Positions 1-64,000 of a stretch of 64,000 bases of DNA are shown in pieces; positions within the stretch are counted from its first letter, which is position 1, and the number at the start of each line of letters is the position of its first letter. The position numbers and the translations under genes are program-made. The stretch comes from Herbiconiux sp. L3-i23 (GTDB lineage Bacteria; Actinomycetota; Actinomycetes; Actinomycetales; Microbacteriaceae): the NCBI RefSeq assembly GCF_023734115.1, contig NZ_AP025737.1, forward strand, positions 2,790,001 through 2,854,000, in the 5' to 3' direction. The notes under the pieces were generated by a model. That model was not told the origin of the DNA, did no database searches, and saw nothing but the letters and a program-made list of their open reading frames with translations.

Positions 1-1187
1 AGATAGGCCGAGCCGACGCCCCCGACGTTCGCTCCCCAGCAGTGGAGCTGAGGGGCGACCACCACGCAGGCAGTCTGCTGTTCGACGAAGAGTTCGGAGA
101 TCGCGCCTGAAGGAAGGCCGGTCACCTTGGCGGGATAGTCGGCTCTTTCTCTCGTCACCTGCCCGCGCCCGACGAAGCTCGGTCCTGCGTCGGTGGACGA
201 GTAGGCCCCGATCGCAGGGTGCCAACACCACACCTCGCTGCCGTTCGATCCGTCACGGAGGACACAGGCGTTACCGGAGGTTCCGGTGCGGATGTCGGTG
301 ACACGGTCGATGGGTGCACCGCTCTGGTCTCGCACGGCCTTCGGCGTGCTGCCGCGGGTCTCTGCCGGTGCCCCGGTGCCCCAGCAGAAGAGCTGGCCGC
401 CGCTCACAGCGCACAGCCCGGCCGACGTCCCGAAATTGACCACCTGTGTCACGGGCCCGCCTGAGGGCAGCGTGATCTGCACGAAGTCCGCGGTCGAGGT
501 GTAGCCGTTCGTTCCCTTGCAGTGGAGGGTGTCGTCCACCGCGACGACGCAGAGCACGTTCCAGCCGACGGAGACCGATTTGAGAGTCCGCGATGCGATC
601 GACCCGGTCGCAAGGCGAGTCGGACTCGGTGAGGCGCTTCCGCCCCAGCAGTACAGGCCGCCGTCCGAGATGCCGCACACGCTGAGGTCGAGGCTGAGGC
701 TCCCGTTCGCTCCGGCTGTCGTTCCGGCGTCGACCTCGGAGAACGGCATCCCGCCGACATTGCGGATGGCGCTGCGGTCTGTCAGCGAGGAGTCCGTCAG
801 ATCGACGGCTGCGGTCGCCGTGCCTGCGTACACCGTCTGGACGTCGGAGAAGTCGGAGTTGGCGGACCGCTCCACGGTGTAGGTCGGCGCGCCGGTGATC
901 CCTCGGTCGGCGAGTGAGGCGGAGACATCGCTCCACGACAAGCTGGTTTGCGTGCCGACCGGCGCCCCTGCGCGCGTCGCGGTGAGGCTTCCTTTCGGAA
1001 GGGAGCCCGCGGCCACCGAATTGCCGGTCGTTCGAGTGGCGTCGACGAAGTAGGCCCCGGTCGACGGGACGGCCACCGCGGCGAAGGCGACAGCCGCGAG
1101 GGTCGCGGCGAGCGCCGTCCGTGACAGCACCCGCGGCACCCATCGGCGTCGCGGACCACGAGCGGTCGAGTCTCTTCTTTTCCCCAT
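1..1187 (-). CDS. SipW-type-exported RCC1 beta-propeller protein (3' end lies outside the window)
   Basis: Probable surface or secreted RCC1-repeat protein. The frame is open to the window edge, so only the first 395 codons are visible. ATG at 1187 follows GGGGGA by 7 bases. Residues 1-20 are Arg-rich, 21-41 hydrophobic, and 42-47 read STGAYF, the hallmark of signal peptides cut by SipW-type peptidases. A half fibronectin-III-like unit follows (LSWSDV, TYTVERS, about 70-115), then at least five RCC1 blades with paired cysteines (CGISDGGLYCWG, CAVSGGQLFCWG, CVVVAPQLHCWG). It lacks the TasA-like domain of the two genes upstream of it. It appears to be its own transcription unit, with a hairpin and a putative operator ahead of it. 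Partner and ligand are unknown. Confidence 0.85.
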   Translation of the reverse strand, partial: MGKRRDSTARGPRRRWVPRVLSRTALAATLAAVAFAAVAVPSTGAYFVDATRTTGNSVAAGSLPKGSLTATRAGAPVGTQTSLSWSDVSASLADRGITGAPTYTVERSANSDFSDVQTVYAGTATAAVDLTDSSLTDRSAIRNVGGMPFSEVDAGTTAGANGSLSLDLSVCGISDGGLYCWGGSASPSPTRLATGSIASRTLKSVSVGWNVLCVVAVDDTLHCKGTNGYTSTADFVQITLPSGGPVTQVVNFGTSAGLCAVSGGQLFCWGTGAPAETRGSTPKAVRDQSGAPIDRVTDIRTGTSGNACVLRDGSNGSEVWCWHPAIGAYSSTDAGPSFVGRGQVTRERADYPAKVTGLPSGAISELFVEQQTACVVVAPQLHCWGANVGGVGSAY

Positions 1188-1272
1188 GTGTCTATCCCCC
1201 ATGCGTCGGGCGTGCAGACGCAGCCCCAGTGTCCTGGGAACGCCGGCCGGCCGCATCCGCTCACCCAGGCTG

Positions 1273-1291
1273 ATGTTCGGTACGCGCACAT
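1273..1291. promoter_or_regulatory. Putative operator, copy 1 of 5 (ATGTTCG-N5-CGCACAT)
   Basis: Reads ATGTTCG-GTACG-CGCACAT, a near-perfect dyad. It lies 86 bases upstream of the start codon at 1187, just downstream of the terminator hairpin of the preceding gene. Four related copies occur at 3604, 10215, 17681 and 19798. Binding by the LuxR-type regulator at 19846-20490 is inferred from co-occurrence only. Confidence 0.55.
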
Positions 1292-1296
1292 TCCGT

Positions 1297-1326
1297 CCGG
1301 TGCGCCTCATGACACCGGCGCACCGG
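1297..1326 (-). terminator. Terminator-like hairpin after the RCC1 gene at 1340
   Basis: Perfect 10-bp arms (CCGGTGCGCC / GGCGCACCGG) with a 10-base loop, 13 bases past the stop codon of the upstream gene in its direction of transcription. There is no T-tract, so this may be a weak or factor-assisted terminator. Confidence 0.5.
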
Positions 1327-1339
1327 CTCTCCGTTGGCG

Positions 1340-3484
1340 TCAGCGACTGGCCGTCACGACGGGGCTGACCCAGCCGGGCACCCCGGCGACCGTGTAGCTC
1401 AGCCGGTAGTAGTAGGTCCCGTTCTCCTGCAGGCTGCACTTGCCGGATGCGAGTTCGACGGAGCCGGTGGCGCACACGGTCGTCCCGTCGAGGCTGCGAA
1501 TGAATTCCATCGGCGCAGTGTTCGAGGTGCCGAGCTGGGCGGTCATCGCCGCGCCGGTGTAGCCCGCAGCGCCCCAACAGGCCACGCGGCCGTCGGTCGT
1601 GATGACGCAGGCGCCGGGGAACGCGGAGCTGGAATTGAGGCGGATCGACGCGATGCTCGCAGTGGCCGCGACGCCCGCCACCGGGGTCGGCGTGTTGTAG
1701 AGCTTGTTGGTGTCGCCGCCGTCGCCGACGATGCCCTGGTAGTCACCGCCCCAGCAGTACGCTTTGGCGTTCGCCAGAGCGCACAGGCCCGCGGTCGTGG
1801 CGACGATGTCGGTCGCTCCGGACACGGAGGACATCTTGGTCATCGTCTGCCCCATGTCCTTCCAGGTGACCTCCGACGGCGCCCAGGGGGCTCCCATCCA
1901 CCCCCAGCACCAGATGTCCGACTTGCTGGTGAGGATGCAGGAGGACTGGGATCCCGACGTCAGCTTGCGGATCGTGGCTCCGTTCAGTGCCGGCGTGAGG
2001 GCGCGGATCGGGTTGAAGGCCTCGACCATCGGAGCGGTGCTCGCGCCGAGCTCGCCCATCATGTTGATGCCCCAGCAGTGGACCGTGTTGTCCGTCGCGA
2101 GCGCGCAGGTGTGGGTGCCGCCGACGGACAGTTGGCTGACCGTCTTGCCCTGCAGGCTGCCGAGGTTCATGCCGACCGCGGTGGTCGACCCGCCGCCCCA
2201 CCCGATCGCGCTCGACTGGGGGTAGCGTCCGGTGACGTTGCCGTAGCCCCAGCAGCCGATGGTGCCGTCGGTGGCCATCGCGCAGGTCCCGCCGCCGGAG
2301 ATCACACCGAACTGACTGACCTTCTTTCCGAGGAGGACTCCCGCGTTGGCGAGGACGGGGAGCAGCGACTTGGTCGTGCCGTTGCCCGGGTAGTCGCCCC
2401 AGCAGTAGAGCTCGCCGGCGTCGGTGAGCGCGCACGAATGCCCGAGGGCGGCGTCGACCTTCACGGCCCGCTTGTTCTGCAGCCCGCCGGTGACCTGCGT
2501 GATCGTCGTCTTCGTGTCGGTGGAGTACGCCCCGCCGTCTCCCGGGTAGCCCTGCCCCGAGCAGTAGACGGCGCCCTGCGCGGTGACGACGCACCCCTGG
2601 AAGCCGTCGGTGGAGACATCGACGTAGCGCCCGGTGGCCGGTGTGCTGCGAGCGACCTCTCCGCTGTCCGCAGCGGCGGCGCCCGTGCCGGAGTAGACGG
2701 TCTGCGGGTTCGAGAAGTCGGCGGACGCGGACCGTTCGACGGTGTAGGTCGGGGTTCCGGTGATCCCCGCGGCGCGCAGCGCGGGTGCCACGTCGGTCCA
2801 GCGGAGATCGGTCGTCGTGCCGGAGGGAACCCCCGCCCTGTTCGCTGTCAGTGACAGGGCTGTGGAGGGCATCCCTCCGGATCCGTTCTGGATCGCGTTG
2901 ATGAAGACGAGGAAGCTGGCGGCGGATTCCTGGAACTGGTTCTCGGAGTCCGTCGACAGCCACATGCGGATCTCGATCTTCGACTGGCCGCCGGCGGCGA
3001 GCCCGCGGCCCTTGGTGAGAGCGCCGTCCGGGATCGCCGTCGCGGGGCGTGAGCCCAGCGTGAGCACATCGGTCAGCGGAGCGCGCTGCTCGTCGTAGAG
3101 CCGGAACCGGAAGTTCGAGAGCTGCTGCTGGGTGATCTTCAGGGTGGCCCTGGGATCGACGATCTGCAGCTCCCAGTCGAGCCCGATCGTGCCGGTGTTG
3201 CGTACCGTGATCCACTCCGACCGCGCCGAGGCACCGTGCGTCGACGTGGACGCCGCCTGCTCATCGGTCATCGGGTAGACGCCCGACACCGCGATCGAGG
3301 TCTGGTCGGAAGTCTTGCCGATCTCGCCGATCGTGAGCAGCGCACCCGACACGCTCGCCCGCGCCGTGGTCGACGCGGTGAACCAGGCACCGCTCAGGCT
3401 GGTGCTCACGCCGGCGAATGCGGTCGCGAGTACCAGGATGGATGCGGCCAGCGCCCTCCGGCGCTTGGTGGATGTCGGTGTCAT
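1340..3484 (-). CDS. TasA-like domain / FN3 / seven-bladed RCC1 fusion protein, SipW-type signal
   Basis: Exported 714-residue protein. ATG at 3484 is chosen because AGGGGAAG lies 8 bases ahead; an upstream in-frame start has none. Residues 1-12 are basic, then a hydrophobic core, then SGAWFTAS. Residues about 40-205 match TasA/CalY-like proteins: VRNTGTIGLDW near the middle and NQFQESAASF...INAIQ at the end. Next comes the first half of an FN3-like domain (DLRWTDV, TYTVERSASADFS). Exactly seven RCC1 units follow, each with a C-x(7-9)-C-(W/S)-G pair (CALTDAGELYCWG, CAMATDGTIGCWG, CVITTDGRVACWG). The C terminus (YYYRLSYTVAG, VVTAS) looks like the last FN3 strands, so the propeller seems inserted in the FN3 fold. 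Likely a cell-surface or fibre-associated adhesin; ligand unknown. Confidence 0.85.
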   Translation of the reverse strand: MTPTSTKRRRALAASILVLATAFAGVSTSLSGAWFTASTTARASVSGALLTIGEIGKTSDQTSIAVSGVYPMTDEQAASTSTHGASARSEWITVRNTGTIGLDWELQIVDPRATLKITQQQLSNFRFRLYDEQRAPLTDVLTLGSRPATAIPDGALTKGRGLAAGGQSKIEIRMWLSTDSENQFQESAASFLVFINAIQNGSGGMPSTALSLTANRAGVPSGTTTDLRWTDVAPALRAAGITGTPTYTVERSASADFSNPQTVYSGTGAAAADSGEVARSTPATGRYVDVSTDGFQGCVVTAQGAVYCSGQGYPGDGGAYSTDTKTTITQVTGGLQNKRAVKVDAALGHSCALTDAGELYCWGDYPGNGTTKSLLPVLANAGVLLGKKVSQFGVISGGGTCAMATDGTIGCWGYGNVTGRYPQSSAIGWGGGSTTAVGMNLGSLQGKTVSQLSVGGTHTCALATDNTVHCWGINMMGELGASTAPMVEAFNPIRALTPALNGATIRKLTSGSQSSCILTSKSDIWCWGWMGAPWAPSEVTWKDMGQTMTKMSSVSGATDIVATTAGLCALANAKAYCWGGDYQGIVGDGGDTNKLYNTPTPVAGVAATASIASIRLNSSSAFPGACVITTDGRVACWGAAGYTGAAMTAQLGTSNTAPMEFIRSLDGTTVCATGSVELASGKCSLQENGTYYYRLSYTVAGVPGWVSPVVTASR

Positions 3485-3603
3485 GGTCGGTGCTTCCCCT
3501 CGAGCGTCCCGCACAGGTCACGCCCCCCGGCGGATGCGAGAACGCAGCTGTCATCTCAGTGTGTTCGATCGCGTCCGTCGCCGTCATCCCGCCGGGGGCG
3601 CCG

Positions 3604-3622
3604 AGCTTCGCCTCGCGAACAT
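3604..3622. promoter_or_regulatory. Putative operator, copy 2 of 5
   Basis: Reads AGCTTCG-CCTCG-CGAACAT; the left arm is degenerate and the right arm matches. It shares 17 consecutive bases with the copy at 17681. It lies 120 bases upstream of the start codon at 3484. Confidence 0.5.
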
Positions 3623-3690
3623 CGGCACCTGAACAGGTATTTCTCCCCCGACCGACCGGGCATCGGTGCGGGTTCTCGAGGGACGACGAA

Positions 3691-3718
3691 CGCCCTCCCC
3701 GCGATGCGTGGGAGGGCG
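3691..3718 (-). terminator. Terminator hairpin after the RCC1 gene at 3754
   Basis: Perfect 9-bp arms (CGCCCTCCC / GGGAGGGCG) with a 10-base loop, followed in the minus direction by TTCGTCGT. It starts 35 bases past the stop codon at 3754, and with the operator at 3604 it separates two transcription units. Confidence 0.65.
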
Positions 3719-3753
3719 TCGCCCGAGGTGTGGCGGTCGAGGAGCTGAGCCGA

Positions 3754-5859
3754 TCAGCGCGGTCGGACGGCGGCGGTCGTGGGCGAGTGCCCCGCTGCGA
3801 GCCCTGCGCCGGTGTAGCTGACGCGGTAGTGGTACTCCGTGCCGGGTTCGAGCGAGCACGACGCGGCGCCCGCGACTGCCCCGCCGGCGCACCCGACCTG
3901 GTCGAGCCCGGCGACGGACGCCGGGGTCGAGACGGTGGTGACGGCAGTCGTCGGCGCGGCGCCCGTGATCGCCTTGCTTGCGTTGTTCCCGAAGCACTGC
4001 ACCGCCCCCGAGCGCAGCAGCGCACAGGTCGTGTCGTAGCCGGCGCTCATCGCGACGACCTGCCCGCTTCCGAGCGCGGTGACCGCGCGCGGGCTCGCGT
4101 TGACGGTCGTCGTGTCGCCGGCCCCCAGCTGCCCGTACCGACCCCAGCCCCAACACGATGCGGAGGTCTCGTTCCAGCCGCAGACGTGGCTCTGCCCGGA
4201 GACGACGTGGTCGTACTGGCCGGTCGCGGTGCCGGACGAGCCGGTTCCGCCGGTGCCGATGTCGCCGTTGCCGAACGACCCGTGGTTGTAGTGCCCGGCG
4301 CAGCGCACCGACTTCGCGGCCGTCACGGCGCAGATGCTCTGCCAGCCGACGGACGCGTCGGTCACTCCGGCGTCGGTGCCCGGGAACCGTGTCGGGGTGT
4401 TCAGCGCGGCGGAGTAGTTCGGACTCGGCGTGTATGTGGCCGACAGCTGACCGAACGCGGTGGAGCCCCAGCAGATGAGGCCGTCGGTCTTGACGGCGCA
4501 GAAGTTGCTTCCTCCGCCGACGATGGCGGTGGTGCGTCCCGATGTCAGCAGGGAATAGCGCTCCCCCGAGGACGTGGCGACGAGAGTCGGTGTGGCGCGC
4601 TGGCTGGGTCTCGTCTCCCAGAGCCCGAGCTGCAGGGAACGGTTGTCGCCCCAGCACGCGATGTCGGCGTCAGCGGCGAGGACGCAGGTGCTGTTCTCGG
4701 AGGCGGCGATGTCGACGAGGTCCTTGCCGGAGAGGACCGCGGTCGCGGCGATCTCCGTGGCTCCCGCGGTCGTCGGCCCTCCGGCGACCCCGTCGCCGCG
4801 TTGACCGTAGTTGTCGTCGCCGGCGCAGAAGACGCGATCGGAGGCGGTGATGGCGCACAGGTGGCGTGATCCGGCGGCGATCTTCACCACGTCGGAGGGG
4901 AAGCCGGCGATCGCGGTCACCGACGACCCGGTGCCACCGGTGATGAGCTTGCCCCAGCCGTAGACGCTGCCGCCGATGACGACGTAGGTCGAATCGTTGC
5001 CGAATCCTGCGTTGCTGGTGGCGATGTCGGTCGCGGTGCCGAGCGCCGCCCCGGTGGTGTCGATGTTCGTGCGGGCCGGTCCGGTGTAGACGACCGTCGC
5101 GTCGGAGAAGTCCGCGTTCCGCGACCGCTCGACGGTGTAGGTGACGGAGTTCGGGTCGATCGCGAGGTCGGGCGAGCTCGCCTCGGTCCACGCGAGCTGC
5201 GTCGCGGAGCCGTCCGGGGTTCCGGCACGGTCGGCGGTCAGTTGCACGGGGGCGAGGGTCGGCACGCGGGGCGCACCCGACTGCATGCCGTTCACGATGG
5301 CGGTGAAGGTCACGCTTCCGCCCTGGAAGCGGTCGGTGCTCTCGGGGGTCAGCCACACGGCGAGGCGCAGCCGCGTCTCGGATCGGGCCGGGATCACGTC
5401 GCCCCGATACAGTTGCCCCGACGTTCCGTCCCTCTGCGCGACGGCATCGAAGGTCGACGGGGAGGTGACCGGGGTTCCGCCGTCATCGGTGAGGACGTAC
5501 CGGAAGTTCGCGAGGTCCGCCTGCTCCAACGGCGCGATCGCGGCTGCGCGCGCCAGGTCGAGAGTCCACGCGAGCGGAATGGTGCCCGTGTTCCGCACGG
5601 TGATCCACTGCCATGCCGCGCCTCCCGACAGCGCCTGCGAGTCGGTCATCGGGTAGACGCCGTCGACGTGGACGGTCTCCTCGTCGGACTCGACGCCGAT
5701 CTCCCCGATCGACAGGGTCGCCCCCTCGACGGAGGCCGACGCGGTGGTCGTCGCGGTGAACCAGGCGCCGGACGTCGCGACGGACACTCCGGCGAGGGCC
5801 AGGGCGATGACGGTGACCGCGGCTGCCGCCGAGCGGCGGGCGAGTGGGGTGAGAGGCAT
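3754..5859 (-). CDS. TasA-like domain / FN3 / seven-bladed RCC1 fusion protein, SipW-type signal
   Basis: Exported 701-residue paralogue of the protein at 1340. The N terminus has a short basic run, a hydrophobic core and TSGAWFTATT. The TasA-like domain has VRNTGTIPLAWTLDL and ends with DRFQGGSVTF...VNGMQ. Half an FN3 (QLAWTEA, TYTVERSRNADFS) precedes seven RCC1 units. The first (YVVIGGSVYGWG) has no cysteine, while the other six carry pairs (CAITASDRVFCAG, CVLAADADIACWG, CALLRSGAVQCFG). The last FN3 strands follow (YHYRVSYTGAG). It starts 15 bases after the SipW stop, so it is probably in the same transcript as the peptidase that would process it. No clear Shine-Dalgarno sequence is visible, consistent with coupling. 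Confidence 0.85.
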   Translation of the reverse strand: MPLTPLARRSAAAAVTVIALALAGVSVATSGAWFTATTTASASVEGATLSIGEIGVESDEETVHVDGVYPMTDSQALSGGAAWQWITVRNTGTIPLAWTLDLARAAAIAPLEQADLANFRYVLTDDGGTPVTSPSTFDAVAQRDGTSGQLYRGDVIPARSETRLRLAVWLTPESTDRFQGGSVTFTAIVNGMQSGAPRVPTLAPVQLTADRAGTPDGSATQLAWTEASSPDLAIDPNSVTYTVERSRNADFSDATVVYTGPARTNIDTTGAALGTATDIATSNAGFGNDSTYVVIGGSVYGWGKLITGGTGSSVTAIAGFPSDVVKIAAGSRHLCAITASDRVFCAGDDNYGQRGDGVAGGPTTAGATEIAATAVLSGKDLVDIAASENSTCVLAADADIACWGDNRSLQLGLWETRPSQRATPTLVATSSGERYSLLTSGRTTAIVGGGSNFCAVKTDGLICWGSTAFGQLSATYTPSPNYSAALNTPTRFPGTDAGVTDASVGWQSICAVTAAKSVRCAGHYNHGSFGNGDIGTGGTGSSGTATGQYDHVVSGQSHVCGWNETSASCWGWGRYGQLGAGDTTTVNASPRAVTALGSGQVVAMSAGYDTTCALLRSGAVQCFGNNASKAITGAAPTTAVTTVSTPASVAGLDQVGCAGGAVAGAASCSLEPGTEYHYRVSYTGAGLAAGHSPTTAAVRPR

Positions 5860-5874
5860 GGCGTTCGATTCGGT

Positions 5875-7119
5875 TCAGGAGGCCCTGCGGCGCCCATGGC
5901 GGGACCGCGCGCGGCGGCCGCGCTCGGGCGAGAAGGAAAGAGGAGGGATCACGCCGGCGGTGACATGCTCGGCGCCGGCGCTGCGCGGCACGACCGCGAC
6001 GGGCGCGGCGGTCGGCGCGACCGAGCGGTCCACCGGGCCGGGAGCGGCGACGGCGAGCGCGGCGGCGAGAGCGAGGGAGTCGAGGTCGACGCTGATGCGG
6101 ACGCGCGGCTGCCCGTCCGGGCCGTCGACCACGGTGATGGCGTAGCCCGGCAGTGCGCCGGGCACGACGTTCGCGACATCGTCGACCGCGTCGACGTCAT
6201 CGACCTCGTCGATGGTGACCGCGGGCAGAGCGGTGGTGGCGGGCCGCGCACCGACGACGGCGGCGACCGGTGCGAACAGCGCCGCGTCCAGCGCGGCCAC
6301 GACCGGCGCGGAGGCGGAGACGGTGGCCGCGACCGGGACGGGCTCGGATGCGGCCCATCGCATGGGGTCGGTCGCACGATCGGCGACGGTGTCGATCACC
6401 GTCGTGGCCGCGGGAGCGGAGTAGGTGGAGCGGAAGACGGGCGCTTCGTCGCCGGCGGCGTCGGCAGCACGCGCGGCGGTACGCGCCCGGCGGCGCAGTT
6501 CGGAGCGCGAGGCGGCGTGCGACCCGGCCGGGGCGGTCTTCGCAGCGCGGGCGGCGCGCTGGGCACGCCGACGTCCTGACCGCGTCTCCGCCGGAGGCGT
6601 CGTGGTGACGGGCTCGGGAGCCGCGATCGGCGACGGCGCTGCAGCGGGCCCGGCGCTCCGGGTGCGCGCGAGCGGGATGAGAGCCAGCCCGAGGATGACG
6701 GCGAGCAGGCAGATCCGCAGCGGCCACTGCTGGAGCTGCAGGATGAGGGCCGCCCACGGCTGGCCCAGATGGAGTTCGACGACGCCCCGGAGGTTCTCGA
6801 GCCCCACGGTGCCCGGGTCCGCGGCGCTGTTGCCGTCGCCCTGGAGTTTGACGGTGCCGTCGGCGTTCAGCTCGATGATGCGGTGCGTGTACATGTCGCC
6901 GTTGCCGTCGACCGCGGTGACCACGGCTCCGACCTGCAGGTCGGTCTCGGCCGGCTCGCGGATCAGGATGAGGTCGCCCACCTGGTAGGTCGGGGTCATC
7001 GACTCGCCGTCGACCTCGACGATCATGCGGCCGCCGATGGTCGTGGCGAGCGCCGGTGTCGCGAGGACGACGACGATCGCGGCGACCAGGATCCAACGGA
7101 TCGCGGAGATGAATCGCAT
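5875..7119 (-). CDS. sipW: SipW-type signal peptidase I with long Ala-rich C-terminal tail (copy 1)
   Basis: Membrane signal peptidase of the ER/SipW class, expected to cleave the TasA-like and RCC1 preproteins nearby. Start ATG at 7119 has GGAGGAG 6 bases ahead. One TM segment (about 9-27) precedes the catalytic domain with Ser40 (VDGESMTPT), His79 (MYTHRI) and Asp95 (QGDGN), i.e. the Ser-His-Asp set rather than Ser-Lys of ordinary bacterial LepB. A second TM (about 135-155, ending LALIPLA) follows. The remaining ~255 residues are an Ala/Arg-rich low-complexity tail, predicted cytoplasmic, ending in a short ordered-looking piece (PRVRISVDLDSL). Typical SipW is about 190 residues, so the tail is unusual. 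Gene order is TasA-like, hairpin, sipW, RCC1 gene. Confidence 0.88.
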   Translation of the reverse strand: MRFISAIRWILVAAIVVVLATPALATTIGGRMIVEVDGESMTPTYQVGDLILIREPAETDLQVGAVVTAVDGNGDMYTHRIIELNADGTVKLQGDGNSAADPGTVGLENLRGVVELHLGQPWAALILQLQQWPLRICLLAVILGLALIPLARTRSAGPAAAPSPIAAPEPVTTTPPAETRSGRRRAQRAARAAKTAPAGSHAASRSELRRRARTAARAADAAGDEAPVFRSTYSAPAATTVIDTVADRATDPMRWAASEPVPVAATVSASAPVVAALDAALFAPVAAVVGARPATTALPAVTIDEVDDVDAVDDVANVVPGALPGYAITVVDGPDGQPRVRISVDLDSLALAAALAVAAPGPVDRSVAPTAAPVAVVPRSAGAEHVTAGVIPPLSFSPERGRRARSRHGRRRAS

Positions 7120-7235
7120 GGCAGGCTCCTCCCCCGGTTCACCGAGGTGTCGGCGTCGGACACGACGCGTTGGGGGGTCGGAAAGAAAAGAGGGGGAGGA
7201 CGGCCAGGCTAACGAGCGGGGCCGCCCTCCCGGGA

Positions 7236-7275
7236 GCCCCTGATCGGGTGCCGCGCGCGACAACCGATCAGGGGC
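7236..7275 (-). terminator. Hairpin between a TasA-like gene and sipW
   Basis: Perfect 12-bp arms (GCCCCTGATCGG / CCGATCAGGGGC) with a 16-base loop, 40 bases past the TasA-like stop and 117 bases before the sipW start. No T-tract. It could attenuate transcription or stabilise the 3' end so that the structural gene is expressed above the peptidase. Confidence 0.6.
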
Positions 7276-7315
7276 GGGGGTTCCGCGGGGGATCACGGAA
7301 CCGGCTGGGAGACGA

Positions 7316-7942
7316 TCAGCGGTTGACCTGGATGGCCTCGGCCTTGGCGTCGAAGCCCACGGTCGCGCCCTGGTACTCGTTGCCCGCGTTCTCGCCGAAG
7401 AAGACGCGCAGCTTGATCTCGCGCGTGGCGTTCGGTGCGACCTCGAGGTTCGCGAACTGGGTGGTCGAGCTCGACACGAACGCGTCGAGGGTGACCGGGG
7501 TGCCCCAGGTGTTGCTCGCCGCGTTGTAGGTGGAGACCTTCACGAGCGATTTGCTCGGCGTGCCCGTGGCGATGTTCGTCGTCGACTTGGCGATGGTCGC
7601 GTTGGTGAGCGCGACGGTCGCCTTGAGCGGCAGCGAGCCGGTGTTGCGCACCTTGATGACCGTCTCGGGGGCGTCGCTCACAAGGGCGGTGGCCTGCGCG
7701 TCGGTCATCGGGTACGAGTTGGTCGACTGGATGAGGCCGTTGGTCCCGTCGCCCAGGTTCCCGAGGCTCAGCGTGCCGGCGGTGACGGTGTTGAGGTTCG
7801 AGGTCTTCGAGTCGGTGAACCAGGCTCCGGTCGACTGGAACGCGGCGCCCGCGAGACCGGCGGTGAGGACGGCGGCGGCGAGGCCGACGACGATGGCGCG
7901 CTTGCGCTTGCTGGGCTGCTGGGCGGTGGTGATGCTGGTCAT
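7316..7942 (-). CDS. TasA/CalY-like fibre protein with SipW-type signal peptide (208 aa)
   Basis: Probable secreted fibre or matrix subunit. Start ATG at 7942 gives a compact signal: KRKR, hydrophobic core about 16-32, then STGAWFTDSK. Similarity to Bacillus TasA is visible in three places: the post-signal AGTLSLGNL, the central VRNTGSLPLKATV, and the C-terminal YQGATVGFDAKAEAIQ. TasA forms extracellular fibres and is matured by SipW; here the family match is seen and the fibre role is inferred. No cysteines are seen in the mature part. The leader before the start is weak (GAAGAA). The sipW gene follows after a hairpin. Confidence 0.82.
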   Translation of the reverse strand: MTSITTAQQPSKRKRAIVVGLAAAVLTAGLAGAAFQSTGAWFTDSKTSNLNTVTAGTLSLGNLGDGTNGLIQSTNSYPMTDAQATALVSDAPETVIKVRNTGSLPLKATVALTNATIAKSTTNIATGTPSKSLVKVSTYNAASNTWGTPVTLDAFVSSSTTQFANLEVAPNATREIKLRVFFGENAGNEYQGATVGFDAKAEAIQVNR

Positions 7943-8049
7943 GTCGTTCTTCTTTCGTGTGATGGTGCGTTCGGTGATAGTGGTGGAACTGCTGGTGGTG
8001 ATGGATTCGTGTCGCGACGGTGTGGTGCGCGGCAACGTCGTGGGGAGCG

Positions 8050-8865
8050 TCATGACGCTCCGGTCTGGATGGCCTCGAGCAGCGTGGTGAACTGCGCGGT
8101 GGCTCCTTGCGCCTCGTTGGTGACGGTGGGGTCGAACCAGAAGCGCACCGTGACGGTGACGCGGTTCGAGCCCGTCGTGGAGGGCAGGTTCTGGCCGCTC
8201 ACCGGCGCGAGGGATGCGAGCTTCGTCGGGGCACTCCACGCGCCGGTCCCGATCCGGTAGCTCACGTTGGTGATCGCGCCGAGGTCGACGGCGCCGCCGG
8301 TCTTCGCGACGTCCTTCAGCGACAGGGTCCAGTTGATGGGGACCGAGCCGGTGTTGCGGACGACGAGGTCGAGGCTCTGCGCCTTGTTCTGCGCGAGCGC
8401 CGCGTCGGAGGTCATCGGCAGGATGTTCGCTACCTGGAGCTTCGCCGTCGGGTCGAGGTCCGGTCCGACGCCGCCGACCTTGACGACGGCGCTGGTCACC
8501 TGGTTCGCCACGGTCTCCTGCTTGGCGGTGAACCAGGCGGCGGTGCGCTGGACGTCGGTCGCGGTGAGCCCCGTGCCGAGGACGGCGACGGCGAGCACGG
8601 CGGCGATCACGGAGCCGAGACGCACCGTCGCCGGTGTGCGGCGCGATCCGACTGCCGCACGCTTCCGCTCGCGATGGTTGCGCGGCTCCGCGGCGGCGGC
8701 GGCCGTGGCGGCGAGGGCGATCGCGGGGATCTGCTCGGCGATCGCCGAGGGCGCCACCCGGAGACGGGAGTCTCGTCGGGCGACAGCGCGGCCCGCACGC
8801 TCGGCGTCGCGGAGCGCCTTGCGCATGCGGGAGCGCTGGAGCTGCTGGGTGCGTTCGCCGGTCAT
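8050..8865 (-). CDS. TasA-like secreted protein with long basic N-terminal region (271 aa)
   Basis: Start ATG at 8865 overlaps the stop of the preceding gene (ATGA), which supports translational coupling. About 95 residues of Arg/Ala-rich sequence precede the hydrophobic core (about 98-120) and the SipW-type site RTAAWFTAKQ. The mature part has the TasA-like marks VVRNTGSVPINWTLSL and, at the end, NEAQGATAQFTTLLEAIQ. The long cytoplasmic lead is much longer than in TasA and could slow or direct export. Likely a minor fibre subunit or anchor; role inferred. Confidence 0.78.
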   Translation of the reverse strand: MTGERTQQLQRSRMRKALRDAERAGRAVARRDSRLRVAPSAIAEQIPAIALAATAAAAAEPRNHRERKRAAVGSRRTPATVRLGSVIAAVLAVAVLGTGLTATDVQRTAAWFTAKQETVANQVTSAVVKVGGVGPDLDPTAKLQVANILPMTSDAALAQNKAQSLDLVVRNTGSVPINWTLSLKDVAKTGGAVDLGAITNVSYRIGTGAWSAPTKLASLAPVSGQNLPSTTGSNRVTVTVRFWFDPTVTNEAQGATAQFTTLLEAIQTGAS

Positions 8866-9551
8866 GCGCGCACCTCCGTCGCGTGGGCGACGAGCGTGTA
8901 CGTCAGCGTCGTGTTCTGGTGGTCGTTGGCGATCGCCGCCGTGGTCGCGCCGGTCATCTGCAGCGTCACGCTCTGGCCCGCGGTGAGGCGCACCGACTGG
9001 CCCGGGGCGATCCCGGTGCCGAGCACGCCGTCGACGAGCGGGGCCTGGGAGCAGCCGCAGACTCCCCGGAGGGTGACGAAGGCGCCGAGCCCGTCGACGT
9101 CGGTCACGACGGAGGCCGCGAAGCGGAGATCGATGGACCCATCGGTGATGTTGGTGACGGTGGCCCGCTCGAGGGCGGACTCCTCCCCGCCGATGAGCGC
9201 ATCCCCCGTGTCCTGCGTGACGACGTAGTCGATGAGGTCGCAGGACGAGCTCTCCGAGCTCGCCGCCCGAGCCGGCGACGCGACGACGAGCGCAGCGATC
9301 CCGGCGGCGGCCAGTGCGCCGACGATGAGGGCGGGGATCATGAGCCGACGCGGCGTCGACGGGCGCTCGTCCTCGCTCGAGCGTCGACGGGCGGCGATCA
9401 CGAGAGCGATGCCCGTCGCGACGATGACGAGCGCGATGGCGGCGGGCAGGATCAGGTCGATGCCGGTCAGCGCGGTCGCGGTGTGCTGCTGCGCTCCGAG
9501 GAGGACGCAGGCGTCGGTCGCGGTGCTGGTGGTCGTAGTGGTGGTGGACAT
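8862..9551 (-). CDS. Two-span membrane protein with extracellular beta domain, unknown function (paralogue of 16628)
   Basis: 229 residues; start ATG at 9551 with a strong AAAGGAGGAG. Segment 1 (about 35-55) is preceded by TALTG and followed by ARRR, resembling a sortase-type sorting signal placed at the N terminus. Segment 2 (about 73-93) ends in SPARA like a signal peptide, followed by a ~130-residue domain with C-x(n)-CGC cysteines and a conserved APGQSVRL. The protein at 16628 has the same layout and shared positions (TNITDG / KNVTDM, DVDGL / DADGI, APGQSV). Both precede a TasA-like gene. Not assignable to a known family; may be an assembly or anchoring factor. Confidence 0.72.
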   Translation of the reverse strand: MSTTTTTTSTATDACVLLGAQQHTATALTGIDLILPAAIALVIVATGIALVIAARRRSSEDERPSTPRRLMIPALIVGALAAAGIAALVVASPARAASSESSSCDLIDYVVTQDTGDALIGGEESALERATVTNITDGSIDLRFAASVVTDVDGLGAFVTLRGVCGCSQAPLVDGVLGTGIAPGQSVRLTAGQSVTLQMTGATTAAIANDHQNTTLTYTLVAHATEVRA

Positions 9552-9663
9552 CGTGCTCCTCCTTTCCGGTGGTTGCGGATCGCGTGGTTGCTGAGGCGGT
9601 TATGGGCAGCACCGATCACCCCCGACGTCGGTCGACGTCGGCAGGAGAGGTGCGGGAAGCGGG

Positions 9664-10053
9664 TCAGGCCAGCTGGCTCACGATGAGCGAGGGGCCGTCC
9701 GCCGGGTATTCGGCGACGATGATCGAGCCGCCGGCCACGAAGAGCGCGGCGTCAGACTCGGGCACGACGGTCGCCGCAGCGAGCTCGCCGAGCATCGCGT
9801 GGACTCGGCGGAGCTCGGTCGGAGCGAGGCGGAGCAGGGAGTCGACGGCGGCGGCGCTGAAGGCGAGCCGTCCTCGACGGAACGGCACGACCTCGAACCC
9901 GCCGCGGCGGAGCGTGCGAACGAACCAGAGGCCCTCGTCGACGCGTGCGCCGGCGGTGGGCGCCGGCAGGACGGGACGTCCTCCGAGGACGGCGTCGAAG
10001 CGGCTGACGATGTCTCCCCCGAGACGGGTCTGAGCCGTGGCGATCGCGTTCAT
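9664..10053 (-). CDS. Small soluble protein of unknown function (129 aa)
   Basis: No signal peptide, no TM segment and no cysteine. ATG at 10053 is chosen because GGGGGAG lies 9 bases ahead; ATG at 10062 and TTG at 10071 sit on or before that site. The sequence has a basic middle (FRRGRLAFS) and a Leu-rich helix (LLRLAPTELRRVHAML). It is the first gene of the unit 10053 to 3754 and lies downstream of the operator at 10215. I do not recognise it; a cytoplasmic regulator or chaperone of the locus is only a guess. Confidence 0.65.
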   Translation of the reverse strand: MNAIATAQTRLGGDIVSRFDAVLGGRPVLPAPTAGARVDEGLWFVRTLRRGGFEVVPFRRGRLAFSAAAVDSLLRLAPTELRRVHAMLGELAAATVVPESDAALFVAGGSIIVAEYPADGPSLIVSQLA

Positions 10054-10204
10054 ACCGATCATCTCCCCCAAGATTTCGAAGGACCGAGAAGTATTTCTGC
10101 GAATGCTTTTCTTCGAGCTATTCGGTGTTCACCGCGTCGGTCCGTCCGATTTCTTCATCGGACATCTTCATAGTGGGGGGCGTGGAAAAAGCGCGCAAAC
10201 ACGG

Positions 10205-10261
10205 CAGCGCGGGAATGTTCGCTGTCCGCACATTGGGGGACATGCGCGCATTCCCGCGCTG
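10205..10261 (-). terminator. Long hairpin after the 14-blade RCC1 gene, operator in its loop
   Basis: Perfect 13-bp arms (CAGCGCGGGAATG / CATTCCCGCGCTG) with a 31-base loop, 24 bases past the stop at 10285. In the minus direction it is followed by CCGTGTTTGCGCGCTTTTTC, a partial T-run. The loop contains operator copy 3. Confidence 0.6.
10215..10233. promoter_or_regulatory. Putative operator, copy 3 of 5
   Basis: Reads ATGTTCG-CTGTC-CGCACAT, inside the loop of the 10205-10261 hairpin and 162 bases upstream of the start at 10053. Only the innermost arms pair (TTCG / CGCA allows one mismatch), as in the other copies. Confidence 0.55.
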
Positions 10262-10284
10262 GGAGGAGTACCGAAAGGGCGGCG

Positions 10285-13200
10285 TCAGCGCCGGAGTGTC
10301 GACGCCGCCGCTCCCACCCAGTTGGTGGCATTCGGAACGGTGTAGGTGACCTGATAGGTGTACGGGAGTCGAGGCGACAGGCTGCAGGTAGTACTCGTGA
10401 TCAGCGTGGCGCCGTTCAAGCACATGCGGCTGCCCGGCCCGGCGAGGTTGCTGCCGCCGTTGCTCGTCTTGACCAGAGTCGGCTGGAGCACGTCGGTGGT
10501 GTTGCCCTGGCCGGTCTGGTACTCGTCGCTGCGACCCCAGCAGTACAACCCGCCCTTGCTTCCGATGCCGCACACCTGACGCCACCCCATCGACAGGCTG
10601 GAGACGCCTTCTGAGAGCAGTCCGCCGCTCGCGATGGATGCGGGCGCGAAGGGCACATCGGCGCCTCCGGTCGTGTTGCGGCCGAGCCAGCCCTCGTCGT
10701 TGGTCCCCCAGCACTCGGTCGCCGTCGGTCCCCACGCGCAGGCCATTCGCGTGCCGACGGCGACGTTCGAGAAACGAGAAGTCGACGAGATCGGGGCGAT
10801 GAGGTAGCCCACGTCGTTCGCACCCTTCGTCCCCGTGCCGAGCTGTCCGAAGCGGTTCTCACCCCAGCAGTACACCTTGCCCAGGTTCGCGGTCGAGCCC
10901 GACACCGCGCAGGTGCTGTACCAGTCGGCGGCGATCGACAGGACGGGTTCGGTGCCGAGATAGTTCGAGGAGTCGGTGACGCGCACCGGCGTCGGGGTGT
11001 CCACCGAGGAGGTGGTCCCGAGGCGGTAGGACGCGGCCTGCCCCCAGCAGGCGATCCCGCCTCCGGCGCGGCCGACGCAGTAGTGGTCCGTTCCGGCCGC
11101 CAGCAGGAGCGGTCGGCCGTCGGTTCCCGAGATCTCGCTTCCGTTCACCTTGACCGGCTTCATGCTGTACGAGCCGGAGGCGAGCCCGACCTGCTTCTTC
11201 GAGTTGTCGCCCCAGCAGGCGGCGGTGCCGTCTGTGGCGAGCGCGCAGGTGGAGTCGTAGCCTGCGTCGATCGCCGTGATGGTCTTCCCGGCGAGCACGC
11301 CGTCGGCGTCCACCACCTTCACCGCCGAGGCGGAACGATCAACGACGGTGCCGTCCCCCACCTGACCGAGCACGTTGCCTCCGGCGCACCACACGCCGGC
11401 GGAAGCACCGGACGGCACCAACGCACAGACGTGGTCCTCACCGCCAACCAGCTGCGTGATGCCCTGCGGGAATCCGGCGATGGCTGTCGGCGTAGTCCGG
11501 GTAGGCATCCGCGAGGTCGACTCGTTCTTCGTGCCCCAGGTGTACACGGTGTCCCCGACGAGCGCGAAGGTGCGGTTGCCTCCACGTGCCGCAGCGACCA
11601 GCTTCGCGACCGCCGTGACAGCGTCCGGACTCAGCACCGGGTCGGTCGCGCCGTCGGCGGTGGTGACCGCGGCCACGGTGCCACTGTCGGTCGTCGAGGT
11701 GCTACCGCGCGCGAGCTGACCGGTGCCGTTCTCCCCCCAGCACGCCAGACCAGCCTTGCTGGTGACCACGCAGTTCGTTGCAGGTGCGGAGGCCGCGCCG
11801 ACGATGGTGTCCGACGCGAATGGCGCCGGAAGCGTCGACACGGTGTCGGGGAAGAAGAAGTATCTGTTGCCCGCCCCTGTGTCGGCTCGCTGGGCGTCGG
11901 ATGCGACACCCGCGCGTCCGAGCTGAGTGTCACCGTTGCGACCCCAGCAGACGTAGGTATTGGTCTTGAAGGCGCAGGCCGTGTCCGCGCCCACGCTCAG
12001 GGTCGTGGCACCGGTGAAGGTGGTGTTGAGCGATCTCGGATCGTCCCAGGTCGTCCCGGCGCCGTCGCCGAGCAGACCGAGCCCTCCACCACCCCAGCAG
12101 GCGATGTTGGTGGTTGGGGCCGTCTTGCCGTTGAGCACGCAGGTGACGCCGTGCGAGACCTTCACCTGCGTCGCGCCGGTGAGGACCCCGTTCGGGTCGG
12201 GGATGTCGACCGGCACACTGTGCGGTGTCGTGTCGTTGCTGTTGTAGGCGGTGCCGTGTTGACGCCAGTTGCTGCGTCCCCAGCACGCGACCGGCGCCGC
12301 GGGAGCCGCGTTCGTCCCGCTGGCCGCGCCCTTGACGGCGCAGACGCCCCACGGGCCGACGGACATCTGGATGGGCTTGTTGGTGGCGAACGCGTCGGCG
12401 ACGACGTTGTTCGCCTTGCCGACCCGCTTGGGCGAGTTCTTGTCGGCGGTGTCGCCGTCGAGGCCGAGCTGTCCGTAGTTGTTCTTGCCCCAGCAGCCGA
12501 TCGTGCCCTTGGACGTGAGGGCGCAGGAGAAGTCCTCCCCCGCTCCGATGGCGACGATCCGCTCGCTGTTGAACGCGTCGTAGCTGCTGACCTCGACCGC
12601 AGTCGTCTGCGCGGCTGAGGAGCCGTTCGCCCCGTTGCCGAGCTCCCCGTTGGTGTTGTCGCCGACGCAGAAGATGCGGCTCGTCACCGTGAGCGCGCAG
12701 CCGTGGTCGACACCGACGGCGACCTTGACGACCTGGTCGGGGATCCCGGTGACCAGCGCGGGGACGCCGATCGATTCGAGGCTGGAGGTGATTCGCCCCC
12801 AGTAGTAGGCCTGACCGCCCATCACCGCCATCATGGCGACACCCACGCGGGTCACGCCGTTGTGCGCGCCGGCCACGTCGGTGACCTCGCGCTGGCGGAA
12901 GCTCGCGCCGCCTGCGCTGTCGAGAAGCGTCCGATCGGGCGTCGTGCCGAGGTCGACGGAGTCACCGGTGGCCGAGAAGTCGCCGCTCAGCGACCGGCGC
13001 ACCGAGTACGTAGGCGTGGAGCTCACGCCGCTCTCGGTCCACCCCTGGAGGGTGGGTGCGTCCCAGCTGAGCGTCGAGGACGCTCCGGTCGGGCCACCGC
13101 TCTTCGTGGCCGCGAAGGTCGCCACAGCGGGGAGGCTGCTCGCCGAGCCGGTCTGTCCGGCGGTCGTACTCGACGCGGTGAAGTACGCACCCGTCGAGCC

Positions 13201-13359
13201 GACGGCGATCGTCGCGAGGGCGGCCGACGCCGCGACACCCGCCACCAGGAAGCGGCGGCGGCGCATGCGAGCACCGACGCGGGCGCGGCGTCCTGAGGAG
13301 GTGCCGAGAAGGGAGAGGATCGCTGCCGCGAGCGTCGTACGGGGTGAGGAGGAGTTCAT
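10285..13359 (-). CDS. Giant RCC1 protein with 14 blades (two seven-bladed propellers), SipW-type signal
   Basis: Exported protein of 1024 residues; start ATG at 13359. A basic stretch (RMRRRRF) and a hydrophobic core precede GSTGAYFTASS. FN3-like half strands follow (STLSWDA, TYSVRRSLSGDFS). I count 14 RCC1 units. Units 1 (VMGGQAYYWG) and 8 (FALVGDTVYTWG) lack cysteine; the other 12 have paired cysteines (CALTSKGTIGCWG, CALATDGTAACWG, CGIGSKGGLYCWG). This fits two consecutive seven-bladed propellers, each opening with a cysteine-free blade. Closing FN3 strands (YTYQVTYTVPN) end the chain. No TasA-like domain. It lies 40 bases after the second SipW gene. Likely an extracellular binding protein; ligand unknown. 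Confidence 0.85.
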   Translation of the reverse strand: MNSSSPRTTLAAAILSLLGTSSGRRARVGARMRRRRFLVAGVAASAALATIAVGSTGAYFTASSTTAGQTGSASSLPAVATFAATKSGGPTGASSTLSWDAPTLQGWTESGVSSTPTYSVRRSLSGDFSATGDSVDLGTTPDRTLLDSAGGASFRQREVTDVAGAHNGVTRVGVAMMAVMGGQAYYWGRITSSLESIGVPALVTGIPDQVVKVAVGVDHGCALTVTSRIFCVGDNTNGELGNGANGSSAAQTTAVEVSSYDAFNSERIVAIGAGEDFSCALTSKGTIGCWGKNNYGQLGLDGDTADKNSPKRVGKANNVVADAFATNKPIQMSVGPWGVCAVKGAASGTNAAPAAPVACWGRSNWRQHGTAYNSNDTTPHSVPVDIPDPNGVLTGATQVKVSHGVTCVLNGKTAPTTNIACWGGGGLGLLGDGAGTTWDDPRSLNTTFTGATTLSVGADTACAFKTNTYVCWGRNGDTQLGRAGVASDAQRADTGAGNRYFFFPDTVSTLPAPFASDTIVGAASAPATNCVVTSKAGLACWGENGTGQLARGSTSTTDSGTVAAVTTADGATDPVLSPDAVTAVAKLVAAARGGNRTFALVGDTVYTWGTKNESTSRMPTRTTPTAIAGFPQGITQLVGGEDHVCALVPSGASAGVWCAGGNVLGQVGDGTVVDRSASAVKVVDADGVLAGKTITAIDAGYDSTCALATDGTAACWGDNSKKQVGLASGSYSMKPVKVNGSEISGTDGRPLLLAAGTDHYCVGRAGGGIACWGQAASYRLGTTSSVDTPTPVRVTDSSNYLGTEPVLSIAADWYSTCAVSGSTANLGKVYCWGENRFGQLGTGTKGANDVGYLIAPISSTSRFSNVAVGTRMACAWGPTATECWGTNDEGWLGRNTTGGADVPFAPASIASGGLLSEGVSSLSMGWRQVCGIGSKGGLYCWGRSDEYQTGQGNTTDVLQPTLVKTSNGGSNLAGPGSRMCLNGATLITSTTCSLSPRLPYTYQVTYTVPNATNWVGAAASTLRR

Positions 13360-13399
13360 GATTTCCGCTGCGGTGAAGAGAGAGGGTGTCGGAAGGGGG

Positions 13400-14338
13400 T
13401 CATCTGGCCCTCCGTCGGCCGTGACGGGTCGCCTCGCGCTGCGAGCGTCGGGTCGGGAAGTCGCCGGTTGTCGCCGTCGGAGGGCCTGCGACTTCGGCGC
13501 TCTCCGCCGCGCGGCGTCCGCGCCGCGGCGCCGGTTCGACGACGACGCTCGGAGACGAGGCGGTCGCAGGAGAGGAGGGATCACGTTTCTCGGTGATATC
13601 GATCACGACGCGGAGCGCGGGGAACCCGTCGGTCTCGTGGGTCGTGACGGTGTAGCGCCCACCGAGTCGGCGCTCCGAGCCGAGCAGCACACGCGCTACC
13701 GCGCTCCGGAGCGAGTCGACGAGGTCGAGAAGTTCCGCTCGCTCCGACTCGGGGACGTTGCGCTGCTGGTCCTGGCGCCGGCTGGTCGCCGCGACCGTCG
13801 CAGTCGAGCGACGTCGACGGGGCCCGTCGCGTCGCGGAGTCTTCGCTTCGGTCGGGAGGTCGTTCGCCTGGGGGCGCCGGCGTCCCCGGACGGGCATGAA
13901 GATGAGTCCCACGATCATGACCAGAAGGCAGGCTCGCAGCGGCCAGCTCTGCAACTGCAGGGCGAAGGTCGCCCACGCTCCGCTCAGGTGGCCGTCGACG
14001 ACGCCGACGACGGTGTCGGGATCGACCGGTGCCGGATCCTCGGTCTCGTTGTTGTCGCCCTTGAGGATCAGCATGCCGTCGTCTTCGACCCCGACGATCC
14101 GGTGGGTGTAGCGGCTGTCCGTCGCGTCGAGCACCGTGACGACCGTGCCGGGGACGAAGTCGGCGGGACGCGGGTCGCGGATCGCGACCACGTCGCCGAG
14201 CAGGAACGTCGGCTCCATGGACTGCCCGTCGACTTCGACCACTGTTCGGCCGCTCAGCTCGACGACGACGGCCGGCACGGCGAGAACACCGATGAGCGCG
14301 ACGACGACGAACCAGCGCAGGATGTTGAGAGGACTCAT
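13400..14338 (-). CDS. sipW: SipW-type signal peptidase I with Arg-rich C-terminal tail (copy 2)
   Basis: 312 residues. TM1 about 8-27; catalytic Ser40 (VDGQSMEPT), His79 (RYTHRI) and Asp95 (KGDNN) at exactly the positions of copy 1. TM2 is about 130-150 (ACLLVMIVGLIFMPV). A ~160-residue basic tail contains a possible helix (LLDLVDSLRSAVARVLL) and a strand-like piece (ALRVVIDITEK). Starts 10 bases after the TasA-like gene at 14349 and precedes the 14-blade RCC1 gene. Expected substrates are those two products. Confidence 0.87.
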   Translation of the reverse strand: MSPLNILRWFVVVALIGVLAVPAVVVELSGRTVVEVDGQSMEPTFLLGDVVAIRDPRPADFVPGTVVTVLDATDSRYTHRIVGVEDDGMLILKGDNNETEDPAPVDPDTVVGVVDGHLSGAWATFALQLQSWPLRACLLVMIVGLIFMPVRGRRRPQANDLPTEAKTPRRDGPRRRRSTATVAATSRRQDQQRNVPESERAELLDLVDSLRSAVARVLLGSERRLGGRYTVTTHETDGFPALRVVIDITEKRDPSSPATASSPSVVVEPAPRRGRRAAESAEVAGPPTATTGDFPTRRSQREATRHGRRRAR

Positions 14339-14348
14339 GCGGCGCGTC

Positions 14349-15158
14349 CTAGTAGCTCGTGCCGGTCGGGGCGACGTTCTGGATGCCCTTCGCGCTGAGG
14401 GTGAAGTTCAGCGTGCCGCTCTGCAGCGCGTTGGGCGTATTGGTGTCGAGGAACAGCCGCAGCTTGAGCGTCTTGGTCTCATCGGCGGCGAGCGTGAATT
14501 CTCCGGTATTCGGCAACGCGCTCGAGTCGAGCGCACCGAGGGTCGCCCAGCGTCCGCCTGATGCGCCGTCGACCCAGAACTGGGCGCGAACGTTGGCGAG
14601 GAGCGCTGCGGGTGAACCGGTGGCGGTCGCGATCGAGATCACACCGCGAGTCGGAAGGGAGCCGCCGCGCACCTTGAACTCGATGATGCGGCCGGTGGTC
14701 GGCGCGGCCGCGATGGCGTCCGATGCGGAGAGGGGAACGAGGTTCGTGACCGAGAAGCTCGGGTTGGCCGTATTCGCCGTCGACAGCAGGTCGAATTTCA
14801 ACGTGCCGGGGGCGACGGTCGCCTGCGTCTCCTTGCTGGAGGTGAAGTACGCGTTCGTCGACAGCGCGACGACGCCCGAGCCTGTGGCGAGGAGCGCTGC
14901 GGTGAGAGCCATCGCGCGCACGGACCGGGACCAGCTCCGCCGGCGCTCCGGGACGACGACGGTGCTCGACCTCGGCTCGGCGTCTGCGCCGTCGACGTAG
15001 TGGTCGGCGAGGACTTCGTCGGTTGCGGCGGGCAGCTGGTCGAGTGTGACGAGGGGGGAACGCTCGCCGCGTCGCTCCGGCGCGGTCAGGCCGCGCCGAC
15101 CGTAGCGGGGGCCTCTGGCGCTTCTGGACGTCGTCGGGGGGAAGACCGTGGTGCTCAT
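14349..15158 (-). CDS. TasA-like secreted protein (269 aa)
   Basis: ATG at 15158 overlaps the stop of the preceding sipW (ATGA). About 80 hydrophilic residues precede the hydrophobic core (about 82-100) and STNAYFTSSKE, the SipW-type site. The mature domain has APGTLKFDL, then VRGGSLPTRGVIS in place of the usual VRNTGS, and ends NALQSGTLNFTLSAKGIQ, which matches the TasA-family C-terminal pattern. Similarity is weaker than for the 208-aa protein. Likely a fibre subunit or accessory protein. Confidence 0.78.
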   Translation of the reverse strand: MSTTVFPPTTSRSARGPRYGRRGLTAPERRGERSPLVTLDQLPAATDEVLADHYVDGADAEPRSSTVVVPERRRSWSRSVRAMALTAALLATGSGVVALSTNAYFTSSKETQATVAPGTLKFDLLSTANTANPSFSVTNLVPLSASDAIAAAPTTGRIIEFKVRGGSLPTRGVISIATATGSPAALLANVRAQFWVDGASGGRWATLGALDSSALPNTGEFTLAADETKTLKLRLFLDTNTPNALQSGTLNFTLSAKGIQNVAPTGTSY

Positions 15159-15787
15159 CGCGGGCTCAGCTCCGAAGTGGGGAAGAAGGGGGATGTCGTG
15201 GATGCCTCGTCGGCGGGTTCGCTTCCGATCTCGCCCTCGTCCGAACGCGTGGCGCTCCGGAGGGGCAGGAATGCGATGCCGAGGATGGTGACGAGGAGGG
15301 AGATCCGAAGCGGCCACTGCTGAAGCTGCACGAGGATCGTGCCGAACGGGATGCGGACGACGGTGTCCATCACGCCGACGAGTTGGGAGGGGGCGCGGAC
15401 CTCGGAGTCCACGCTGAAGTTGGCGTCGCCCTTGAGGACCATCCCGCCGTCGGCGTTGATCTGGGTGACGCGGTGGGTGAAGTAGCCACCGTCGTCCTCC
15501 TTGACGGTGACGACATCGCCGACACGGAGTTCCGACGAGTCGAGCGGGCGGATGATCACCACATCGCCTACCGCGAGTGTCGGCGTCATCGATCCCCCGG
15601 TCACCTCGACGATGGTTCGGCCGCCGAAGTGCACGAGCATCGCGGGGACCACGAGCAGCGCGCTCAGGGCGATGACGAGCGCCCAGCGGATGAGCGAGAG
15701 GGTGCGGATGATCGTGCCTTCCAGCGGAGAGAACGGGCGAGGGGGTCGGGGCTGAGCGGACGGGCCGCCCAGCCCCGACTGGGTCAC
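15155..15787 (-). CDS. sipW: SipW-type signal peptidase I, short form (copy 3)
   Basis: The shortest of the three, with almost no C-terminal tail. GTG at 15787 overlaps the upstream stop (GTGA) and gives 210 residues, but this extension is Pro-rich and spans a 10-bp inverted repeat. Counting instead from the ATC at 15709 (7 bases after GGAAGG), the catalytic residues fall at Ser40 (VTGGSMTPT), His79 (YFTHRV) and Asp95 (KGDAN), identical to copies 1 and 2, and IRW aligns too. An AUC start is therefore plausible; no ATG or TTG exists there. TM1 about 8-26, TM2 near the end. Likely matures the 252-aa and 269-aa products. Confidence 0.82.
   Translation of the reverse strand: MTQSGLGGPSAQPRPPRPFSPLEGTIIRTLSLIRWALVIALSALLVVPAMLVHFGGRTIVEVTGGSMTPTLAVGDVVIIRPLDSSELRVGDVVTVKEDDGGYFTHRVTQINADGGMVLKGDANFSVDSEVRAPSQLVGVMDTVVRIPFGTILVQLQQWPLRISLLVTILGIAFLPLRSATRSDEGEIGSEPADEASTTSPFFPTSELSPR
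15745..15779 (-). terminator. Hairpin between a TasA-like gene and sipW copy 3
   Basis: Perfect 10-bp arms (GTCGGGGCTG / CAGCCCCGAC) with a 15-base loop, 5 bases past the stop at 15784. No T-tract. It takes the same position (TasA-like gene, hairpin, sipW) as the hairpin at 7236. Confidence 0.55.
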
Positions 15788-16542
15788 TGGACCTGGGTCG
15801 CGGTGATCTTGAGCTTGAACTTGACCTGCATCTTCTGCAGCGCGTTCTGGTAGTCGGTCGTCCACTTCGCGGTGTTCGCCGAGAGGGTGGCCTGGTCGAC
15901 CCAGACGCGCACGCCGATGGAGCGCTTGTCCGCGTCGGCCGCCGTGCCGCTCTTCTCGAGGTTGGCGCTCGACGCGAGGATCTCCGGCGTCGAGGTGAGC
16001 GTGGTCAACGTTTTGCCGTTGGCGGCCGTGTAGGTGACGGTCGGGTTCGCGGCGTACGCCAGGTCGACGACGTTCACCTTGATGGCGTCCTTGGCGTCGG
16101 CGAGGGTGACCTCGCCGGTGTTCGGGGTCGTGGTGGTGCTCAGCGTCGTAGTGCCGGCCGAGTTCAGCACCTGGATGTCGGTGACCTCGATCTTCCAGCT
16201 GAACTTCGACGTTCCGGCGTTCTCGATGAAGAACGAGCGGGTCGGGGCGGTGGCGAATTCGGCGGGCGTCGCCGCGGTCAGCGGGGCGAGGTCGGTGAGG
16301 GCGATCGGGGCGAGCGCCGACTGGGTGGCGCCGTCCTTGACGTTCAGCGTCACCGAGCGGGTCGTCACGGTGACGTCCGTCTGCTTGGTGTCGGTGAAGT
16401 ACGCGCTCGACGTGACGACGACGCCCGCGATACCCGCTGAGGCGACGAGGCCGGCCAGCGCGAACGCGGTGACCTTCTTACGCCGGTTCTTCGGCGGCGT
16501 GTCAGTGCCGCGCATCCGGCTGCCGTGGACCTGTGCGGTCAT
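15784..16542 (-). CDS. TasA-like secreted protein (252 aa)
   Basis: ATG at 16542. Basic lead (KNRRKK), hydrophobic core about 25-43, then TSSAYFTDTKQ. The mature part has FIENAGTSKFSWKIEV in the place of the family's NTGS strand and ends MQVKFKLKITATQ, matching the TasA C-terminal pattern. It is Thr-rich. It lies between the 214-aa membrane protein and the third sipW. Likely an extracellular fibre subunit; role inferred from family. Confidence 0.78.
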   Translation of the reverse strand: MTAQVHGSRMRGTDTPPKNRRKKVTAFALAGLVASAGIAGVVVTSSAYFTDTKQTDVTVTTRSVTLNVKDGATQSALAPIALTDLAPLTAATPAEFATAPTRSFFIENAGTSKFSWKIEVTDIQVLNSAGTTTLSTTTTPNTGEVTLADAKDAIKVNVVDLAYAANPTVTYTAANGKTLTTLTSTPEILASSANLEKSGTAADADKRSIGVRVWVDQATLSANTAKWTTDYQNALQKMQVKFKLKITATQVQ

Positions 16543-16568
16543 GTGATTTCACTTTCTTTCTCTTGGTG

Positions 16569-16582
16569 AGGTCGGCCGACCT
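16569..16582. promoter_or_regulatory. 14-bp perfect palindrome upstream of the 252-aa TasA-like gene
   Basis: AGGTCGGCCGACCT in the 85-base gap between the 214-aa and 252-aa genes. It could be a protein-binding site or an RNA stem; nothing else supports a choice. Confidence 0.3.
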
Positions 16583-16627
16583 TGTGGCGGCCCAATGCGC
16601 GGGCGAACCCGGCCGTGTGAGGGATGG

Positions 16628-17272
16628 TCAGATCTGCCTGGCCATCGCGATGAGTGAGAAGGTCGCCCGCTTGTCCTGGGCGGTGGAGGGCAGACCGTCG
16701 AGCAGACGGGCGGAGACGGTCAGGTCGACGCTCTGTCCGGGGGCCAGGCTGAACTGCGGTCCCGTCTCACGCGTGCCCATGGTCGCGTCGTAGACGACGA
16801 CGGGGTTGCACGCGGTGCAGTCGCCGACCAGTTGCACCCATGGAGCAATGCCGTCGGCGTCGCTCTTGATCTCGGTGCGCAGCGCAATGGCGATCGGCAT
16901 GTCCGTCACGTTCTTGAGGGTGAGTGCGAGGACGTCCGTCGCCTCGGTTCCGAGCGAGAAGGACGATTCCTGCGGGGAGGTCTCGAGCAACGACCAGCCG
17001 AGGAGCGAGCAGGAGTCGGCGGCGTTCGCGGGCGCCGGGGTGGCCGCCGCGCTTCCGAACAGGAAGAGCACCCCCGCGAGGGCTGCCGCGGCGAGTCCAC
17101 GGGCACGCGACGACGACCGACGGCGGAGGACCATGACGCAGAGCAGGGCGACGACTCCGAGTGCGACCAGCGCACCGGCGATGACGACGATCCCGGCGAC
17201 GTCGGCACCTGTCGTCGACAGGTGGACATCGCCCGGGACGAGCACGCATGCGTGATCGATCGACTGATCCAT
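16628..17272 (-). CDS. Two-span membrane protein with extracellular beta domain (paralogue of 8862)
   Basis: 214 residues; ATG at 17272 with GGGGGAAG 3 bases ahead. N-terminal HLSTTGADVAG, a hydrophobic span (about 25-47) and LRRR look like a sortase sorting signal moved to the N terminus. A second span (about 58-80) ends PANA, like a signal peptide. The following domain has C, then C-x2-C (GDCTAC), KNVTDM, DADGI and LAPGQSVDL. It is the first gene of the unit 17272 to 10285. Family unknown to me; anchoring, chaperone or sorting role possible. Confidence 0.72.
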   Translation of the reverse strand: MDQSIDHACVLVPGDVHLSTTGADVAGIVVIAGALVALGVVALLCVMVLRRRSSSRARGLAAAALAGVLFLFGSAAATPAPANAADSCSLLGWSLLETSPQESSFSLGTEATDVLALTLKNVTDMPIAIALRTEIKSDADGIAPWVQLVGDCTACNPVVVYDATMGTRETGPQFSLAPGQSVDLTVSARLLDGLPSTAQDKRATFSLIAMARQI

Positions 17273-17652
17273 GACTTCCCCCGGGTGCGGTTCTCGACAT
17301 CGCGCAGCACCGGCTGGCGCAGCGGGAGTGGATGTCGGAAGAACCGAAAAGCTTCAAGCGCCCCTCGAATGTCGGGCGTGAATGAATGGTGACGTGAGAA
17401 GGACCTGAGAGCCGCGCGACACGCCGCGTGTTATCTCGGATGTGTCATACCGGATGTGTTTCATCGCCCATGCCGGAAGAAGAGGAAAACGAAAAGGGGA
17501 AGAACGCCCCCGCGTTCTTCCCCTTGGCCGAGATTCGCAATCTACGGCTTCGTTTTCCGCTTCCTCCCCGGGAAGCGCGCTTCTTACCCGAGAAGCGTTG
17601 TCCTGGAATCCCTACCCGTGGGACCCGGTGAGAACAGTCTGCCGGTCCGGTC
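17273..17652. other. Intergenic region: kinase terminator and presumed promoter of the TasA/SipW operon
   Basis: 380 bases without a credible gene. It holds the strong terminator at 17494-17525 and about 220 bases ahead of the 214-aa gene in which the operon promoter must lie, unless transcription reads through. I could not pick a convincing -35/-10 pair. Confidence 0.5.
17494..17525 (-). terminator. Rho-independent terminator of the kinase transcript
   Basis: Perfect 14-bp arms (AAGGGGAAGAACGC / GCGTTCTTCCCCTT) with a 4-base loop, followed in the minus direction by TTCGTTTTCCTC. This is the best terminator in the locus. Confidence 0.85.
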
Positions 17653-19584
17653 TCAAATCGAGTAGTCGGCGTTCGCGCCGGTGTTCGCCTCGCGAACATC
17701 CGGGCGCAACGGGATCCGGGCGACGGAGTCGACTGAGCCGCTCTCGCCGGTCACGAGCCATTCACCGTGCATCGAGCGCAGCAGCGCCTTGACCAGGCCG
17801 CCCTCGCTCGGCGCCGCGGGCGCGAACGCGCCGTCGTTGTGGCAGCGGACCTCGAGGGCGAGTCGGAATCGGCCGCTCCCGCCTGGCACGACGGCGACCG
17901 CCAGCTGGGCGGTGCGCGCGCGACCGTGCCGCGCCGCGTTGGTGACCATGTCGACGAGCAGCTCCTCGACGGTGGCGGCGATGGCGCTGTCGGCGTCGAG
18001 GAAGGGGGTCGCGGCGGGGTCGTAGTCGCCGGAGACGTCGACGATGCCCTTCCAGTCGCCTTCGATCCTGGTCATCAGCTCGGGGATGCTCTCCCGCTGC
18101 GCTGCGACCTCGGTCATGCCTTCGAGGTCGTGCGACGCCTCCCGCAGGAGTTTGCCCGTCTCGTCGACGACGTCTTCGATCGACCGCCCCGACTGGCTGC
18201 CGAGGTGGAGGCTGAGGAGCATGGCGGCGGCGGAGAGTCGCCCCTGCACCGGGCCGTGCAGCAGGGCGGCGACCCGGCGGCGGACGTCGTCGGCGTGCAG
18301 GTGCGCATCGGTTGCGATGCTCCGGAGTTCCGCGTTGCGACGGTCGAGCTCGTCCATGAGGCCGAGCGTGTGCCGCCGCGTGGAGACCGTGACCGACGTC
18401 ATGACCGTCGCGAGCGCGACGAGCGGCGCGAAGAGGAACAGGGGGGTCAACTGGGTGTCGACCTCGAATGAGGGCCCGATGCCTTCGACGAGCGGGGGGA
18501 CGAGCCCGACGCCGACGGCGATTGCGGCGATGAGGCTCCACTGCACCCACGCCGCAGCGGTGTCCGTCAGGCGTTTCGTGCGCTGCTCGACGACGGTGAG
18601 GATCACGGTGGAGGCGAGGATCGAGACGACCCCGAGCAGCACGGTGCCCGCACCCGCGGTCCGATAGATCTCGGGGCCGGTACCCACGATGATCATCATC
18701 GCGCCGACCCACGGCCACATGATCGGTCGGCGGAGCACGTCGAGCACGACGTCGTCGATGATGCGGGGACGGGCGAGACGGGCCGAGTCGATGCTGCCCG
18801 GTTCGGCGACCCGATGACTGGTGAGGCGCACGACGTCGGAACCGACCTTCTCGATGTCGGCGGCCAGGTTCTTCAGGACGTTGCGGGTGAGCGACGAGTT
18901 GATGGCGGCGACCCGCTCGCTGAGCCGCGCGATGTGCGGTTCGACGGCGGTGCGCACGGCGGACGAAAGGGCCGCGACCTGCTCGTCGAGGCTCTGCGAT
19001 GCGGTGTCGCGCACGCGCTGCAGTCGGCGTCCGGCCGCGTCGATCTCCTCGAGGCGTTGCCGTCTGATGTCGAGCATCGCCTGCACGAGGGCGCTGGCGG
19101 GCACCCAGACCACCGCGCCCGCGATCGACCCGATCAGCCGCAGCACCCACTCCGGGTCGGCGTCGGTCCAGGCCGAGACGCACAGCCCCCGCGCGATGCC
19201 GAGCGCGGCGCCCGCGGTCACCCAGTATCCGACCTGCACCGGGAGGCCGGCCGGTGTCACCGAGCGGCGACGCATGAAGAGCAGGACGTACAGGCCGCCG
19301 GCGACGAACGACGCACCGACTCCGATCAGCCCCACTCCGATCGAGCCGAGCGTGGTGAATCCCGTCGGCGCCTCGAGGGCGGCGATCGCGAAGGCCGCGG
19401 GCAGGAACATGATCAGGTACGACGACCAGGCGAACGCCCACCGTCCGCCGGTCAGGGCGAGGACGTGGCGCAGGCGCCCGGGAAGCCGCGCGATCCCGTC
19501 GCGGAGCCGATCCCCGGTCGGGCGCTCGATCGCCACGGGAGCGGACGCGGCGGTCGGCGCGGGAGGAGTGTCGATGGTGGTCAC
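17653..19584 (-). CDS. Membrane histidine kinase-like protein
   Basis: 643 residues, GTG start at 19584 without a clear ribosome site. About four N-terminal TM segments (45-170), a helical linker, about three more TM segments (295-415), then a coiled stretch. The dimerisation helix has LLHGPVQGRL (about 455), fitting the HxxxQ type of NarL-partner kinases. The ATPase domain has an N-box (VTNAARHG, about 560) but the G-boxes are degenerate (NDGAF, and no clear GxG), so catalysis is uncertain. It follows the response-regulator gene, so it is probably its partner, sensing an envelope signal to control the locus. The 3' coding end contains operator copy 4. Confidence 0.78.
   Translation of the reverse strand: MTTIDTPPAPTAASAPVAIERPTGDRLRDGIARLPGRLRHVLALTGGRWAFAWSSYLIMFLPAAFAIAALEAPTGFTTLGSIGVGLIGVGASFVAGGLYVLLFMRRRSVTPAGLPVQVGYWVTAGAALGIARGLCVSAWTDADPEWVLRLIGSIAGAVVWVPASALVQAMLDIRRQRLEEIDAAGRRLQRVRDTASQSLDEQVAALSSAVRTAVEPHIARLSERVAAINSSLTRNVLKNLAADIEKVGSDVVRLTSHRVAEPGSIDSARLARPRIIDDVVLDVLRRPIMWPWVGAMMIIVGTGPEIYRTAGAGTVLLGVVSILASTVILTVVEQRTKRLTDTAAAWVQWSLIAAIAVGVGLVPPLVEGIGPSFEVDTQLTPLFLFAPLVALATVMTSVTVSTRRHTLGLMDELDRRNAELRSIATDAHLHADDVRRRVAALLHGPVQGRLSAAAMLLSLHLGSQSGRSIEDVVDETGKLLREASHDLEGMTEVAAQRESIPELMTRIEGDWKGIVDVSGDYDPAATPFLDADSAIAATVEELLVDMVTNAARHGRARTAQLAVAVVPGGSGRFRLALEVRCHNDGAFAPAAPSEGGLVKALLRSMHGEWLVTGESGSVDSVARIPLRPDVREANTGANADYSI
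17681..17699. promoter_or_regulatory. Putative operator, copy 4 of 5, inside the kinase gene
   Basis: Reads GTGTTCG-CCTCG-CGAACAT, with complementary TTCG / CGAA arms. It lies in the last codons of the kinase, about 410 bases upstream of the 214-aa gene and before the strong terminator, so a direct role at that operon is less clear than for the other copies. Confidence 0.4.
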
Positions 19585-19611
19585 GAGAGACGATCGGGGC
19601 GTCGGCCGCAG

Positions 19612-19656
19612 GCGGAGGGGGTAGGGCCACCCGAGGCCCTACCCGCCCTCCGCGAT
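19612..19656 (-). terminator. Long hairpin between regulator and kinase genes
   Basis: Core arms GGGTAGGGCC / GGCCCTACCC with a 6-base loop, extended by imperfect pairing of GCGGAGG and CCTCCGC. It ends 28 bases before the kinase start and has no T-tract; possible attenuator or processing site. Confidence 0.5.
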
Positions 19657-19797
19657 CCGTCCCCCCGGACGGACCTGCGTACTGTCTTCGGACCCCGCCC
19701 CCCGGCGGTGTCCTCTCGCGTCCCCGACCCGATCGGGGAGCGGCATGTCTCAAGGATGCTGGCTTCGATCCTGCGCGGCAACCGCGCGGGGCTCGCG

Positions 19798-19816
19798 ATG
19801 TTCGCGGAGCGCACAT
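19798..19816. promoter_or_regulatory. Putative operator, copy 5 of 5
   Basis: Reads ATGTTCG-CGGAG-CGCACAT in the 261-base gap between the regulator stop (19846) and the kinase start (19584). This suggests that the kinase has its own promoter under the same control. Confidence 0.55.
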
Positions 19817-19845
19817 CCGGTCGCGGCGAGGCCGCGAGGCGGGTG

Positions 19846-20490
19846 TCAGTGGACACGCACCCGCCCCTGCTGCCACATCAGGACGGCACCGGTGCGCGGG
19901 TCGAGGTCGTTCACGCTCTTCAGCCCCAGCTTCTCGTAGAGGCGCTGGATCATCATCTCGGTCGCCCGCACCGTGGTGTTGCGGTGTTGAGCAATCCGCG
20001 AGGTTGCGGCGCCTTCGGAGAGCATCCGGAGCACCTCCGCCTGACTGCGGGTGACGACGGTGCGACCCTCGTCGTCGGTCGCCGACGGGCGCGGTGCGCC
20101 GGTCTCCCCCGCCAGCGCGCGGTCGAGGGCTCCGAGCAGGGTCTGCACGTCGCGCAGCTCGCTCTTCACGAGGTACACCGTGGGCGCTGGCAGTTCGGCG
20201 TCGGGGCCGATCGCGAGCTCCGGCGAGGCGTGCGAGGTGAGCGCGATCATGCCCATCCACGGCTGGTCCTCGTAGACGCGCGCGAGCAGGTCGGCGCCGG
20301 ACGGGCCGGGACCGAAGTTCAGGTCGGAGACCACGACGTGGAAGTCGTCGTCGGCGAGCGCCGTCATCGCTGCGTTGACCGCCTCGACCGCGACCACCTC
20401 GTGCTCCGCGGCGCGCAGCGCGTCGCTCACGAGCGTGCGGGTGAACGGGTCGTCCTCGACGACGAGGATCTTGAGCGATCCGTTGGACAT
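19846..20490 (-). CDS. LuxR/NarL-type two-component response regulator
   Basis: 214 residues; ATG at 20490 has GGGGAGG 7 bases ahead. Receiver domain about 7-125: acidic pair (VEDDPF), phospho-acceptor Asp in VVVSDLNF, Thr in ALTSHA, Lys in YLVKSE. A short linker leads to a C-terminal LuxR-like helix-turn-helix (about 150-200; VTRSQAEVLRMLSEGAATSRIAQ, read in part). The kinase gene follows in the same direction. The adjacent SipW/TasA/RCC1 genes carry the dyad that is the best candidate for its binding site. It is divergent from the aldehyde dehydrogenase. Confidence 0.85.
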   Translation of the reverse strand: MSNGSLKILVVEDDPFTRTLVSDALRAAEHEVVAVEAVNAAMTALADDDFHVVVSDLNFGPGPSGADLLARVYEDQPWMGMIALTSHASPELAIGPDAELPAPTVYLVKSELRDVQTLLGALDRALAGETGAPRPSATDDEGRTVVTRSQAEVLRMLSEGAATSRIAQHRNTTVRATEMMIQRLYEKLGLKSVNDLDPRTGAVLMWQQGRVRVH

Positions 20491-20662
20491 TGGTGGCCTC
20501 CCCTGACCGGTGCCGCCCCTGTGCGGTTCCCCCCGGCACGGCGCGGCACATTCGTAGTGCGTGTCGATTCTCCGGGGCGGCCGCTGCGCGGAGGAATCCC
20601 CACTTCTCGGGGTAGGGCTGGCTTCTTGGGGAAAGCCCACGAGTAGGGTGCCTCGTGTGGGC

Positions 20663-22048
20663 ATGGGCGAACAGGACGCGGGTCGGTTGGTCGACGGGTT
20701 GCGGCGGACGTTCGACTCCGGTCGCACGCGACCGATCGCATGGCGTCAGCGCCAGCTCTCCCGACTCGACGAGCTGCTGAAGGACCATGAGGACGTCTTC
20801 CTCGCGGCGCTCGGGTCGGACCTCGGCAAGGCTCCGACGGAGTCGTTCGTCACCGAGGTCGCCTTCCTCCGTTCCGAGCTGGCCCACGCGCGGCGCAACC
20901 TGCGGCGGTGGCTGAGGCCCCGCCGCGTCCCGGTGCCCGCTGTGGCGATGCCCGCGCGAGCGAGCACCGTCTTGGAACCGCTCGGCGTCGCGCTCATCAT
21001 CGCGCCGTGGAACTATCCCCTGATGCTCGCCCTCTCACCGCTGATCGGCGCTCTCGCCGCCGGTGACGCGGTGATCGTGAAGCCGAGCGAGCTGGCTCCC
21101 GACACCTCCCGGGCGATCGCCGACCTGCTCCCCCGCTACCTCGATCCCGAGGCGGTCGCCGTGGTCGAGGGCGGGGTCGACGAGACGACGGCGCTGCTCG
21201 CCCAGCGTTTCGACACGATCTTCTACACCGGGTCGGGCCGGGTCGGCCGGATCGTGATGGAGGCGGCCGCGAAGCACCTCACGCCGGTCACCTTGGAGCT
21301 CGGCGGCAAGTCTCCCGCCTATGTGGACGACGCGGTCGATCTGCGCGTCGTCGCGCGGCGGCTGGTGTGGGGCAAGTTCATCGCGGCCGGGCAGACCTGC
21401 GTCGCCCCGGACTACATCATGGCTTCGCCCGCGACGGCGCGGAGGCTCGCCCCGCTGCTGGCCGACGCCGTCGCCGAGCAGTACGGCACCGCGATCGGCG
21501 ACAACTCCGACTACGCCCGCATCGTCGACGAGCGGCAGTTCGACCGCCTCGTCTCGTTGCTCGACGACGGGACCGTCGCGTCGGGTGGCCGACACGATCG
21601 AACACGCCTGTTCATCGAACCGACCGTGCTCACCGGGGTGGCGCCCGACTCGGCGGTGATGCACCAGGAGATCTTCGGACCGATCCTGCCCGTCGTCGAG
21701 GTCACCGACGCCGACGATGCGATCGCCCGGATCACCGCGGGCGACAAGCCGCTCGCCCTGTACGTCTTCAGCGACGACGCCGAGACGCGGCGCCGGTTCG
21801 TAACCCGGACGAGCTCCGGCGCGATCGTCTTCGACGCCGCGGTCATCCACCTGAGCGTGCCGGGGCTGCCGTTCGGCGGGGTCGGCGCGAGCGGGATGGG
21901 CGGCTACCACGGCCGCCGCTCCGTCGAGGTGTTCAGCCATGAGAAGGCGCTGCTGTCGAAGCCGTTGACGCCCGACACCCTCGCACTGCTGCGGCCTCCG
22001 TACACCGCCAAACGGATCGCCATCGTGCGGGCGCTCCTCGGCCGCTGA
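20663..22048 (+). CDS. NAD(P)-dependent aldehyde dehydrogenase
   Basis: 461 residues. Oxidises aldehydes to acids; substrate cannot be told from sequence. Family marks: PWNYPLML (cofactor site), VIVKPSE, FTGSGRVG-like FYTGSGRVG, catalytic Glu in TLELGGKSP, catalytic Cys in AAGQTCVAPDY, and EIFGPILPV. The short form without an N-terminal extension and with a tail near PPYTAKR resembles class-3, membrane-associated ALDHs acting on fatty or aromatic aldehydes. ATG at 20663 is chosen; GTG at 20648 or 20657 is possible. Monocistronic, divergent from the response regulator. Confidence 0.88.
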   Translation: MGEQDAGRLVDGLRRTFDSGRTRPIAWRQRQLSRLDELLKDHEDVFLAALGSDLGKAPTESFVTEVAFLRSELAHARRNLRRWLRPRRVPVPAVAMPARASTVLEPLGVALIIAPWNYPLMLALSPLIGALAAGDAVIVKPSELAPDTSRAIADLLPRYLDPEAVAVVEGGVDETTALLAQRFDTIFYTGSGRVGRIVMEAAAKHLTPVTLELGGKSPAYVDDAVDLRVVARRLVWGKFIAAGQTCVAPDYIMASPATARRLAPLLADAVAEQYGTAIGDNSDYARIVDERQFDRLVSLLDDGTVASGGRHDRTRLFIEPTVLTGVAPDSAVMHQEIFGPILPVVEVTDADDAIARITAGDKPLALYVFSDDAETRRRFVTRTSSGAIVFDAAVIHLSVPGLPFGGVGASGMGGYHGRRSVEVFSHEKALLSKPLTPDTLALLRPPYTAKRIAIVRALLGR

Positions 22049-22060
22049 CCCGCCCGCAGT

Positions 22061-22124
22061 ACCGCAGTTCAACCCCACCGCAGTTCAGCCGCACCGCAGT
22101 TCAGCCCCACCGCAGTTCAGCCCC
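22061..22124. repeat. 16-bp tandem repeat, four units
   Basis: Four consecutive copies of ACCGCAGTTCAGCCCC (one or two substitutions in the first two), then a decayed fifth that runs into the topoisomerase stop codon. It fills the convergent gap between the aldehyde dehydrogenase and topoisomerase genes. Confidence 0.85.
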
Positions 22125-22140
22125 ACCGCCGTACAGCAGT

Positions 22141-23115
22141 TCAGCCGTACAGCAGCGCGCGGACTTCGCTTTCGGCTGACGCGGTCCGCGCCGGGTCGAT
22201 GGTCTCGCCGGAGTGGTACCGGTCGACGATGCGCGGGTCGACGTAGCTCGCCCGCGCGATGGTCGGGGTGTTGCTCAGCACCACGGAGGCGTCCCGCATC
22301 GCCTGCGCGACCGCTCGCTGCCGCGCCGTCTTCGTGTCCTCGGGGCCGTGCTTGGCGAGACTGACCGCCGCGGTGACGGTGCCGTGGAGGGTGCGGAAGT
22401 CCTTCGCGGTGAATTCGCCGCCGGTGCGTTCGCGCACGTACTCGTTGACCTCGGCCGCCGCGACCGGATGCCAGGCGCGGCCGTCCTTGTAGGCGAGCAG
22501 ACGCGCGTTCGGTCCGCGGCGCTTCAACGCTCGGACGAGCACGGCGAGGTCGGCGTCGCGGATGTCGGATTCCCAAGCCTTGTGGCTCTTGGCGGGGAAC
22601 TTCAGCTCCACCGTGTCCTTCCGCACGCTGGCATGGGAGCACAGCAGGGTCGTCAGCCCGTGGCTGCCGTTCGATTCGGCGTAGCGTTCGGAGCCGACCC
22701 GCAGCGACCCGGTGTCGAGCATCCGGAACGCCGCCGCGAGCACCCGCTCGCGGGTGTACCCGTCGGAGCGCAGGTCCATCGTCACCCGGCGCCTCGCCGA
22801 CGGCAGCGACTCGGCGAGCTCCATCGCCCGGTCGTACTTGACCCGGTCCTTCTTCTCGCGCCAGGTGGGGTGGTAGATGTACTGCTTTCGTCCCGCGGCG
22901 TCGTAGCCGATCGCCTGGATGTGGCCGTTCTCGAACGGGCAGATCCACACCTGCTCCCACGCGGGCGGGATGCCGAGCGCCTCGAACCGGGAGCGCAGCT
23001 CGTCGTCGGCGAGCAGGCCGTCCTTGGTCGAGCGGTAGGAGAAGCCGGTGCCCGCTCGGACGCGCAGGTATCCGTGACCGGTCGCGTTGGTGCGGCGGAG
23101 GCGCATGAGCGGCAT
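22141..23115 (-). CDS. DNA topoisomerase IB
   Basis: 324 residues from ATG at 23115 (GTG at 23193 would add 26). Poxvirus/bacterial type IB enzyme that relaxes supercoils through a 3'-phosphotyrosine. Seen: N-terminal RLRRTNATGHGYLRVRAG region, the HPTWREKKDRVKYDRAM segment, Arg/Lys catalytic region around KFPAKSHKAWE, the TAKDFRTLHGTVTAA core and the nucleophile Tyr in TIARASYVDPRIV. Length is usual for the bacterial family. Convergent with the aldehyde dehydrogenase gene. Confidence 0.9.
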   Translation of the reverse strand: MPLMRLRRTNATGHGYLRVRAGTGFSYRSTKDGLLADDELRSRFEALGIPPAWEQVWICPFENGHIQAIGYDAAGRKQYIYHPTWREKKDRVKYDRAMELAESLPSARRRVTMDLRSDGYTRERVLAAAFRMLDTGSLRVGSERYAESNGSHGLTTLLCSHASVRKDTVELKFPAKSHKAWESDIRDADLAVLVRALKRRGPNARLLAYKDGRAWHPVAAAEVNEYVRERTGGEFTAKDFRTLHGTVTAAVSLAKHGPEDTKTARQRAVAQAMRDASVVLSNTPTIARASYVDPRIVDRYHSGETIDPARTASAESEVRALLYG

Positions 23116-23222
23116 TCTAGGACGCCCCCGGCTGAGGGCTTCCTGCGTGCCTCCGGGGCTCGAGCGTGAGGTGGTGTCATCATCGATCGTCACAACGAGG
23201 CCGGACGAGGAGGTGAAGTCGG

Positions 23223-24830
23223 ATGAGGGAGGTCATCGCCTACACGGGCGGGCGGATCCTTCCGCAGGACACGGCTCAGCCGACCGCCTCGACGCTGGTC
23301 GTGGCCGACGGGATCGTGCAGAGCGTCGGAGACGATGTCCCCGTACCCGCAGGCGCGCGCCGCGTCGACCTCGACGGCGCCACGGTCGTGCCCGGCTTCA
23401 TCGACGCCCACGTGCACCCGAAGATGGGTGGTCTGCAGCTGATCGGCGGAACCCTCGTCGGCCTGGCGGGCGTCGACGGCTACTGGGCTGCGCTTCGCAC
23501 CCGGCTCGCGGTCGGCGGCGTCGACGACTGGGTCGTGCTACCCGGATACGCCGCGATCACGATGGCCCGCTCGGGATCGGACCGCAGCACGCTCGACGCG
23601 ATCGCCGGCGAGCGGCCCGTGATCCTGGTGAACAGCGACCTGCACGGCGGCCTGGTGAACAGCGCGGTCCTGCGGGCGACCGGGCTCGAGCACGGCGGCG
23701 GCTTCCCCGCGGAGCTCGTCGACGTCGGCGCCGACGGGCGCGCGACCGGATACCTCAACGAGGAGGCGCTCTCGCGTGCGCTCATGCGCGTGCCGCCGGT
23801 CTCCGATCGCGTGGCGCTCGAGGCGGTGCGGGCCGCTCAAGCGCATCTGCATTCGCTCGGTATCGTCGGCTGGCAGGATGCCATGCTCGGCGATCAGCAC
23901 GGCGACGGAGATGTCACACCCCAGTACGTGGCGATGCAGGCGGACGGATCGTTGACCGCCCGGGTGAGCGGGGCGATCGGCTGGAACCGCGAGCTCGGGC
24001 TCGAGCAGATCGACCGCATGATCGAGCTGCGCGATTCGCTCACGGGCGGCGGCGTCACCGCGCCCGCCGCGAAGCTGTTCCTCGACGGCGTGAACGAGGC
24101 GGGAACGGCCGCCATGCTGCACCCCTACTCGGATGCGACCGGGGCCGATCACGGAGAGGGGCCCTCGCTGTTCGAGCGCGACCTGCTCCTCGAGGCGGTG
24201 ACCGAACTGGATCGGCGCGGGCTCGACGTCCACATGCACGCCGTGGGCGACCGCGCGGTGCGCGACGGGCTCGACGCGATCGCGGCGGCCCGGAAGGCCA
24301 ACGGGCGGGGGCGGGGCCGCGATCAGATCGCGCACGCCATGTTCGTGAGCGACGCCGACATCGCCCGGTTCCGCGAGCTGGATGTCACTCTGAACATCCA
24401 GCCGGTGTGGGCGGCGTCGGACTTCCTCGACTTCGACCGCTACGAGGCGATGGTGGGGCCTGCCGTCATGGCGACCCTCTACCGCTTCGAGACCCTCGGT
24501 GAGACCGGTCTGCGCTGGAGCATCGGCAGCGACTGGCCCGTGTCGAGCCCCGCACCCCTCGACGCGATCACGGCGGGCGCCCGTCGCGCACTGCACGAGC
24601 CCGCGACCACCCGACCCGAGTGGCAGGCCCTCGCCGCGGAGATCGCGCTCCGGGCGTACACGCAGGGGTCGGCGCACTCGAGCCGCCTCGACCGCAACGG
24701 TGTGCTGCGGCCCGGCATGAACGCGGACTTCGTCCGGCTCGACGGAGACCCGGTCGATCGGGACTTCGCGAACACGATCACGGTGCTCGAGACCGTCGTC
24801 GGCGGCCGGACCGTGTACCGAGCCGACTGA
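23223..24830 (+). CDS. Amidohydrolase family protein (YtcJ-like)
   Basis: 535 residues; ATG at 23223 follows AGGAGGTG. Metal-dependent hydrolase of the amidohydrolase_3 group. Seen: metal-binding DAHVHP (about 60), VDVHMHAVGDRAV-type second site (DVHMHAVGDRA, about 340), IGSDWPV near 435, and the C-terminal GMNADFVRLDGDP barrel-closing strand. Cytoplasmic, no signal. The true substrate of this family is rarely known. Divergent from topoisomerase IB. Confidence 0.87.
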   Translation: MREVIAYTGGRILPQDTAQPTASTLVVADGIVQSVGDDVPVPAGARRVDLDGATVVPGFIDAHVHPKMGGLQLIGGTLVGLAGVDGYWAALRTRLAVGGVDDWVVLPGYAAITMARSGSDRSTLDAIAGERPVILVNSDLHGGLVNSAVLRATGLEHGGGFPAELVDVGADGRATGYLNEEALSRALMRVPPVSDRVALEAVRAAQAHLHSLGIVGWQDAMLGDQHGDGDVTPQYVAMQADGSLTARVSGAIGWNRELGLEQIDRMIELRDSLTGGGVTAPAAKLFLDGVNEAGTAAMLHPYSDATGADHGEGPSLFERDLLLEAVTELDRRGLDVHMHAVGDRAVRDGLDAIAAARKANGRGRGRDQIAHAMFVSDADIARFRELDVTLNIQPVWAASDFLDFDRYEAMVGPAVMATLYRFETLGETGLRWSIGSDWPVSSPAPLDAITAGARRALHEPATTRPEWQALAAEIALRAYTQGSAHSSRLDRNGVLRPGMNADFVRLDGDPVDRDFANTITVLETVVGGRTVYRAD

Positions 24831-24852
24831 CCGACGGCCGCCTCTGCGCAGC

Positions 24853-25038
24853 TCAGCGGAAGTCGCGCAGGCGCTTCTCCGCCTCGGCCCGCACCTTGGC
24901 GACCTGCTCGGCGTGCTTGTTCTTCGTGACCCCGTTCGCGGCGTCGGCGGCGCGGCGAATCGCCTCGTTGCCGGTCTTCTTACCCTGGTCGGTACGCAGG
25001 AATCCGGTGGCGGCGCGGGTGATGTCCGAGAACTTCAT
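24853..25038 (-). CDS. Small charged helical protein, antitoxin-like (61 aa)
   Basis: ATG at 25038 with AGAGAGG ahead. Lys/Ala/Glu-rich helix with GKKTGNEAIRRAADAANG and KHAEQVAKVRAEAEKRL. The pattern 'AADxxNxxTKxKHxxQVxKV' resembles the Rv0909-type small antitoxins of actinobacteria, but no toxin gene lies beside it. It is separated from tuf by the tuf terminator, so has its own promoter or little expression. Confidence 0.6.
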   Translation of the reverse strand: MKFSDITRAATGFLRTDQGKKTGNEAIRRAADAANGVTKNKHAEQVAKVRAEAEKRLRDFR

Positions 25039-25124
25039 GAGGACCTCTCTCGTCGAGCGTCCTTCGACCCTAGACACGCCGTCTGAATGACGGTCGGGAA
25101 CCACCCGAGGGCACCCGGGTACGA

Positions 25125-25158
25125 CGAAGGGGCCGGACCTTTCGGTCCGACCCCTTCG
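25125..25158 (-). terminator. tuf terminator
   Basis: 15-base arms with one mismatch (CGAAGGGGCCGGACC / GGTCCGACCCCTTCG) and loop TTTC, 39 bases past the tuf stop. Confidence 0.8.
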
Positions 25159-25196
25159 CTCACAGCAGGTGAGACTCCCTCGTGCGAGGGATCGAC

Positions 25197-26390
<1,194 letters not shown>

Positions 26391-26503
26391 TGGTGTCCTC
26401 CTTAAGGACGTCTCGTGCACCCTCCCGGATCGCAGGCTGCAAACCGGACAAGGGTACAGGGGAATTGGGTACTTATGTTACTTCGGACTGGCGGGAGCCA
26501 TCC

Positions 26504-26539
26504 CGGGTGTCGCGAACCGGTGAGGGTGCGCGACACCCG
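26504..26539 (-). terminator. Hairpin between fusA and tuf
   Basis: Perfect 11-bp arms (CGGGTGTCGCG / CGCGACACCCG) with a 14-base loop directly after the fusA stop at 26545. Lacks a T-tract; partial terminator or mRNA stabiliser. Confidence 0.6.
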
Positions 26540-26544
26540 AGCGA

Positions 26545-28659
26545 CTACTCGCCCTTGTTCTTCTGGACGATCTCGTCGGCGACGGCCTTGGGAACCTCGG
26601 CGTAGCTGTTGAAGACCATCGAGTACACCGCGCGACCGGAGGTGCGGCTGCGCAGATCGCCCACGTAGCCGAACATCTCGGACAGCGGCACGTTCGCACG
26701 GACCACCTTCACGCCGGTGGCGTCCTCCATCGACTGGATCTGGCCACGACGCGAGTTGATGTCGCCGATGACGTCGCCCATGTACTCCTCGGGAGTACGG
26801 ACCTCGACGGCCATGATCGGCTCGAGGAGGGCGGGCTGCGCACGGCGGGCCGCTTCCTTGAACGCGATCGAGCCGGCGATCTTGAACGCCATCTCGGACG
26901 AGTCGACGTCGTGCGAGGCACCGTCGACGAGGGTCGCCTTGACACCGACCGTCGGGTATCCGGCGAGGACACCGACCTGCATGGCGTCCTGGATTCCGGC
27001 GTCCACCGAGGGGATGTACTCACGGGGCACGCGTCCACCGGTGACGGCGTTGACGAACTCGTAGCTCGTCTCGGCGGTGACCTCCATGGGCTCGATCGAG
27101 ATCTGCACCTTCGCGAACTGACCGGAACCACCGGTCTGCTTCTTGTGGGTGTAGTCGTACTTCTCGACCGACTTCTTGATGGTCTCGCGGTAGGCGACCT
27201 GCGGCTTGCCGACGTTCGCCTCGACGTTGAACTCGCGCTTCATGCGGTCGACCAGGATGTCGAGGTGGAGCTCGCCCATGCCCTTGATGACCGTCTGACC
27301 GGTCTCCTGGTTCTGCTCGGTGCGGAACGTCGGGTCCTCTTCGGCGAGCTTCTGGATGGCCGTGCCGAGCTTCTCCTGGTCGGCCTTGGTCTTCGGCTCG
27401 ATGGCGACCTCGATCACCGGGTCCGGGAAGGTCATCGACTCGAGGACGACCTGGTTCGACGGGTCGCTCAGGGTGTCACCGGTGGTGGTGTCCTTGAGGC
27501 CGATGACCGCGTAGATGTGACCGGCGGTCACCGCGTCGACCGGGTTCTCCTTGTTGGAGTGCATCTGGAAGATCTTGCCGATGCGCTCCTTGCGGCCCTT
27601 GGTCGAGTTGATGACCTGGCCGCCCGACTCGAGCTGGCCCGAGTAGACGCGGATGTAGGTGAGGCGGCCGAAGAACGGGTGCACCGCGACCTTGAACGCG
27701 AGGGCCGCGAAGGGGTCCTTGGGGTCGGGGTGGCGCTCGATGACGATCTCCTCGTCACGCACGTCGTGGCCCTCGGTGGCGGGCACGTCGAGCGGCGACG
27801 GCAGGTAGTCGACGACCGCGTCGAGCATCGGCTGGACGCCGCGGTTCTTGAACGCGGAGCCGCAGAGCACCGGGTAGAGCTCGCTGGCGACGGTCATCTT
27901 GCGGATCGCGCCCTTGATCTCGGCCACGGTCAGCTCTTCGCCGCCGAAGAACTTCTCGAGCAGCGCGTCGTCGGACTCGGCGACGGTCTCGAGGAGGACC
28001 TGACGGTACTCGTCGGCCTTGTCCTTGAGGTCGGCCGGGATCTCTTCGATCTCGTACTTGGCGCCCATCTGGACGTCACCCTTCGCGTCGCCGCGCCAGG
28101 TGAGTGCTCGCATCTCGACGAGGTCGACGACGCCCTCGAAGGACGACTCCGATCCGATCGGGAGCTGCAGCACGAGGGGCTTCGCGCCGAGGCGGTTGAT
28201 GATGGTGTCGACGGTGAAGTAGAAGTCGGCGCCCAGCTTGTCCATCTTGTTGACGAAGCAGATGCGGGGGACGTTGTACTTGTCGGCCTGACGCCACACG
28301 GTCTCGGACTGGGGCTCGACGCCCTCCTTGCCGTCGAAGACGGCGACGGCGCCGTCGAGCACACGGAGCGAGCGCTCGACCTCGACCGTGAAGTCCACGT
28401 GTCCGGGGGTGTCGATGATGTTGATCTGGTTCTTGTTCCAGAAACAGGTCGTCGCGGCGGACGTGATGGTGATGCCGCGCTCCTGCTCCTGCGCCATCCA
28501 GTCCATCGTCGCGGCACCGTCGTGCACCTCACCGATCTTGTGGGTGATGCCGGTGTAGAACAGGATGCGCTCGGTGGTGGTGGTCTTGCCGGCATCGATG
28601 TGCGCCATGATGCCGATGTTGCGGACCTTGTTCAGGTCGGTGAGCACGTCCTGTGCCAC
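26545..28659 (-). CDS. fusA: Elongation factor G
   Basis: 704 residues; GTG at 28659 follows GGAGGA. GTPase that drives translocation. Seen: [13 protein letters not shown] (G1), DTPGHVDFT (G3), NKMDKLGAD (G4), and domain IV/V segments ([21 protein letters not shown]). Normal length, no disruption. Third gene of the str operon. Confidence 0.98.
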
Positions 28660-28700
28660 GGGGTCCTCCGGAGGGTTTTCGTATCTGGGAACTGAAACAA

Positions 28701-28741
28701 CGAACGGGGCTCGGGACATTTCGTCTCGCGAGCCCCGTTCG
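28701..28741 (-). terminator. 13-bp hairpin in the rpsG-fusA gap
   Basis: Perfect arms CGAACGGGGCTCG / CGAGCCCCGTTCG with a 15-base loop, filling much of the 103-base gap. Probably an internal attenuator or mRNA-processing stem, since fusA normally shares the str transcript. Confidence 0.6.
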
Positions 28742-28762
28742 CTATGAGCATGGCGCCGGGGT

Positions 28763-29233
28763 TTACCAGCGGTAGTGCGCGAAGGCCTTGTTCGACTCGG
28801 CCATCTTGTGGGTGTCCTCGCGACGCTTGACCGCGGCACCGAGGCCGTTCGAGGCGTCGAGGATCTCGTTGGTGAGACGCTCGGTCATCGTCTTCTCGCG
28901 ACGCGACTTGGCGTAGTTGGTGAGCCACCGCAGCGCCAGCGTGTTCGCGCGGTGCGGCTTGACGTCGACCGGCACCTGGTAGGTGGAGCCACCGACGCGA
29001 CGCGACTTGACCTCGATGGAGGGGCGCACGTTGTCGAGCGCCTTCTTCAGCGTGGTCACGGCGTCCTGACCGTTCTTCGACGCGACACCCTCGAGGGCGT
29101 CGTAGACGATGCGCTCGGCGAGACCCTTCTTGCCGTCGAGCAGGATCTTGTTGACCAGCTGCGAGACGACAGGGGCGCCGTACACCGGGTCGGCGACGAC
29201 GGGGCGCTTCGGGGCGGGACCCTTGCGGGGCAT
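28763..29233 (-). CDS. rpsG: 30S ribosomal protein S7
   Basis: 156 residues, starts [10 protein letters not shown] and ends AFAHYRW, full length for S7. Binds the 16S 3' major domain and regulates str mRNA in some bacteria. Its ATG overlaps the rpsL stop by one base (TAATG), so translation is coupled. Confidence 0.98.
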
Positions 29234-29607
29234 TACTTCTTCTCCATCTTCGCGCCGTAACGGCTGCGAGCCTGCTTGCGGTTCTTCACGGACTGCGTGT
29301 CGAGCGCGCCGCGGACGATCTTGTAACGAACACCGGGGAGGTCCTTCACACGACCGCCGCGCACGAGCACCATCGAGTGCTCCTGCAGGTTGTGGCCCTC
29401 ACCGGGGATGTAGGCGGTGACCTCGATGCCGTTCGACAGCTTCACGCGAGCGACCTTGCGCAGAGCCGAGTTCGGCTTCTTCGGGGTGGTCGTGTAGACG
29501 CGGGTGCAGACGCCGCGCTGCTGCGGGTTCGCCTTCAGTGCCGGCGCCTTGGTCTTACTGACCTTGGGCGTGCGGCCCTTGCGGACCAGCTGCTGAATGG
29601 TGGGCAC
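29233..29607 (-). CDS. rpsL: 30S ribosomal protein S12
   Basis: 124 residues with GTG start at 29607 and GAGGAG 7 bases ahead. Decoding-centre protein. The residues where streptomycin resistance arises are wild type: Lys in TTPKKPNS and Lys in GRVKDLPG. First gene of the str operon; promoter at 29828-29856 leaves a leader of about 210 bases. Confidence 0.98.
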
Positions 29608-29827
29608 TTGCTAACTCCTCATTGTCTGTGTTGCTCGTTGGGCGGCCACCGCTCTCCGCAGAGGAACGGTCAGGCCGTCTGACCCCCTGGCAACACAGGA
29701 CGAACTCGTATCGCTGGGTGGATGGCGTGTTGTTCTCCGACATCCGCTGCCATGAGATGACAGGCCTTGGCGTCGAAGCCCGGTTGCGCCGAGATTCAAG
29801 AGTGTGCACACGGCACACACCCGAAAA

Positions 29828-29856
29828 ATGATAGCCCGGTGGGTTGACCCCGTCAA
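29828..29856 (-). promoter_or_regulatory. Sigma-70-type promoter of the str operon
   Basis: Minus strand: TTGACG, 17-base spacer, TATCAT. This is the closest consensus promoter in the window and is correctly placed for rpsL. Confidence 0.8.
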
Positions 29857-29884
29857 ACGAGACGGCGCGCCGTTGAGCACTCGC

Positions 29885-30370
29885 TCACGGCTCTCCTCTA
29901 TTCTCCCACGGCCAGCGGGGTCGGCCGCCCGTTTCGCCCCGACCCTCCACCGCGAGGACCGCGATGGCCGTCAGTCCGGCGAGCACCGCGGCCGCGACGA
30001 TGAACGGGCTCGCGGAGTAGCCGAACGGGAAGAACAGCAGCTGGAGCAGGTCGGCGGTGATCGCCGTGTAGACGATGCCGCCGACGAAGAGCATGGTGAT
30101 GTACACCGCCGCGGTCGCCCCGACGAAACTGATCCCCGGCCCCTGCCGGGCGGTCTGGACGCGCACGAGCAGCAGGCCGAGCACGACCGCGCCGGCGACC
30201 ACCATGACGGGCCCGAGGAGCGGCCCCGCCTGCGCCTGGCTGATCACGTCGACGTCGAGGATGAGGCTCAGCAGGCCGAAGGTGGCGACGACCGCGGCGA
30301 TCCAAGCGACGACGCCGAAGACCGCGATGATGCGGGGGTCAGGCGTGCGCGCCGGTGCGGGCTCGCTCAT
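29885..30370 (-). CDS. Four-span membrane protein of unknown function (161 aa)
   Basis: Four hydrophobic segments (about 14-38, 50-70, 82-105, 122-142) with a short acidic-Arg tail. No recognised motif. Its start overlaps the 3' end of the 398-aa gene by 32 bases, so the two are co-transcribed and may form a complex. Confidence 0.75.
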   Translation of the reverse strand: MSEPAPARTPDPRIIAVFGVVAWIAAVVATFGLLSLILDVDVISQAQAGPLLGPVMVVAGAVVLGLLLVRVQTARQGPGISFVGATAAVYITMLFVGGIVYTAITADLLQLLFFPFGYSASPFIVAAAVLAGLTAIAVLAVEGRGETGGRPRWPWENRGEP

Positions 30371-31535
30371 ACTCCGCCTTCCGCTCGGCGCTTGCCTTCT
30401 CGTAATCGGCCTGCGCCTGCGCGTTCTTCGCCTTCACCCGGCGTCCGCGCGCCGCGATCGCGGCGCCCGACCAGATCGAGACCTCGCGTGCCGCGATTCC
30501 CGCCGCGATCGCGAGGGGACTGATCGAGATCCGCGACAGGAACCCGGTCACCTCGCTCGGGGTGATCTGCTGCGCGACGGTGATGACCGCTCCGAGCAGG
30601 TAGCCGCCGTAGACGAGCACCGCGACGATGAGGCCGCCGATGATGTAGAGCGGCCAGCCGGCACGGTTGAAGAGCAGGACGACGATCACGAGCCCGACGA
30701 AGAAGGCGATGATCGGCACCCAGAACGCGGCGCTCAGCACGAAGTTGGTGAACGACTCGGCGAAGAGGTCGGCCGGTGTGCCGACGGCGATGATGAGGGC
30801 CGCGGCGCCCGCCCAGACGAGCGCGAAGGCGATGGCGGCGAGCAGCGCGATGAGCGTGCCGAAGCCGCGGTTGCCCTTCTTCTTCGGCGGGGCCGGCGCT
30901 TCGAGGTAGACGGTGCGCGGCTCGTCGGTGCGCGGTTCGTCGGTGCGCTCGGCGGGGCCGGTCGCAGTGGTCGGAGCCGTCGGAGCCGTCTCGACGGTCG
31001 GCGTCGGTACCGGAGCTGCCACTGTCGGCGTTGCGACCGGGGTGACTTCCGTCTTCGCGTCGGCGCGTGCGTCGGCGTCCGCCACGGCAGAGGCGGGCGG
31101 CGCGGACGCGACGGGGTGCTCGGTCACGACCGGCTCGGGTGTGGGCGGCGCGGTCGCGACGGCGTCGGCTGCCGCGACATCGGGCGCGCGGTGAGCAGGA
31201 CCGGACGAGTCGGTTTCGGGCGCGAGCGGCGCGGGGACCGTATTCGTGCGCTCGGCCGAGGCGGGGTCGGCTTCCGCGGGCGCGTCGACCGCACGCGTCG
31301 GGGCGGTCCTGTTCTCGGCGCGCGCCGGCACGGGGGCGGCGAGAGGCGCCTCATCCGCCTCGGATCGTGACCCGTCGGTTGCGCTCGCGACCGGAGCGGA
31401 GGTGTCGTTCGGGGTCGCGTCCGCAGCCGCCGCGGGCGCCGGCTCATCGACGACGGGCTCGGGGTCGCCGTCGCTGCGGTACGTCTCACGGCGTCCTTCG
31501 GGAATGTTCCCCGTTCGGTCGTTCGTGTCGCTCAT
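30339..31535 (-). CDS. Membrane protein with long disordered Ala/Pro/Glu-rich N terminus (398 aa)
   Basis: Residues 1-210 are low complexity (Ala, Pro, Thr, Glu, Asp) and ought to be cytoplasmic. About four hydrophobic segments follow (220-345), then a charged helix (VKAKNAQAQADYEKASAERK). No known domain is recognisable. Followed by the 161-aa gene with overlap. It lies at the far end of the pilus cluster with a gap of 88 bases, so a shared function is possible but not shown. Confidence 0.72.
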   Translation of the reverse strand: MSDTNDRTGNIPEGRRETYRSDGDPEPVVDEPAPAAAADATPNDTSAPVASATDGSRSEADEAPLAAPVPARAENRTAPTRAVDAPAEADPASAERTNTVPAPLAPETDSSGPAHRAPDVAAADAVATAPPTPEPVVTEHPVASAPPASAVADADARADAKTEVTPVATPTVAAPVPTPTVETAPTAPTTATGPAERTDEPRTDEPRTVYLEAPAPPKKKGNRGFGTLIALLAAIAFALVWAGAAALIIAVGTPADLFAESFTNFVLSAAFWVPIIAFFVGLVIVVLLFNRAGWPLYIIGGLIVAVLVYGGYLLGAVITVAQQITPSEVTGFLSRISISPLAIAAGIAAREVSIWSGAAIAARGRRVKAKNAQAQADYEKASAERKAEYERARTGAHA

Positions 31536-31623
31536 GCGTGCTCCTCCGGCGATCGGCGGCCTCCCGCCACCGGTGGTCCCAGTGTAGGTGGAGGCCCGCT
31601 CGGCGCCGGCTGAGCGGCCCCTG

Positions 31624-32256
31624 TCAGGCGGTCGGCTGAACGTAGACCGCGCCGCTGAGGTTCAGCGAGAAGCCGCCCTTGTCGCGGTTCTCGGAGAAGG
31701 TGAGGCCGGACACGGTGATCAGGCGGTCGAGCTGCTGGATGCTGCTCACGAAGGCCTGCAGCGCGTCGAGACTTCCGTCGGCCGATAGCTGGATCGGGAT
31801 CGCGACCATGCCGGGGACCTCGGGAACCGCGGTCGTCGCCGCCGACTTGGTCGTCGCCTCGCCGTCCTCGGCCGTCTCAGCGGGCGCCGGCGCGGGCGCG
31901 CCCTCGGCGTCGGAGAGCAGGGTGGCTTCGGCGGCGGTGACGGTGGTGATGTCGACCCCCGAACCGAAGGCGATCTGGGCCAGCTCGCCCACGAGGCGGG
32001 ACATGCTCGCGTTCTCGGGCAGGTAGTCGGTGAGGACGGCGAGTTCTGCCTCGAGCTCCGGCAGGTTCTCCTGGGCTTTCGCGAGCTGGTCGATGCGCGC
32101 CCGTTGGGCGGCGTTGACCTGTGCGACGGACTCCTGCTCGAGGTTCGCCGCCTTCGCCTGGGCGATGAACGGCTGCGCCCCGAGGAACCAACCGCCGGCG
32201 AGGATCGCGACGATGGCGAGTGCCCCGCCGATCAACCAGAGACGTGTGGCGTTCAT
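31624..32256 (-). CDS. pilO: Type IV pilus inner-membrane assembly protein PilO-like
   Basis: 210 residues; ATG overlaps the pilN stop (ATGA). One N-terminal TM (about 7-25), a coiled coil (LEQESVAQVNAAQRARIDQL), an Ala/Pro/Glu insert, and an alpha/beta domain with IQLSADGSLDALQAFVSSIQ, as in PilO. Forms the PilMNO alignment complex. Last pil gene in the operon. Confidence 0.82.
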   Translation of the reverse strand: MNATRLWLIGGALAIVAILAGGWFLGAQPFIAQAKAANLEQESVAQVNAAQRARIDQLAKAQENLPELEAELAVLTDYLPENASMSRLVGELAQIAFGSGVDITTVTAAEATLLSDAEGAPAPAPAETAEDGEATTKSAATTAVPEVPGMVAIPIQLSADGSLDALQAFVSSIQQLDRLITVSGLTFSENRDKGGFSLNLSGAVYVQPTA

Positions 32257-32972
32257 TCGGCTGCCTCCTCGGCGAATCGGCCCGAGTACACGGTGTCGTC
32301 GACGCTGAGGGTGACCACCGACTGGTAGAAGCCCGTCTGGTCGCGGCTGATGGCGTTGAGCACCGCGTCGGAGTAGCCGGGCAGCCCTGCGAGGCTGTCG
32401 ATCCACGCCTGCACGGACGGCAGGTCGGGCGTCGTCACTGTGAGGGTGATGGTCGCCGCCCGGTCGGCGCCGAGGGCGCTGGTGTCGGAGGCGATGGTGC
32501 TGAGCGGCGAGGTCGCGTCGACCGCGATCCCGATGACCAGCATCCCCTGGGGGAGCGTGGCGCGCACCGCGGAGAGGTAGTCGGACCAGAGCACATCGCT
32601 CTGACCGACGGTCTCGAGCGCACTGCGCTTGTCGGCGACGCCGGCGAGGGCGCTGCTGACGTCGGCGTACTCCGCCTGCTCGGCGACGAGCGCCTCGGTC
32701 CGTGCCCGCTCGGTCGCGAGGTCGTCGCTGGCCGACACGGCGAGCCAGCCGGACGCGGCGACTCCGGCGACGACGACCACGGCGGCGGCGACGACGCCGG
32801 CGACCATGCCGCGCACGGCTCGACGGCCGCGCTGTGCGGCGATGACCGACGGGGGCAGCAGGTTGGCACGGGGCGCGCCGCCGAGTGCGGCGGGTGAGGC
32901 CGTCGCTTCGGCCGCGGTCTTGTCCTTGCTCCGGCCGAAGGTGATGGGTTTGGTGAGACTCAACGACGTCAT
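32253..32972 (-). CDS. pilN: Type IV pilus assembly protein PilN-like
   Basis: 239 residues. The first ~55 residues are cytoplasmic (NLLPP motif, which in PilN binds PilM), followed by one TM (about 57-80), a helical stretch and an extracellular alpha/beta domain (SVQAWIDSLAGLPGYSDAVL). Overlaps pilM and pilO by 4 bases each. Confidence 0.82.
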   Translation of the reverse strand: MTSLSLTKPITFGRSKDKTAAEATASPAALGGAPRANLLPPSVIAAQRGRRAVRGMVAGVVAAAVVVVAGVAASGWLAVSASDDLATERARTEALVAEQAEYADVSSALAGVADKRSALETVGQSDVLWSDYLSAVRATLPQGMLVIGIAVDATSPLSTIASDTSALGADRAATITLTVTTPDLPSVQAWIDSLAGLPGYSDAVLNAISRDQTGFYQSVVTLSVDDTVYSGRFAEEAAE

Positions 32973-34036
32973 CGCTCCGCACCTCCGCTGGCGAGGCCGA
33001 CGGCGACGGTCATCGCACCCCAGCCCGATTCCGGTTCGCGTTCGCGCAGGTTCTTCGCGAGGGAGAGGCCGGCGAGCGGCGTCCCCTCGGCGACGGGGAT
33101 GCGCGTCAGTTCGTGCAACGCGTCCGAGAACCCGGGCATCCGTCCGGCACCGCCGGTGAGCAGGATCCGCTCGATCTGGTCGCCGCCGTTGGCGGAGTAG
33201 TAGGCGAGCGTGTTGCGAAGACCGGAGAGCATCTCGCTGGTGACGGAGAAGACGATCTCGAGCACCGCCTCGTAGGCGGTGGTGCTGAGGCCCTCGGGCG
33301 CTTTCGGCGAGGCGACGAGGCCGACCATGCGCTTCAGCCGCTCGGCTTCGTCGATGGGCAGGTCGAGACGGTCGGCGAGCGCCCGCGTCACATCGCTGCC
33401 GCCGGCGGGGATGATGCGCACGAAACCGGGCACACCGTCACGGGCGACGACGACGATGGTCGTCATCTCGCCCACGTCGATCAGCGCGACGGAGCCCTTG
33501 GCGCTGTCGCCGGTGAGCAGCACGCGGCTGAGCGCGAAGGGGACGAGATCGACCCCGACGGGGTTGAGGCCCGCCAGGCGGGCAGCGGCGACCTTCTGCT
33601 CGATGGGCTCCTTCACCGCGGCGATGAGCAGGCCGTGGATGACGGGACCCGCGTCGCCTTCGCCTTCCGAGATCGGGTAGAAGTCGAGCAGCGCCTCGGA
33701 GACGGGCACCGGCAGCAGGTCCTGCACCTGGAAGGGCAGCGACTCGCGGATGCGCGGCAGCGGCATCTTCGGCATCGACAGTTCGCGGGCGAGCACCTTG
33801 TGGTTGCCGACCCCGAAGACGACGTCCTTCGTCTTGAAGCCCGCCTCGGACCAGAGCTGGCGCAGCGCGTTGGCGACGTTGTTCACCTCGTGCACGTCGC
33901 CGTCGCGCACCGCCCCCTCGGGCAGCGCGACTTCGCCGTAGCGGATCACGGTGCCGCCCGCCTTGTGCGGGTCTTGCACCTCTGCGGCGCGCACCCCCGT
34001 GTTGCCGATGTCGATTCCGACCACCCGTTGTGGCAT
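32969..34036 (-). CDS. pilM: Type IV pilus assembly ATPase-fold protein PilM
   Basis: 355 residues, actin/FtsA-like fold: GIDIGNTGVRAAEV (phosphate 1), LIDVGEMTTIVVV (phosphate 2), LLTGGAGRMPG (adenosine). Cytoplasmic; recruits PilN and links the motor to PilO. Starts 3 bases after the pilD stop. Confidence 0.92.
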   Translation of the reverse strand: MPQRVVGIDIGNTGVRAAEVQDPHKAGGTVIRYGEVALPEGAVRDGDVHEVNNVANALRQLWSEAGFKTKDVVFGVGNHKVLARELSMPKMPLPRIRESLPFQVQDLLPVPVSEALLDFYPISEGEGDAGPVIHGLLIAAVKEPIEQKVAAARLAGLNPVGVDLVPFALSRVLLTGDSAKGSVALIDVGEMTTIVVVARDGVPGFVRIIPAGGSDVTRALADRLDLPIDEAERLKRMVGLVASPKAPEGLSTTAYEAVLEIVFSVTSEMLSGLRNTLAYYSANGGDQIERILLTGGAGRMPGFSDALHELTRIPVAEGTPLAGLSLAKNLREREPESGWGAMTVAVGLASGGAER

Positions 34037-34039
34037 CTG

Positions 34040-34861
34040 TCAGGCCCCCAGACCGAGAAGAGAGAGATAAGCAGCAGCGACGGGCGCGCCGGCGAAGACG
34101 CCGATCCACGCGCCGAGGAGCATCCACGGACCGAACGGCACGTTCGTGCCGCGCTTCGCCCGTCGCGTGAGGAGGAGGACGACTCCGAAGAGGCCGCCGA
34201 GCAGGAAGGCCGCGATGGCGCCGACCGCGAAGGGCGCCCAGCCGAGCCAGGCGAGGAAGAGACCGAGCACCGCGGCGAGCTTCACATCGCCCATGCCCAT
34301 GCCTCCGGGCACCGCCACGGCGAGCGCGAAGTACACCCCGCCGAGGGCGAGGAGTCCGATGCCGGCCCGCAGGAGCGCGGCACCGTCGCCGACGACGATG
34401 CTCGAGGCGCTCAGCAGAACGGCGCCGACGAGCAGCAGCGGCAGCACGATCGCGTTCGGCAGGCGCTTCACGTCGATGTCGATGAGCGCGAGCGCGACCG
34501 AGCTGCCGGCGAGAGCGAGGAACGCGACGAGGGAGAGGAGTCCCGCGACGAGTTCCGCCGCACCGTCGGTGGTGAGGAGTTCGGGCAGGAAGCGCAGCGC
34601 GACCGCGGCGAAGAAGAGGCCGGTGCCGAGTTCGACGAGCGGGTAGCGGGCCGAGATCGCCGTGCGGCAGGTGCGGCAGCGTCCGCCGAGGAGCAGCCAT
34701 GAGAGCACGGGCACGTTGTCGCGCTTCGCGATCGGCGTGCCGCAGCCAGGGCAGGCGCTCGGTGGGTTGACGACCGACATTCCGCGCGGGACGCGGTAGA
34801 TGACGACGTTGAGAAACGAGCCGATCAGGCCGCCGAAGAGTCCGATGATGGTGGCGATCAT
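34040..34861 (-). CDS. pilD: Prepilin peptidase / N-methyltransferase
   Basis: 273 residues; ATG overlaps the preceding stop (ATGA). Aspartyl membrane protease that cleaves prepilins at Gly-Phe and methylates the new N terminus. Seen: zinc module CPGCGTP...CRTC, catalytic aspartates in LIDIDVKRLPN and GMGMGDVKLA, about eight TM segments. Substrates are the pilins at 36480-38015. Confidence 0.94.
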   Translation of the reverse strand: MIATIIGLFGGLIGSFLNVVIYRVPRGMSVVNPPSACPGCGTPIAKRDNVPVLSWLLLGGRCRTCRTAISARYPLVELGTGLFFAAVALRFLPELLTTDGAAELVAGLLSLVAFLALAGSSVALALIDIDVKRLPNAIVLPLLLVGAVLLSASSIVVGDGAALLRAGIGLLALGGVYFALAVAVPGGMGMGDVKLAAVLGLFLAWLGWAPFAVGAIAAFLLGGLFGVVLLLTRRAKRGTNVPFGPWMLLGAWIGVFAGAPVAAAYLSLLGLGA

Positions 34862-36492
34862 CCGGCCGCCACCTCCCGGTAGTACTGCTGGTCGCCGACG
34901 GTGCCGGCAGGGGTCGAGCCACCGCCCGAGGGTGATCCGGTGTCGAGGTCGACGCCGGGCAGCCCGACGGGTACGTAGTGCAGCGTCGCCGCGCCGTTGA
35001 TCGACGCCTTTCCGGCGAAGATCTGGCCGGTGACGTTGAGGCCCGACGCGAGCGAGATGAGGCACGGGCTGTAGAACATCGTCGACACCCGCGACGGGAT
35101 GACGAAGGCGCCGCCGATCGCGAAGCTCGCACCCGACGGGCAGGTCGGCACCTTGTCGGCGACGGTGTCCGGGGTGATGAGCCACAGTTTGATGTCCGCG
35201 CTCGAGCTGAACCGCCCGCTGCCGCCGAGGTCGTACTTGTTCGCGATGATCACCGTGTCGGCGGCGAGCGCAACGGTGTCGGCGCCGCCGATGCTCACCG
35301 AGGTGCAGAGGCGCGCGTCGATGACGACCTTGCGGCCCGCCATCGACGCGATCGCGGCGTTCAGCTGGGCGGGGCCGCAGCTGCCGGCGGGCATCTTGTA
35401 CTCGGTGAAGCCGACCCAGTCGGCGAGCTTGTAGTCGTAGTCGACCCAGTCGGGCACCGTCGGCTTCTTCGGCGTCTGGTACGGGCTCGGGCCGGGACCC
35501 TTGCTCTCGATCTTGCGGGTTCCTGACACGTTGCCCGAAGGGTTGTCGAGCGCCGCGGTCTTCGTGGTCAGGTTCTTCGCGATGTTGGTGGACCAGGCCA
35601 TGGTGGTCGCGTTGTAGACCCAGGCGTTGCTCTTCGCCCTCGCGCTGCCGGTGAGGGTCAGGTTGTTGGCGGTGACGTCGCCTCCGACGGAGCCGGAGCC
35701 CTCGAGCCGCATGTCGCCGGTCGCCCACGCTCCGCCGCCGATGGAGCTGGAGCCGGGCACCGTGATGCTCGCTGCGACGGCGTTGCCACCGACCGACGTG
35801 CCGCCTTCGACGACCAGGGCCTTCGACGCCCAGACGTTGCCGGAGATGTTGCAGGAGCCGCTGACGGTGAGCTTGCCCCCGTCGACGACGAGGTCGTCGG
35901 CGCCGGTCGAGGCGCCCGTGCAGGAGACATCCCCGGTCTTGACCATGACGTCGGCGTTGCCGGTGGCCGAGACGAGGCGCCCCGACCCGCCGAAGCCGGC
36001 GGCGTCGTAGGCGTAGACGGCGGGGCCGCCGGTGAAGCCGGTGGCGGTCGGCGGAGTCCAGTTGTAGACCGCCTCCGCCTTGGCCCTCTCGTCGGCGTCG
36101 TTCGCCGAGGTGCCCGTGGACTCGATCTTGATCTGCACGGCGCCGCTCGAGGCGGTCGGGCAGCCGGGGATCCACGCTCCGGTGGTCGTCGTGCGGTACC
36201 AGACGGTGGAGGCGAACGCGGGACCCACTCCCCCGTCACCGGTGTTGAGCGAGCAAGTGCCCGCCTTGACTTTGGCGTAGGCGGCGTCGATGCCGGCGTC
36301 GGCGGCGGCCTGCGACTGCACGCTTGCGCGCGCGTCGGCGGTGTAGAGGTACGACTGCACGGTCGCGGCGACGACGACGGTGGTGATGACCATCGTGACG
36401 GCGAGCAGCCCGATGACCGACGCCATCGCGCTTCCACGGTCGTCTGCGACGCGACGTCGAGCCGCGGTGAGGATCCGGTTCAGAGCACGCAT
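34858..36492 (-). CDS. PilX-like pilus protein with bactofilin-like repeat region (544 aa)
   Basis: N terminus has a basic lead and GSAMASVIGLLAVTMV, a pilus-assembly (PilX/pre-pilin-like) TM helix without the canonical Gly-Phe site. Residues about 165-305 are Gly/Ser/Val repeats (SVGGNAVAASITV, SIGGGAWATGDMRLEGS, GSVGGDVTANNLTLTGS), the pattern of bactofilin-type right-handed beta helices. A C-terminal ~200 residues contain several Cys. Overlaps the minor pilin gene by 13 bases. Likely a tip or minor-pilin complex adhesin; inferred. Confidence 0.75.
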   Translation of the reverse strand: MRALNRILTAARRRVADDRGSAMASVIGLLAVTMVITTVVVAATVQSYLYTADARASVQSQAAADAGIDAAYAKVKAGTCSLNTGDGGVGPAFASTVWYRTTTTGAWIPGCPTASSGAVQIKIESTGTSANDADERAKAEAVYNWTPPTATGFTGGPAVYAYDAAGFGGSGRLVSATGNADVMVKTGDVSCTGASTGADDLVVDGGKLTVSGSCNISGNVWASKALVVEGGTSVGGNAVAASITVPGSSSIGGGAWATGDMRLEGSGSVGGDVTANNLTLTGSARAKSNAWVYNATTMAWSTNIAKNLTTKTAALDNPSGNVSGTRKIESKGPGPSPYQTPKKPTVPDWVDYDYKLADWVGFTEYKMPAGSCGPAQLNAAIASMAGRKVVIDARLCTSVSIGGADTVALAADTVIIANKYDLGGSGRFSSSADIKLWLITPDTVADKVPTCPSGASFAIGGAFVIPSRVSTMFYSPCLISLASGLNVTGQIFAGKASINGAATLHYVPVGLPGVDLDTGSPSGGGSTPAGTVGDQQYYREVAAG

Positions 36493-37058
36493 TCGGACGG
36501 AGCACCTCCCACCGTGTTCTGCCTGCTGGCGATCGAGGTGGTGACGATCTGCCCCGATCCGGCGTCGCTGCGGACGACGAAGTTCACCGTCACGGTCCTA
36601 CCGGAGGTCTGGAAGATCGGGGTGCTGCTGTCCACAGGGGCGACGTTTTCGGCGAGGAGCGTCCAGGTGCGCAGTTGGGACGCGGACGGGATGCCGATCT
36701 TCGTGTTGTTCGTGACCTTCGCGCGGATGGTGCGCTCGGTCGCCGAGTAGTACCAGGCCTGACACTGCAGGTCTGCGGTCGCCCCGCGCTTGTACGTCTT
36801 CACGATGAGCAGCGGACGCGAGACGGTCGGCGAGTTGATCGCGGTGGCGTTGCGGACGCCGAGACCGAGCGACTCGACCGCGGTCTGCGACTCGGTCGTC
36901 GACGACGTCGTGTCGGTGATGCGGGCCTGGTTGGTGATGCCGCTGACCATGACGCTTCCGACGATCCCGAGGACGAGGAGCAGCAGTGCGCTGTAGATGA
37001 CGAGTTCGATGAGCGTGAAGCCGTCGTCGCGGCGCAGGCGCTCCTTCAGCCGACGCAT
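36480..37058 (-). CDS. Minor pilin, PilW/GspJ-like
   Basis: 192 residues. Prepilin site DDG-FTLIELVIYS with Glu at +5, hydrophobic helix to about 42, then a globular Ser/Thr-rich domain with two widely spaced Cys. The stop of the preceding pilin gene overlaps its ATG (TGATG). Likely primes pilus assembly or sits at the tip. Confidence 0.82.
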   Translation of the reverse strand: MRRLKERLRRDDGFTLIELVIYSALLLLVLGIVGSVMVSGITNQARITDTTSSTTESQTAVESLGLGVRNATAINSPTVSRPLLIVKTYKRGATADLQCQAWYYSATERTIRAKVTNNTKIGIPSASQLRTWTLLAENVAPVDSSTPIFQTSGRTVTVNFVVRSDAGSGQIVTTSIASRQNTVGGAPSECVL

Positions 37059-37471
37059 CAGGCACCCCCGACGAAGACGCGGGTCTGCGCGGTCGAGAGG
37101 ACGCGACCGTCGGACCGGACCTCGATGTCGACGAGGACGGTGCCCGTCACGGCCGGGTCGGGGCAGGCGCCGATCAGGCTGCGCTCGATCTCGTACTCTC
37201 GGCCATCGACTGTCACATCAGCCGGGTCGGCGGCGTCGAACGCGATGAGCGCCGAGCAGGTTGAACCGGCGGAGCGGGCGAGTTCGAGCTGCGTCGACAT
37301 GAGCTGCGTCGCGGTCGCGATCTCGGAGTTGCGCTGCGAGTTCAGCAGCCCCTGCGTGAGCACGGGAAGGAAGGCGAGAGCCAAGACGGCGAGTACGAAC
37401 ATCGCGACGACGATCTCGATCATGCCGATCCCGTCTTCGTCGGTGCCAGTGCCCTGCGCCTGGGGCTCCAT
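37058..37471 (-). CDS. Minor pilin, PilV/GspI-like
   Basis: 137 residues; ATG at 37471 with GAGGAAG ahead. Prepilin-like site EDG-IGMIEIVVAMFVL; position +1 is Ile rather than Phe, and Glu at +5 is kept. Globular part has three Cys. Lies 100 bases after the major pilin gene. Confidence 0.8.
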   Translation of the reverse strand: MEPQAQGTGTDEDGIGMIEIVVAMFVLAVLALAFLPVLTQGLLNSQRNSEIATATQLMSTQLELARSAGSTCSALIAFDAADPADVTVDGREYEIERSLIGACPDPAVTGTVLVDIEVRSDGRVLSTAQTRVFVGGA

Positions 37472-37571
37472 CGTTTCTTCCTCGGTGCTCGTGGTCGGGG
37501 TGAAGAGCTTCGGGTGTGCCGGTGGGGCGCCGCGGTCCGCGGACGCCCCACCGGGAGGAGTGCTAGGTGGA

Positions 37572-38015
37572 TCAGCCGTTGCCGCCGGCGGGCGCCTCGG
37601 CGCCGTCCTCGGTGACGCCGGTGGTAGAGGTGACGGTCCACGTCTTGTCCGAGCCGTCGCGGCCGGCGGTGATTTCGAAGTCACCGTTCGTGATCGTGAT
37701 CGTCTCCGACTCGAACTCGGTGCCGTCGCTGGGGACGAACTTGTAGTCCTCCTCGAGAGCCTCGATCGTCACCGAGCCAGCGTCGGGGTCGTCGACGAGG
37801 AACGAGACGACCGCGGTCTTCGCGTTGGCGAGGTCCGACTTGACGGCCGAGTCCTTCGCCTGGTCCTGCTGCGTCAGGAAGATCGGGATGGCGATCGCGG
37901 CCAGGATGCCGATGATCAGGACGACGACGAGGAGCTCGATGAGCGTGAAGCCCTTGTCGTCCTTGTTGAGCTCATCGCGCTTGACGACGAGGTTGCTGTA
38001 CAGCTTCGAAATCAT
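37572..38015 (-). CDS. pilA: Major type IV pilin
   Basis: 147 residues; ATG at 38015. Leader of 21 residues, then KG-FTLIELLVVVLIIGILA, the textbook prepilin cleavage site with Glu+5. The globular domain is short, Asp/Glu/Thr-rich, without cysteines. Cleaved by the PilD at 34040. Its long leader holds G-rich palindromes. First gene after the HNH insertion, so it may be driven from its own promoter. Confidence 0.93.
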   Translation of the reverse strand: MISKLYSNLVVKRDELNKDDKGFTLIELLVVVLIIGILAAIAIPIFLTQQDQAKDSAVKSDLANAKTAVVSFLVDDPDAGSVTIEALEEDYKFVPSDGTEFESETITITNGDFEITAGRDGSDKTWTVTSTTGVTEDGAEAPAGGNG

Positions 38016-38340
38016 TGCAGTTCCGTTTCCTTCAGAGTTAGTGAGGCGGCGGCCCCCCAATTGATCCGTGCCACCGCCATCAATCGTTCCTGCGCTCCAG
38101 ACGATTCACAGTCCTTTATTTGGGGGACATGAGGCCTTTTCATGTCCCCAGTTCATGTGGCCCCCATGCGGGGGAGTCCCCCATATCGGGTTACAGAATG
38201 CGGACCTGTCGACCCCCTAAAGGGAGGTTGCAACCTCGCGGAGAATGCCTTTCAGGCGCGAAAAAGGAATCGACCACTTATCGCGACGATCGGGCCCACT
38301 GACCGCCACACTGGCCGTTTCCGGACGTCGAATGGGCGCT
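38016..38340 (-). promoter_or_regulatory. Long structured leader/promoter region of the major pilin gene
   Basis: About 325 bases without a gene. In the minus strand: a 9-bp stem (38045-38053 with 38070-38078) ends 29 bases before the ATG. A perfect 27-base inverted repeat follows (38123-38149). There is also a G5/C5 cluster (38161-38184, including GGGGGAGTCCCCC). The layout suggests regulation at the leader, but no known riboswitch class is recognisable. Confidence 0.5.
38123..38149. promoter_or_regulatory. Perfect inverted repeat in the pilin leader
   Basis: Arms GGGGACATGA / TCATGTCCCC with a 7-base loop. Similar GGGGGACA(C/T)G strings occur at 10235 and 45994, so this could be a recurring protein-binding element rather than only an RNA stem. 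Confidence 0.5.
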
Positions 38341-38349
38341 GGCGCACGC

Positions 38350-38850
38350 TGGCCTCCCGCTCGTTGAGCGAAGCGATACGGAGGGGCCGACTCCCACCCC
38401 GGTCGTCGAGTAAGCGAAGCGCACCGAGACGGCTCGAGTAGCGAGGAACGACCCGTATCGAGAGCGCAGCCTCAACCTCGGCGCCGTGGTCTCGATACGC
38501 TCCTCCGTCGCTACTCGACGACCGGGGGCAGTTGTGCCCGCCTGCGAAGCGATACGGAGGGCGCCAGTCTCAATTCCGGTCGTCGAGTAGGGCGAAGCCC
38601 GTATCGAGACGGCTCGAGTAGCGAGGAACGAGCGTATCGAGAGCACAGCGCCATGGTCTCGATGCGCTTCGCTTACTCGACCCGTCTCGACACGCTCCTT
38701 CGTCGCTACTCGACGACCGATAGGGCCCGCTCGTTGAGCGAAGCGATACGAAATCCCGGTCGTCGAGTGTGGCCCCCAGGCCCGTATCGAGACGGCTCGA
38801 GTGAGCGAGGAACGAGCGCATCGAGAGCACAGCGCCATGGTTTCGGCGCG
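38350..38850. repeat. Intergenic repeat field (Microbacteriaceae-type 'TATCGAGAC / CTACTCGACGACC' elements)
   Basis: At least three direct units containing CCGTATCGAGACGGCTCGAG followed by TAGCGAGGAACGAGCG, beginning near 38399, 38577 and 38757. There are two inverted units (about 38489-38525 and 38686-38719). Such extragenic palindromic units are widespread in this bacterial family and may be mobile or serve as nuclease or gyrase sites. No gene is present. Confidence 0.8.
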
Positions 38851-38890
38851 ACCGAAGGGCCCGCTCACTGAGAAGAGCGCTTCGAAGGGC

Positions 38891-40213
38891 TTAGAACGGT
38901 GCGGTGGACTCGTCGTCTGGGAGCCAGGCTCTCATCACCAGCGGTGGTGCTCCCGGGATGGTGCGGCCGGGTGGAGCGAAGGTGCGGGCCGGTTTCGTCG
39001 TGTACGTGCGCCCCGTCGGCGAGGTCCAGGTCAGGGTCCCTCCCGGGGAAGCAGTGACGCGCCACCGTTTGCGGCCTTTGACCATGTGGTGGCCCTTGCA
39101 CAGGTGCGCGAGGTTCGCGGCGACCGTTTCGCCGTCCTCCGCCCACGGTTTCGTGTGATCGACATCGCAATGCTCGACCGATCGGGTGCAGCCCACGAAC
39201 CGGCACACCTCGTCGCGTGCGGCGAGATACCGCCGCAGCTGCTTGGGGACCTTGTACGTCGTCCGACCGAACGAGGTGATCGCTCCGTCCTCCGGGTCGG
39301 TGAGGATCCGAATCCAGCCCGGCGCCTCGCCGGCGATCCGGCGGGCGGTGTCCGCGTCGATCGGCCCGTAGCGCTCGAGCTGGCCGGGCTCGTCCGACCG
39401 GCCCAGCGCCGTGAGTACCGGCACGGTGGTCGCGACCTGCGGGTTGATGCCCCGACGCGCCGCCGGGGTGGACTGAACCGGCTCCCCCTCGACCACAGGG
39501 GCGGTGACGCCGCCGGCGTCGATGAGCAGGTCGCGGAAGACGTCCGCTTCGATCTGCTGCAGGGTGCGGGTCTCACCCTCGACCATGAGTCCCTTCGCCA
39601 GCCCGGTCACCGCGGCGGCGGCACCGATGACGTATTCGGCGGACATGTACGCGCCGTACCAAGCCATCCCATCACCGGCCGGTTCGACCGCGGTCCGACG
39701 CTCCACCAGCGCTTCCTTGTGGCGTTCGATCAGCTCTTCGGGTTGCAGATCTGCGCGGATCTTCCGCGCCATCCGATCGAACCGCGGCACTGGGAGATCG
39801 ACGAACTCCAGCAGACGGGCCTCGTACTCCGAGACCAGCTCGGCGGCGAGCCCATGCGAGTGCTCGACCAGCACGCGGGCGTGCCGTTCGGAGAACTCCG
39901 CCTGCCGAAGCCGCGCGAAGGTCGACGGGAAGACATGGACGAGCTGGCGGGCGAGCTCCAACAGCGACTGAGCGGTACGCTCGTGCACCTGTAGCACCGC
40001 GGCGACTTCTGCACGCAGATCGCGCCACTCGAGCGAATCGGGATCGTGCCAGTCGGCACCGAGATCGCGCTCGAATTGCAGGCGGATGGCGTCGATGAAT
40101 TCGAAGCGCGCCGCTTGATAGACGCGGGCGAGCGAATCGTGCTCGGCCAGACGGTCGACGAGATATCGGGCAGCCGTCGGGGACGATTCCGCCTCGACGC
40201 GCTGCTCATCCAT
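38891..40213 (-). CDS. DUF222 / HNH endonuclease (13E12 repeat family) protein
   Basis: 440 residues from ATG at 40213 (a longer frame reaches 40342 but with a Cys-rich unlikely N terminus; no clear ribosome site for either). N-terminal DUF222 helical domain, then C-terminal HNH: CRFVGC, HCDVDHTKPWAEDG, NLAHLCKGHHMVK, with the metal-binding Cys/His in place. These genes are multicopy and mobile in actinobacteria. It sits between pilC and the pilin gene and is flanked by repeats, so it probably inserted into the pil operon. Confidence 0.88.
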   Translation of the reverse strand: MDEQRVEAESSPTAARYLVDRLAEHDSLARVYQAARFEFIDAIRLQFERDLGADWHDPDSLEWRDLRAEVAAVLQVHERTAQSLLELARQLVHVFPSTFARLRQAEFSERHARVLVEHSHGLAAELVSEYEARLLEFVDLPVPRFDRMARKIRADLQPEELIERHKEALVERRTAVEPAGDGMAWYGAYMSAEYVIGAAAAVTGLAKGLMVEGETRTLQQIEADVFRDLLIDAGGVTAPVVEGEPVQSTPAARRGINPQVATTVPVLTALGRSDEPGQLERYGPIDADTARRIAGEAPGWIRILTDPEDGAITSFGRTTYKVPKQLRRYLAARDEVCRFVGCTRSVEHCDVDHTKPWAEDGETVAANLAHLCKGHHMVKGRKRWRVTASPGGTLTWTSPTGRTYTTKPARTFAPPGRTIPGAPPLVMRAWLPDDESTAPF

Positions 40214-40299
40214 ATCGATATCGAAGCAGCAACCACCGACATTGCCTTCGCCGCAGAAACGGACGGGATACCACCAAAGCTCGGCGACATCAGCCGGTG

Positions 40300-40398
40300 C
40301 ACGGATCAGGAGAAACAGCTCGATAACGGCCGAAATGCACACGGATCAGGACGATTCGCGCGCGAACTCCTGATCCGTGGACAAACTCCTGATCCGTG
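40300..40398. repeat. GGATCAGGA / TCCTGATCC repeat cluster upstream of the HNH gene
   Basis: CACGGATCAGGAG at 40300-40312 and CACGGATCAGGA at 40340-40351, then ACTCCTGATCCGTG at 40366-40379 and 40385-40398, i.e. two direct and two inverted copies. TGATCCGTG also occurs at 38062-38070, on the other side of the HNH gene and repeat field. The arrangement suggests an insertion boundary or an operator. Confidence 0.6.
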
Positions 40399-40492
40399 TA
40401 CCCGCACGCGCGCGCCGGGCCGGGCACCTCGTGCCGGCATCATGGCGCCCGCGGCCCACTCAACGCGCGCGGGCAACCTGCATGCCCAGGCT

Positions 40493-41725
40493 CTACTTGA
40501 TGAGGGTGAAGATATTGAAGACCGGGAGGTACAGGGCCACGATCATGCCGCCGACGACGACGCCGATGACCGCGATCATGAGCGGCTCGATCAGCGAGGT
40601 CAGCGCCTCGGTGGTCGTCTGCACTTCGTCGTCGTAGAAGTCGGCGATCTTCTCGAGCATCTGCTCGAGCGAACCGGAGTCCTCGCCGACGGCGATCATC
40701 TGCGTCACCATGGCGGGGAAGACGGGCTCCTGCGACAGCGGTCCCGCGATCGACTTGCCGACGCGCACCGACTCCTGCACCTTCTTCAACGACTGCTCGA
40801 TGACCCAGTTGCCGGAGGTCTCCCCCACGACGCTGAGCGACTGCAGGATGGGCACACCGGCGCCGATCATGGTCGAGAAGTTGCGGGTGAAGCGGGCGAC
40901 GGCGACCTTCTTGAACAGGGTCCCGAACACGGGCAGCTTCAGCTTCAGGGGGTCGAGGAACCCGCGAACCCGGTCGGTATAGCGGTTCTTCTGCCACCAG
41001 ATCGCGAACACGACGGCGGCGACGGCGAGGATCGGCGCACCGAAACGCATTCCGTCGGAGAGCCAGACGAGCATCTGGGTGGGCAACGGCAGCTGACCGC
41101 CGAGGCTCTCGAACATCCCCTGGAAGGTGGGGACGATGAACAGCAGCATCGCGATGACGGCGATGACCGCCATGCTCAGCACTACAACCGGGTAGGTCAG
41201 CGCCGACTTGATGGTCGAACGCAGCTTGTGCTCCGACTCGTAGTTGTCGGCGACGGAGGACAGGGCGCCTTCGAGGAATCCGCCCGTCTCGCCGGCGCGC
41301 ACCAGGTTGATGAACAGCGGCGGGAAGACCTGGTCGTGCCGTCCGAGTGCGGCCGACAGGGAGGCGCCGTGCTCGACCTCGTTGCGCACATCGCCGAGGG
41401 TGTCGGCGAGTTTCTTGTTCTCGGTCTGCTCGGCGAGGATGGTGAGGGTCCGGAGCAGCGACAGGCCCGACGACACCATCGTCGACATCTGCCGGCTCAT
41501 CACGGCGAGGTCCTTGAGGCCGACCTTCTTCTCGAACCCGGGGATCGTGATCTCCTGGTTGAGTCCCGTGCCCGGCGCGGTCTCCTCGATGGCGACCGGC
41601 GCGACACCCATGGTCTTCAGCCGCGCGACGACCGCACCTTCGCTGGGGGCGTCGAGCTTGCCCTTGACGAGCTTGCCGTCGGTGTTGCGGCCGCGATACG
41701 ACCAGGCTTTGACGGCCGTGCTCAC
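40493..41725 (-). CDS. pilC: Type IV pilus inner-membrane platform protein PilC/GspF
   Basis: 410 residues; GTG start at 41725 overlaps the pilT stop (GTGA). N-terminal W-x-YRGRNTDGKLVKGKL segment, two T2SSF domains (about 70-195 and 270-395) each ending with a conserved LIEPLMI-type helix, three TM segments. Organises the pilus around the ATPases. The next pil gene downstream is separated by the HNH insertion. Confidence 0.95.
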   Translation of the reverse strand: MSTAVKAWSYRGRNTDGKLVKGKLDAPSEGAVVARLKTMGVAPVAIEETAPGTGLNQEITIPGFEKKVGLKDLAVMSRQMSTMVSSGLSLLRTLTILAEQTENKKLADTLGDVRNEVEHGASLSAALGRHDQVFPPLFINLVRAGETGGFLEGALSSVADNYESEHKLRSTIKSALTYPVVVLSMAVIAVIAMLLFIVPTFQGMFESLGGQLPLPTQMLVWLSDGMRFGAPILAVAAVVFAIWWQKNRYTDRVRGFLDPLKLKLPVFGTLFKKVAVARFTRNFSTMIGAGVPILQSLSVVGETSGNWVIEQSLKKVQESVRVGKSIAGPLSQEPVFPAMVTQMIAVGEDSGSLEQMLEKIADFYDDEVQTTTEALTSLIEPLMIAVIGVVVGGMIVALYLPVFNIFTLIK

Positions 41726-43119
41726 GAGAGGCTCCGTCCACCGTGACCGTCGGTGCCGAGATCGAACGCGCTGCCGAGCCCGCGCGAGGCGGGGGTTCCG
41801 CGGTGGATGAGCTGCTTCAGCCCGTCGACGTCCTGCGCCTTCTCGATCGCCGCCTCGTGCGTGATCGTGCCCGAGTCGACGAGTTCGGCGAGGTTCTGAT
41901 CCATGGTGTGCATGCCGAGCGCACGACCTGCCTGCATCGACGACGGGATCTGGTAGGTCTTCGCCTCGCGGATGAGGTTCGCGATGGCGGGGGTGACGAA
42001 CATGATCTCGGTCGCGACGACTCGACCCTGACCGCTCGCCTTCTTGACGAGGGTCTGACAGACGACGCCCTGCAGGGTCGCGGCGAGCTGGGCGCGCACC
42101 TGCCCCTGCTGATGCGGCGGGAACACGTCGATCACGCGGTCGATCGTCTGCGCCGCGTTCTGCGTGTGCAGCGTCGCGAAGACGAGGTGACCGGTCTCGG
42201 CGGCGGTCAGCGCGACCGAGATGGTCTCGAGATCGCGGAGCTCGCCGATGAGGATGACGTCGGGGTCCTGCCGCAGCACATGCTTCAGCGCGTTCGCGAA
42301 GCTGTGCGTGTCACTGCCGACCTCGCGCTGGTTGACGATCGCGCGCTTGTTGCCGTGCATGAACTCGATCGGGTCTTCGACCGTGACGATGTGGTCGGGA
42401 CGCGAACTGTTGACGAGGTCGATGAGCGCCGCGAGGGTCGTCGACTTGCCGGAGCCGGTCGGTCCCGTGACGAGCACGAGTCCACGGGGCAGGGCGGCGA
42501 ACCGGCTGACCGCATCGGGAACGCCCAGTGACTCGAGCCGCTTGATCTCGGTCGGGATGATGCGGAACGCCCCGCCGATCGAGTCGCGCTGCTGGTAGAA
42601 GTTCACGCGGAAGCGCGAATCGTCGGAGATCGAGTAGGCGAAGTCGAGCTCGAGCTCGCGCTCGAAACGCTCCCACTGCTCGGGGGTGAGGATGCTGCGC
42701 AGCGCGCTCGTGACCTTCGCCTTCGCCCACACCGGCTGGTTGGGTGCGGGCTTCAGCTCGCCGTCGACGCGGAGCATCGGCACGGCGCCGGCGGTGACGT
42801 GGAGGTCGGATCCGCTTGAGTCGACGACCGCCTGCAGGGCGGCGATCAGCTCCGGGTCGGCGGACCCGACGCCCGGACGCGGCGCCTCGGTGACGACCGC
42901 TGCCGCTGTCGGAGCGGCGACGGAGACAGCGGCAGCGGCCGACGGGGCCGGAGCGGCGACGGCGGCAGCGGCCGCCGCTTCGGCGGCTTCCACCAGCTCA
43001 TCCGCCGACCAGTCGACCTGCGGGCGGGTGGAACGTAGCGACGCCCGCGTGGGCAGCTCCGATCCGCCCGTGATGTCCCATACGGGACGTCCCGGTTCGT
43101 TCCGTCCGTAACCTTCCAT
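41722..43119 (-). CDS. pilT: Type IV pilus retraction ATPase PilT
   Basis: 465 residues. ATG at 43119 has GGGGGAAG 6 bases ahead; an upstream ATG at 43134 overlaps it. About 90 Ala-rich residues precede the hexameric ATPase: GPTGSGKSTT (Walker A), TVEDPIE (Asp box), IGELRDLETI (Walker B), FATLHTQNAAQTIDR (His box). Powers retraction and twitching. The Ala-rich N-terminal lead is longer than in classic PilT. Confidence 0.93.
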   Translation of the reverse strand: MEGYGRNEPGRPVWDITGGSELPTRASLRSTRPQVDWSADELVEAAEAAAAAAVAAPAPSAAAAVSVAAPTAAAVVTEAPRPGVGSADPELIAALQAVVDSSGSDLHVTAGAVPMLRVDGELKPAPNQPVWAKAKVTSALRSILTPEQWERFERELELDFAYSISDDSRFRVNFYQQRDSIGGAFRIIPTEIKRLESLGVPDAVSRFAALPRGLVLVTGPTGSGKSTTLAALIDLVNSSRPDHIVTVEDPIEFMHGNKRAIVNQREVGSDTHSFANALKHVLRQDPDVILIGELRDLETISVALTAAETGHLVFATLHTQNAAQTIDRVIDVFPPHQQGQVRAQLAATLQGVVCQTLVKKASGQGRVVATEIMFVTPAIANLIREAKTYQIPSSMQAGRALGMHTMDQNLAELVDSGTITHEAAIEKAQDVDGLKQLIHRGTPASRGLGSAFDLGTDGHGGRSLS

Positions 43120-43202
43120 CGACGCTTCCCCCATTTCAGCGTTGATCAATGCAGCGTGTGTTCGTGCAGCGTGTGCTGTTGCGGTGCTCCCCTGCCGCGC
43201 CG

Positions 43203-45029
43203 TTATGCCACGACGCGGAGAATCTCTTCGACGCTCGTCAGACCGAGCCGGACCTTCGCCCAGCCGTCCTCGCGCAGGGTCGTCATGCCCTGCTCGATCG
43301 CGGTCTTGCCGATCGTGAGGCTCGAGGCACGCTCGACGGCGAGGCGCTCGATCTCCTCCGTGACGGGCATGACCTCGTGGATGGCGACGCGACCCCGGTA
43401 TCCGGTGCCGGAGCACGCGGAGCAGCCGACCGGACGATAGATCTCGGGGATCGCCTGATCCTGGAACAGCCCGAAGCGCAGCGGAACGAGCTTGTTGACC
43501 TCGTGCTTGTACGGCTCCTTGCAGCGGTCGCAGAGCTTGCGCGCGAGACGCTGGGCGACGATGCAGTCGAGCGCCGAGCCGACGAGGAAGGGCTCGATGC
43601 CCATCTCGGTGAGTCGCGTGACGGCGCTCGGGGCGTCGTTCGTGTGCAGGGTCGAGAGCACGAGGTGGCCGGTCAGCGACGCCTCGATGGCGATCTGCGC
43701 GGTCTCGTGGTCGCGGATCTCACCGAGCAGCACCACATCCGGGTCGCTGCGCAGGATGCTGCGGAGCGCGCTGGCGAACGTCAGGCCGGCCTTCGGGTTG
43801 ACCTGCACCTGGTTGATGCCGGGCATCAGGTACTCGACCGGGTCTTCGACGGTGATGACGTTGATCTCGGGCTTGGCGACGGCTTTCAGCGTCGTGTAGA
43901 GCGTCGTCGACTTGCCCGAACCGGTGGGTCCGGTGACGAGGATCATGCCGTACGGCTTCGTGTACGACTTCTCGAAGACCTCGAGGTTGCGGTCGAGGAT
44001 GCGGAGATCCTTGATCGTCATCGCGGTGTTCGAGTCGTCGAGGATACGCATGACGACCTTCTCGCCCCACACCGTGGGGAGGGTCGCGACGCGCAGATCG
44101 ATGGTGCGGTCGCCGTGGGCGACCGAGATGCGGCCGTCCTGCGGGCGACGGCGCTCGGCGATGTCGATGTCCGCCATGATCTTGAGGCGCGAGATGACGC
44201 CGTTCTGGATGGCCTTGGGCGCGCTCTGCATCTGGTGCAGCACGCCATCGATGCGGTACCGCACCGACACCTCGTGCTCGGCCGGCTCGATGTGGATGTC
44301 GGACGCCGAGTCCTGGATGGCCTGGCTGATGAGCAGGTTGACGAAGCGCACGATGGGCGCGTCGTCGTCGCTGTCCTCGACCTGCGGCAGGTTCGGCTCG
44401 TCGGCCGCGCTCTGCTCTTCGAGGGCGGAGGTCAGGTCGCTCATCTCGCCGTCGGCGCGCAGGTGCAGCGACTGCGCGTTGAGCAGGTCGTTGCGCACGG
44501 CGACGCGGGGTTCGATGTGCATGCCGGTGACGGCGCGCACGTCGTCGAGGGCGAAGAGATCGCCCGGGTCGACCATGGCGAGCACGAGCTTGCCGCGCTC
44601 GATGGCGATCGGCAGGATCTCGTAGCGGCGGCACATGCCGGCGGGCACGAGCGCGAGGGCCGCGGGGTCGACGGGGAAGTCGATCAGCTCGACCGTCGAC
44701 AGGTTGGCGCGGACGGCGCGGGCGGTGGCGACCTGCGCCTCCGAGATGGTGCCGCCTTCGAGCAGGCTCTGGATGGTCGCGTCGTCGCCGCGTTCGCCCG
44801 CGGATTCGAGCGTCTCCGGCGGGACGAGCCCGCGGATGACGAGAATCTCGGTAAGCGAAGCCACACGTCCCCCTGACATACGGAAAGTCAGGGGATCCTG
44901 CGCGATGCGCGCGGCGTCGTTCGAGGTCCCCTCGACTTCTGCCTCAACGCTATCCACGAGGGCGAGGCGCGGCGATCCCGCCTTCGGGTGTCGGTCATTT
45001 GGGGGACTCGAGATAGCGGCGTTCGACAT
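43203..45029 (-). CDS. pilB: Type IV pilus extension ATPase PilB/GspE
   Basis: 608 residues; ATG at 45029 with AGAGGAG ahead. N-terminal GspE-N/MshEN-like domain (about 55-170), then GPTGSGKSTT, TVEDPVEY, LGEIRDHETAQ and LSTLHTNDAP. The zinc tetracysteine CDRC...CSAC is present. Drives pilin polymerisation. Likely first gene of the pil operon, followed by pilT after 83 bases. Confidence 0.95.
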   Translation of the reverse strand: MSNAAISSPPNDRHPKAGSPRLALVDSVEAEVEGTSNDAARIAQDPLTFRMSGGRVASLTEILVIRGLVPPETLESAGERGDDATIQSLLEGGTISEAQVATARAVRANLSTVELIDFPVDPAALALVPAGMCRRYEILPIAIERGKLVLAMVDPGDLFALDDVRAVTGMHIEPRVAVRNDLLNAQSLHLRADGEMSDLTSALEEQSAADEPNLPQVEDSDDDAPIVRFVNLLISQAIQDSASDIHIEPAEHEVSVRYRIDGVLHQMQSAPKAIQNGVISRLKIMADIDIAERRRPQDGRISVAHGDRTIDLRVATLPTVWGEKVVMRILDDSNTAMTIKDLRILDRNLEVFEKSYTKPYGMILVTGPTGSGKSTTLYTTLKAVAKPEINVITVEDPVEYLMPGINQVQVNPKAGLTFASALRSILRSDPDVVLLGEIRDHETAQIAIEASLTGHLVLSTLHTNDAPSAVTRLTEMGIEPFLVGSALDCIVAQRLARKLCDRCKEPYKHEVNKLVPLRFGLFQDQAIPEIYRPVGCSACSGTGYRGRVAIHEVMPVTEEIERLAVERASSLTIGKTAIEQGMTTLREDGWAKVRLGLTSVEEILRVVA

Positions 45030-45245
45030 GGGGGCTCCTCTTGCGCGCCGGGGTGGGCGCGGCGAGTTCGGGTGGAGGGGGGGTGAGGGTGGGTGTTGCG
45101 CCGAGGGGTCGGCGCCGGGGTGGTGGTGTTAAGTAGTGGTGCTGGATGGTGATGCTGTCGCGGGGCGGCCGCCGGGGAGCGGCCGACGCCGCGGCGTCGG
45201 TGATGAGTCGGTGAAGAAGGGGCGGGAGCGGGGCTCAGGCCGCGA

Positions 45246-45818
45246 TCAGGCCGCGCCGCAGACCTCGGCGATCAGTTCGTCGGCGAGGCGTCGGACCTTC
45301 GGCTCGACGTGGGCGTCGACGGCGCGGAGGATCAAGGAGCGCTGCAGGCCGAGGCGCGCGACGGCGGCCTCGAACAAGGACCAGTAGCTGCGCACCAGCG
45401 TGACTCGCGCATCGGCGGCTTCGTCGGCGCTGACCCAAGTCGGCACGTCGAGGGCGACGCTGCGTTCCTGGCGCTCGAGCACGATGTCGAGGGATTCGCC
45501 GTCGCGGTTCGCGACGTGCACGACGCCGTGGTGCACGCCGACCGTCCAGTCGCCGCCGGCACGCAGGCCCGGGAACTGGGCGTCGACCTCGCGGTCGAAC
45601 TGCTGGGCGACGAGGAGCTCGACGGCACCGAAGAGTCCATGCAGGGGCGCGTGCGGTAGCTCGTCGAGCCCTAGGGCGTCGACGTAGCGCGGGCAACGCG
45701 CGCAGGTGGACTGGCGCGGTCGCAGCGAGTCGGGCTGCCACTGCGGCAGCCAGGCAAGCCAGTGGTAGAAAGCGCTGTCGAGTTCGCGCTCGAGCCGGTA
45801 GGGGCGCAGCACGCTCAT
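45246..45818 (-). CDS. Unknown protein with a Cys pair near residue 40 (190 aa)
   Basis: ATG at 45818. Trp-rich start (HWLAWLPQWQ), CARCPRY motif about 39-45, a His-rich middle (GVHHGVVHVANRDG) and a helical C-terminal half (LVRSYWSLFEAAVARLGL). No signal or TM. Ends 216 bases upstream of pilB in the same direction, so it may precede it in one transcript. Family not recognised. Confidence 0.65.
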   Translation of the reverse strand: MSVLRPYRLERELDSAFYHWLAWLPQWQPDSLRPRQSTCARCPRYVDALGLDELPHAPLHGLFGAVELLVAQQFDREVDAQFPGLRAGGDWTVGVHHGVVHVANRDGESLDIVLERQERSVALDVPTWVSADEAADARVTLVRSYWSLFEAAVARLGLQRSLILRAVDAHVEPKVRRLADELIAEVCGAA

Positions 45819-46252
45819 GCGGACGCCTCGCAGTCGAGGCGGAGAGAGAAGGGGGCGCGGCGAACCGCGTACGTCGGGTACGTCACCTTGGGTCCAGGCG
45901 TGAGGAATCGAGCGGTCGGTGGGTGGCCGTCCGCCGCTGACCGGGTAATCAGCGTCCCTCCACCGTATTGTCGGGCGCCACCCCCGCGACAGGCCGCATT
46001 CGGGGGACACGGGGGTCCCCCGAACGGACTACCCTCCGGCGACCGAGATCCGCCGGTGTCGGCGGACGCGGCGGCGGCCTCTGCGCCATCCGCGCCGGGA
46101 ACTACCGGTTAAAGAGAAGAGGTGCGGCGCCCCCCAGCGCCGCACCTATGGGAGCCCCCCAGCTCCGTATCTATGAAATTACGCGATGTCCCGCCGCTGG
46201 GCAGTCCCCAACCCGGGTGTCGGCAGTTTGGAGGACACGCGCCGTCCCCCGC
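45819..46252. other. Intergenic region with terminator and G5/C5 motifs
   Basis: 434 bases. Contains the 46120-46147 hairpin and the dyad CGGGGGACACGGGGGTCCCCCG-like cluster at about 45993-46015, which resembles the pilin leader. Likely carries the promoter of the 190-aa/pilB unit. No gene seen. Confidence 0.5.
46120..46147 (-). terminator. Terminator after the 99-aa gene
   Basis: Perfect 11-bp arms AGGTGCGGCGC / GCGCCGCACCT with a 6-base loop, then CTTCTCTTTAA in the minus direction. Confidence 0.75.
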
Positions 46253-46552
46253 TCAGCCGCGACGTGCGGCGCGAGCGGTGAGCACGCGTCGCACCAGCTC
46301 GCCGACGGACGCCGAGGCGCGTGGCGCGATGGACAGCTGCACCGTGTACGGTGCCGGCTCGCCGTCGCGCTGCTCGAGCGCCGCGGTGATGCCGCGCTGG
46401 CGCAGATGTCCTCGAGCGGCGTCGACGTCGATCGCGTCGATGCGTCCCCGCACGGGATTGCCCCAGAGGTCGTTGCCGATGAAGGCGAACGGCTGCGTGT
46501 CGATGCTGACCGACTCGCTCATCGCGCGCGCCGATTCTGCCACCAGAGTCAT
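46253..46552 (-). CDS. Small protein resembling the N-terminal segment of PilC/GspF (99 aa)
   Basis: ATG at 46552 with AGGGGGAAG 5 bases ahead. Residues about 22-60 (FAFIGNDLWGNPVRGRIDAI, DAARGHLRQRGI) align by eye with PilC (WSYRGRNTDGKLVKGKLDAP, AVVARLKTMGV). No TM, so it is a free-standing version of that module. Encoded beside the pil operon on the same strand. Might modulate the pilus platform; function inferred. Confidence 0.68.
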   Translation of the reverse strand: MTLVAESARAMSESVSIDTQPFAFIGNDLWGNPVRGRIDAIDVDAARGHLRQRGITAALEQRDGEPAPYTVQLSIAPRASASVGELVRRVLTARAARRG

Positions 46553-46730
46553 GATTCTTCCCCCTACGAGCGATCCCCCCGACCGCTCGTGAGCACGACA
46601 GTACTGGCGTAGGTCGTGCTGCGATACGCCCGCATCCGGGTGCCATCACAGGGGGCGCCGGTGATGATCGACTCACCACGACCACGGTTCACACTTCCGT
46701 GAATACAGCCGCGCCTGTACCGTCGTCACC

Positions 46731-47066
46731 ATGTCGATGACCCTCGCTTCTGTCACCCACACGGCCGCCCTCGCGCGCCTCGGCAACGCGTTGGCGGATC
46801 GCACCCGCGCCGGCGTCCTGTTGGCGCTGCGCGAGGCGCCGGCCTATCCGTCGGATCTTGCGGCGTCGCTCGGCGTCTCCCGCCAGGTGATGTCCAATCA
46901 ACTCGCGTGTCTGCGCGGGTGCGGTCTCGTCGAAGCCGTGCCTGACGGTCGACGCACCTGGTACCGCCTCGCCGACCAGCACCTCGCGCCGGCCCTCGAC
47001 GAGCTGCTCCGGGTCGTCCTCTTCGTCGACCCCACCTGCTGCGACGGAGACGGGTGCGACTGCTGA
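46731..47066 (+). CDS. ArsR/SmtB-family metal-responsive repressor (CmtR-like)
   Basis: 111 residues. Winged helix (DLAASLGVSRQVMSNQLACL) with Cys60 and Cys64 in the recognition-helix region (LACLRGC), as in CmtR, and a Cys-rich C-terminal tail (PTCCDGDGCDC). That pattern senses Cd(II)/Pb(II). Its stop overlaps the transporter ATG (TGATG). Expected to repress this operon until metal binds. Confidence 0.87.
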   Translation: MSMTLASVTHTAALARLGNALADRTRAGVLLALREAPAYPSDLAASLGVSRQVMSNQLACLRGCGLVEAVPDGRRTWYRLADQHLAPALDELLRVVLFVDPTCCDGDGCDC

Positions 47067-47716
47067 TGGTCGCTCCCCCCTTGTCGACCGAGCGCACCCG
47101 CGTCCTCAGGCGCCGGATCAAGGTCGTGGTCGCCGTCACGATCGTCTACAACCTCGTCGAAGCCGTCGTCGCGGTGAGCGCCGGCGCCGCCGCCTCCTCG
47201 GTCGCCCTCATCGGCTTCGGACTGGACTCGACCGTCGAGGTGCTCTCCGCCGCCGCCGTCGCTTGGCAGTTCACGCGCACCGACCCGGAACGCTACGAGA
47301 AGCCGACTCTGCGAGTGATCGCGGTCGCGTTCTTCGCGCTGGCCGCCTATGTGACCGGGAGCTCCGTCGCTGCGCTGGTATCGGGCGAGCAGGCCGATCA
47401 CAGTGCGACAGGCATCGTGCTCACGGCCGTCAGCGTCGCTCTGATGCCGTTCCTGTCGTTGATCGAGCGCCGGGCAGGCCGTGAGCTCGGTTCCGCGACC
47501 GCAGTGGCGGACTCGACGCAGACGCTGCTCTGCGCGCTCCTCTCCGCTGCGGTCCTCATCGGGCTGGTGCTGAACGTACTGTTCGGCTGGTGGTGGGCCG
47601 ACTCCATCGCCGCCCTCGTGGTCGTGGTGTTCGCGATCCGTGAAGGGGTCGAAGCGTGGCGCGGTGATGCGTGCGCGACCTCCGTCGGCATGCTGGCCGA
47701 GGAGAACGCGCGTTAA
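47066..47716 (+). CDS. Cation-diffusion-facilitator-like metal transporter
   Basis: 216 residues; ATG at 47066 overlaps the repressor stop. About six TM segments. Metal-site helices carry GFGLDSTVEVLSA and ATAVADSTQTLL (Asp/Glu pattern of CDF TM2 and TM5). The C-terminal cytoplasmic domain of classic CDF proteins is missing. With the CmtR-like repressor, export of Cd, Pb or Zn is likely. Confidence 0.85.
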   Translation: MVAPPLSTERTRVLRRRIKVVVAVTIVYNLVEAVVAVSAGAAASSVALIGFGLDSTVEVLSAAAVAWQFTRTDPERYEKPTLRVIAVAFFALAAYVTGSSVAALVSGEQADHSATGIVLTAVSVALMPFLSLIERRAGRELGSATAVADSTQTLLCALLSAAVLIGLVLNVLFGWWWADSIAALVVVVFAIREGVEAWRGDACATSVGMLAEENAR

Positions 47717-47721
47717 ACAGA

Positions 47722-47753
47722 AGAAGGGCCACCCATCACTGGGTGGCCCTTCT
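47722..47753. terminator. Bidirectional terminator between transporter and 5S rRNA gene
   Basis: Perfect 14-bp arms AGAAGGGCCACCCA / TGGGTGGCCCTTCT, loop TCAC. It is followed by TTGAAAA in the plus direction and by TCTGTTTAA in the minus direction, so it can serve both convergent units. Confidence 0.8.
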
Positions 47754-47763
47754 TTGAAAAGGA

Positions 47764-47881
47764 GTCCGGCGGTGTCCTACTCTCCCACAGGGTCCCCCCT
47801 GCAGTACCATCGGCGCTGAGAGTCTTAGCTTCCGGGTTCGGAATGTGACCGGGCGTTTCCCTCTCGCTATGGCCGCCGAAA
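47764..47881 (-). rRNA. rrf: 5S ribosomal RNA
   Basis: Complementary strand contains GTGGGAGAGTAGGACACCGC and CCCGGTCACATTCCGAACCC-like helices of actinobacterial 5S. About 118 bases, 3' of the 23S gene. Ends are approximate. Confidence 0.93.
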
Positions 47882-48010
47882 CACTATCGATGTTTCGCCT
47901 GACCGTCCACGAATGGACGATTCTTGTTCCCGTACATCGGGAACCACAAAGTGGACGCGAGCAACAGTCGTTGCGATTCATACTCACTACCACCCGAAGG
48001 TGGTGAAGTA

Positions 48011-53095
<5,085 letters not shown>

Positions 53096-53672
53096 CTGAC
53101 TGCACCCCCACAAAAGCAGGAGGCAAACCATATACCCGAACCCCGGGGAAAACCGGAGACACGAGCGAGTTGATACTGACTAAAAAGACTGTCTACTGAC
53201 AATCCATCTAACCAAAGGGATCTCAAACCCCTGCGCTGCGTCTATCAGACGAGCAAGAGGCCGAGGTAATTTGGCATTGACTTAGTGCACGCTGTTGAGT
53301 TCTCAAGGATCGGACGCTCCACACTCCCCACCACACGGGCAGGGTTCATGCGGGCTTACGATTGTGTGTTCGTGTGGAACGCTCGAAGCGTTCTTGCCGA
53401 CCGATCAACGGTCGACCGCGGACTGTTTGATGCAGTCCCGAACAGCTCACAAAGCCTATACCGACTTGCCCTTCGCAGCAAACTGCGTCGTGCTGTCGGA
53501 TTCCGACTGAGTGGTCCCGCTTGAGGCCGGCGAGCCTTTCCGCTCTTCCGTGCCTTTGGGGCGACAAGGGAATAAGTTACGCGGGATCCGCCGCCTCCGC
53601 AAATCACATGTCGCCCCGGGCGTGTCGCCCATCCGGGGGTGGATCAGTCGGTGGCCCGGGCGCCGTCGCGAG

Positions 53673-53713
53673 AACGCACGTTCCGGGCATGTGAGCCCGC
53701 CGGAACGTGCGTT
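53673..53713. repeat. 14-bp perfect inverted repeat between rpoC and the rRNA operon
   Basis: AACGCACGTTCCGG (53673-53686) and CCGGAACGTGCGTT (53700-53713), 13-base loop. It could be a second terminator or a protein site upstream of the rrn promoter. Confidence 0.7.
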
Positions 53714-53747
53714 TGTGCCCGAAATATCGGATCTCGCGGGGGGACGA

Positions 53748-53786
53748 CGAAGGGCCCCGGCTCCTCTCGGAGGCCGGGGCCCTTCG
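53748..53786 (-). terminator. rpoBC terminator
   Basis: Long stem CGAAGGGCCCCGG.CTCC / GGAGGCCGGGGCCCTTCG with loop TCTC and one bulge, 31 bases past the rpoC stop. Confidence 0.82.
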
Positions 53787-53816
53787 TTTCACTTACTCAG
53801 TTGACGAGCACTGCGC

Positions 53817-57692
<3,876 letters not shown>

Positions 57693-57745
57693 TTTCTCTT
57701 CTTTCCTACGTTTCGTATGAAAAAGGTTCTAGTGACGGCTGCGGA

Positions 57746-61234
<3,489 letters not shown>

Positions 61235-61530
61235 GGAAATAACCTCCGAGGCCCGAGGAAGGGCCGTTCGTTGAAGTCGGTCTCAGTAGCGAGGTGTGTC
61301 GGTAGCGAGGTGAGGAGATGCTCCCCAGACGGTGGCTAGAGTGAATCCAGCTCCGGTCGTCCTCGGTCTCGGGCGACGCTCATGGGTGAGCCTGCCGTTG
61401 ACGGTGAGTACGTTGGGCGCACGACTGCCGACCGCAATATGAAGGCGTGAAGTGTCTGTGTGCGATCGCCGGGTCCGCCACCTCCGAGGAGGCGCGCGAC
61501 ATCGACGACGACATGGGAGCGCAAGGGACT

Positions 61531-61559
61531 AGTGTATGCCGCCCGACGCTCCGTGTCCA
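61531..61559 (-). promoter_or_regulatory. Candidate rpoBC promoter
   Basis: Minus strand TGGACA, 17-base spacer, TACACT. Correctly placed upstream of rpoB. Confidence 0.6.
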
Positions 61560-61568
61560 GCGACATCC

Positions 61569-61597
61569 TTGACCCGTGCGAGGTCCTCATGTATAAC
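61569..61597 (+). promoter_or_regulatory. Candidate promoter of the spermidine-synthase-like gene
   Basis: TTGACC, 17-base spacer, TATAAC; the start codon lies about 113 bases past the expected transcription start. Its -35 is 9 bases from that of the divergent rpoBC promoter. Confidence 0.65.
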
Positions 61598-61716
61598 CGC
61601 GCGCCGGTGCGCGCCATTCCCCGATTCTGCGGGGGATCCCGAGCCGTCTCGGGTCCTGCGCCGAGTCGATTCCTGCCGGTCTGAGCACCCCGGGTTCCTC
61701 TGCGAGGATTCATGAC

Positions 61717-62592
61717 ATGGCTGATCGGCGGGATGACAGCGTGATCGCTTCGACCCGGTTGCCGGGCGGGCAGGACGCCGTGCTCGAGCGCGACCGGTTC
61801 CGGCCCGGCATGGTGACCCTCGTCGTCGACGGGACGCCGCAGTCCCAGGTCGACCCCGACGATCCGACCCTGCTCGGATTCGAGTACGTGCAGCGGATCG
61901 GCAACGTGATCGACCTGATCGGCGACCCCGGCCAGCCGCTCACGGCCCTGCACCTCGGGGCCGGGGCGCTGACCCTCCCCCGTTACGTCGCGGCGACGAG
62001 GCCGGGGTCGCGGCAGCAGGTGATCGAGATCGAGCAGCCGCTCGTCGAGTTCGTCCGCGAGCACCTGCCGCTGCCGAAGGACTCCGGCATCAGGGTGCGC
62101 TACGGGGATGCCCGCGAGAAGCTCGGCTCGCTGCCCCCGTCGATGTCGGGCAGCGTCGACCTCGTCGTCGTCGACGTCTTCAGTGGTGCGCGCATCCCCG
62201 CCCACGTCACGACCGTCGAGTTCTACCGGCAGGTCGCCGCGCTGCTCGCGCCGGGAGGGATCGTGGCGGTCAACATCGCCGACGGCCCCGGCCTCGCCTT
62301 CGCCCGCGGCCAGGCCGCGACCCTCGACGACGTGTTCCCCCAGGTGGCGGCGCTCGCCGAGACGCAGATCCTCAAGGGCCGACGCTTCGGCAACATCGTC
62401 CTCGTCGCCTCGCCGTCGGAGCTGCCGTTCGAGTGGCTCCCGCGCATCCTCGCCGCGGGACCGCATCCCGCGAAGGTCGTCATGGAGCGCGAGCTGCGCG
62501 ACTTCATCGCCGGCGCCTCCGCGGTGACCGATGCCGTCGCCACCCCCTCGCCGCTGCCGGGGCGCTCGATCTTCCAGGTCCCCCGCGGCTGA
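61717..62592 (+). CDS. Spermidine synthase-like (fused-type) methyltransferase-fold protein
   Basis: 291 residues. Rossmann SAM-type fold: ALHLGAGALTLPRY (motif I), VIEIEQPLVEF (motif II), YGDAREKL, DLVVVDVFSGARIP. This resembles polyamine-synthase-like proteins of actinobacteria whose substrate is usually unknown; key putrescine-binding residues of true SpeE cannot be confirmed. No signal. Followed by the lipoprotein gene after 77 bases. Confidence 0.85.
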   Translation: MADRRDDSVIASTRLPGGQDAVLERDRFRPGMVTLVVDGTPQSQVDPDDPTLLGFEYVQRIGNVIDLIGDPGQPLTALHLGAGALTLPRYVAATRPGSRQQVIEIEQPLVEFVREHLPLPKDSGIRVRYGDAREKLGSLPPSMSGSVDLVVVDVFSGARIPAHVTTVEFYRQVAALLAPGGIVAVNIADGPGLAFARGQAATLDDVFPQVAALAETQILKGRRFGNIVLVASPSELPFEWLPRILAAGPHPAKVVMERELRDFIAGASAVTDAVATPSPLPGRSIFQVPRG

Positions 62593-62669
62593 GCTGTTCC
62601 GCCGCGTCGACCTCGAGCGCGGCTGGTCATCAGGGGCGTTTCTCCAGGCGGCCCTGCGACGCTGGCGCG

Positions 62670-63860
62670 ATGGCACGCCTCCGCTTCGTGGTCGCCGCGC
62701 CCACCGTCGCGCTCCTGGCGGCCGCGTTGGGGTTGACGGCGGCGCTGGCGGCCTGCTCGCCGGCGCCGCGCGGAAGCACGCCACCGCCGGCGCCCTCGGC
62801 CCCGCCCACTCCGCTCGCGCCCGAGGCGACGATCGGCGCTCTCGTGCCCGGCTCGGTCACCGAGATCGCGTCGGGTCTCGAGGCGCCCTGGTCGCTGCTG
62901 CCGCTGCAGAACGGCAGCACCCTCGTCTCGGAGCGGGACACCGCGGCCGTCATCGAACTCACCGCCGACGGCGCCACGCGGCAGGTGACCACGGTCGCCG
63001 GCGTCGTGCCCGGCGGCGAAGGCGGCCTGCTCGGACTCGCCGCCCTCGAGCCCGCCACCGATGCCGGCGACACCGAATCTGCAGATCCGGGCGACGGCAC
63101 GTGGATCTACGCCTACTTCACCGCGGAAGCGGACAACCGCATCGTGCGGATGCCGCTCACCGGTGAGCCCGGCGCCCTCGCGCTCGGCGCGCCGGAGACG
63201 ATCCTCGACGGCATCGCGAAGGCCGGCAATCACAACGGCGGACGGCTCGCGTTCGGTCCCGACGGCATGCTCTACGCGACGACCGGCGACGCGTCGATCC
63301 GGCCGAGCGCGCAGGACCCGGCATCGCTGAACGGCAAGATCCTCCGGATGACGCCGGAAGGCGGCGTGCCCGAGGGCAACCCGTTCGGCGACTCGCTGGT
63401 CTGGAGTCTCGGCCATCGCAACCCGCAGGGGATCGCGTGGACGGAGTCCGGGGCGATGTACGCGGCGGAGTTCGGTCAGAACACGTGGGACGAGGTGAAC
63501 CGCATCGAGCCCGGCGCCAACTACGGCTGGCCGGAGGTCGAGGGTATCGGCGGCCGCGAAGGCTTTGTCGATCCGCTCGTGCAGTGGTCGACCTCCGAGG
63601 CCAGCCCGAGCGGCATGACGGCCGCCGGCTCGACGCTGTTCGTCGCGGGACTCGGCGGCGAACGCCTCTGGGTGGTGCAGGGCGCCGACACCGGCTCGGC
63701 GACGACGACGTCGTGGTTCGACGACCGCGGGAGGATCCGCGACGTGATCGCCGCGCCCGACGGGTCGCTGTGGTTCGTGACGAACAACACCGACGGCCGC
63801 GGCGATCCGCGCGACGGCGCCGACCGCATCCTGTCGGCGGAGCTCGCACCCGCGCAGTGA
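62670..63860 (+). CDS. Lipoprotein of the glucose/sorbosone dehydrogenase (PQQ-type beta-propeller) family
   Basis: 396 residues; ATG at 62670. Signal peptide with lipobox LAAC (Cys about 28), then a Pro/Ala-rich linker. The propeller has EIASGLEAPWSLL, GEGGLLGLA, NHNGGRLAFGPDGMLY, GHRNPQGIAW, and AEFGQNTWDEVN, matching PQQ-dependent aldose sugar dehydrogenases. Anchored on the outer face of the membrane; sugar substrate unknown. Confidence 0.9.
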   Translation: MARLRFVVAAPTVALLAAALGLTAALAACSPAPRGSTPPPAPSAPPTPLAPEATIGALVPGSVTEIASGLEAPWSLLPLQNGSTLVSERDTAAVIELTADGATRQVTTVAGVVPGGEGGLLGLAALEPATDAGDTESADPGDGTWIYAYFTAEADNRIVRMPLTGEPGALALGAPETILDGIAKAGNHNGGRLAFGPDGMLYATTGDASIRPSAQDPASLNGKILRMTPEGGVPEGNPFGDSLVWSLGHRNPQGIAWTESGAMYAAEFGQNTWDEVNRIEPGANYGWPEVEGIGGREGFVDPLVQWSTSEASPSGMTAAGSTLFVAGLGGERLWVVQGADTGSATTTSWFDDRGRIRDVIAAPDGSLWFVTNNTDGRGDPRDGADRILSAELAPAQ

Positions 63861-64000
63861 CCGGCAGCGCCTGCGAGGGCGTGTCCGAGGGTGGGCGTAG
63901 CCTCGTCCCGACGACGCCGAACCACCGGCGCCCGACCATTCGACGGTGCCGGAGAACTGGAGACGCGTTTCCCCGTGTCAGAACTCGACAGAGTGCGGAA
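63861..64000. other. Downstream end of window, no supported gene
   Basis: 140 bases. A GTG at 63975 opens a frame (SELDRVR) to the window end, which may be the start of a gene, but eight codons are too few to judge. Confidence 0.4.

Follow-up and report, generated by a model that had tools for sequence, protein, structure and literature searches.

What does a cluster of genes build when it encodes SipW-type signal peptidases, their candidate TasA-like substrates, and RCC1-type propeller proteins, each in several copies? The cluster lies at the left end of a window of 64,000 nucleotides (the whole stretch of DNA that was analyzed) and runs on the minus strand throughout, from position 20490 to −531, i.e., beyond the window's left edge (∼21 kb). 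It probably builds a modular, cell-anchored surface fiber. The sequence itself shows which genes are present, the class of their signals, the order of their domains, the repeated cassettes, and the relatives; we infer polymerization, anchoring, incorporation of RCC1 proteins, a binding role, and regulation.

Gene content, relatives, and regulatory neighbors

The locus encodes a response regulator, a kinase-like protein, three SipW-type peptidases (SipW_a to SipW_c), four TasA-like proteins (T1 to T4), four RCC1-type proteins (RCC1_A to RCC1_D), and two paralogous M proteins (M1 and M2). The genes make up two cassettes with M, T, SipW, and RCC1 genes. An initial annotation had described a one-strand locus of 20 kb, and every component that it named was found on that strand. 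Its extent needs correction at one end, where RCC1_D continues past the window edge, and its gene list was incomplete, as it missed an open reading frame (ORF) at 9664 to 10071. The small protein encoded there has no signal predicted by eye and no Pfam match, and its relative in Amnibacterium flavum shares DEGLWFVRTL.

A. flavum, a species of the same genus and, like the source strain, an environmental bacterium, carries a larger version of the locus at the same site, with extra copies that include two near-identical T proteins; the gene orders SipW-T-SipW-RCC1_A and M2-T-T-SipW-RCC1 are common to it and the source genome. Within the genus, the locus is full in genomes G000 and G002, consists of the regulator and kinase only in G008, and, in the remaining genomes, was not observed at this site. 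Minimal sets of M, T, RCC1, and SipW genes are present in G129 (L117) and G087 (L114). The initial annotation had proposed a search for co-occurrence of SipW, TasA-like, and RCC1 genes in genomes, and pairing of SipW with RCC1 was found: among 12 non-Amnibacterium genomes with RCC1 matches that were examined, 5 have a SipW gene within ∼10 kb of an RCC1 gene (about 0.23 expected), and 7 have no nearby SipW.

The response regulator (19846 to 20490; start MSNGSLK) matches Pfam Response_reg (E = 9e−11) and, under the cut-off, GerE (8e−4; a weak LuxR-type helix-turn-helix). The multi-transmembrane sensor-kinase-like protein (17653 to 19584) has no Pfam or NCBIfam match; a His in LLHGPVQ and an N-box-like NAARHG were recognized by eye. 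These two, encoded upstream, plausibly turn the locus on. Of the initial placement "under a two-component system," only the adjacency is left: an intrinsic-terminator-like hairpin (17494 to 17525; 14 pairs and a T-rich tail) parts the kinase from M1, so that control of the fiber genes by the kinase is hypothetical (a hairpin scan of the region gave 9 sites, compared with 5.7 ± 2.1 in shuffles). The chance that the kinase and regulator are unrelated neighbors at a shared insertion site, without control over the fiber genes, is somewhat short of even; apart from the hairpin downstream of the kinase, this is consistent with their presence alone at the same site in G008 (L119). Against it, the two fiber-gene-bearing species share 63% identity in the kinase, whereas the G008 kinase scores merely 173 bits, a contrast that is biased because the profile was built from the other two kinases. 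A genome scan with the kinase found a single locus, that of A. flavum. For the reading in which the kinase and regulator turn on the fiber genes, BsaRS of Clostridium perfringens is a precedent (PMC7395162, as excerpted).

SipW-type peptidases and their predicted substrates

The annotated number of three SipW-type peptidases was confirmed with TIGR02228 (SipW, or archaeal-ER type, signal peptidases), for which all three exceed the curated cut-off of 51.85 bits (77.3, 70.8, and 64.9 bits). These are SipW_a (15155 to 15709; E = 1.1e−21), with an uncertain start (ATG, GTG, and TTG are absent at the conserved N terminus), SipW_b (13400 to 14338; 1.1e−19), with a long tail, and SipW_c (5875 to 7119; 7.7e−18), with a long tail to HGRRRAS. 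In the search of the whole genome (3.18 Mb), they make up three of six matches and sit within 9.0 kb, with E values of 2.0e−21, 5.8e−20, and 4.0e−19; one of the three matches outside the locus is under the cut-off. Read by eye, 7 of 7 aligned SipW copies have the GxSMxP and THR motifs, Ser-His replacing the Ser-Lys dyad as described for SipW-type peptidases (PMC10269814, as excerpted). Possession of several SipW genes was rejected as remarkable on its own, given that a SipW match turned up in at least 133 of the 199 family genomes sampled and that three more are present here beyond the locus.

In all eight exported proteins (four TasA-like and four RCC1-type), a hydrophobic stretch closes with A-[Y/W]-F, which resembles the site of Bacillus subtilis TasA, where a Phe stands at P2′ (excerpt of PMC10269814). 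The signals read SSAYFTD in T1 (15784 to 16542), TNAYFTS in T2 (14349 to 15158), TAAWFTA in T3 (8050 to 8865), and TGAWFTD in T4 (7316 to 8053). Against TIGR04088 (cut-off, 19 bits), T2 scored 17.9 bits, T4 17.2 bits (16.8 over a longer ORF), and the T protein of G129 26.0 bits; T1, T3, RCC1_A, RCC1_B, RCC1_C, and the in-window part of RCC1_D gave no match in this search. The residue after the likely cleavage point is Tyr in cassette-one and Trp in cassette-two substrates (10:1 versus 2:10; Fisher P = 0.0006). The automatic count was 9:1 versus 2:10 (P = 0.0019), the eleventh cassette-one row having been added by eye; the Fisher statistic ignores relatedness, and the split is a lead only.

All four genes annotated as TasA-like are present, and sequence comparison makes a relationship of their products to TasA likely, if weakly so. 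An 11-row profile (A8), searched against 177,635 distinct PDB sequences, placed two entries of TasA, 5of1 and 8aur, at ranks 1 and 2 (E = 0.017 and 0.019; profile positions 86 to 234), a result that is weakened because A8, widened with rows from G129 and G087, was built after the failure of the 8-row profile A3 and searched at a wider E limit. With A3, at E values of up to 1, TasA was not listed among PDB sequences, the only matches being to malate dehydrogenase (E = 0.22 to 0.23). Pfam PF12389 (Peptidase_M73) had no match in the genome at E values of up to 0.001 and was dropped as a handle on TasA.

RCC1_A (10285 to 13359; 1,024 amino acids) is predicted to consist of a SipW-class signal, an FnIII-like half, propeller repeats, and a second FnIII-like half; RCC1_B (3754 to 5859) and RCC1_C (1340 to 3484) have a TasA-like domain between the signal and the first half. 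The propeller thus ordered seems to be inserted in an FnIII-like domain, a new arrangement, with a complete TasA-like domain ahead of it in RCC1_B and RCC1_C; in RCC1_B, this domain aligns with T3 and T4, and it is absent from RCC1_A and RCC1_D. The four RCC1 proteins of one signal class in the initial annotation do share that signal, and RCC1_A, RCC1_B, and RCC1_C each have at least one Pfam RCC1 family above its cut-off (best E values, 2.9e−82, 4.6e−43, and 1.1e−38); RCC1_D (1 to 1187 in the window and on to −531; L182) matches none, as whole protein or in-window part. By sequence comparison, RCC1_D is related to, though divergent from, RCC1_B (27% over 551 columns; E = 5e−20 in a single comparison) and RCC1_C (29%; E = 5e−22). 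A search with FnIII-type profiles gave no match to any of the four, and the tails of relatives match Pur_ac_phosph_N weakly and under its cut-off of 30 bits (28.2 bits in G129, 15.5 in G027, and 14.8 in G011). Alignment A4, which joined the long RCC1 proteins, was visibly wrong because RCC1_A lacks the TasA-like domain, and it was discarded; A6 (RCC1_B, RCC1_C, T3, and T4) was folded in its place. The propeller in the low-confidence model of RCC1_B (mean pLDDT, 55.8) matches UVR8, RCC1, and also BLIP-II (1jtd and 3qi0).

M1 and M2 as candidate anchors

The proteins listed initially as paralogous membrane proteins are indeed paralogues, and both bear a TasA-like exported domain. M1 (16628 to 17272) and M2 (8862 to 9551) would thus be a new kind of TasA-like protein, in which the sortase-type sorting signal sits at the N terminus, the opposite end from the usual one. 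In M1, Cys9 is followed by LSTTG, a transmembrane (TM) segment, RRR, a second TM segment to ANA, and the TasA-like domain, which has Cys88 close to where it begins; M2 has Cys15, TALTG, TM, RRR, TM/ARA, and Cys104. The sorting-signal-like arrangement (motif, TM segment, and positive tail) is N-terminal, not C-terminal, in 8 of 8 M-type proteins, all of which also have one Cys ahead of the signal and a second one early in the exported domain. Four of them have a canonical motif; in the four from Amnibacterium, it is degenerate. C-terminal sorting signals were seen at 7 of 12 loci in a first inspection (L028, L030, and L032 were uninformative) and in 20 of 26 read among further loci from the M profile search; only 1 of 20 such ordinary signals has a Cys ahead of the motif. 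L138 and L180 (G199; LADTG) and L176 (G059; LMSTG) have a near-N-terminal motif with no preceding Cys; they were not counted as M-type because no exported domain was seen behind a second signal in the stretch read.

The alternative of an internal start, under which M would be an ordinary protein with a signal peptide, was rejected: the N-terminal segment is very probably translated, because its conservation exceeds that of the remainder (57% versus 36% and 51% versus 42%) and its differences are most frequent at the third codon position (18/14/29 and 20/10/32). The M and T profiles align with a probability of 88% (E = 2.9e−6) over the last 46 columns, and with its C-terminal portion the M profile also finds SipW-type exported proteins at three other loci (L144, L151, and L157); among PDB sequences, the M profile found nothing meaningful. 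For the low-confidence model of the M domain (mean pLDDT, 55.4), the best Foldseek match was the archaeal bundling pilus 7ueg (E = 3.5e−4; TM-score, 0.36 to 0.42), with unrelated beta-sandwiches close behind it. The first M profile (A2) matched 43 of 398 family genomes at E values of up to 0.001, strongly only in G000 and G002; the M genes in G087 and G129 escaped it and were met in RCC1 neighborhoods instead; in 394 genomes of the class, profile A7 matched 5, full-length only in G000. The only NCBIfam family that M1 and M2 match is NF058583, and this weakly (E = 0.001 and 0.005).

How such proteins might be held at the surface can be proposed only tentatively. In a new kind of wall anchoring, itself rather doubtful, a sortase would tie the short, Cys-bearing N-terminal peptide to the wall, signal peptidase I would free the exported domain that follows the second TM segment, and a disulfide linking the two conserved cysteines would keep that domain on the wall. 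If this were true, the M anchor would be releasable by reduction, and the permuted sorting signal with its paired cysteines would be a new surface-anchoring principle. Sortase PF04203 has three matches in the genome, none within the locus. A further observation is that, in G304, the exported domain behind the M-type signal is apparently unrelated to the fiber-base domain.

The proposed fiber and known systems

The modular surface-fiber system of the initial annotation is supported in its modularity and export by the SipW-class signals, the repeated cassettes, and TasA as top PDB match at modest E values; the fiber itself remains probable. T1 to T4 would be exported via Sec, cut by the local SipW peptidases before the aromatic-Phe pair, and polymerized outside the cell, probably by donor strand, as described for TasA (PMC9674648, as excerpted). 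RCC1_B and RCC1_C may join the fiber, because each has a TasA-like domain of its own; in RCC1_A and RCC1_D, which lack such a domain, the N-terminal segment may serve as a cap. The propellers, held in the FnIII-like domain, are putative binding modules, and M1 and M2 would be the fiber bases, their TasA-like domains displayed behind the N-terminal sortase-type signal.

Secreted or wall-associated single proteins, with T proteins as small carriers or chaperones and RCC1 propellers that bind singly like BLIP-II, a secreted propeller inhibitor, are an unlikely alternative to fibers. The modeled likeness of RCC1_B to BLIP-II, the missing TasA-like domain of RCC1_A and RCC1_D, and two orphan RCC1 genes of the source genome (L020 and L021, with no adjoining T, M, or SipW gene seen by eye) would fit such proteins; the recurrence of RCC1 genes beside T, M, and SipW genes and the fusion of the TasA-like domain to the propeller in RCC1_B and RCC1_C argue against them. 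Still less probable is a variable surface-antigen or phage-receptor locus, in which cassette duplication and diversification alter the surface without a specific ligand; the uneven presence within the genus and the additional, partly near-identical copies of A. flavum speak for it, and the gene orders common to both species speak against it. If the cell-anchored fiber is real, it would extend SipW-TasA type fibers into Actinobacteria, as a kit that duplicates fiber, peptidase, payload, and anchor together, and would be a natural means of decorating fibers with propeller binding domains.

Several known systems share parts of this design. The locus RCC1-type proteins have propeller repeats in common with RCC1, UVR8, and BLIP-II, to which they add a SipW-class signal and the apparent insertion in an FnIII-like domain. 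The M protein of G087 comes near to the LAVTG and LPXTG sortase-dependent surface proteins of NCBIfam but scores below both cut-offs (24.5 bits versus 27 for NF058582 and 15.2 versus 15.9 for TIGR01167), and in M the signal is N-terminal and followed by a second signal-like TM segment and a domain. The closest fold match of the M domain, 7ueg, is archaeal, its likeness being drawn from a low-confidence model; the bundling pilus is termed a TasA-like system in the excerpt of PMC9674648. None of the open-licence papers searched contains both "SipW" and "RCC1," so that nothing there contradicts the initial supposition that the gene set is undescribed.

The C. perfringens operon sipW-bsaABCRSD already pairs SipW with a polymer outside the cell that depends on SipW, with other exported proteins, and with a two-component system that expression requires; as excerpted, PMC7395162 describes a single SipW, mentions no RCC1, and reports no LPXTG-like motif in BsaA. 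Here, the corresponding genes are likewise adjacent, but the terminator-like hairpin splits the kinase from the fiber genes. The tapA-sipW-tasA operon of B. subtilis likewise joins a SipW-type peptidase to its exported substrates, and among solved structures the T profile ranks TasA first, although the TasA family PF12389 had no match in the source genome. Compared with that operon, the locus has several SipW and TasA-like copies, RCC1 fusions, and anchors with an N-terminal sorting signal. Because five other genera have SipW/RCC1 sets of smaller size, we regard it as an enlarged variant of the SipW-TasA fiber systems.

Two gene cassettes next to the S10 operon

All genes of the putative fibre locus lie on the minus strand (window, 2790001-2854000 of a 3.14-Mb contig). 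Leftwards from 20490, it comprises a response regulator (19846-20490), a kinase-like membrane protein (17653-19584), a terminator-like hairpin (17525-17494) between the kinase and the following gene, the membrane protein M1, the TasA-like protein T1, the peptidase SipW_a, T2, SipW_b, the propeller-type protein RCC1_A, a small open reading frame (ORF), the M1 paralogue M2, T3, T4, SipW_c, RCC1_B, RCC1_C, and RCC1_D. RCC1_D ends at -531, beyond the left edge of the window, and is followed by the S10 ribosomal operon. Adjacent genes overlap or are at most ∼400 bases apart, and by their order they form two units, M1-T1-SipW_a-T2-SipW_b-RCC1_A and M2-T3-T4-SipW_c-RCC1_B-C-D. All components listed in the initial annotation (three SipW peptidases, four TasA-like proteins, four RCC1 proteins, two membrane proteins, a kinase, and a regulator) were present, with the reservation that RCC1_D is divergent. 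The remainder of the window (20.5 to 64 kb) was scanned for ORFs and RNA families; a drop in G+C at 48 to 54 kb is consistent with a complete rRNA operon (16S, 23S, and 5S; 47764-53092, minus strand).

Amnibacterium flavum, of the same genus, carries the locus at the same genomic place, with five SipW matches, two M proteins, eight TasA-like proteins (seven in one set and one read separately), and seven RCC1 proteins. Two of its TasA-like genes, U1 (L022 17051-17668) and U5 (L023 6610-7230), are near-identical and belong to different cassettes. Stretches upstream of S10 were also surveyed in seven other genomes of the genus, with ORFs read by eye. One genome (G008, L119 7299-9765) has only the regulator and kinase, placed between a topoisomerase-like gene and S10, the site that holds the whole locus in the source genome. 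Another (G001) has other genes there, and no locus genes were seen upstream of S10 in G003, G004, and G005 or in the short stretches from G006 and G007.

SipW peptidases and their predicted substrates

All three SipW proteins pass the NCBI model TIGR02228, and Ser and His occupy the catalytic-pair positions in all seven copies aligned (by eye). The conserved N terminus of SipW_a (15155-15709) begins without a usual start codon; its DNA has GGAAGG a little upstream of ATC ATC CGC. SipW_b (13400-14338) and SipW_c (5875-7119) have long tails past the last transmembrane segment (TM) with an HGRRRA-like C-terminal end, as is also seen in A. flavum. The source genome contains three more SipW matches (L009, L010, and L011, one of them under the cut-off), each adjoining proteins that by eye have SipW-like signals, and matches at an E value of ≤1e-6 occur in 133 of 199 sampled genomes of the family.

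In all four T proteins, the hydrophobic stretch ends in A-[YW]-F, comparable to SipW-processed TasA, which has Phe at P2' (PMC10269814). Counted over the window together with L022-L024 of A. flavum, the residue after the likely cleavage point is mostly Tyr in the first cassette (Tyr:Trp, 10:1) and mostly Trp in the second (2:10), a hint that SipW copies and substrates may be paired by cassette. The Pfam TasA family does not recognize T1 to T4, and 5of1 and 8aur were absent from the PDB listing for a first TasA-like profile of 8 rows; a profile of 11 relatives placed these two TasA sequences at ranks 1 and 2 (E values of 0.017 and 0.019). Judged by sequence, the T proteins are likely kin of TasA.

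With a single RCC1 repeat family as the query, five genes were found in the source genome, three in the locus and two elsewhere (L020 8067-10028 and L021 7164-9845); RCC1_D, which has no Pfam RCC1 match, is counted as the sixth through its likeness to RCC1_B and RCC1_C. The signal ends in A-[YW]-F in all six. The two outside the locus have SipW-class signals, and no SipW gene was seen adjoining either of them. Among 19 RCC1 proteins from the source genome, A. flavum, and three further genera, the C-terminal pattern C...C-[ST]-L...Y-x-Y...[YF]-T was found strictly in 12, in a looser form in 6, and in neither form in 1 (Af_v1). Ahead of the repeats, a search expression picked up the segment W...YTVERS...F in 7 of the 19 (excluding an in-repeat hit in L021), and by eye it is apparently present in several more. 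We read these end segments as the putative first and last strands of a fibronectin type III (FnIII)-like domain with the propeller inserted between them. The tails of three RCC1 proteins from other genera scored 28.2, 15.5, and 14.8 bits (cut-off, 30) against the Pfam purple acid phosphatase N-terminal domain, which we take to be FnIII-like; the locus RCC1 proteins gave no match to it. RCC1_B and RCC1_C also contain a complete TasA-like domain alignable with T3 and T4, and a model of RCC1_B (mean pLDDT, 55.8) matches the propellers of UVR8, RCC1, and BLIP-II.

Outside the genus, relatives of RCC1_B occur in 13 of the 199 sampled genomes (15 counting the source genome and A. flavum). Neighbourhoods were examined in 12 of the 13 (13 stretches, G108 omitted, names and functions mostly by eye). 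SipW lies within ∼10 kb of RCC1 in five genomes from five genera (G011, G027, G059, G087, and G129) and is absent from that distance in the other seven; SipW numbers predict ∼0.23 genomes (P = 4e-6 by a rough Poisson estimate uncorrected for common descent). A minimal set of M, T, RCC1, and SipW is found in G129 and G087. Both ends of the G059 RCC1 proteins look different. The likely anchor in G011 is an exported protein of the ordinary kind, whose LALTG signal is at the C terminus.

A sorting-signal-like segment at the N terminus of the M proteins

In M1 and M2, the N-terminal segment carries a Cys, then an LxxTG-like motif, and then a TM with RRR after it. Next come a second TM, whose end has an AxA resembling a signal peptidase site, and a domain with another Cys near its start. 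Substitutions in this segment are of the coding type, and it is better conserved than the rest of the protein. The end of the domain is alignable with the T proteins. By fold, the domain is matched best by 7ueg, an archaeal bundling pilus (E value of 3.5e-4; model pLDDT, 55.4).

A six-row M profile (A7) gave 46 matches in 39 of 398 family genomes, 6 of them the profile members themselves. Of the 40 others, 26 were read. In 20, the N-terminal segment of the profile aligns with the C-terminal sorting signals of other proteins; in 3, the match is to the domain, and the proteins are exported and of SipW type; 2 (G068 and G304) are M-like with the N-terminal signal, and 1 (L155) is unassigned. All eight M-type proteins have a Cys 0 to 18 residues upstream of the motif and a second Cys shortly past the second TM. 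A Cys within 25 residues upstream of the motif occurs in 8/8 of these versus 1/20 of the C-terminal sorting signals (Fisher P = 2.9e-6, uncorrected for relatedness, four of the eight being Amnibacterium paralogues or orthologues and some of the 20 near-identical). Two N-terminal look-alikes lacking both the pre-motif Cys and a recognized exported domain were omitted from this count. G129 (LASTG), G087 (LPATG), G068 (LPGTG), and G304 (LAATG) have a canonical motif; the four Amnibacterium versions (LSTTG, TALTG, LGTTG, and MAVTG) are degenerate.

The G304 protein (L168/L173) starts with MTSCLAATG, followed by a TM, a second TM, and an exported domain that is, by eye, apparently unrelated to TasA, suggesting that the N-terminal arrangement is a general display device. 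In G068 (L172 7739-10465), the M gene stands in a row behind the genes for an exported protein of SipW type and for a protein with a probable ice-binding domain (DUF3494), with no SipW gene in the surrounding stretch; this is the same scheme with another payload.

Proposed assembly, regulation, and known systems

In the proposed mechanism, SipW would cut off the signals of the T and RCC1 proteins, RCC1_B and RCC1_C would be incorporated through their own TasA-like domain, and M would supply the base. Our boldest inference is that M may be tethered to the wall via sortase and a disulfide; the three sortase genes of the source genome all lie outside the locus. Among the open-licence papers searched, none contains both SipW and RCC1 or uses the phrase "N-terminal sorting signal" alongside LPXTG and sortase, and we could not match the architecture of the M anchor protein to a described one.

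For the placement of the locus under a two-component system, as initially annotated, the sequence supports adjacency only. Regulation by the neighbouring kinase would have a precedent in Clostridium perfringens, where sipW-bsaA expression requires BsaRS (PMC7395162); the hairpin 3' of the kinase gene, however, suggests that the fibre genes here may be on a transcript separate from the kinase. We file the locus as a variant of the SipW-TasA type of fibre systems.
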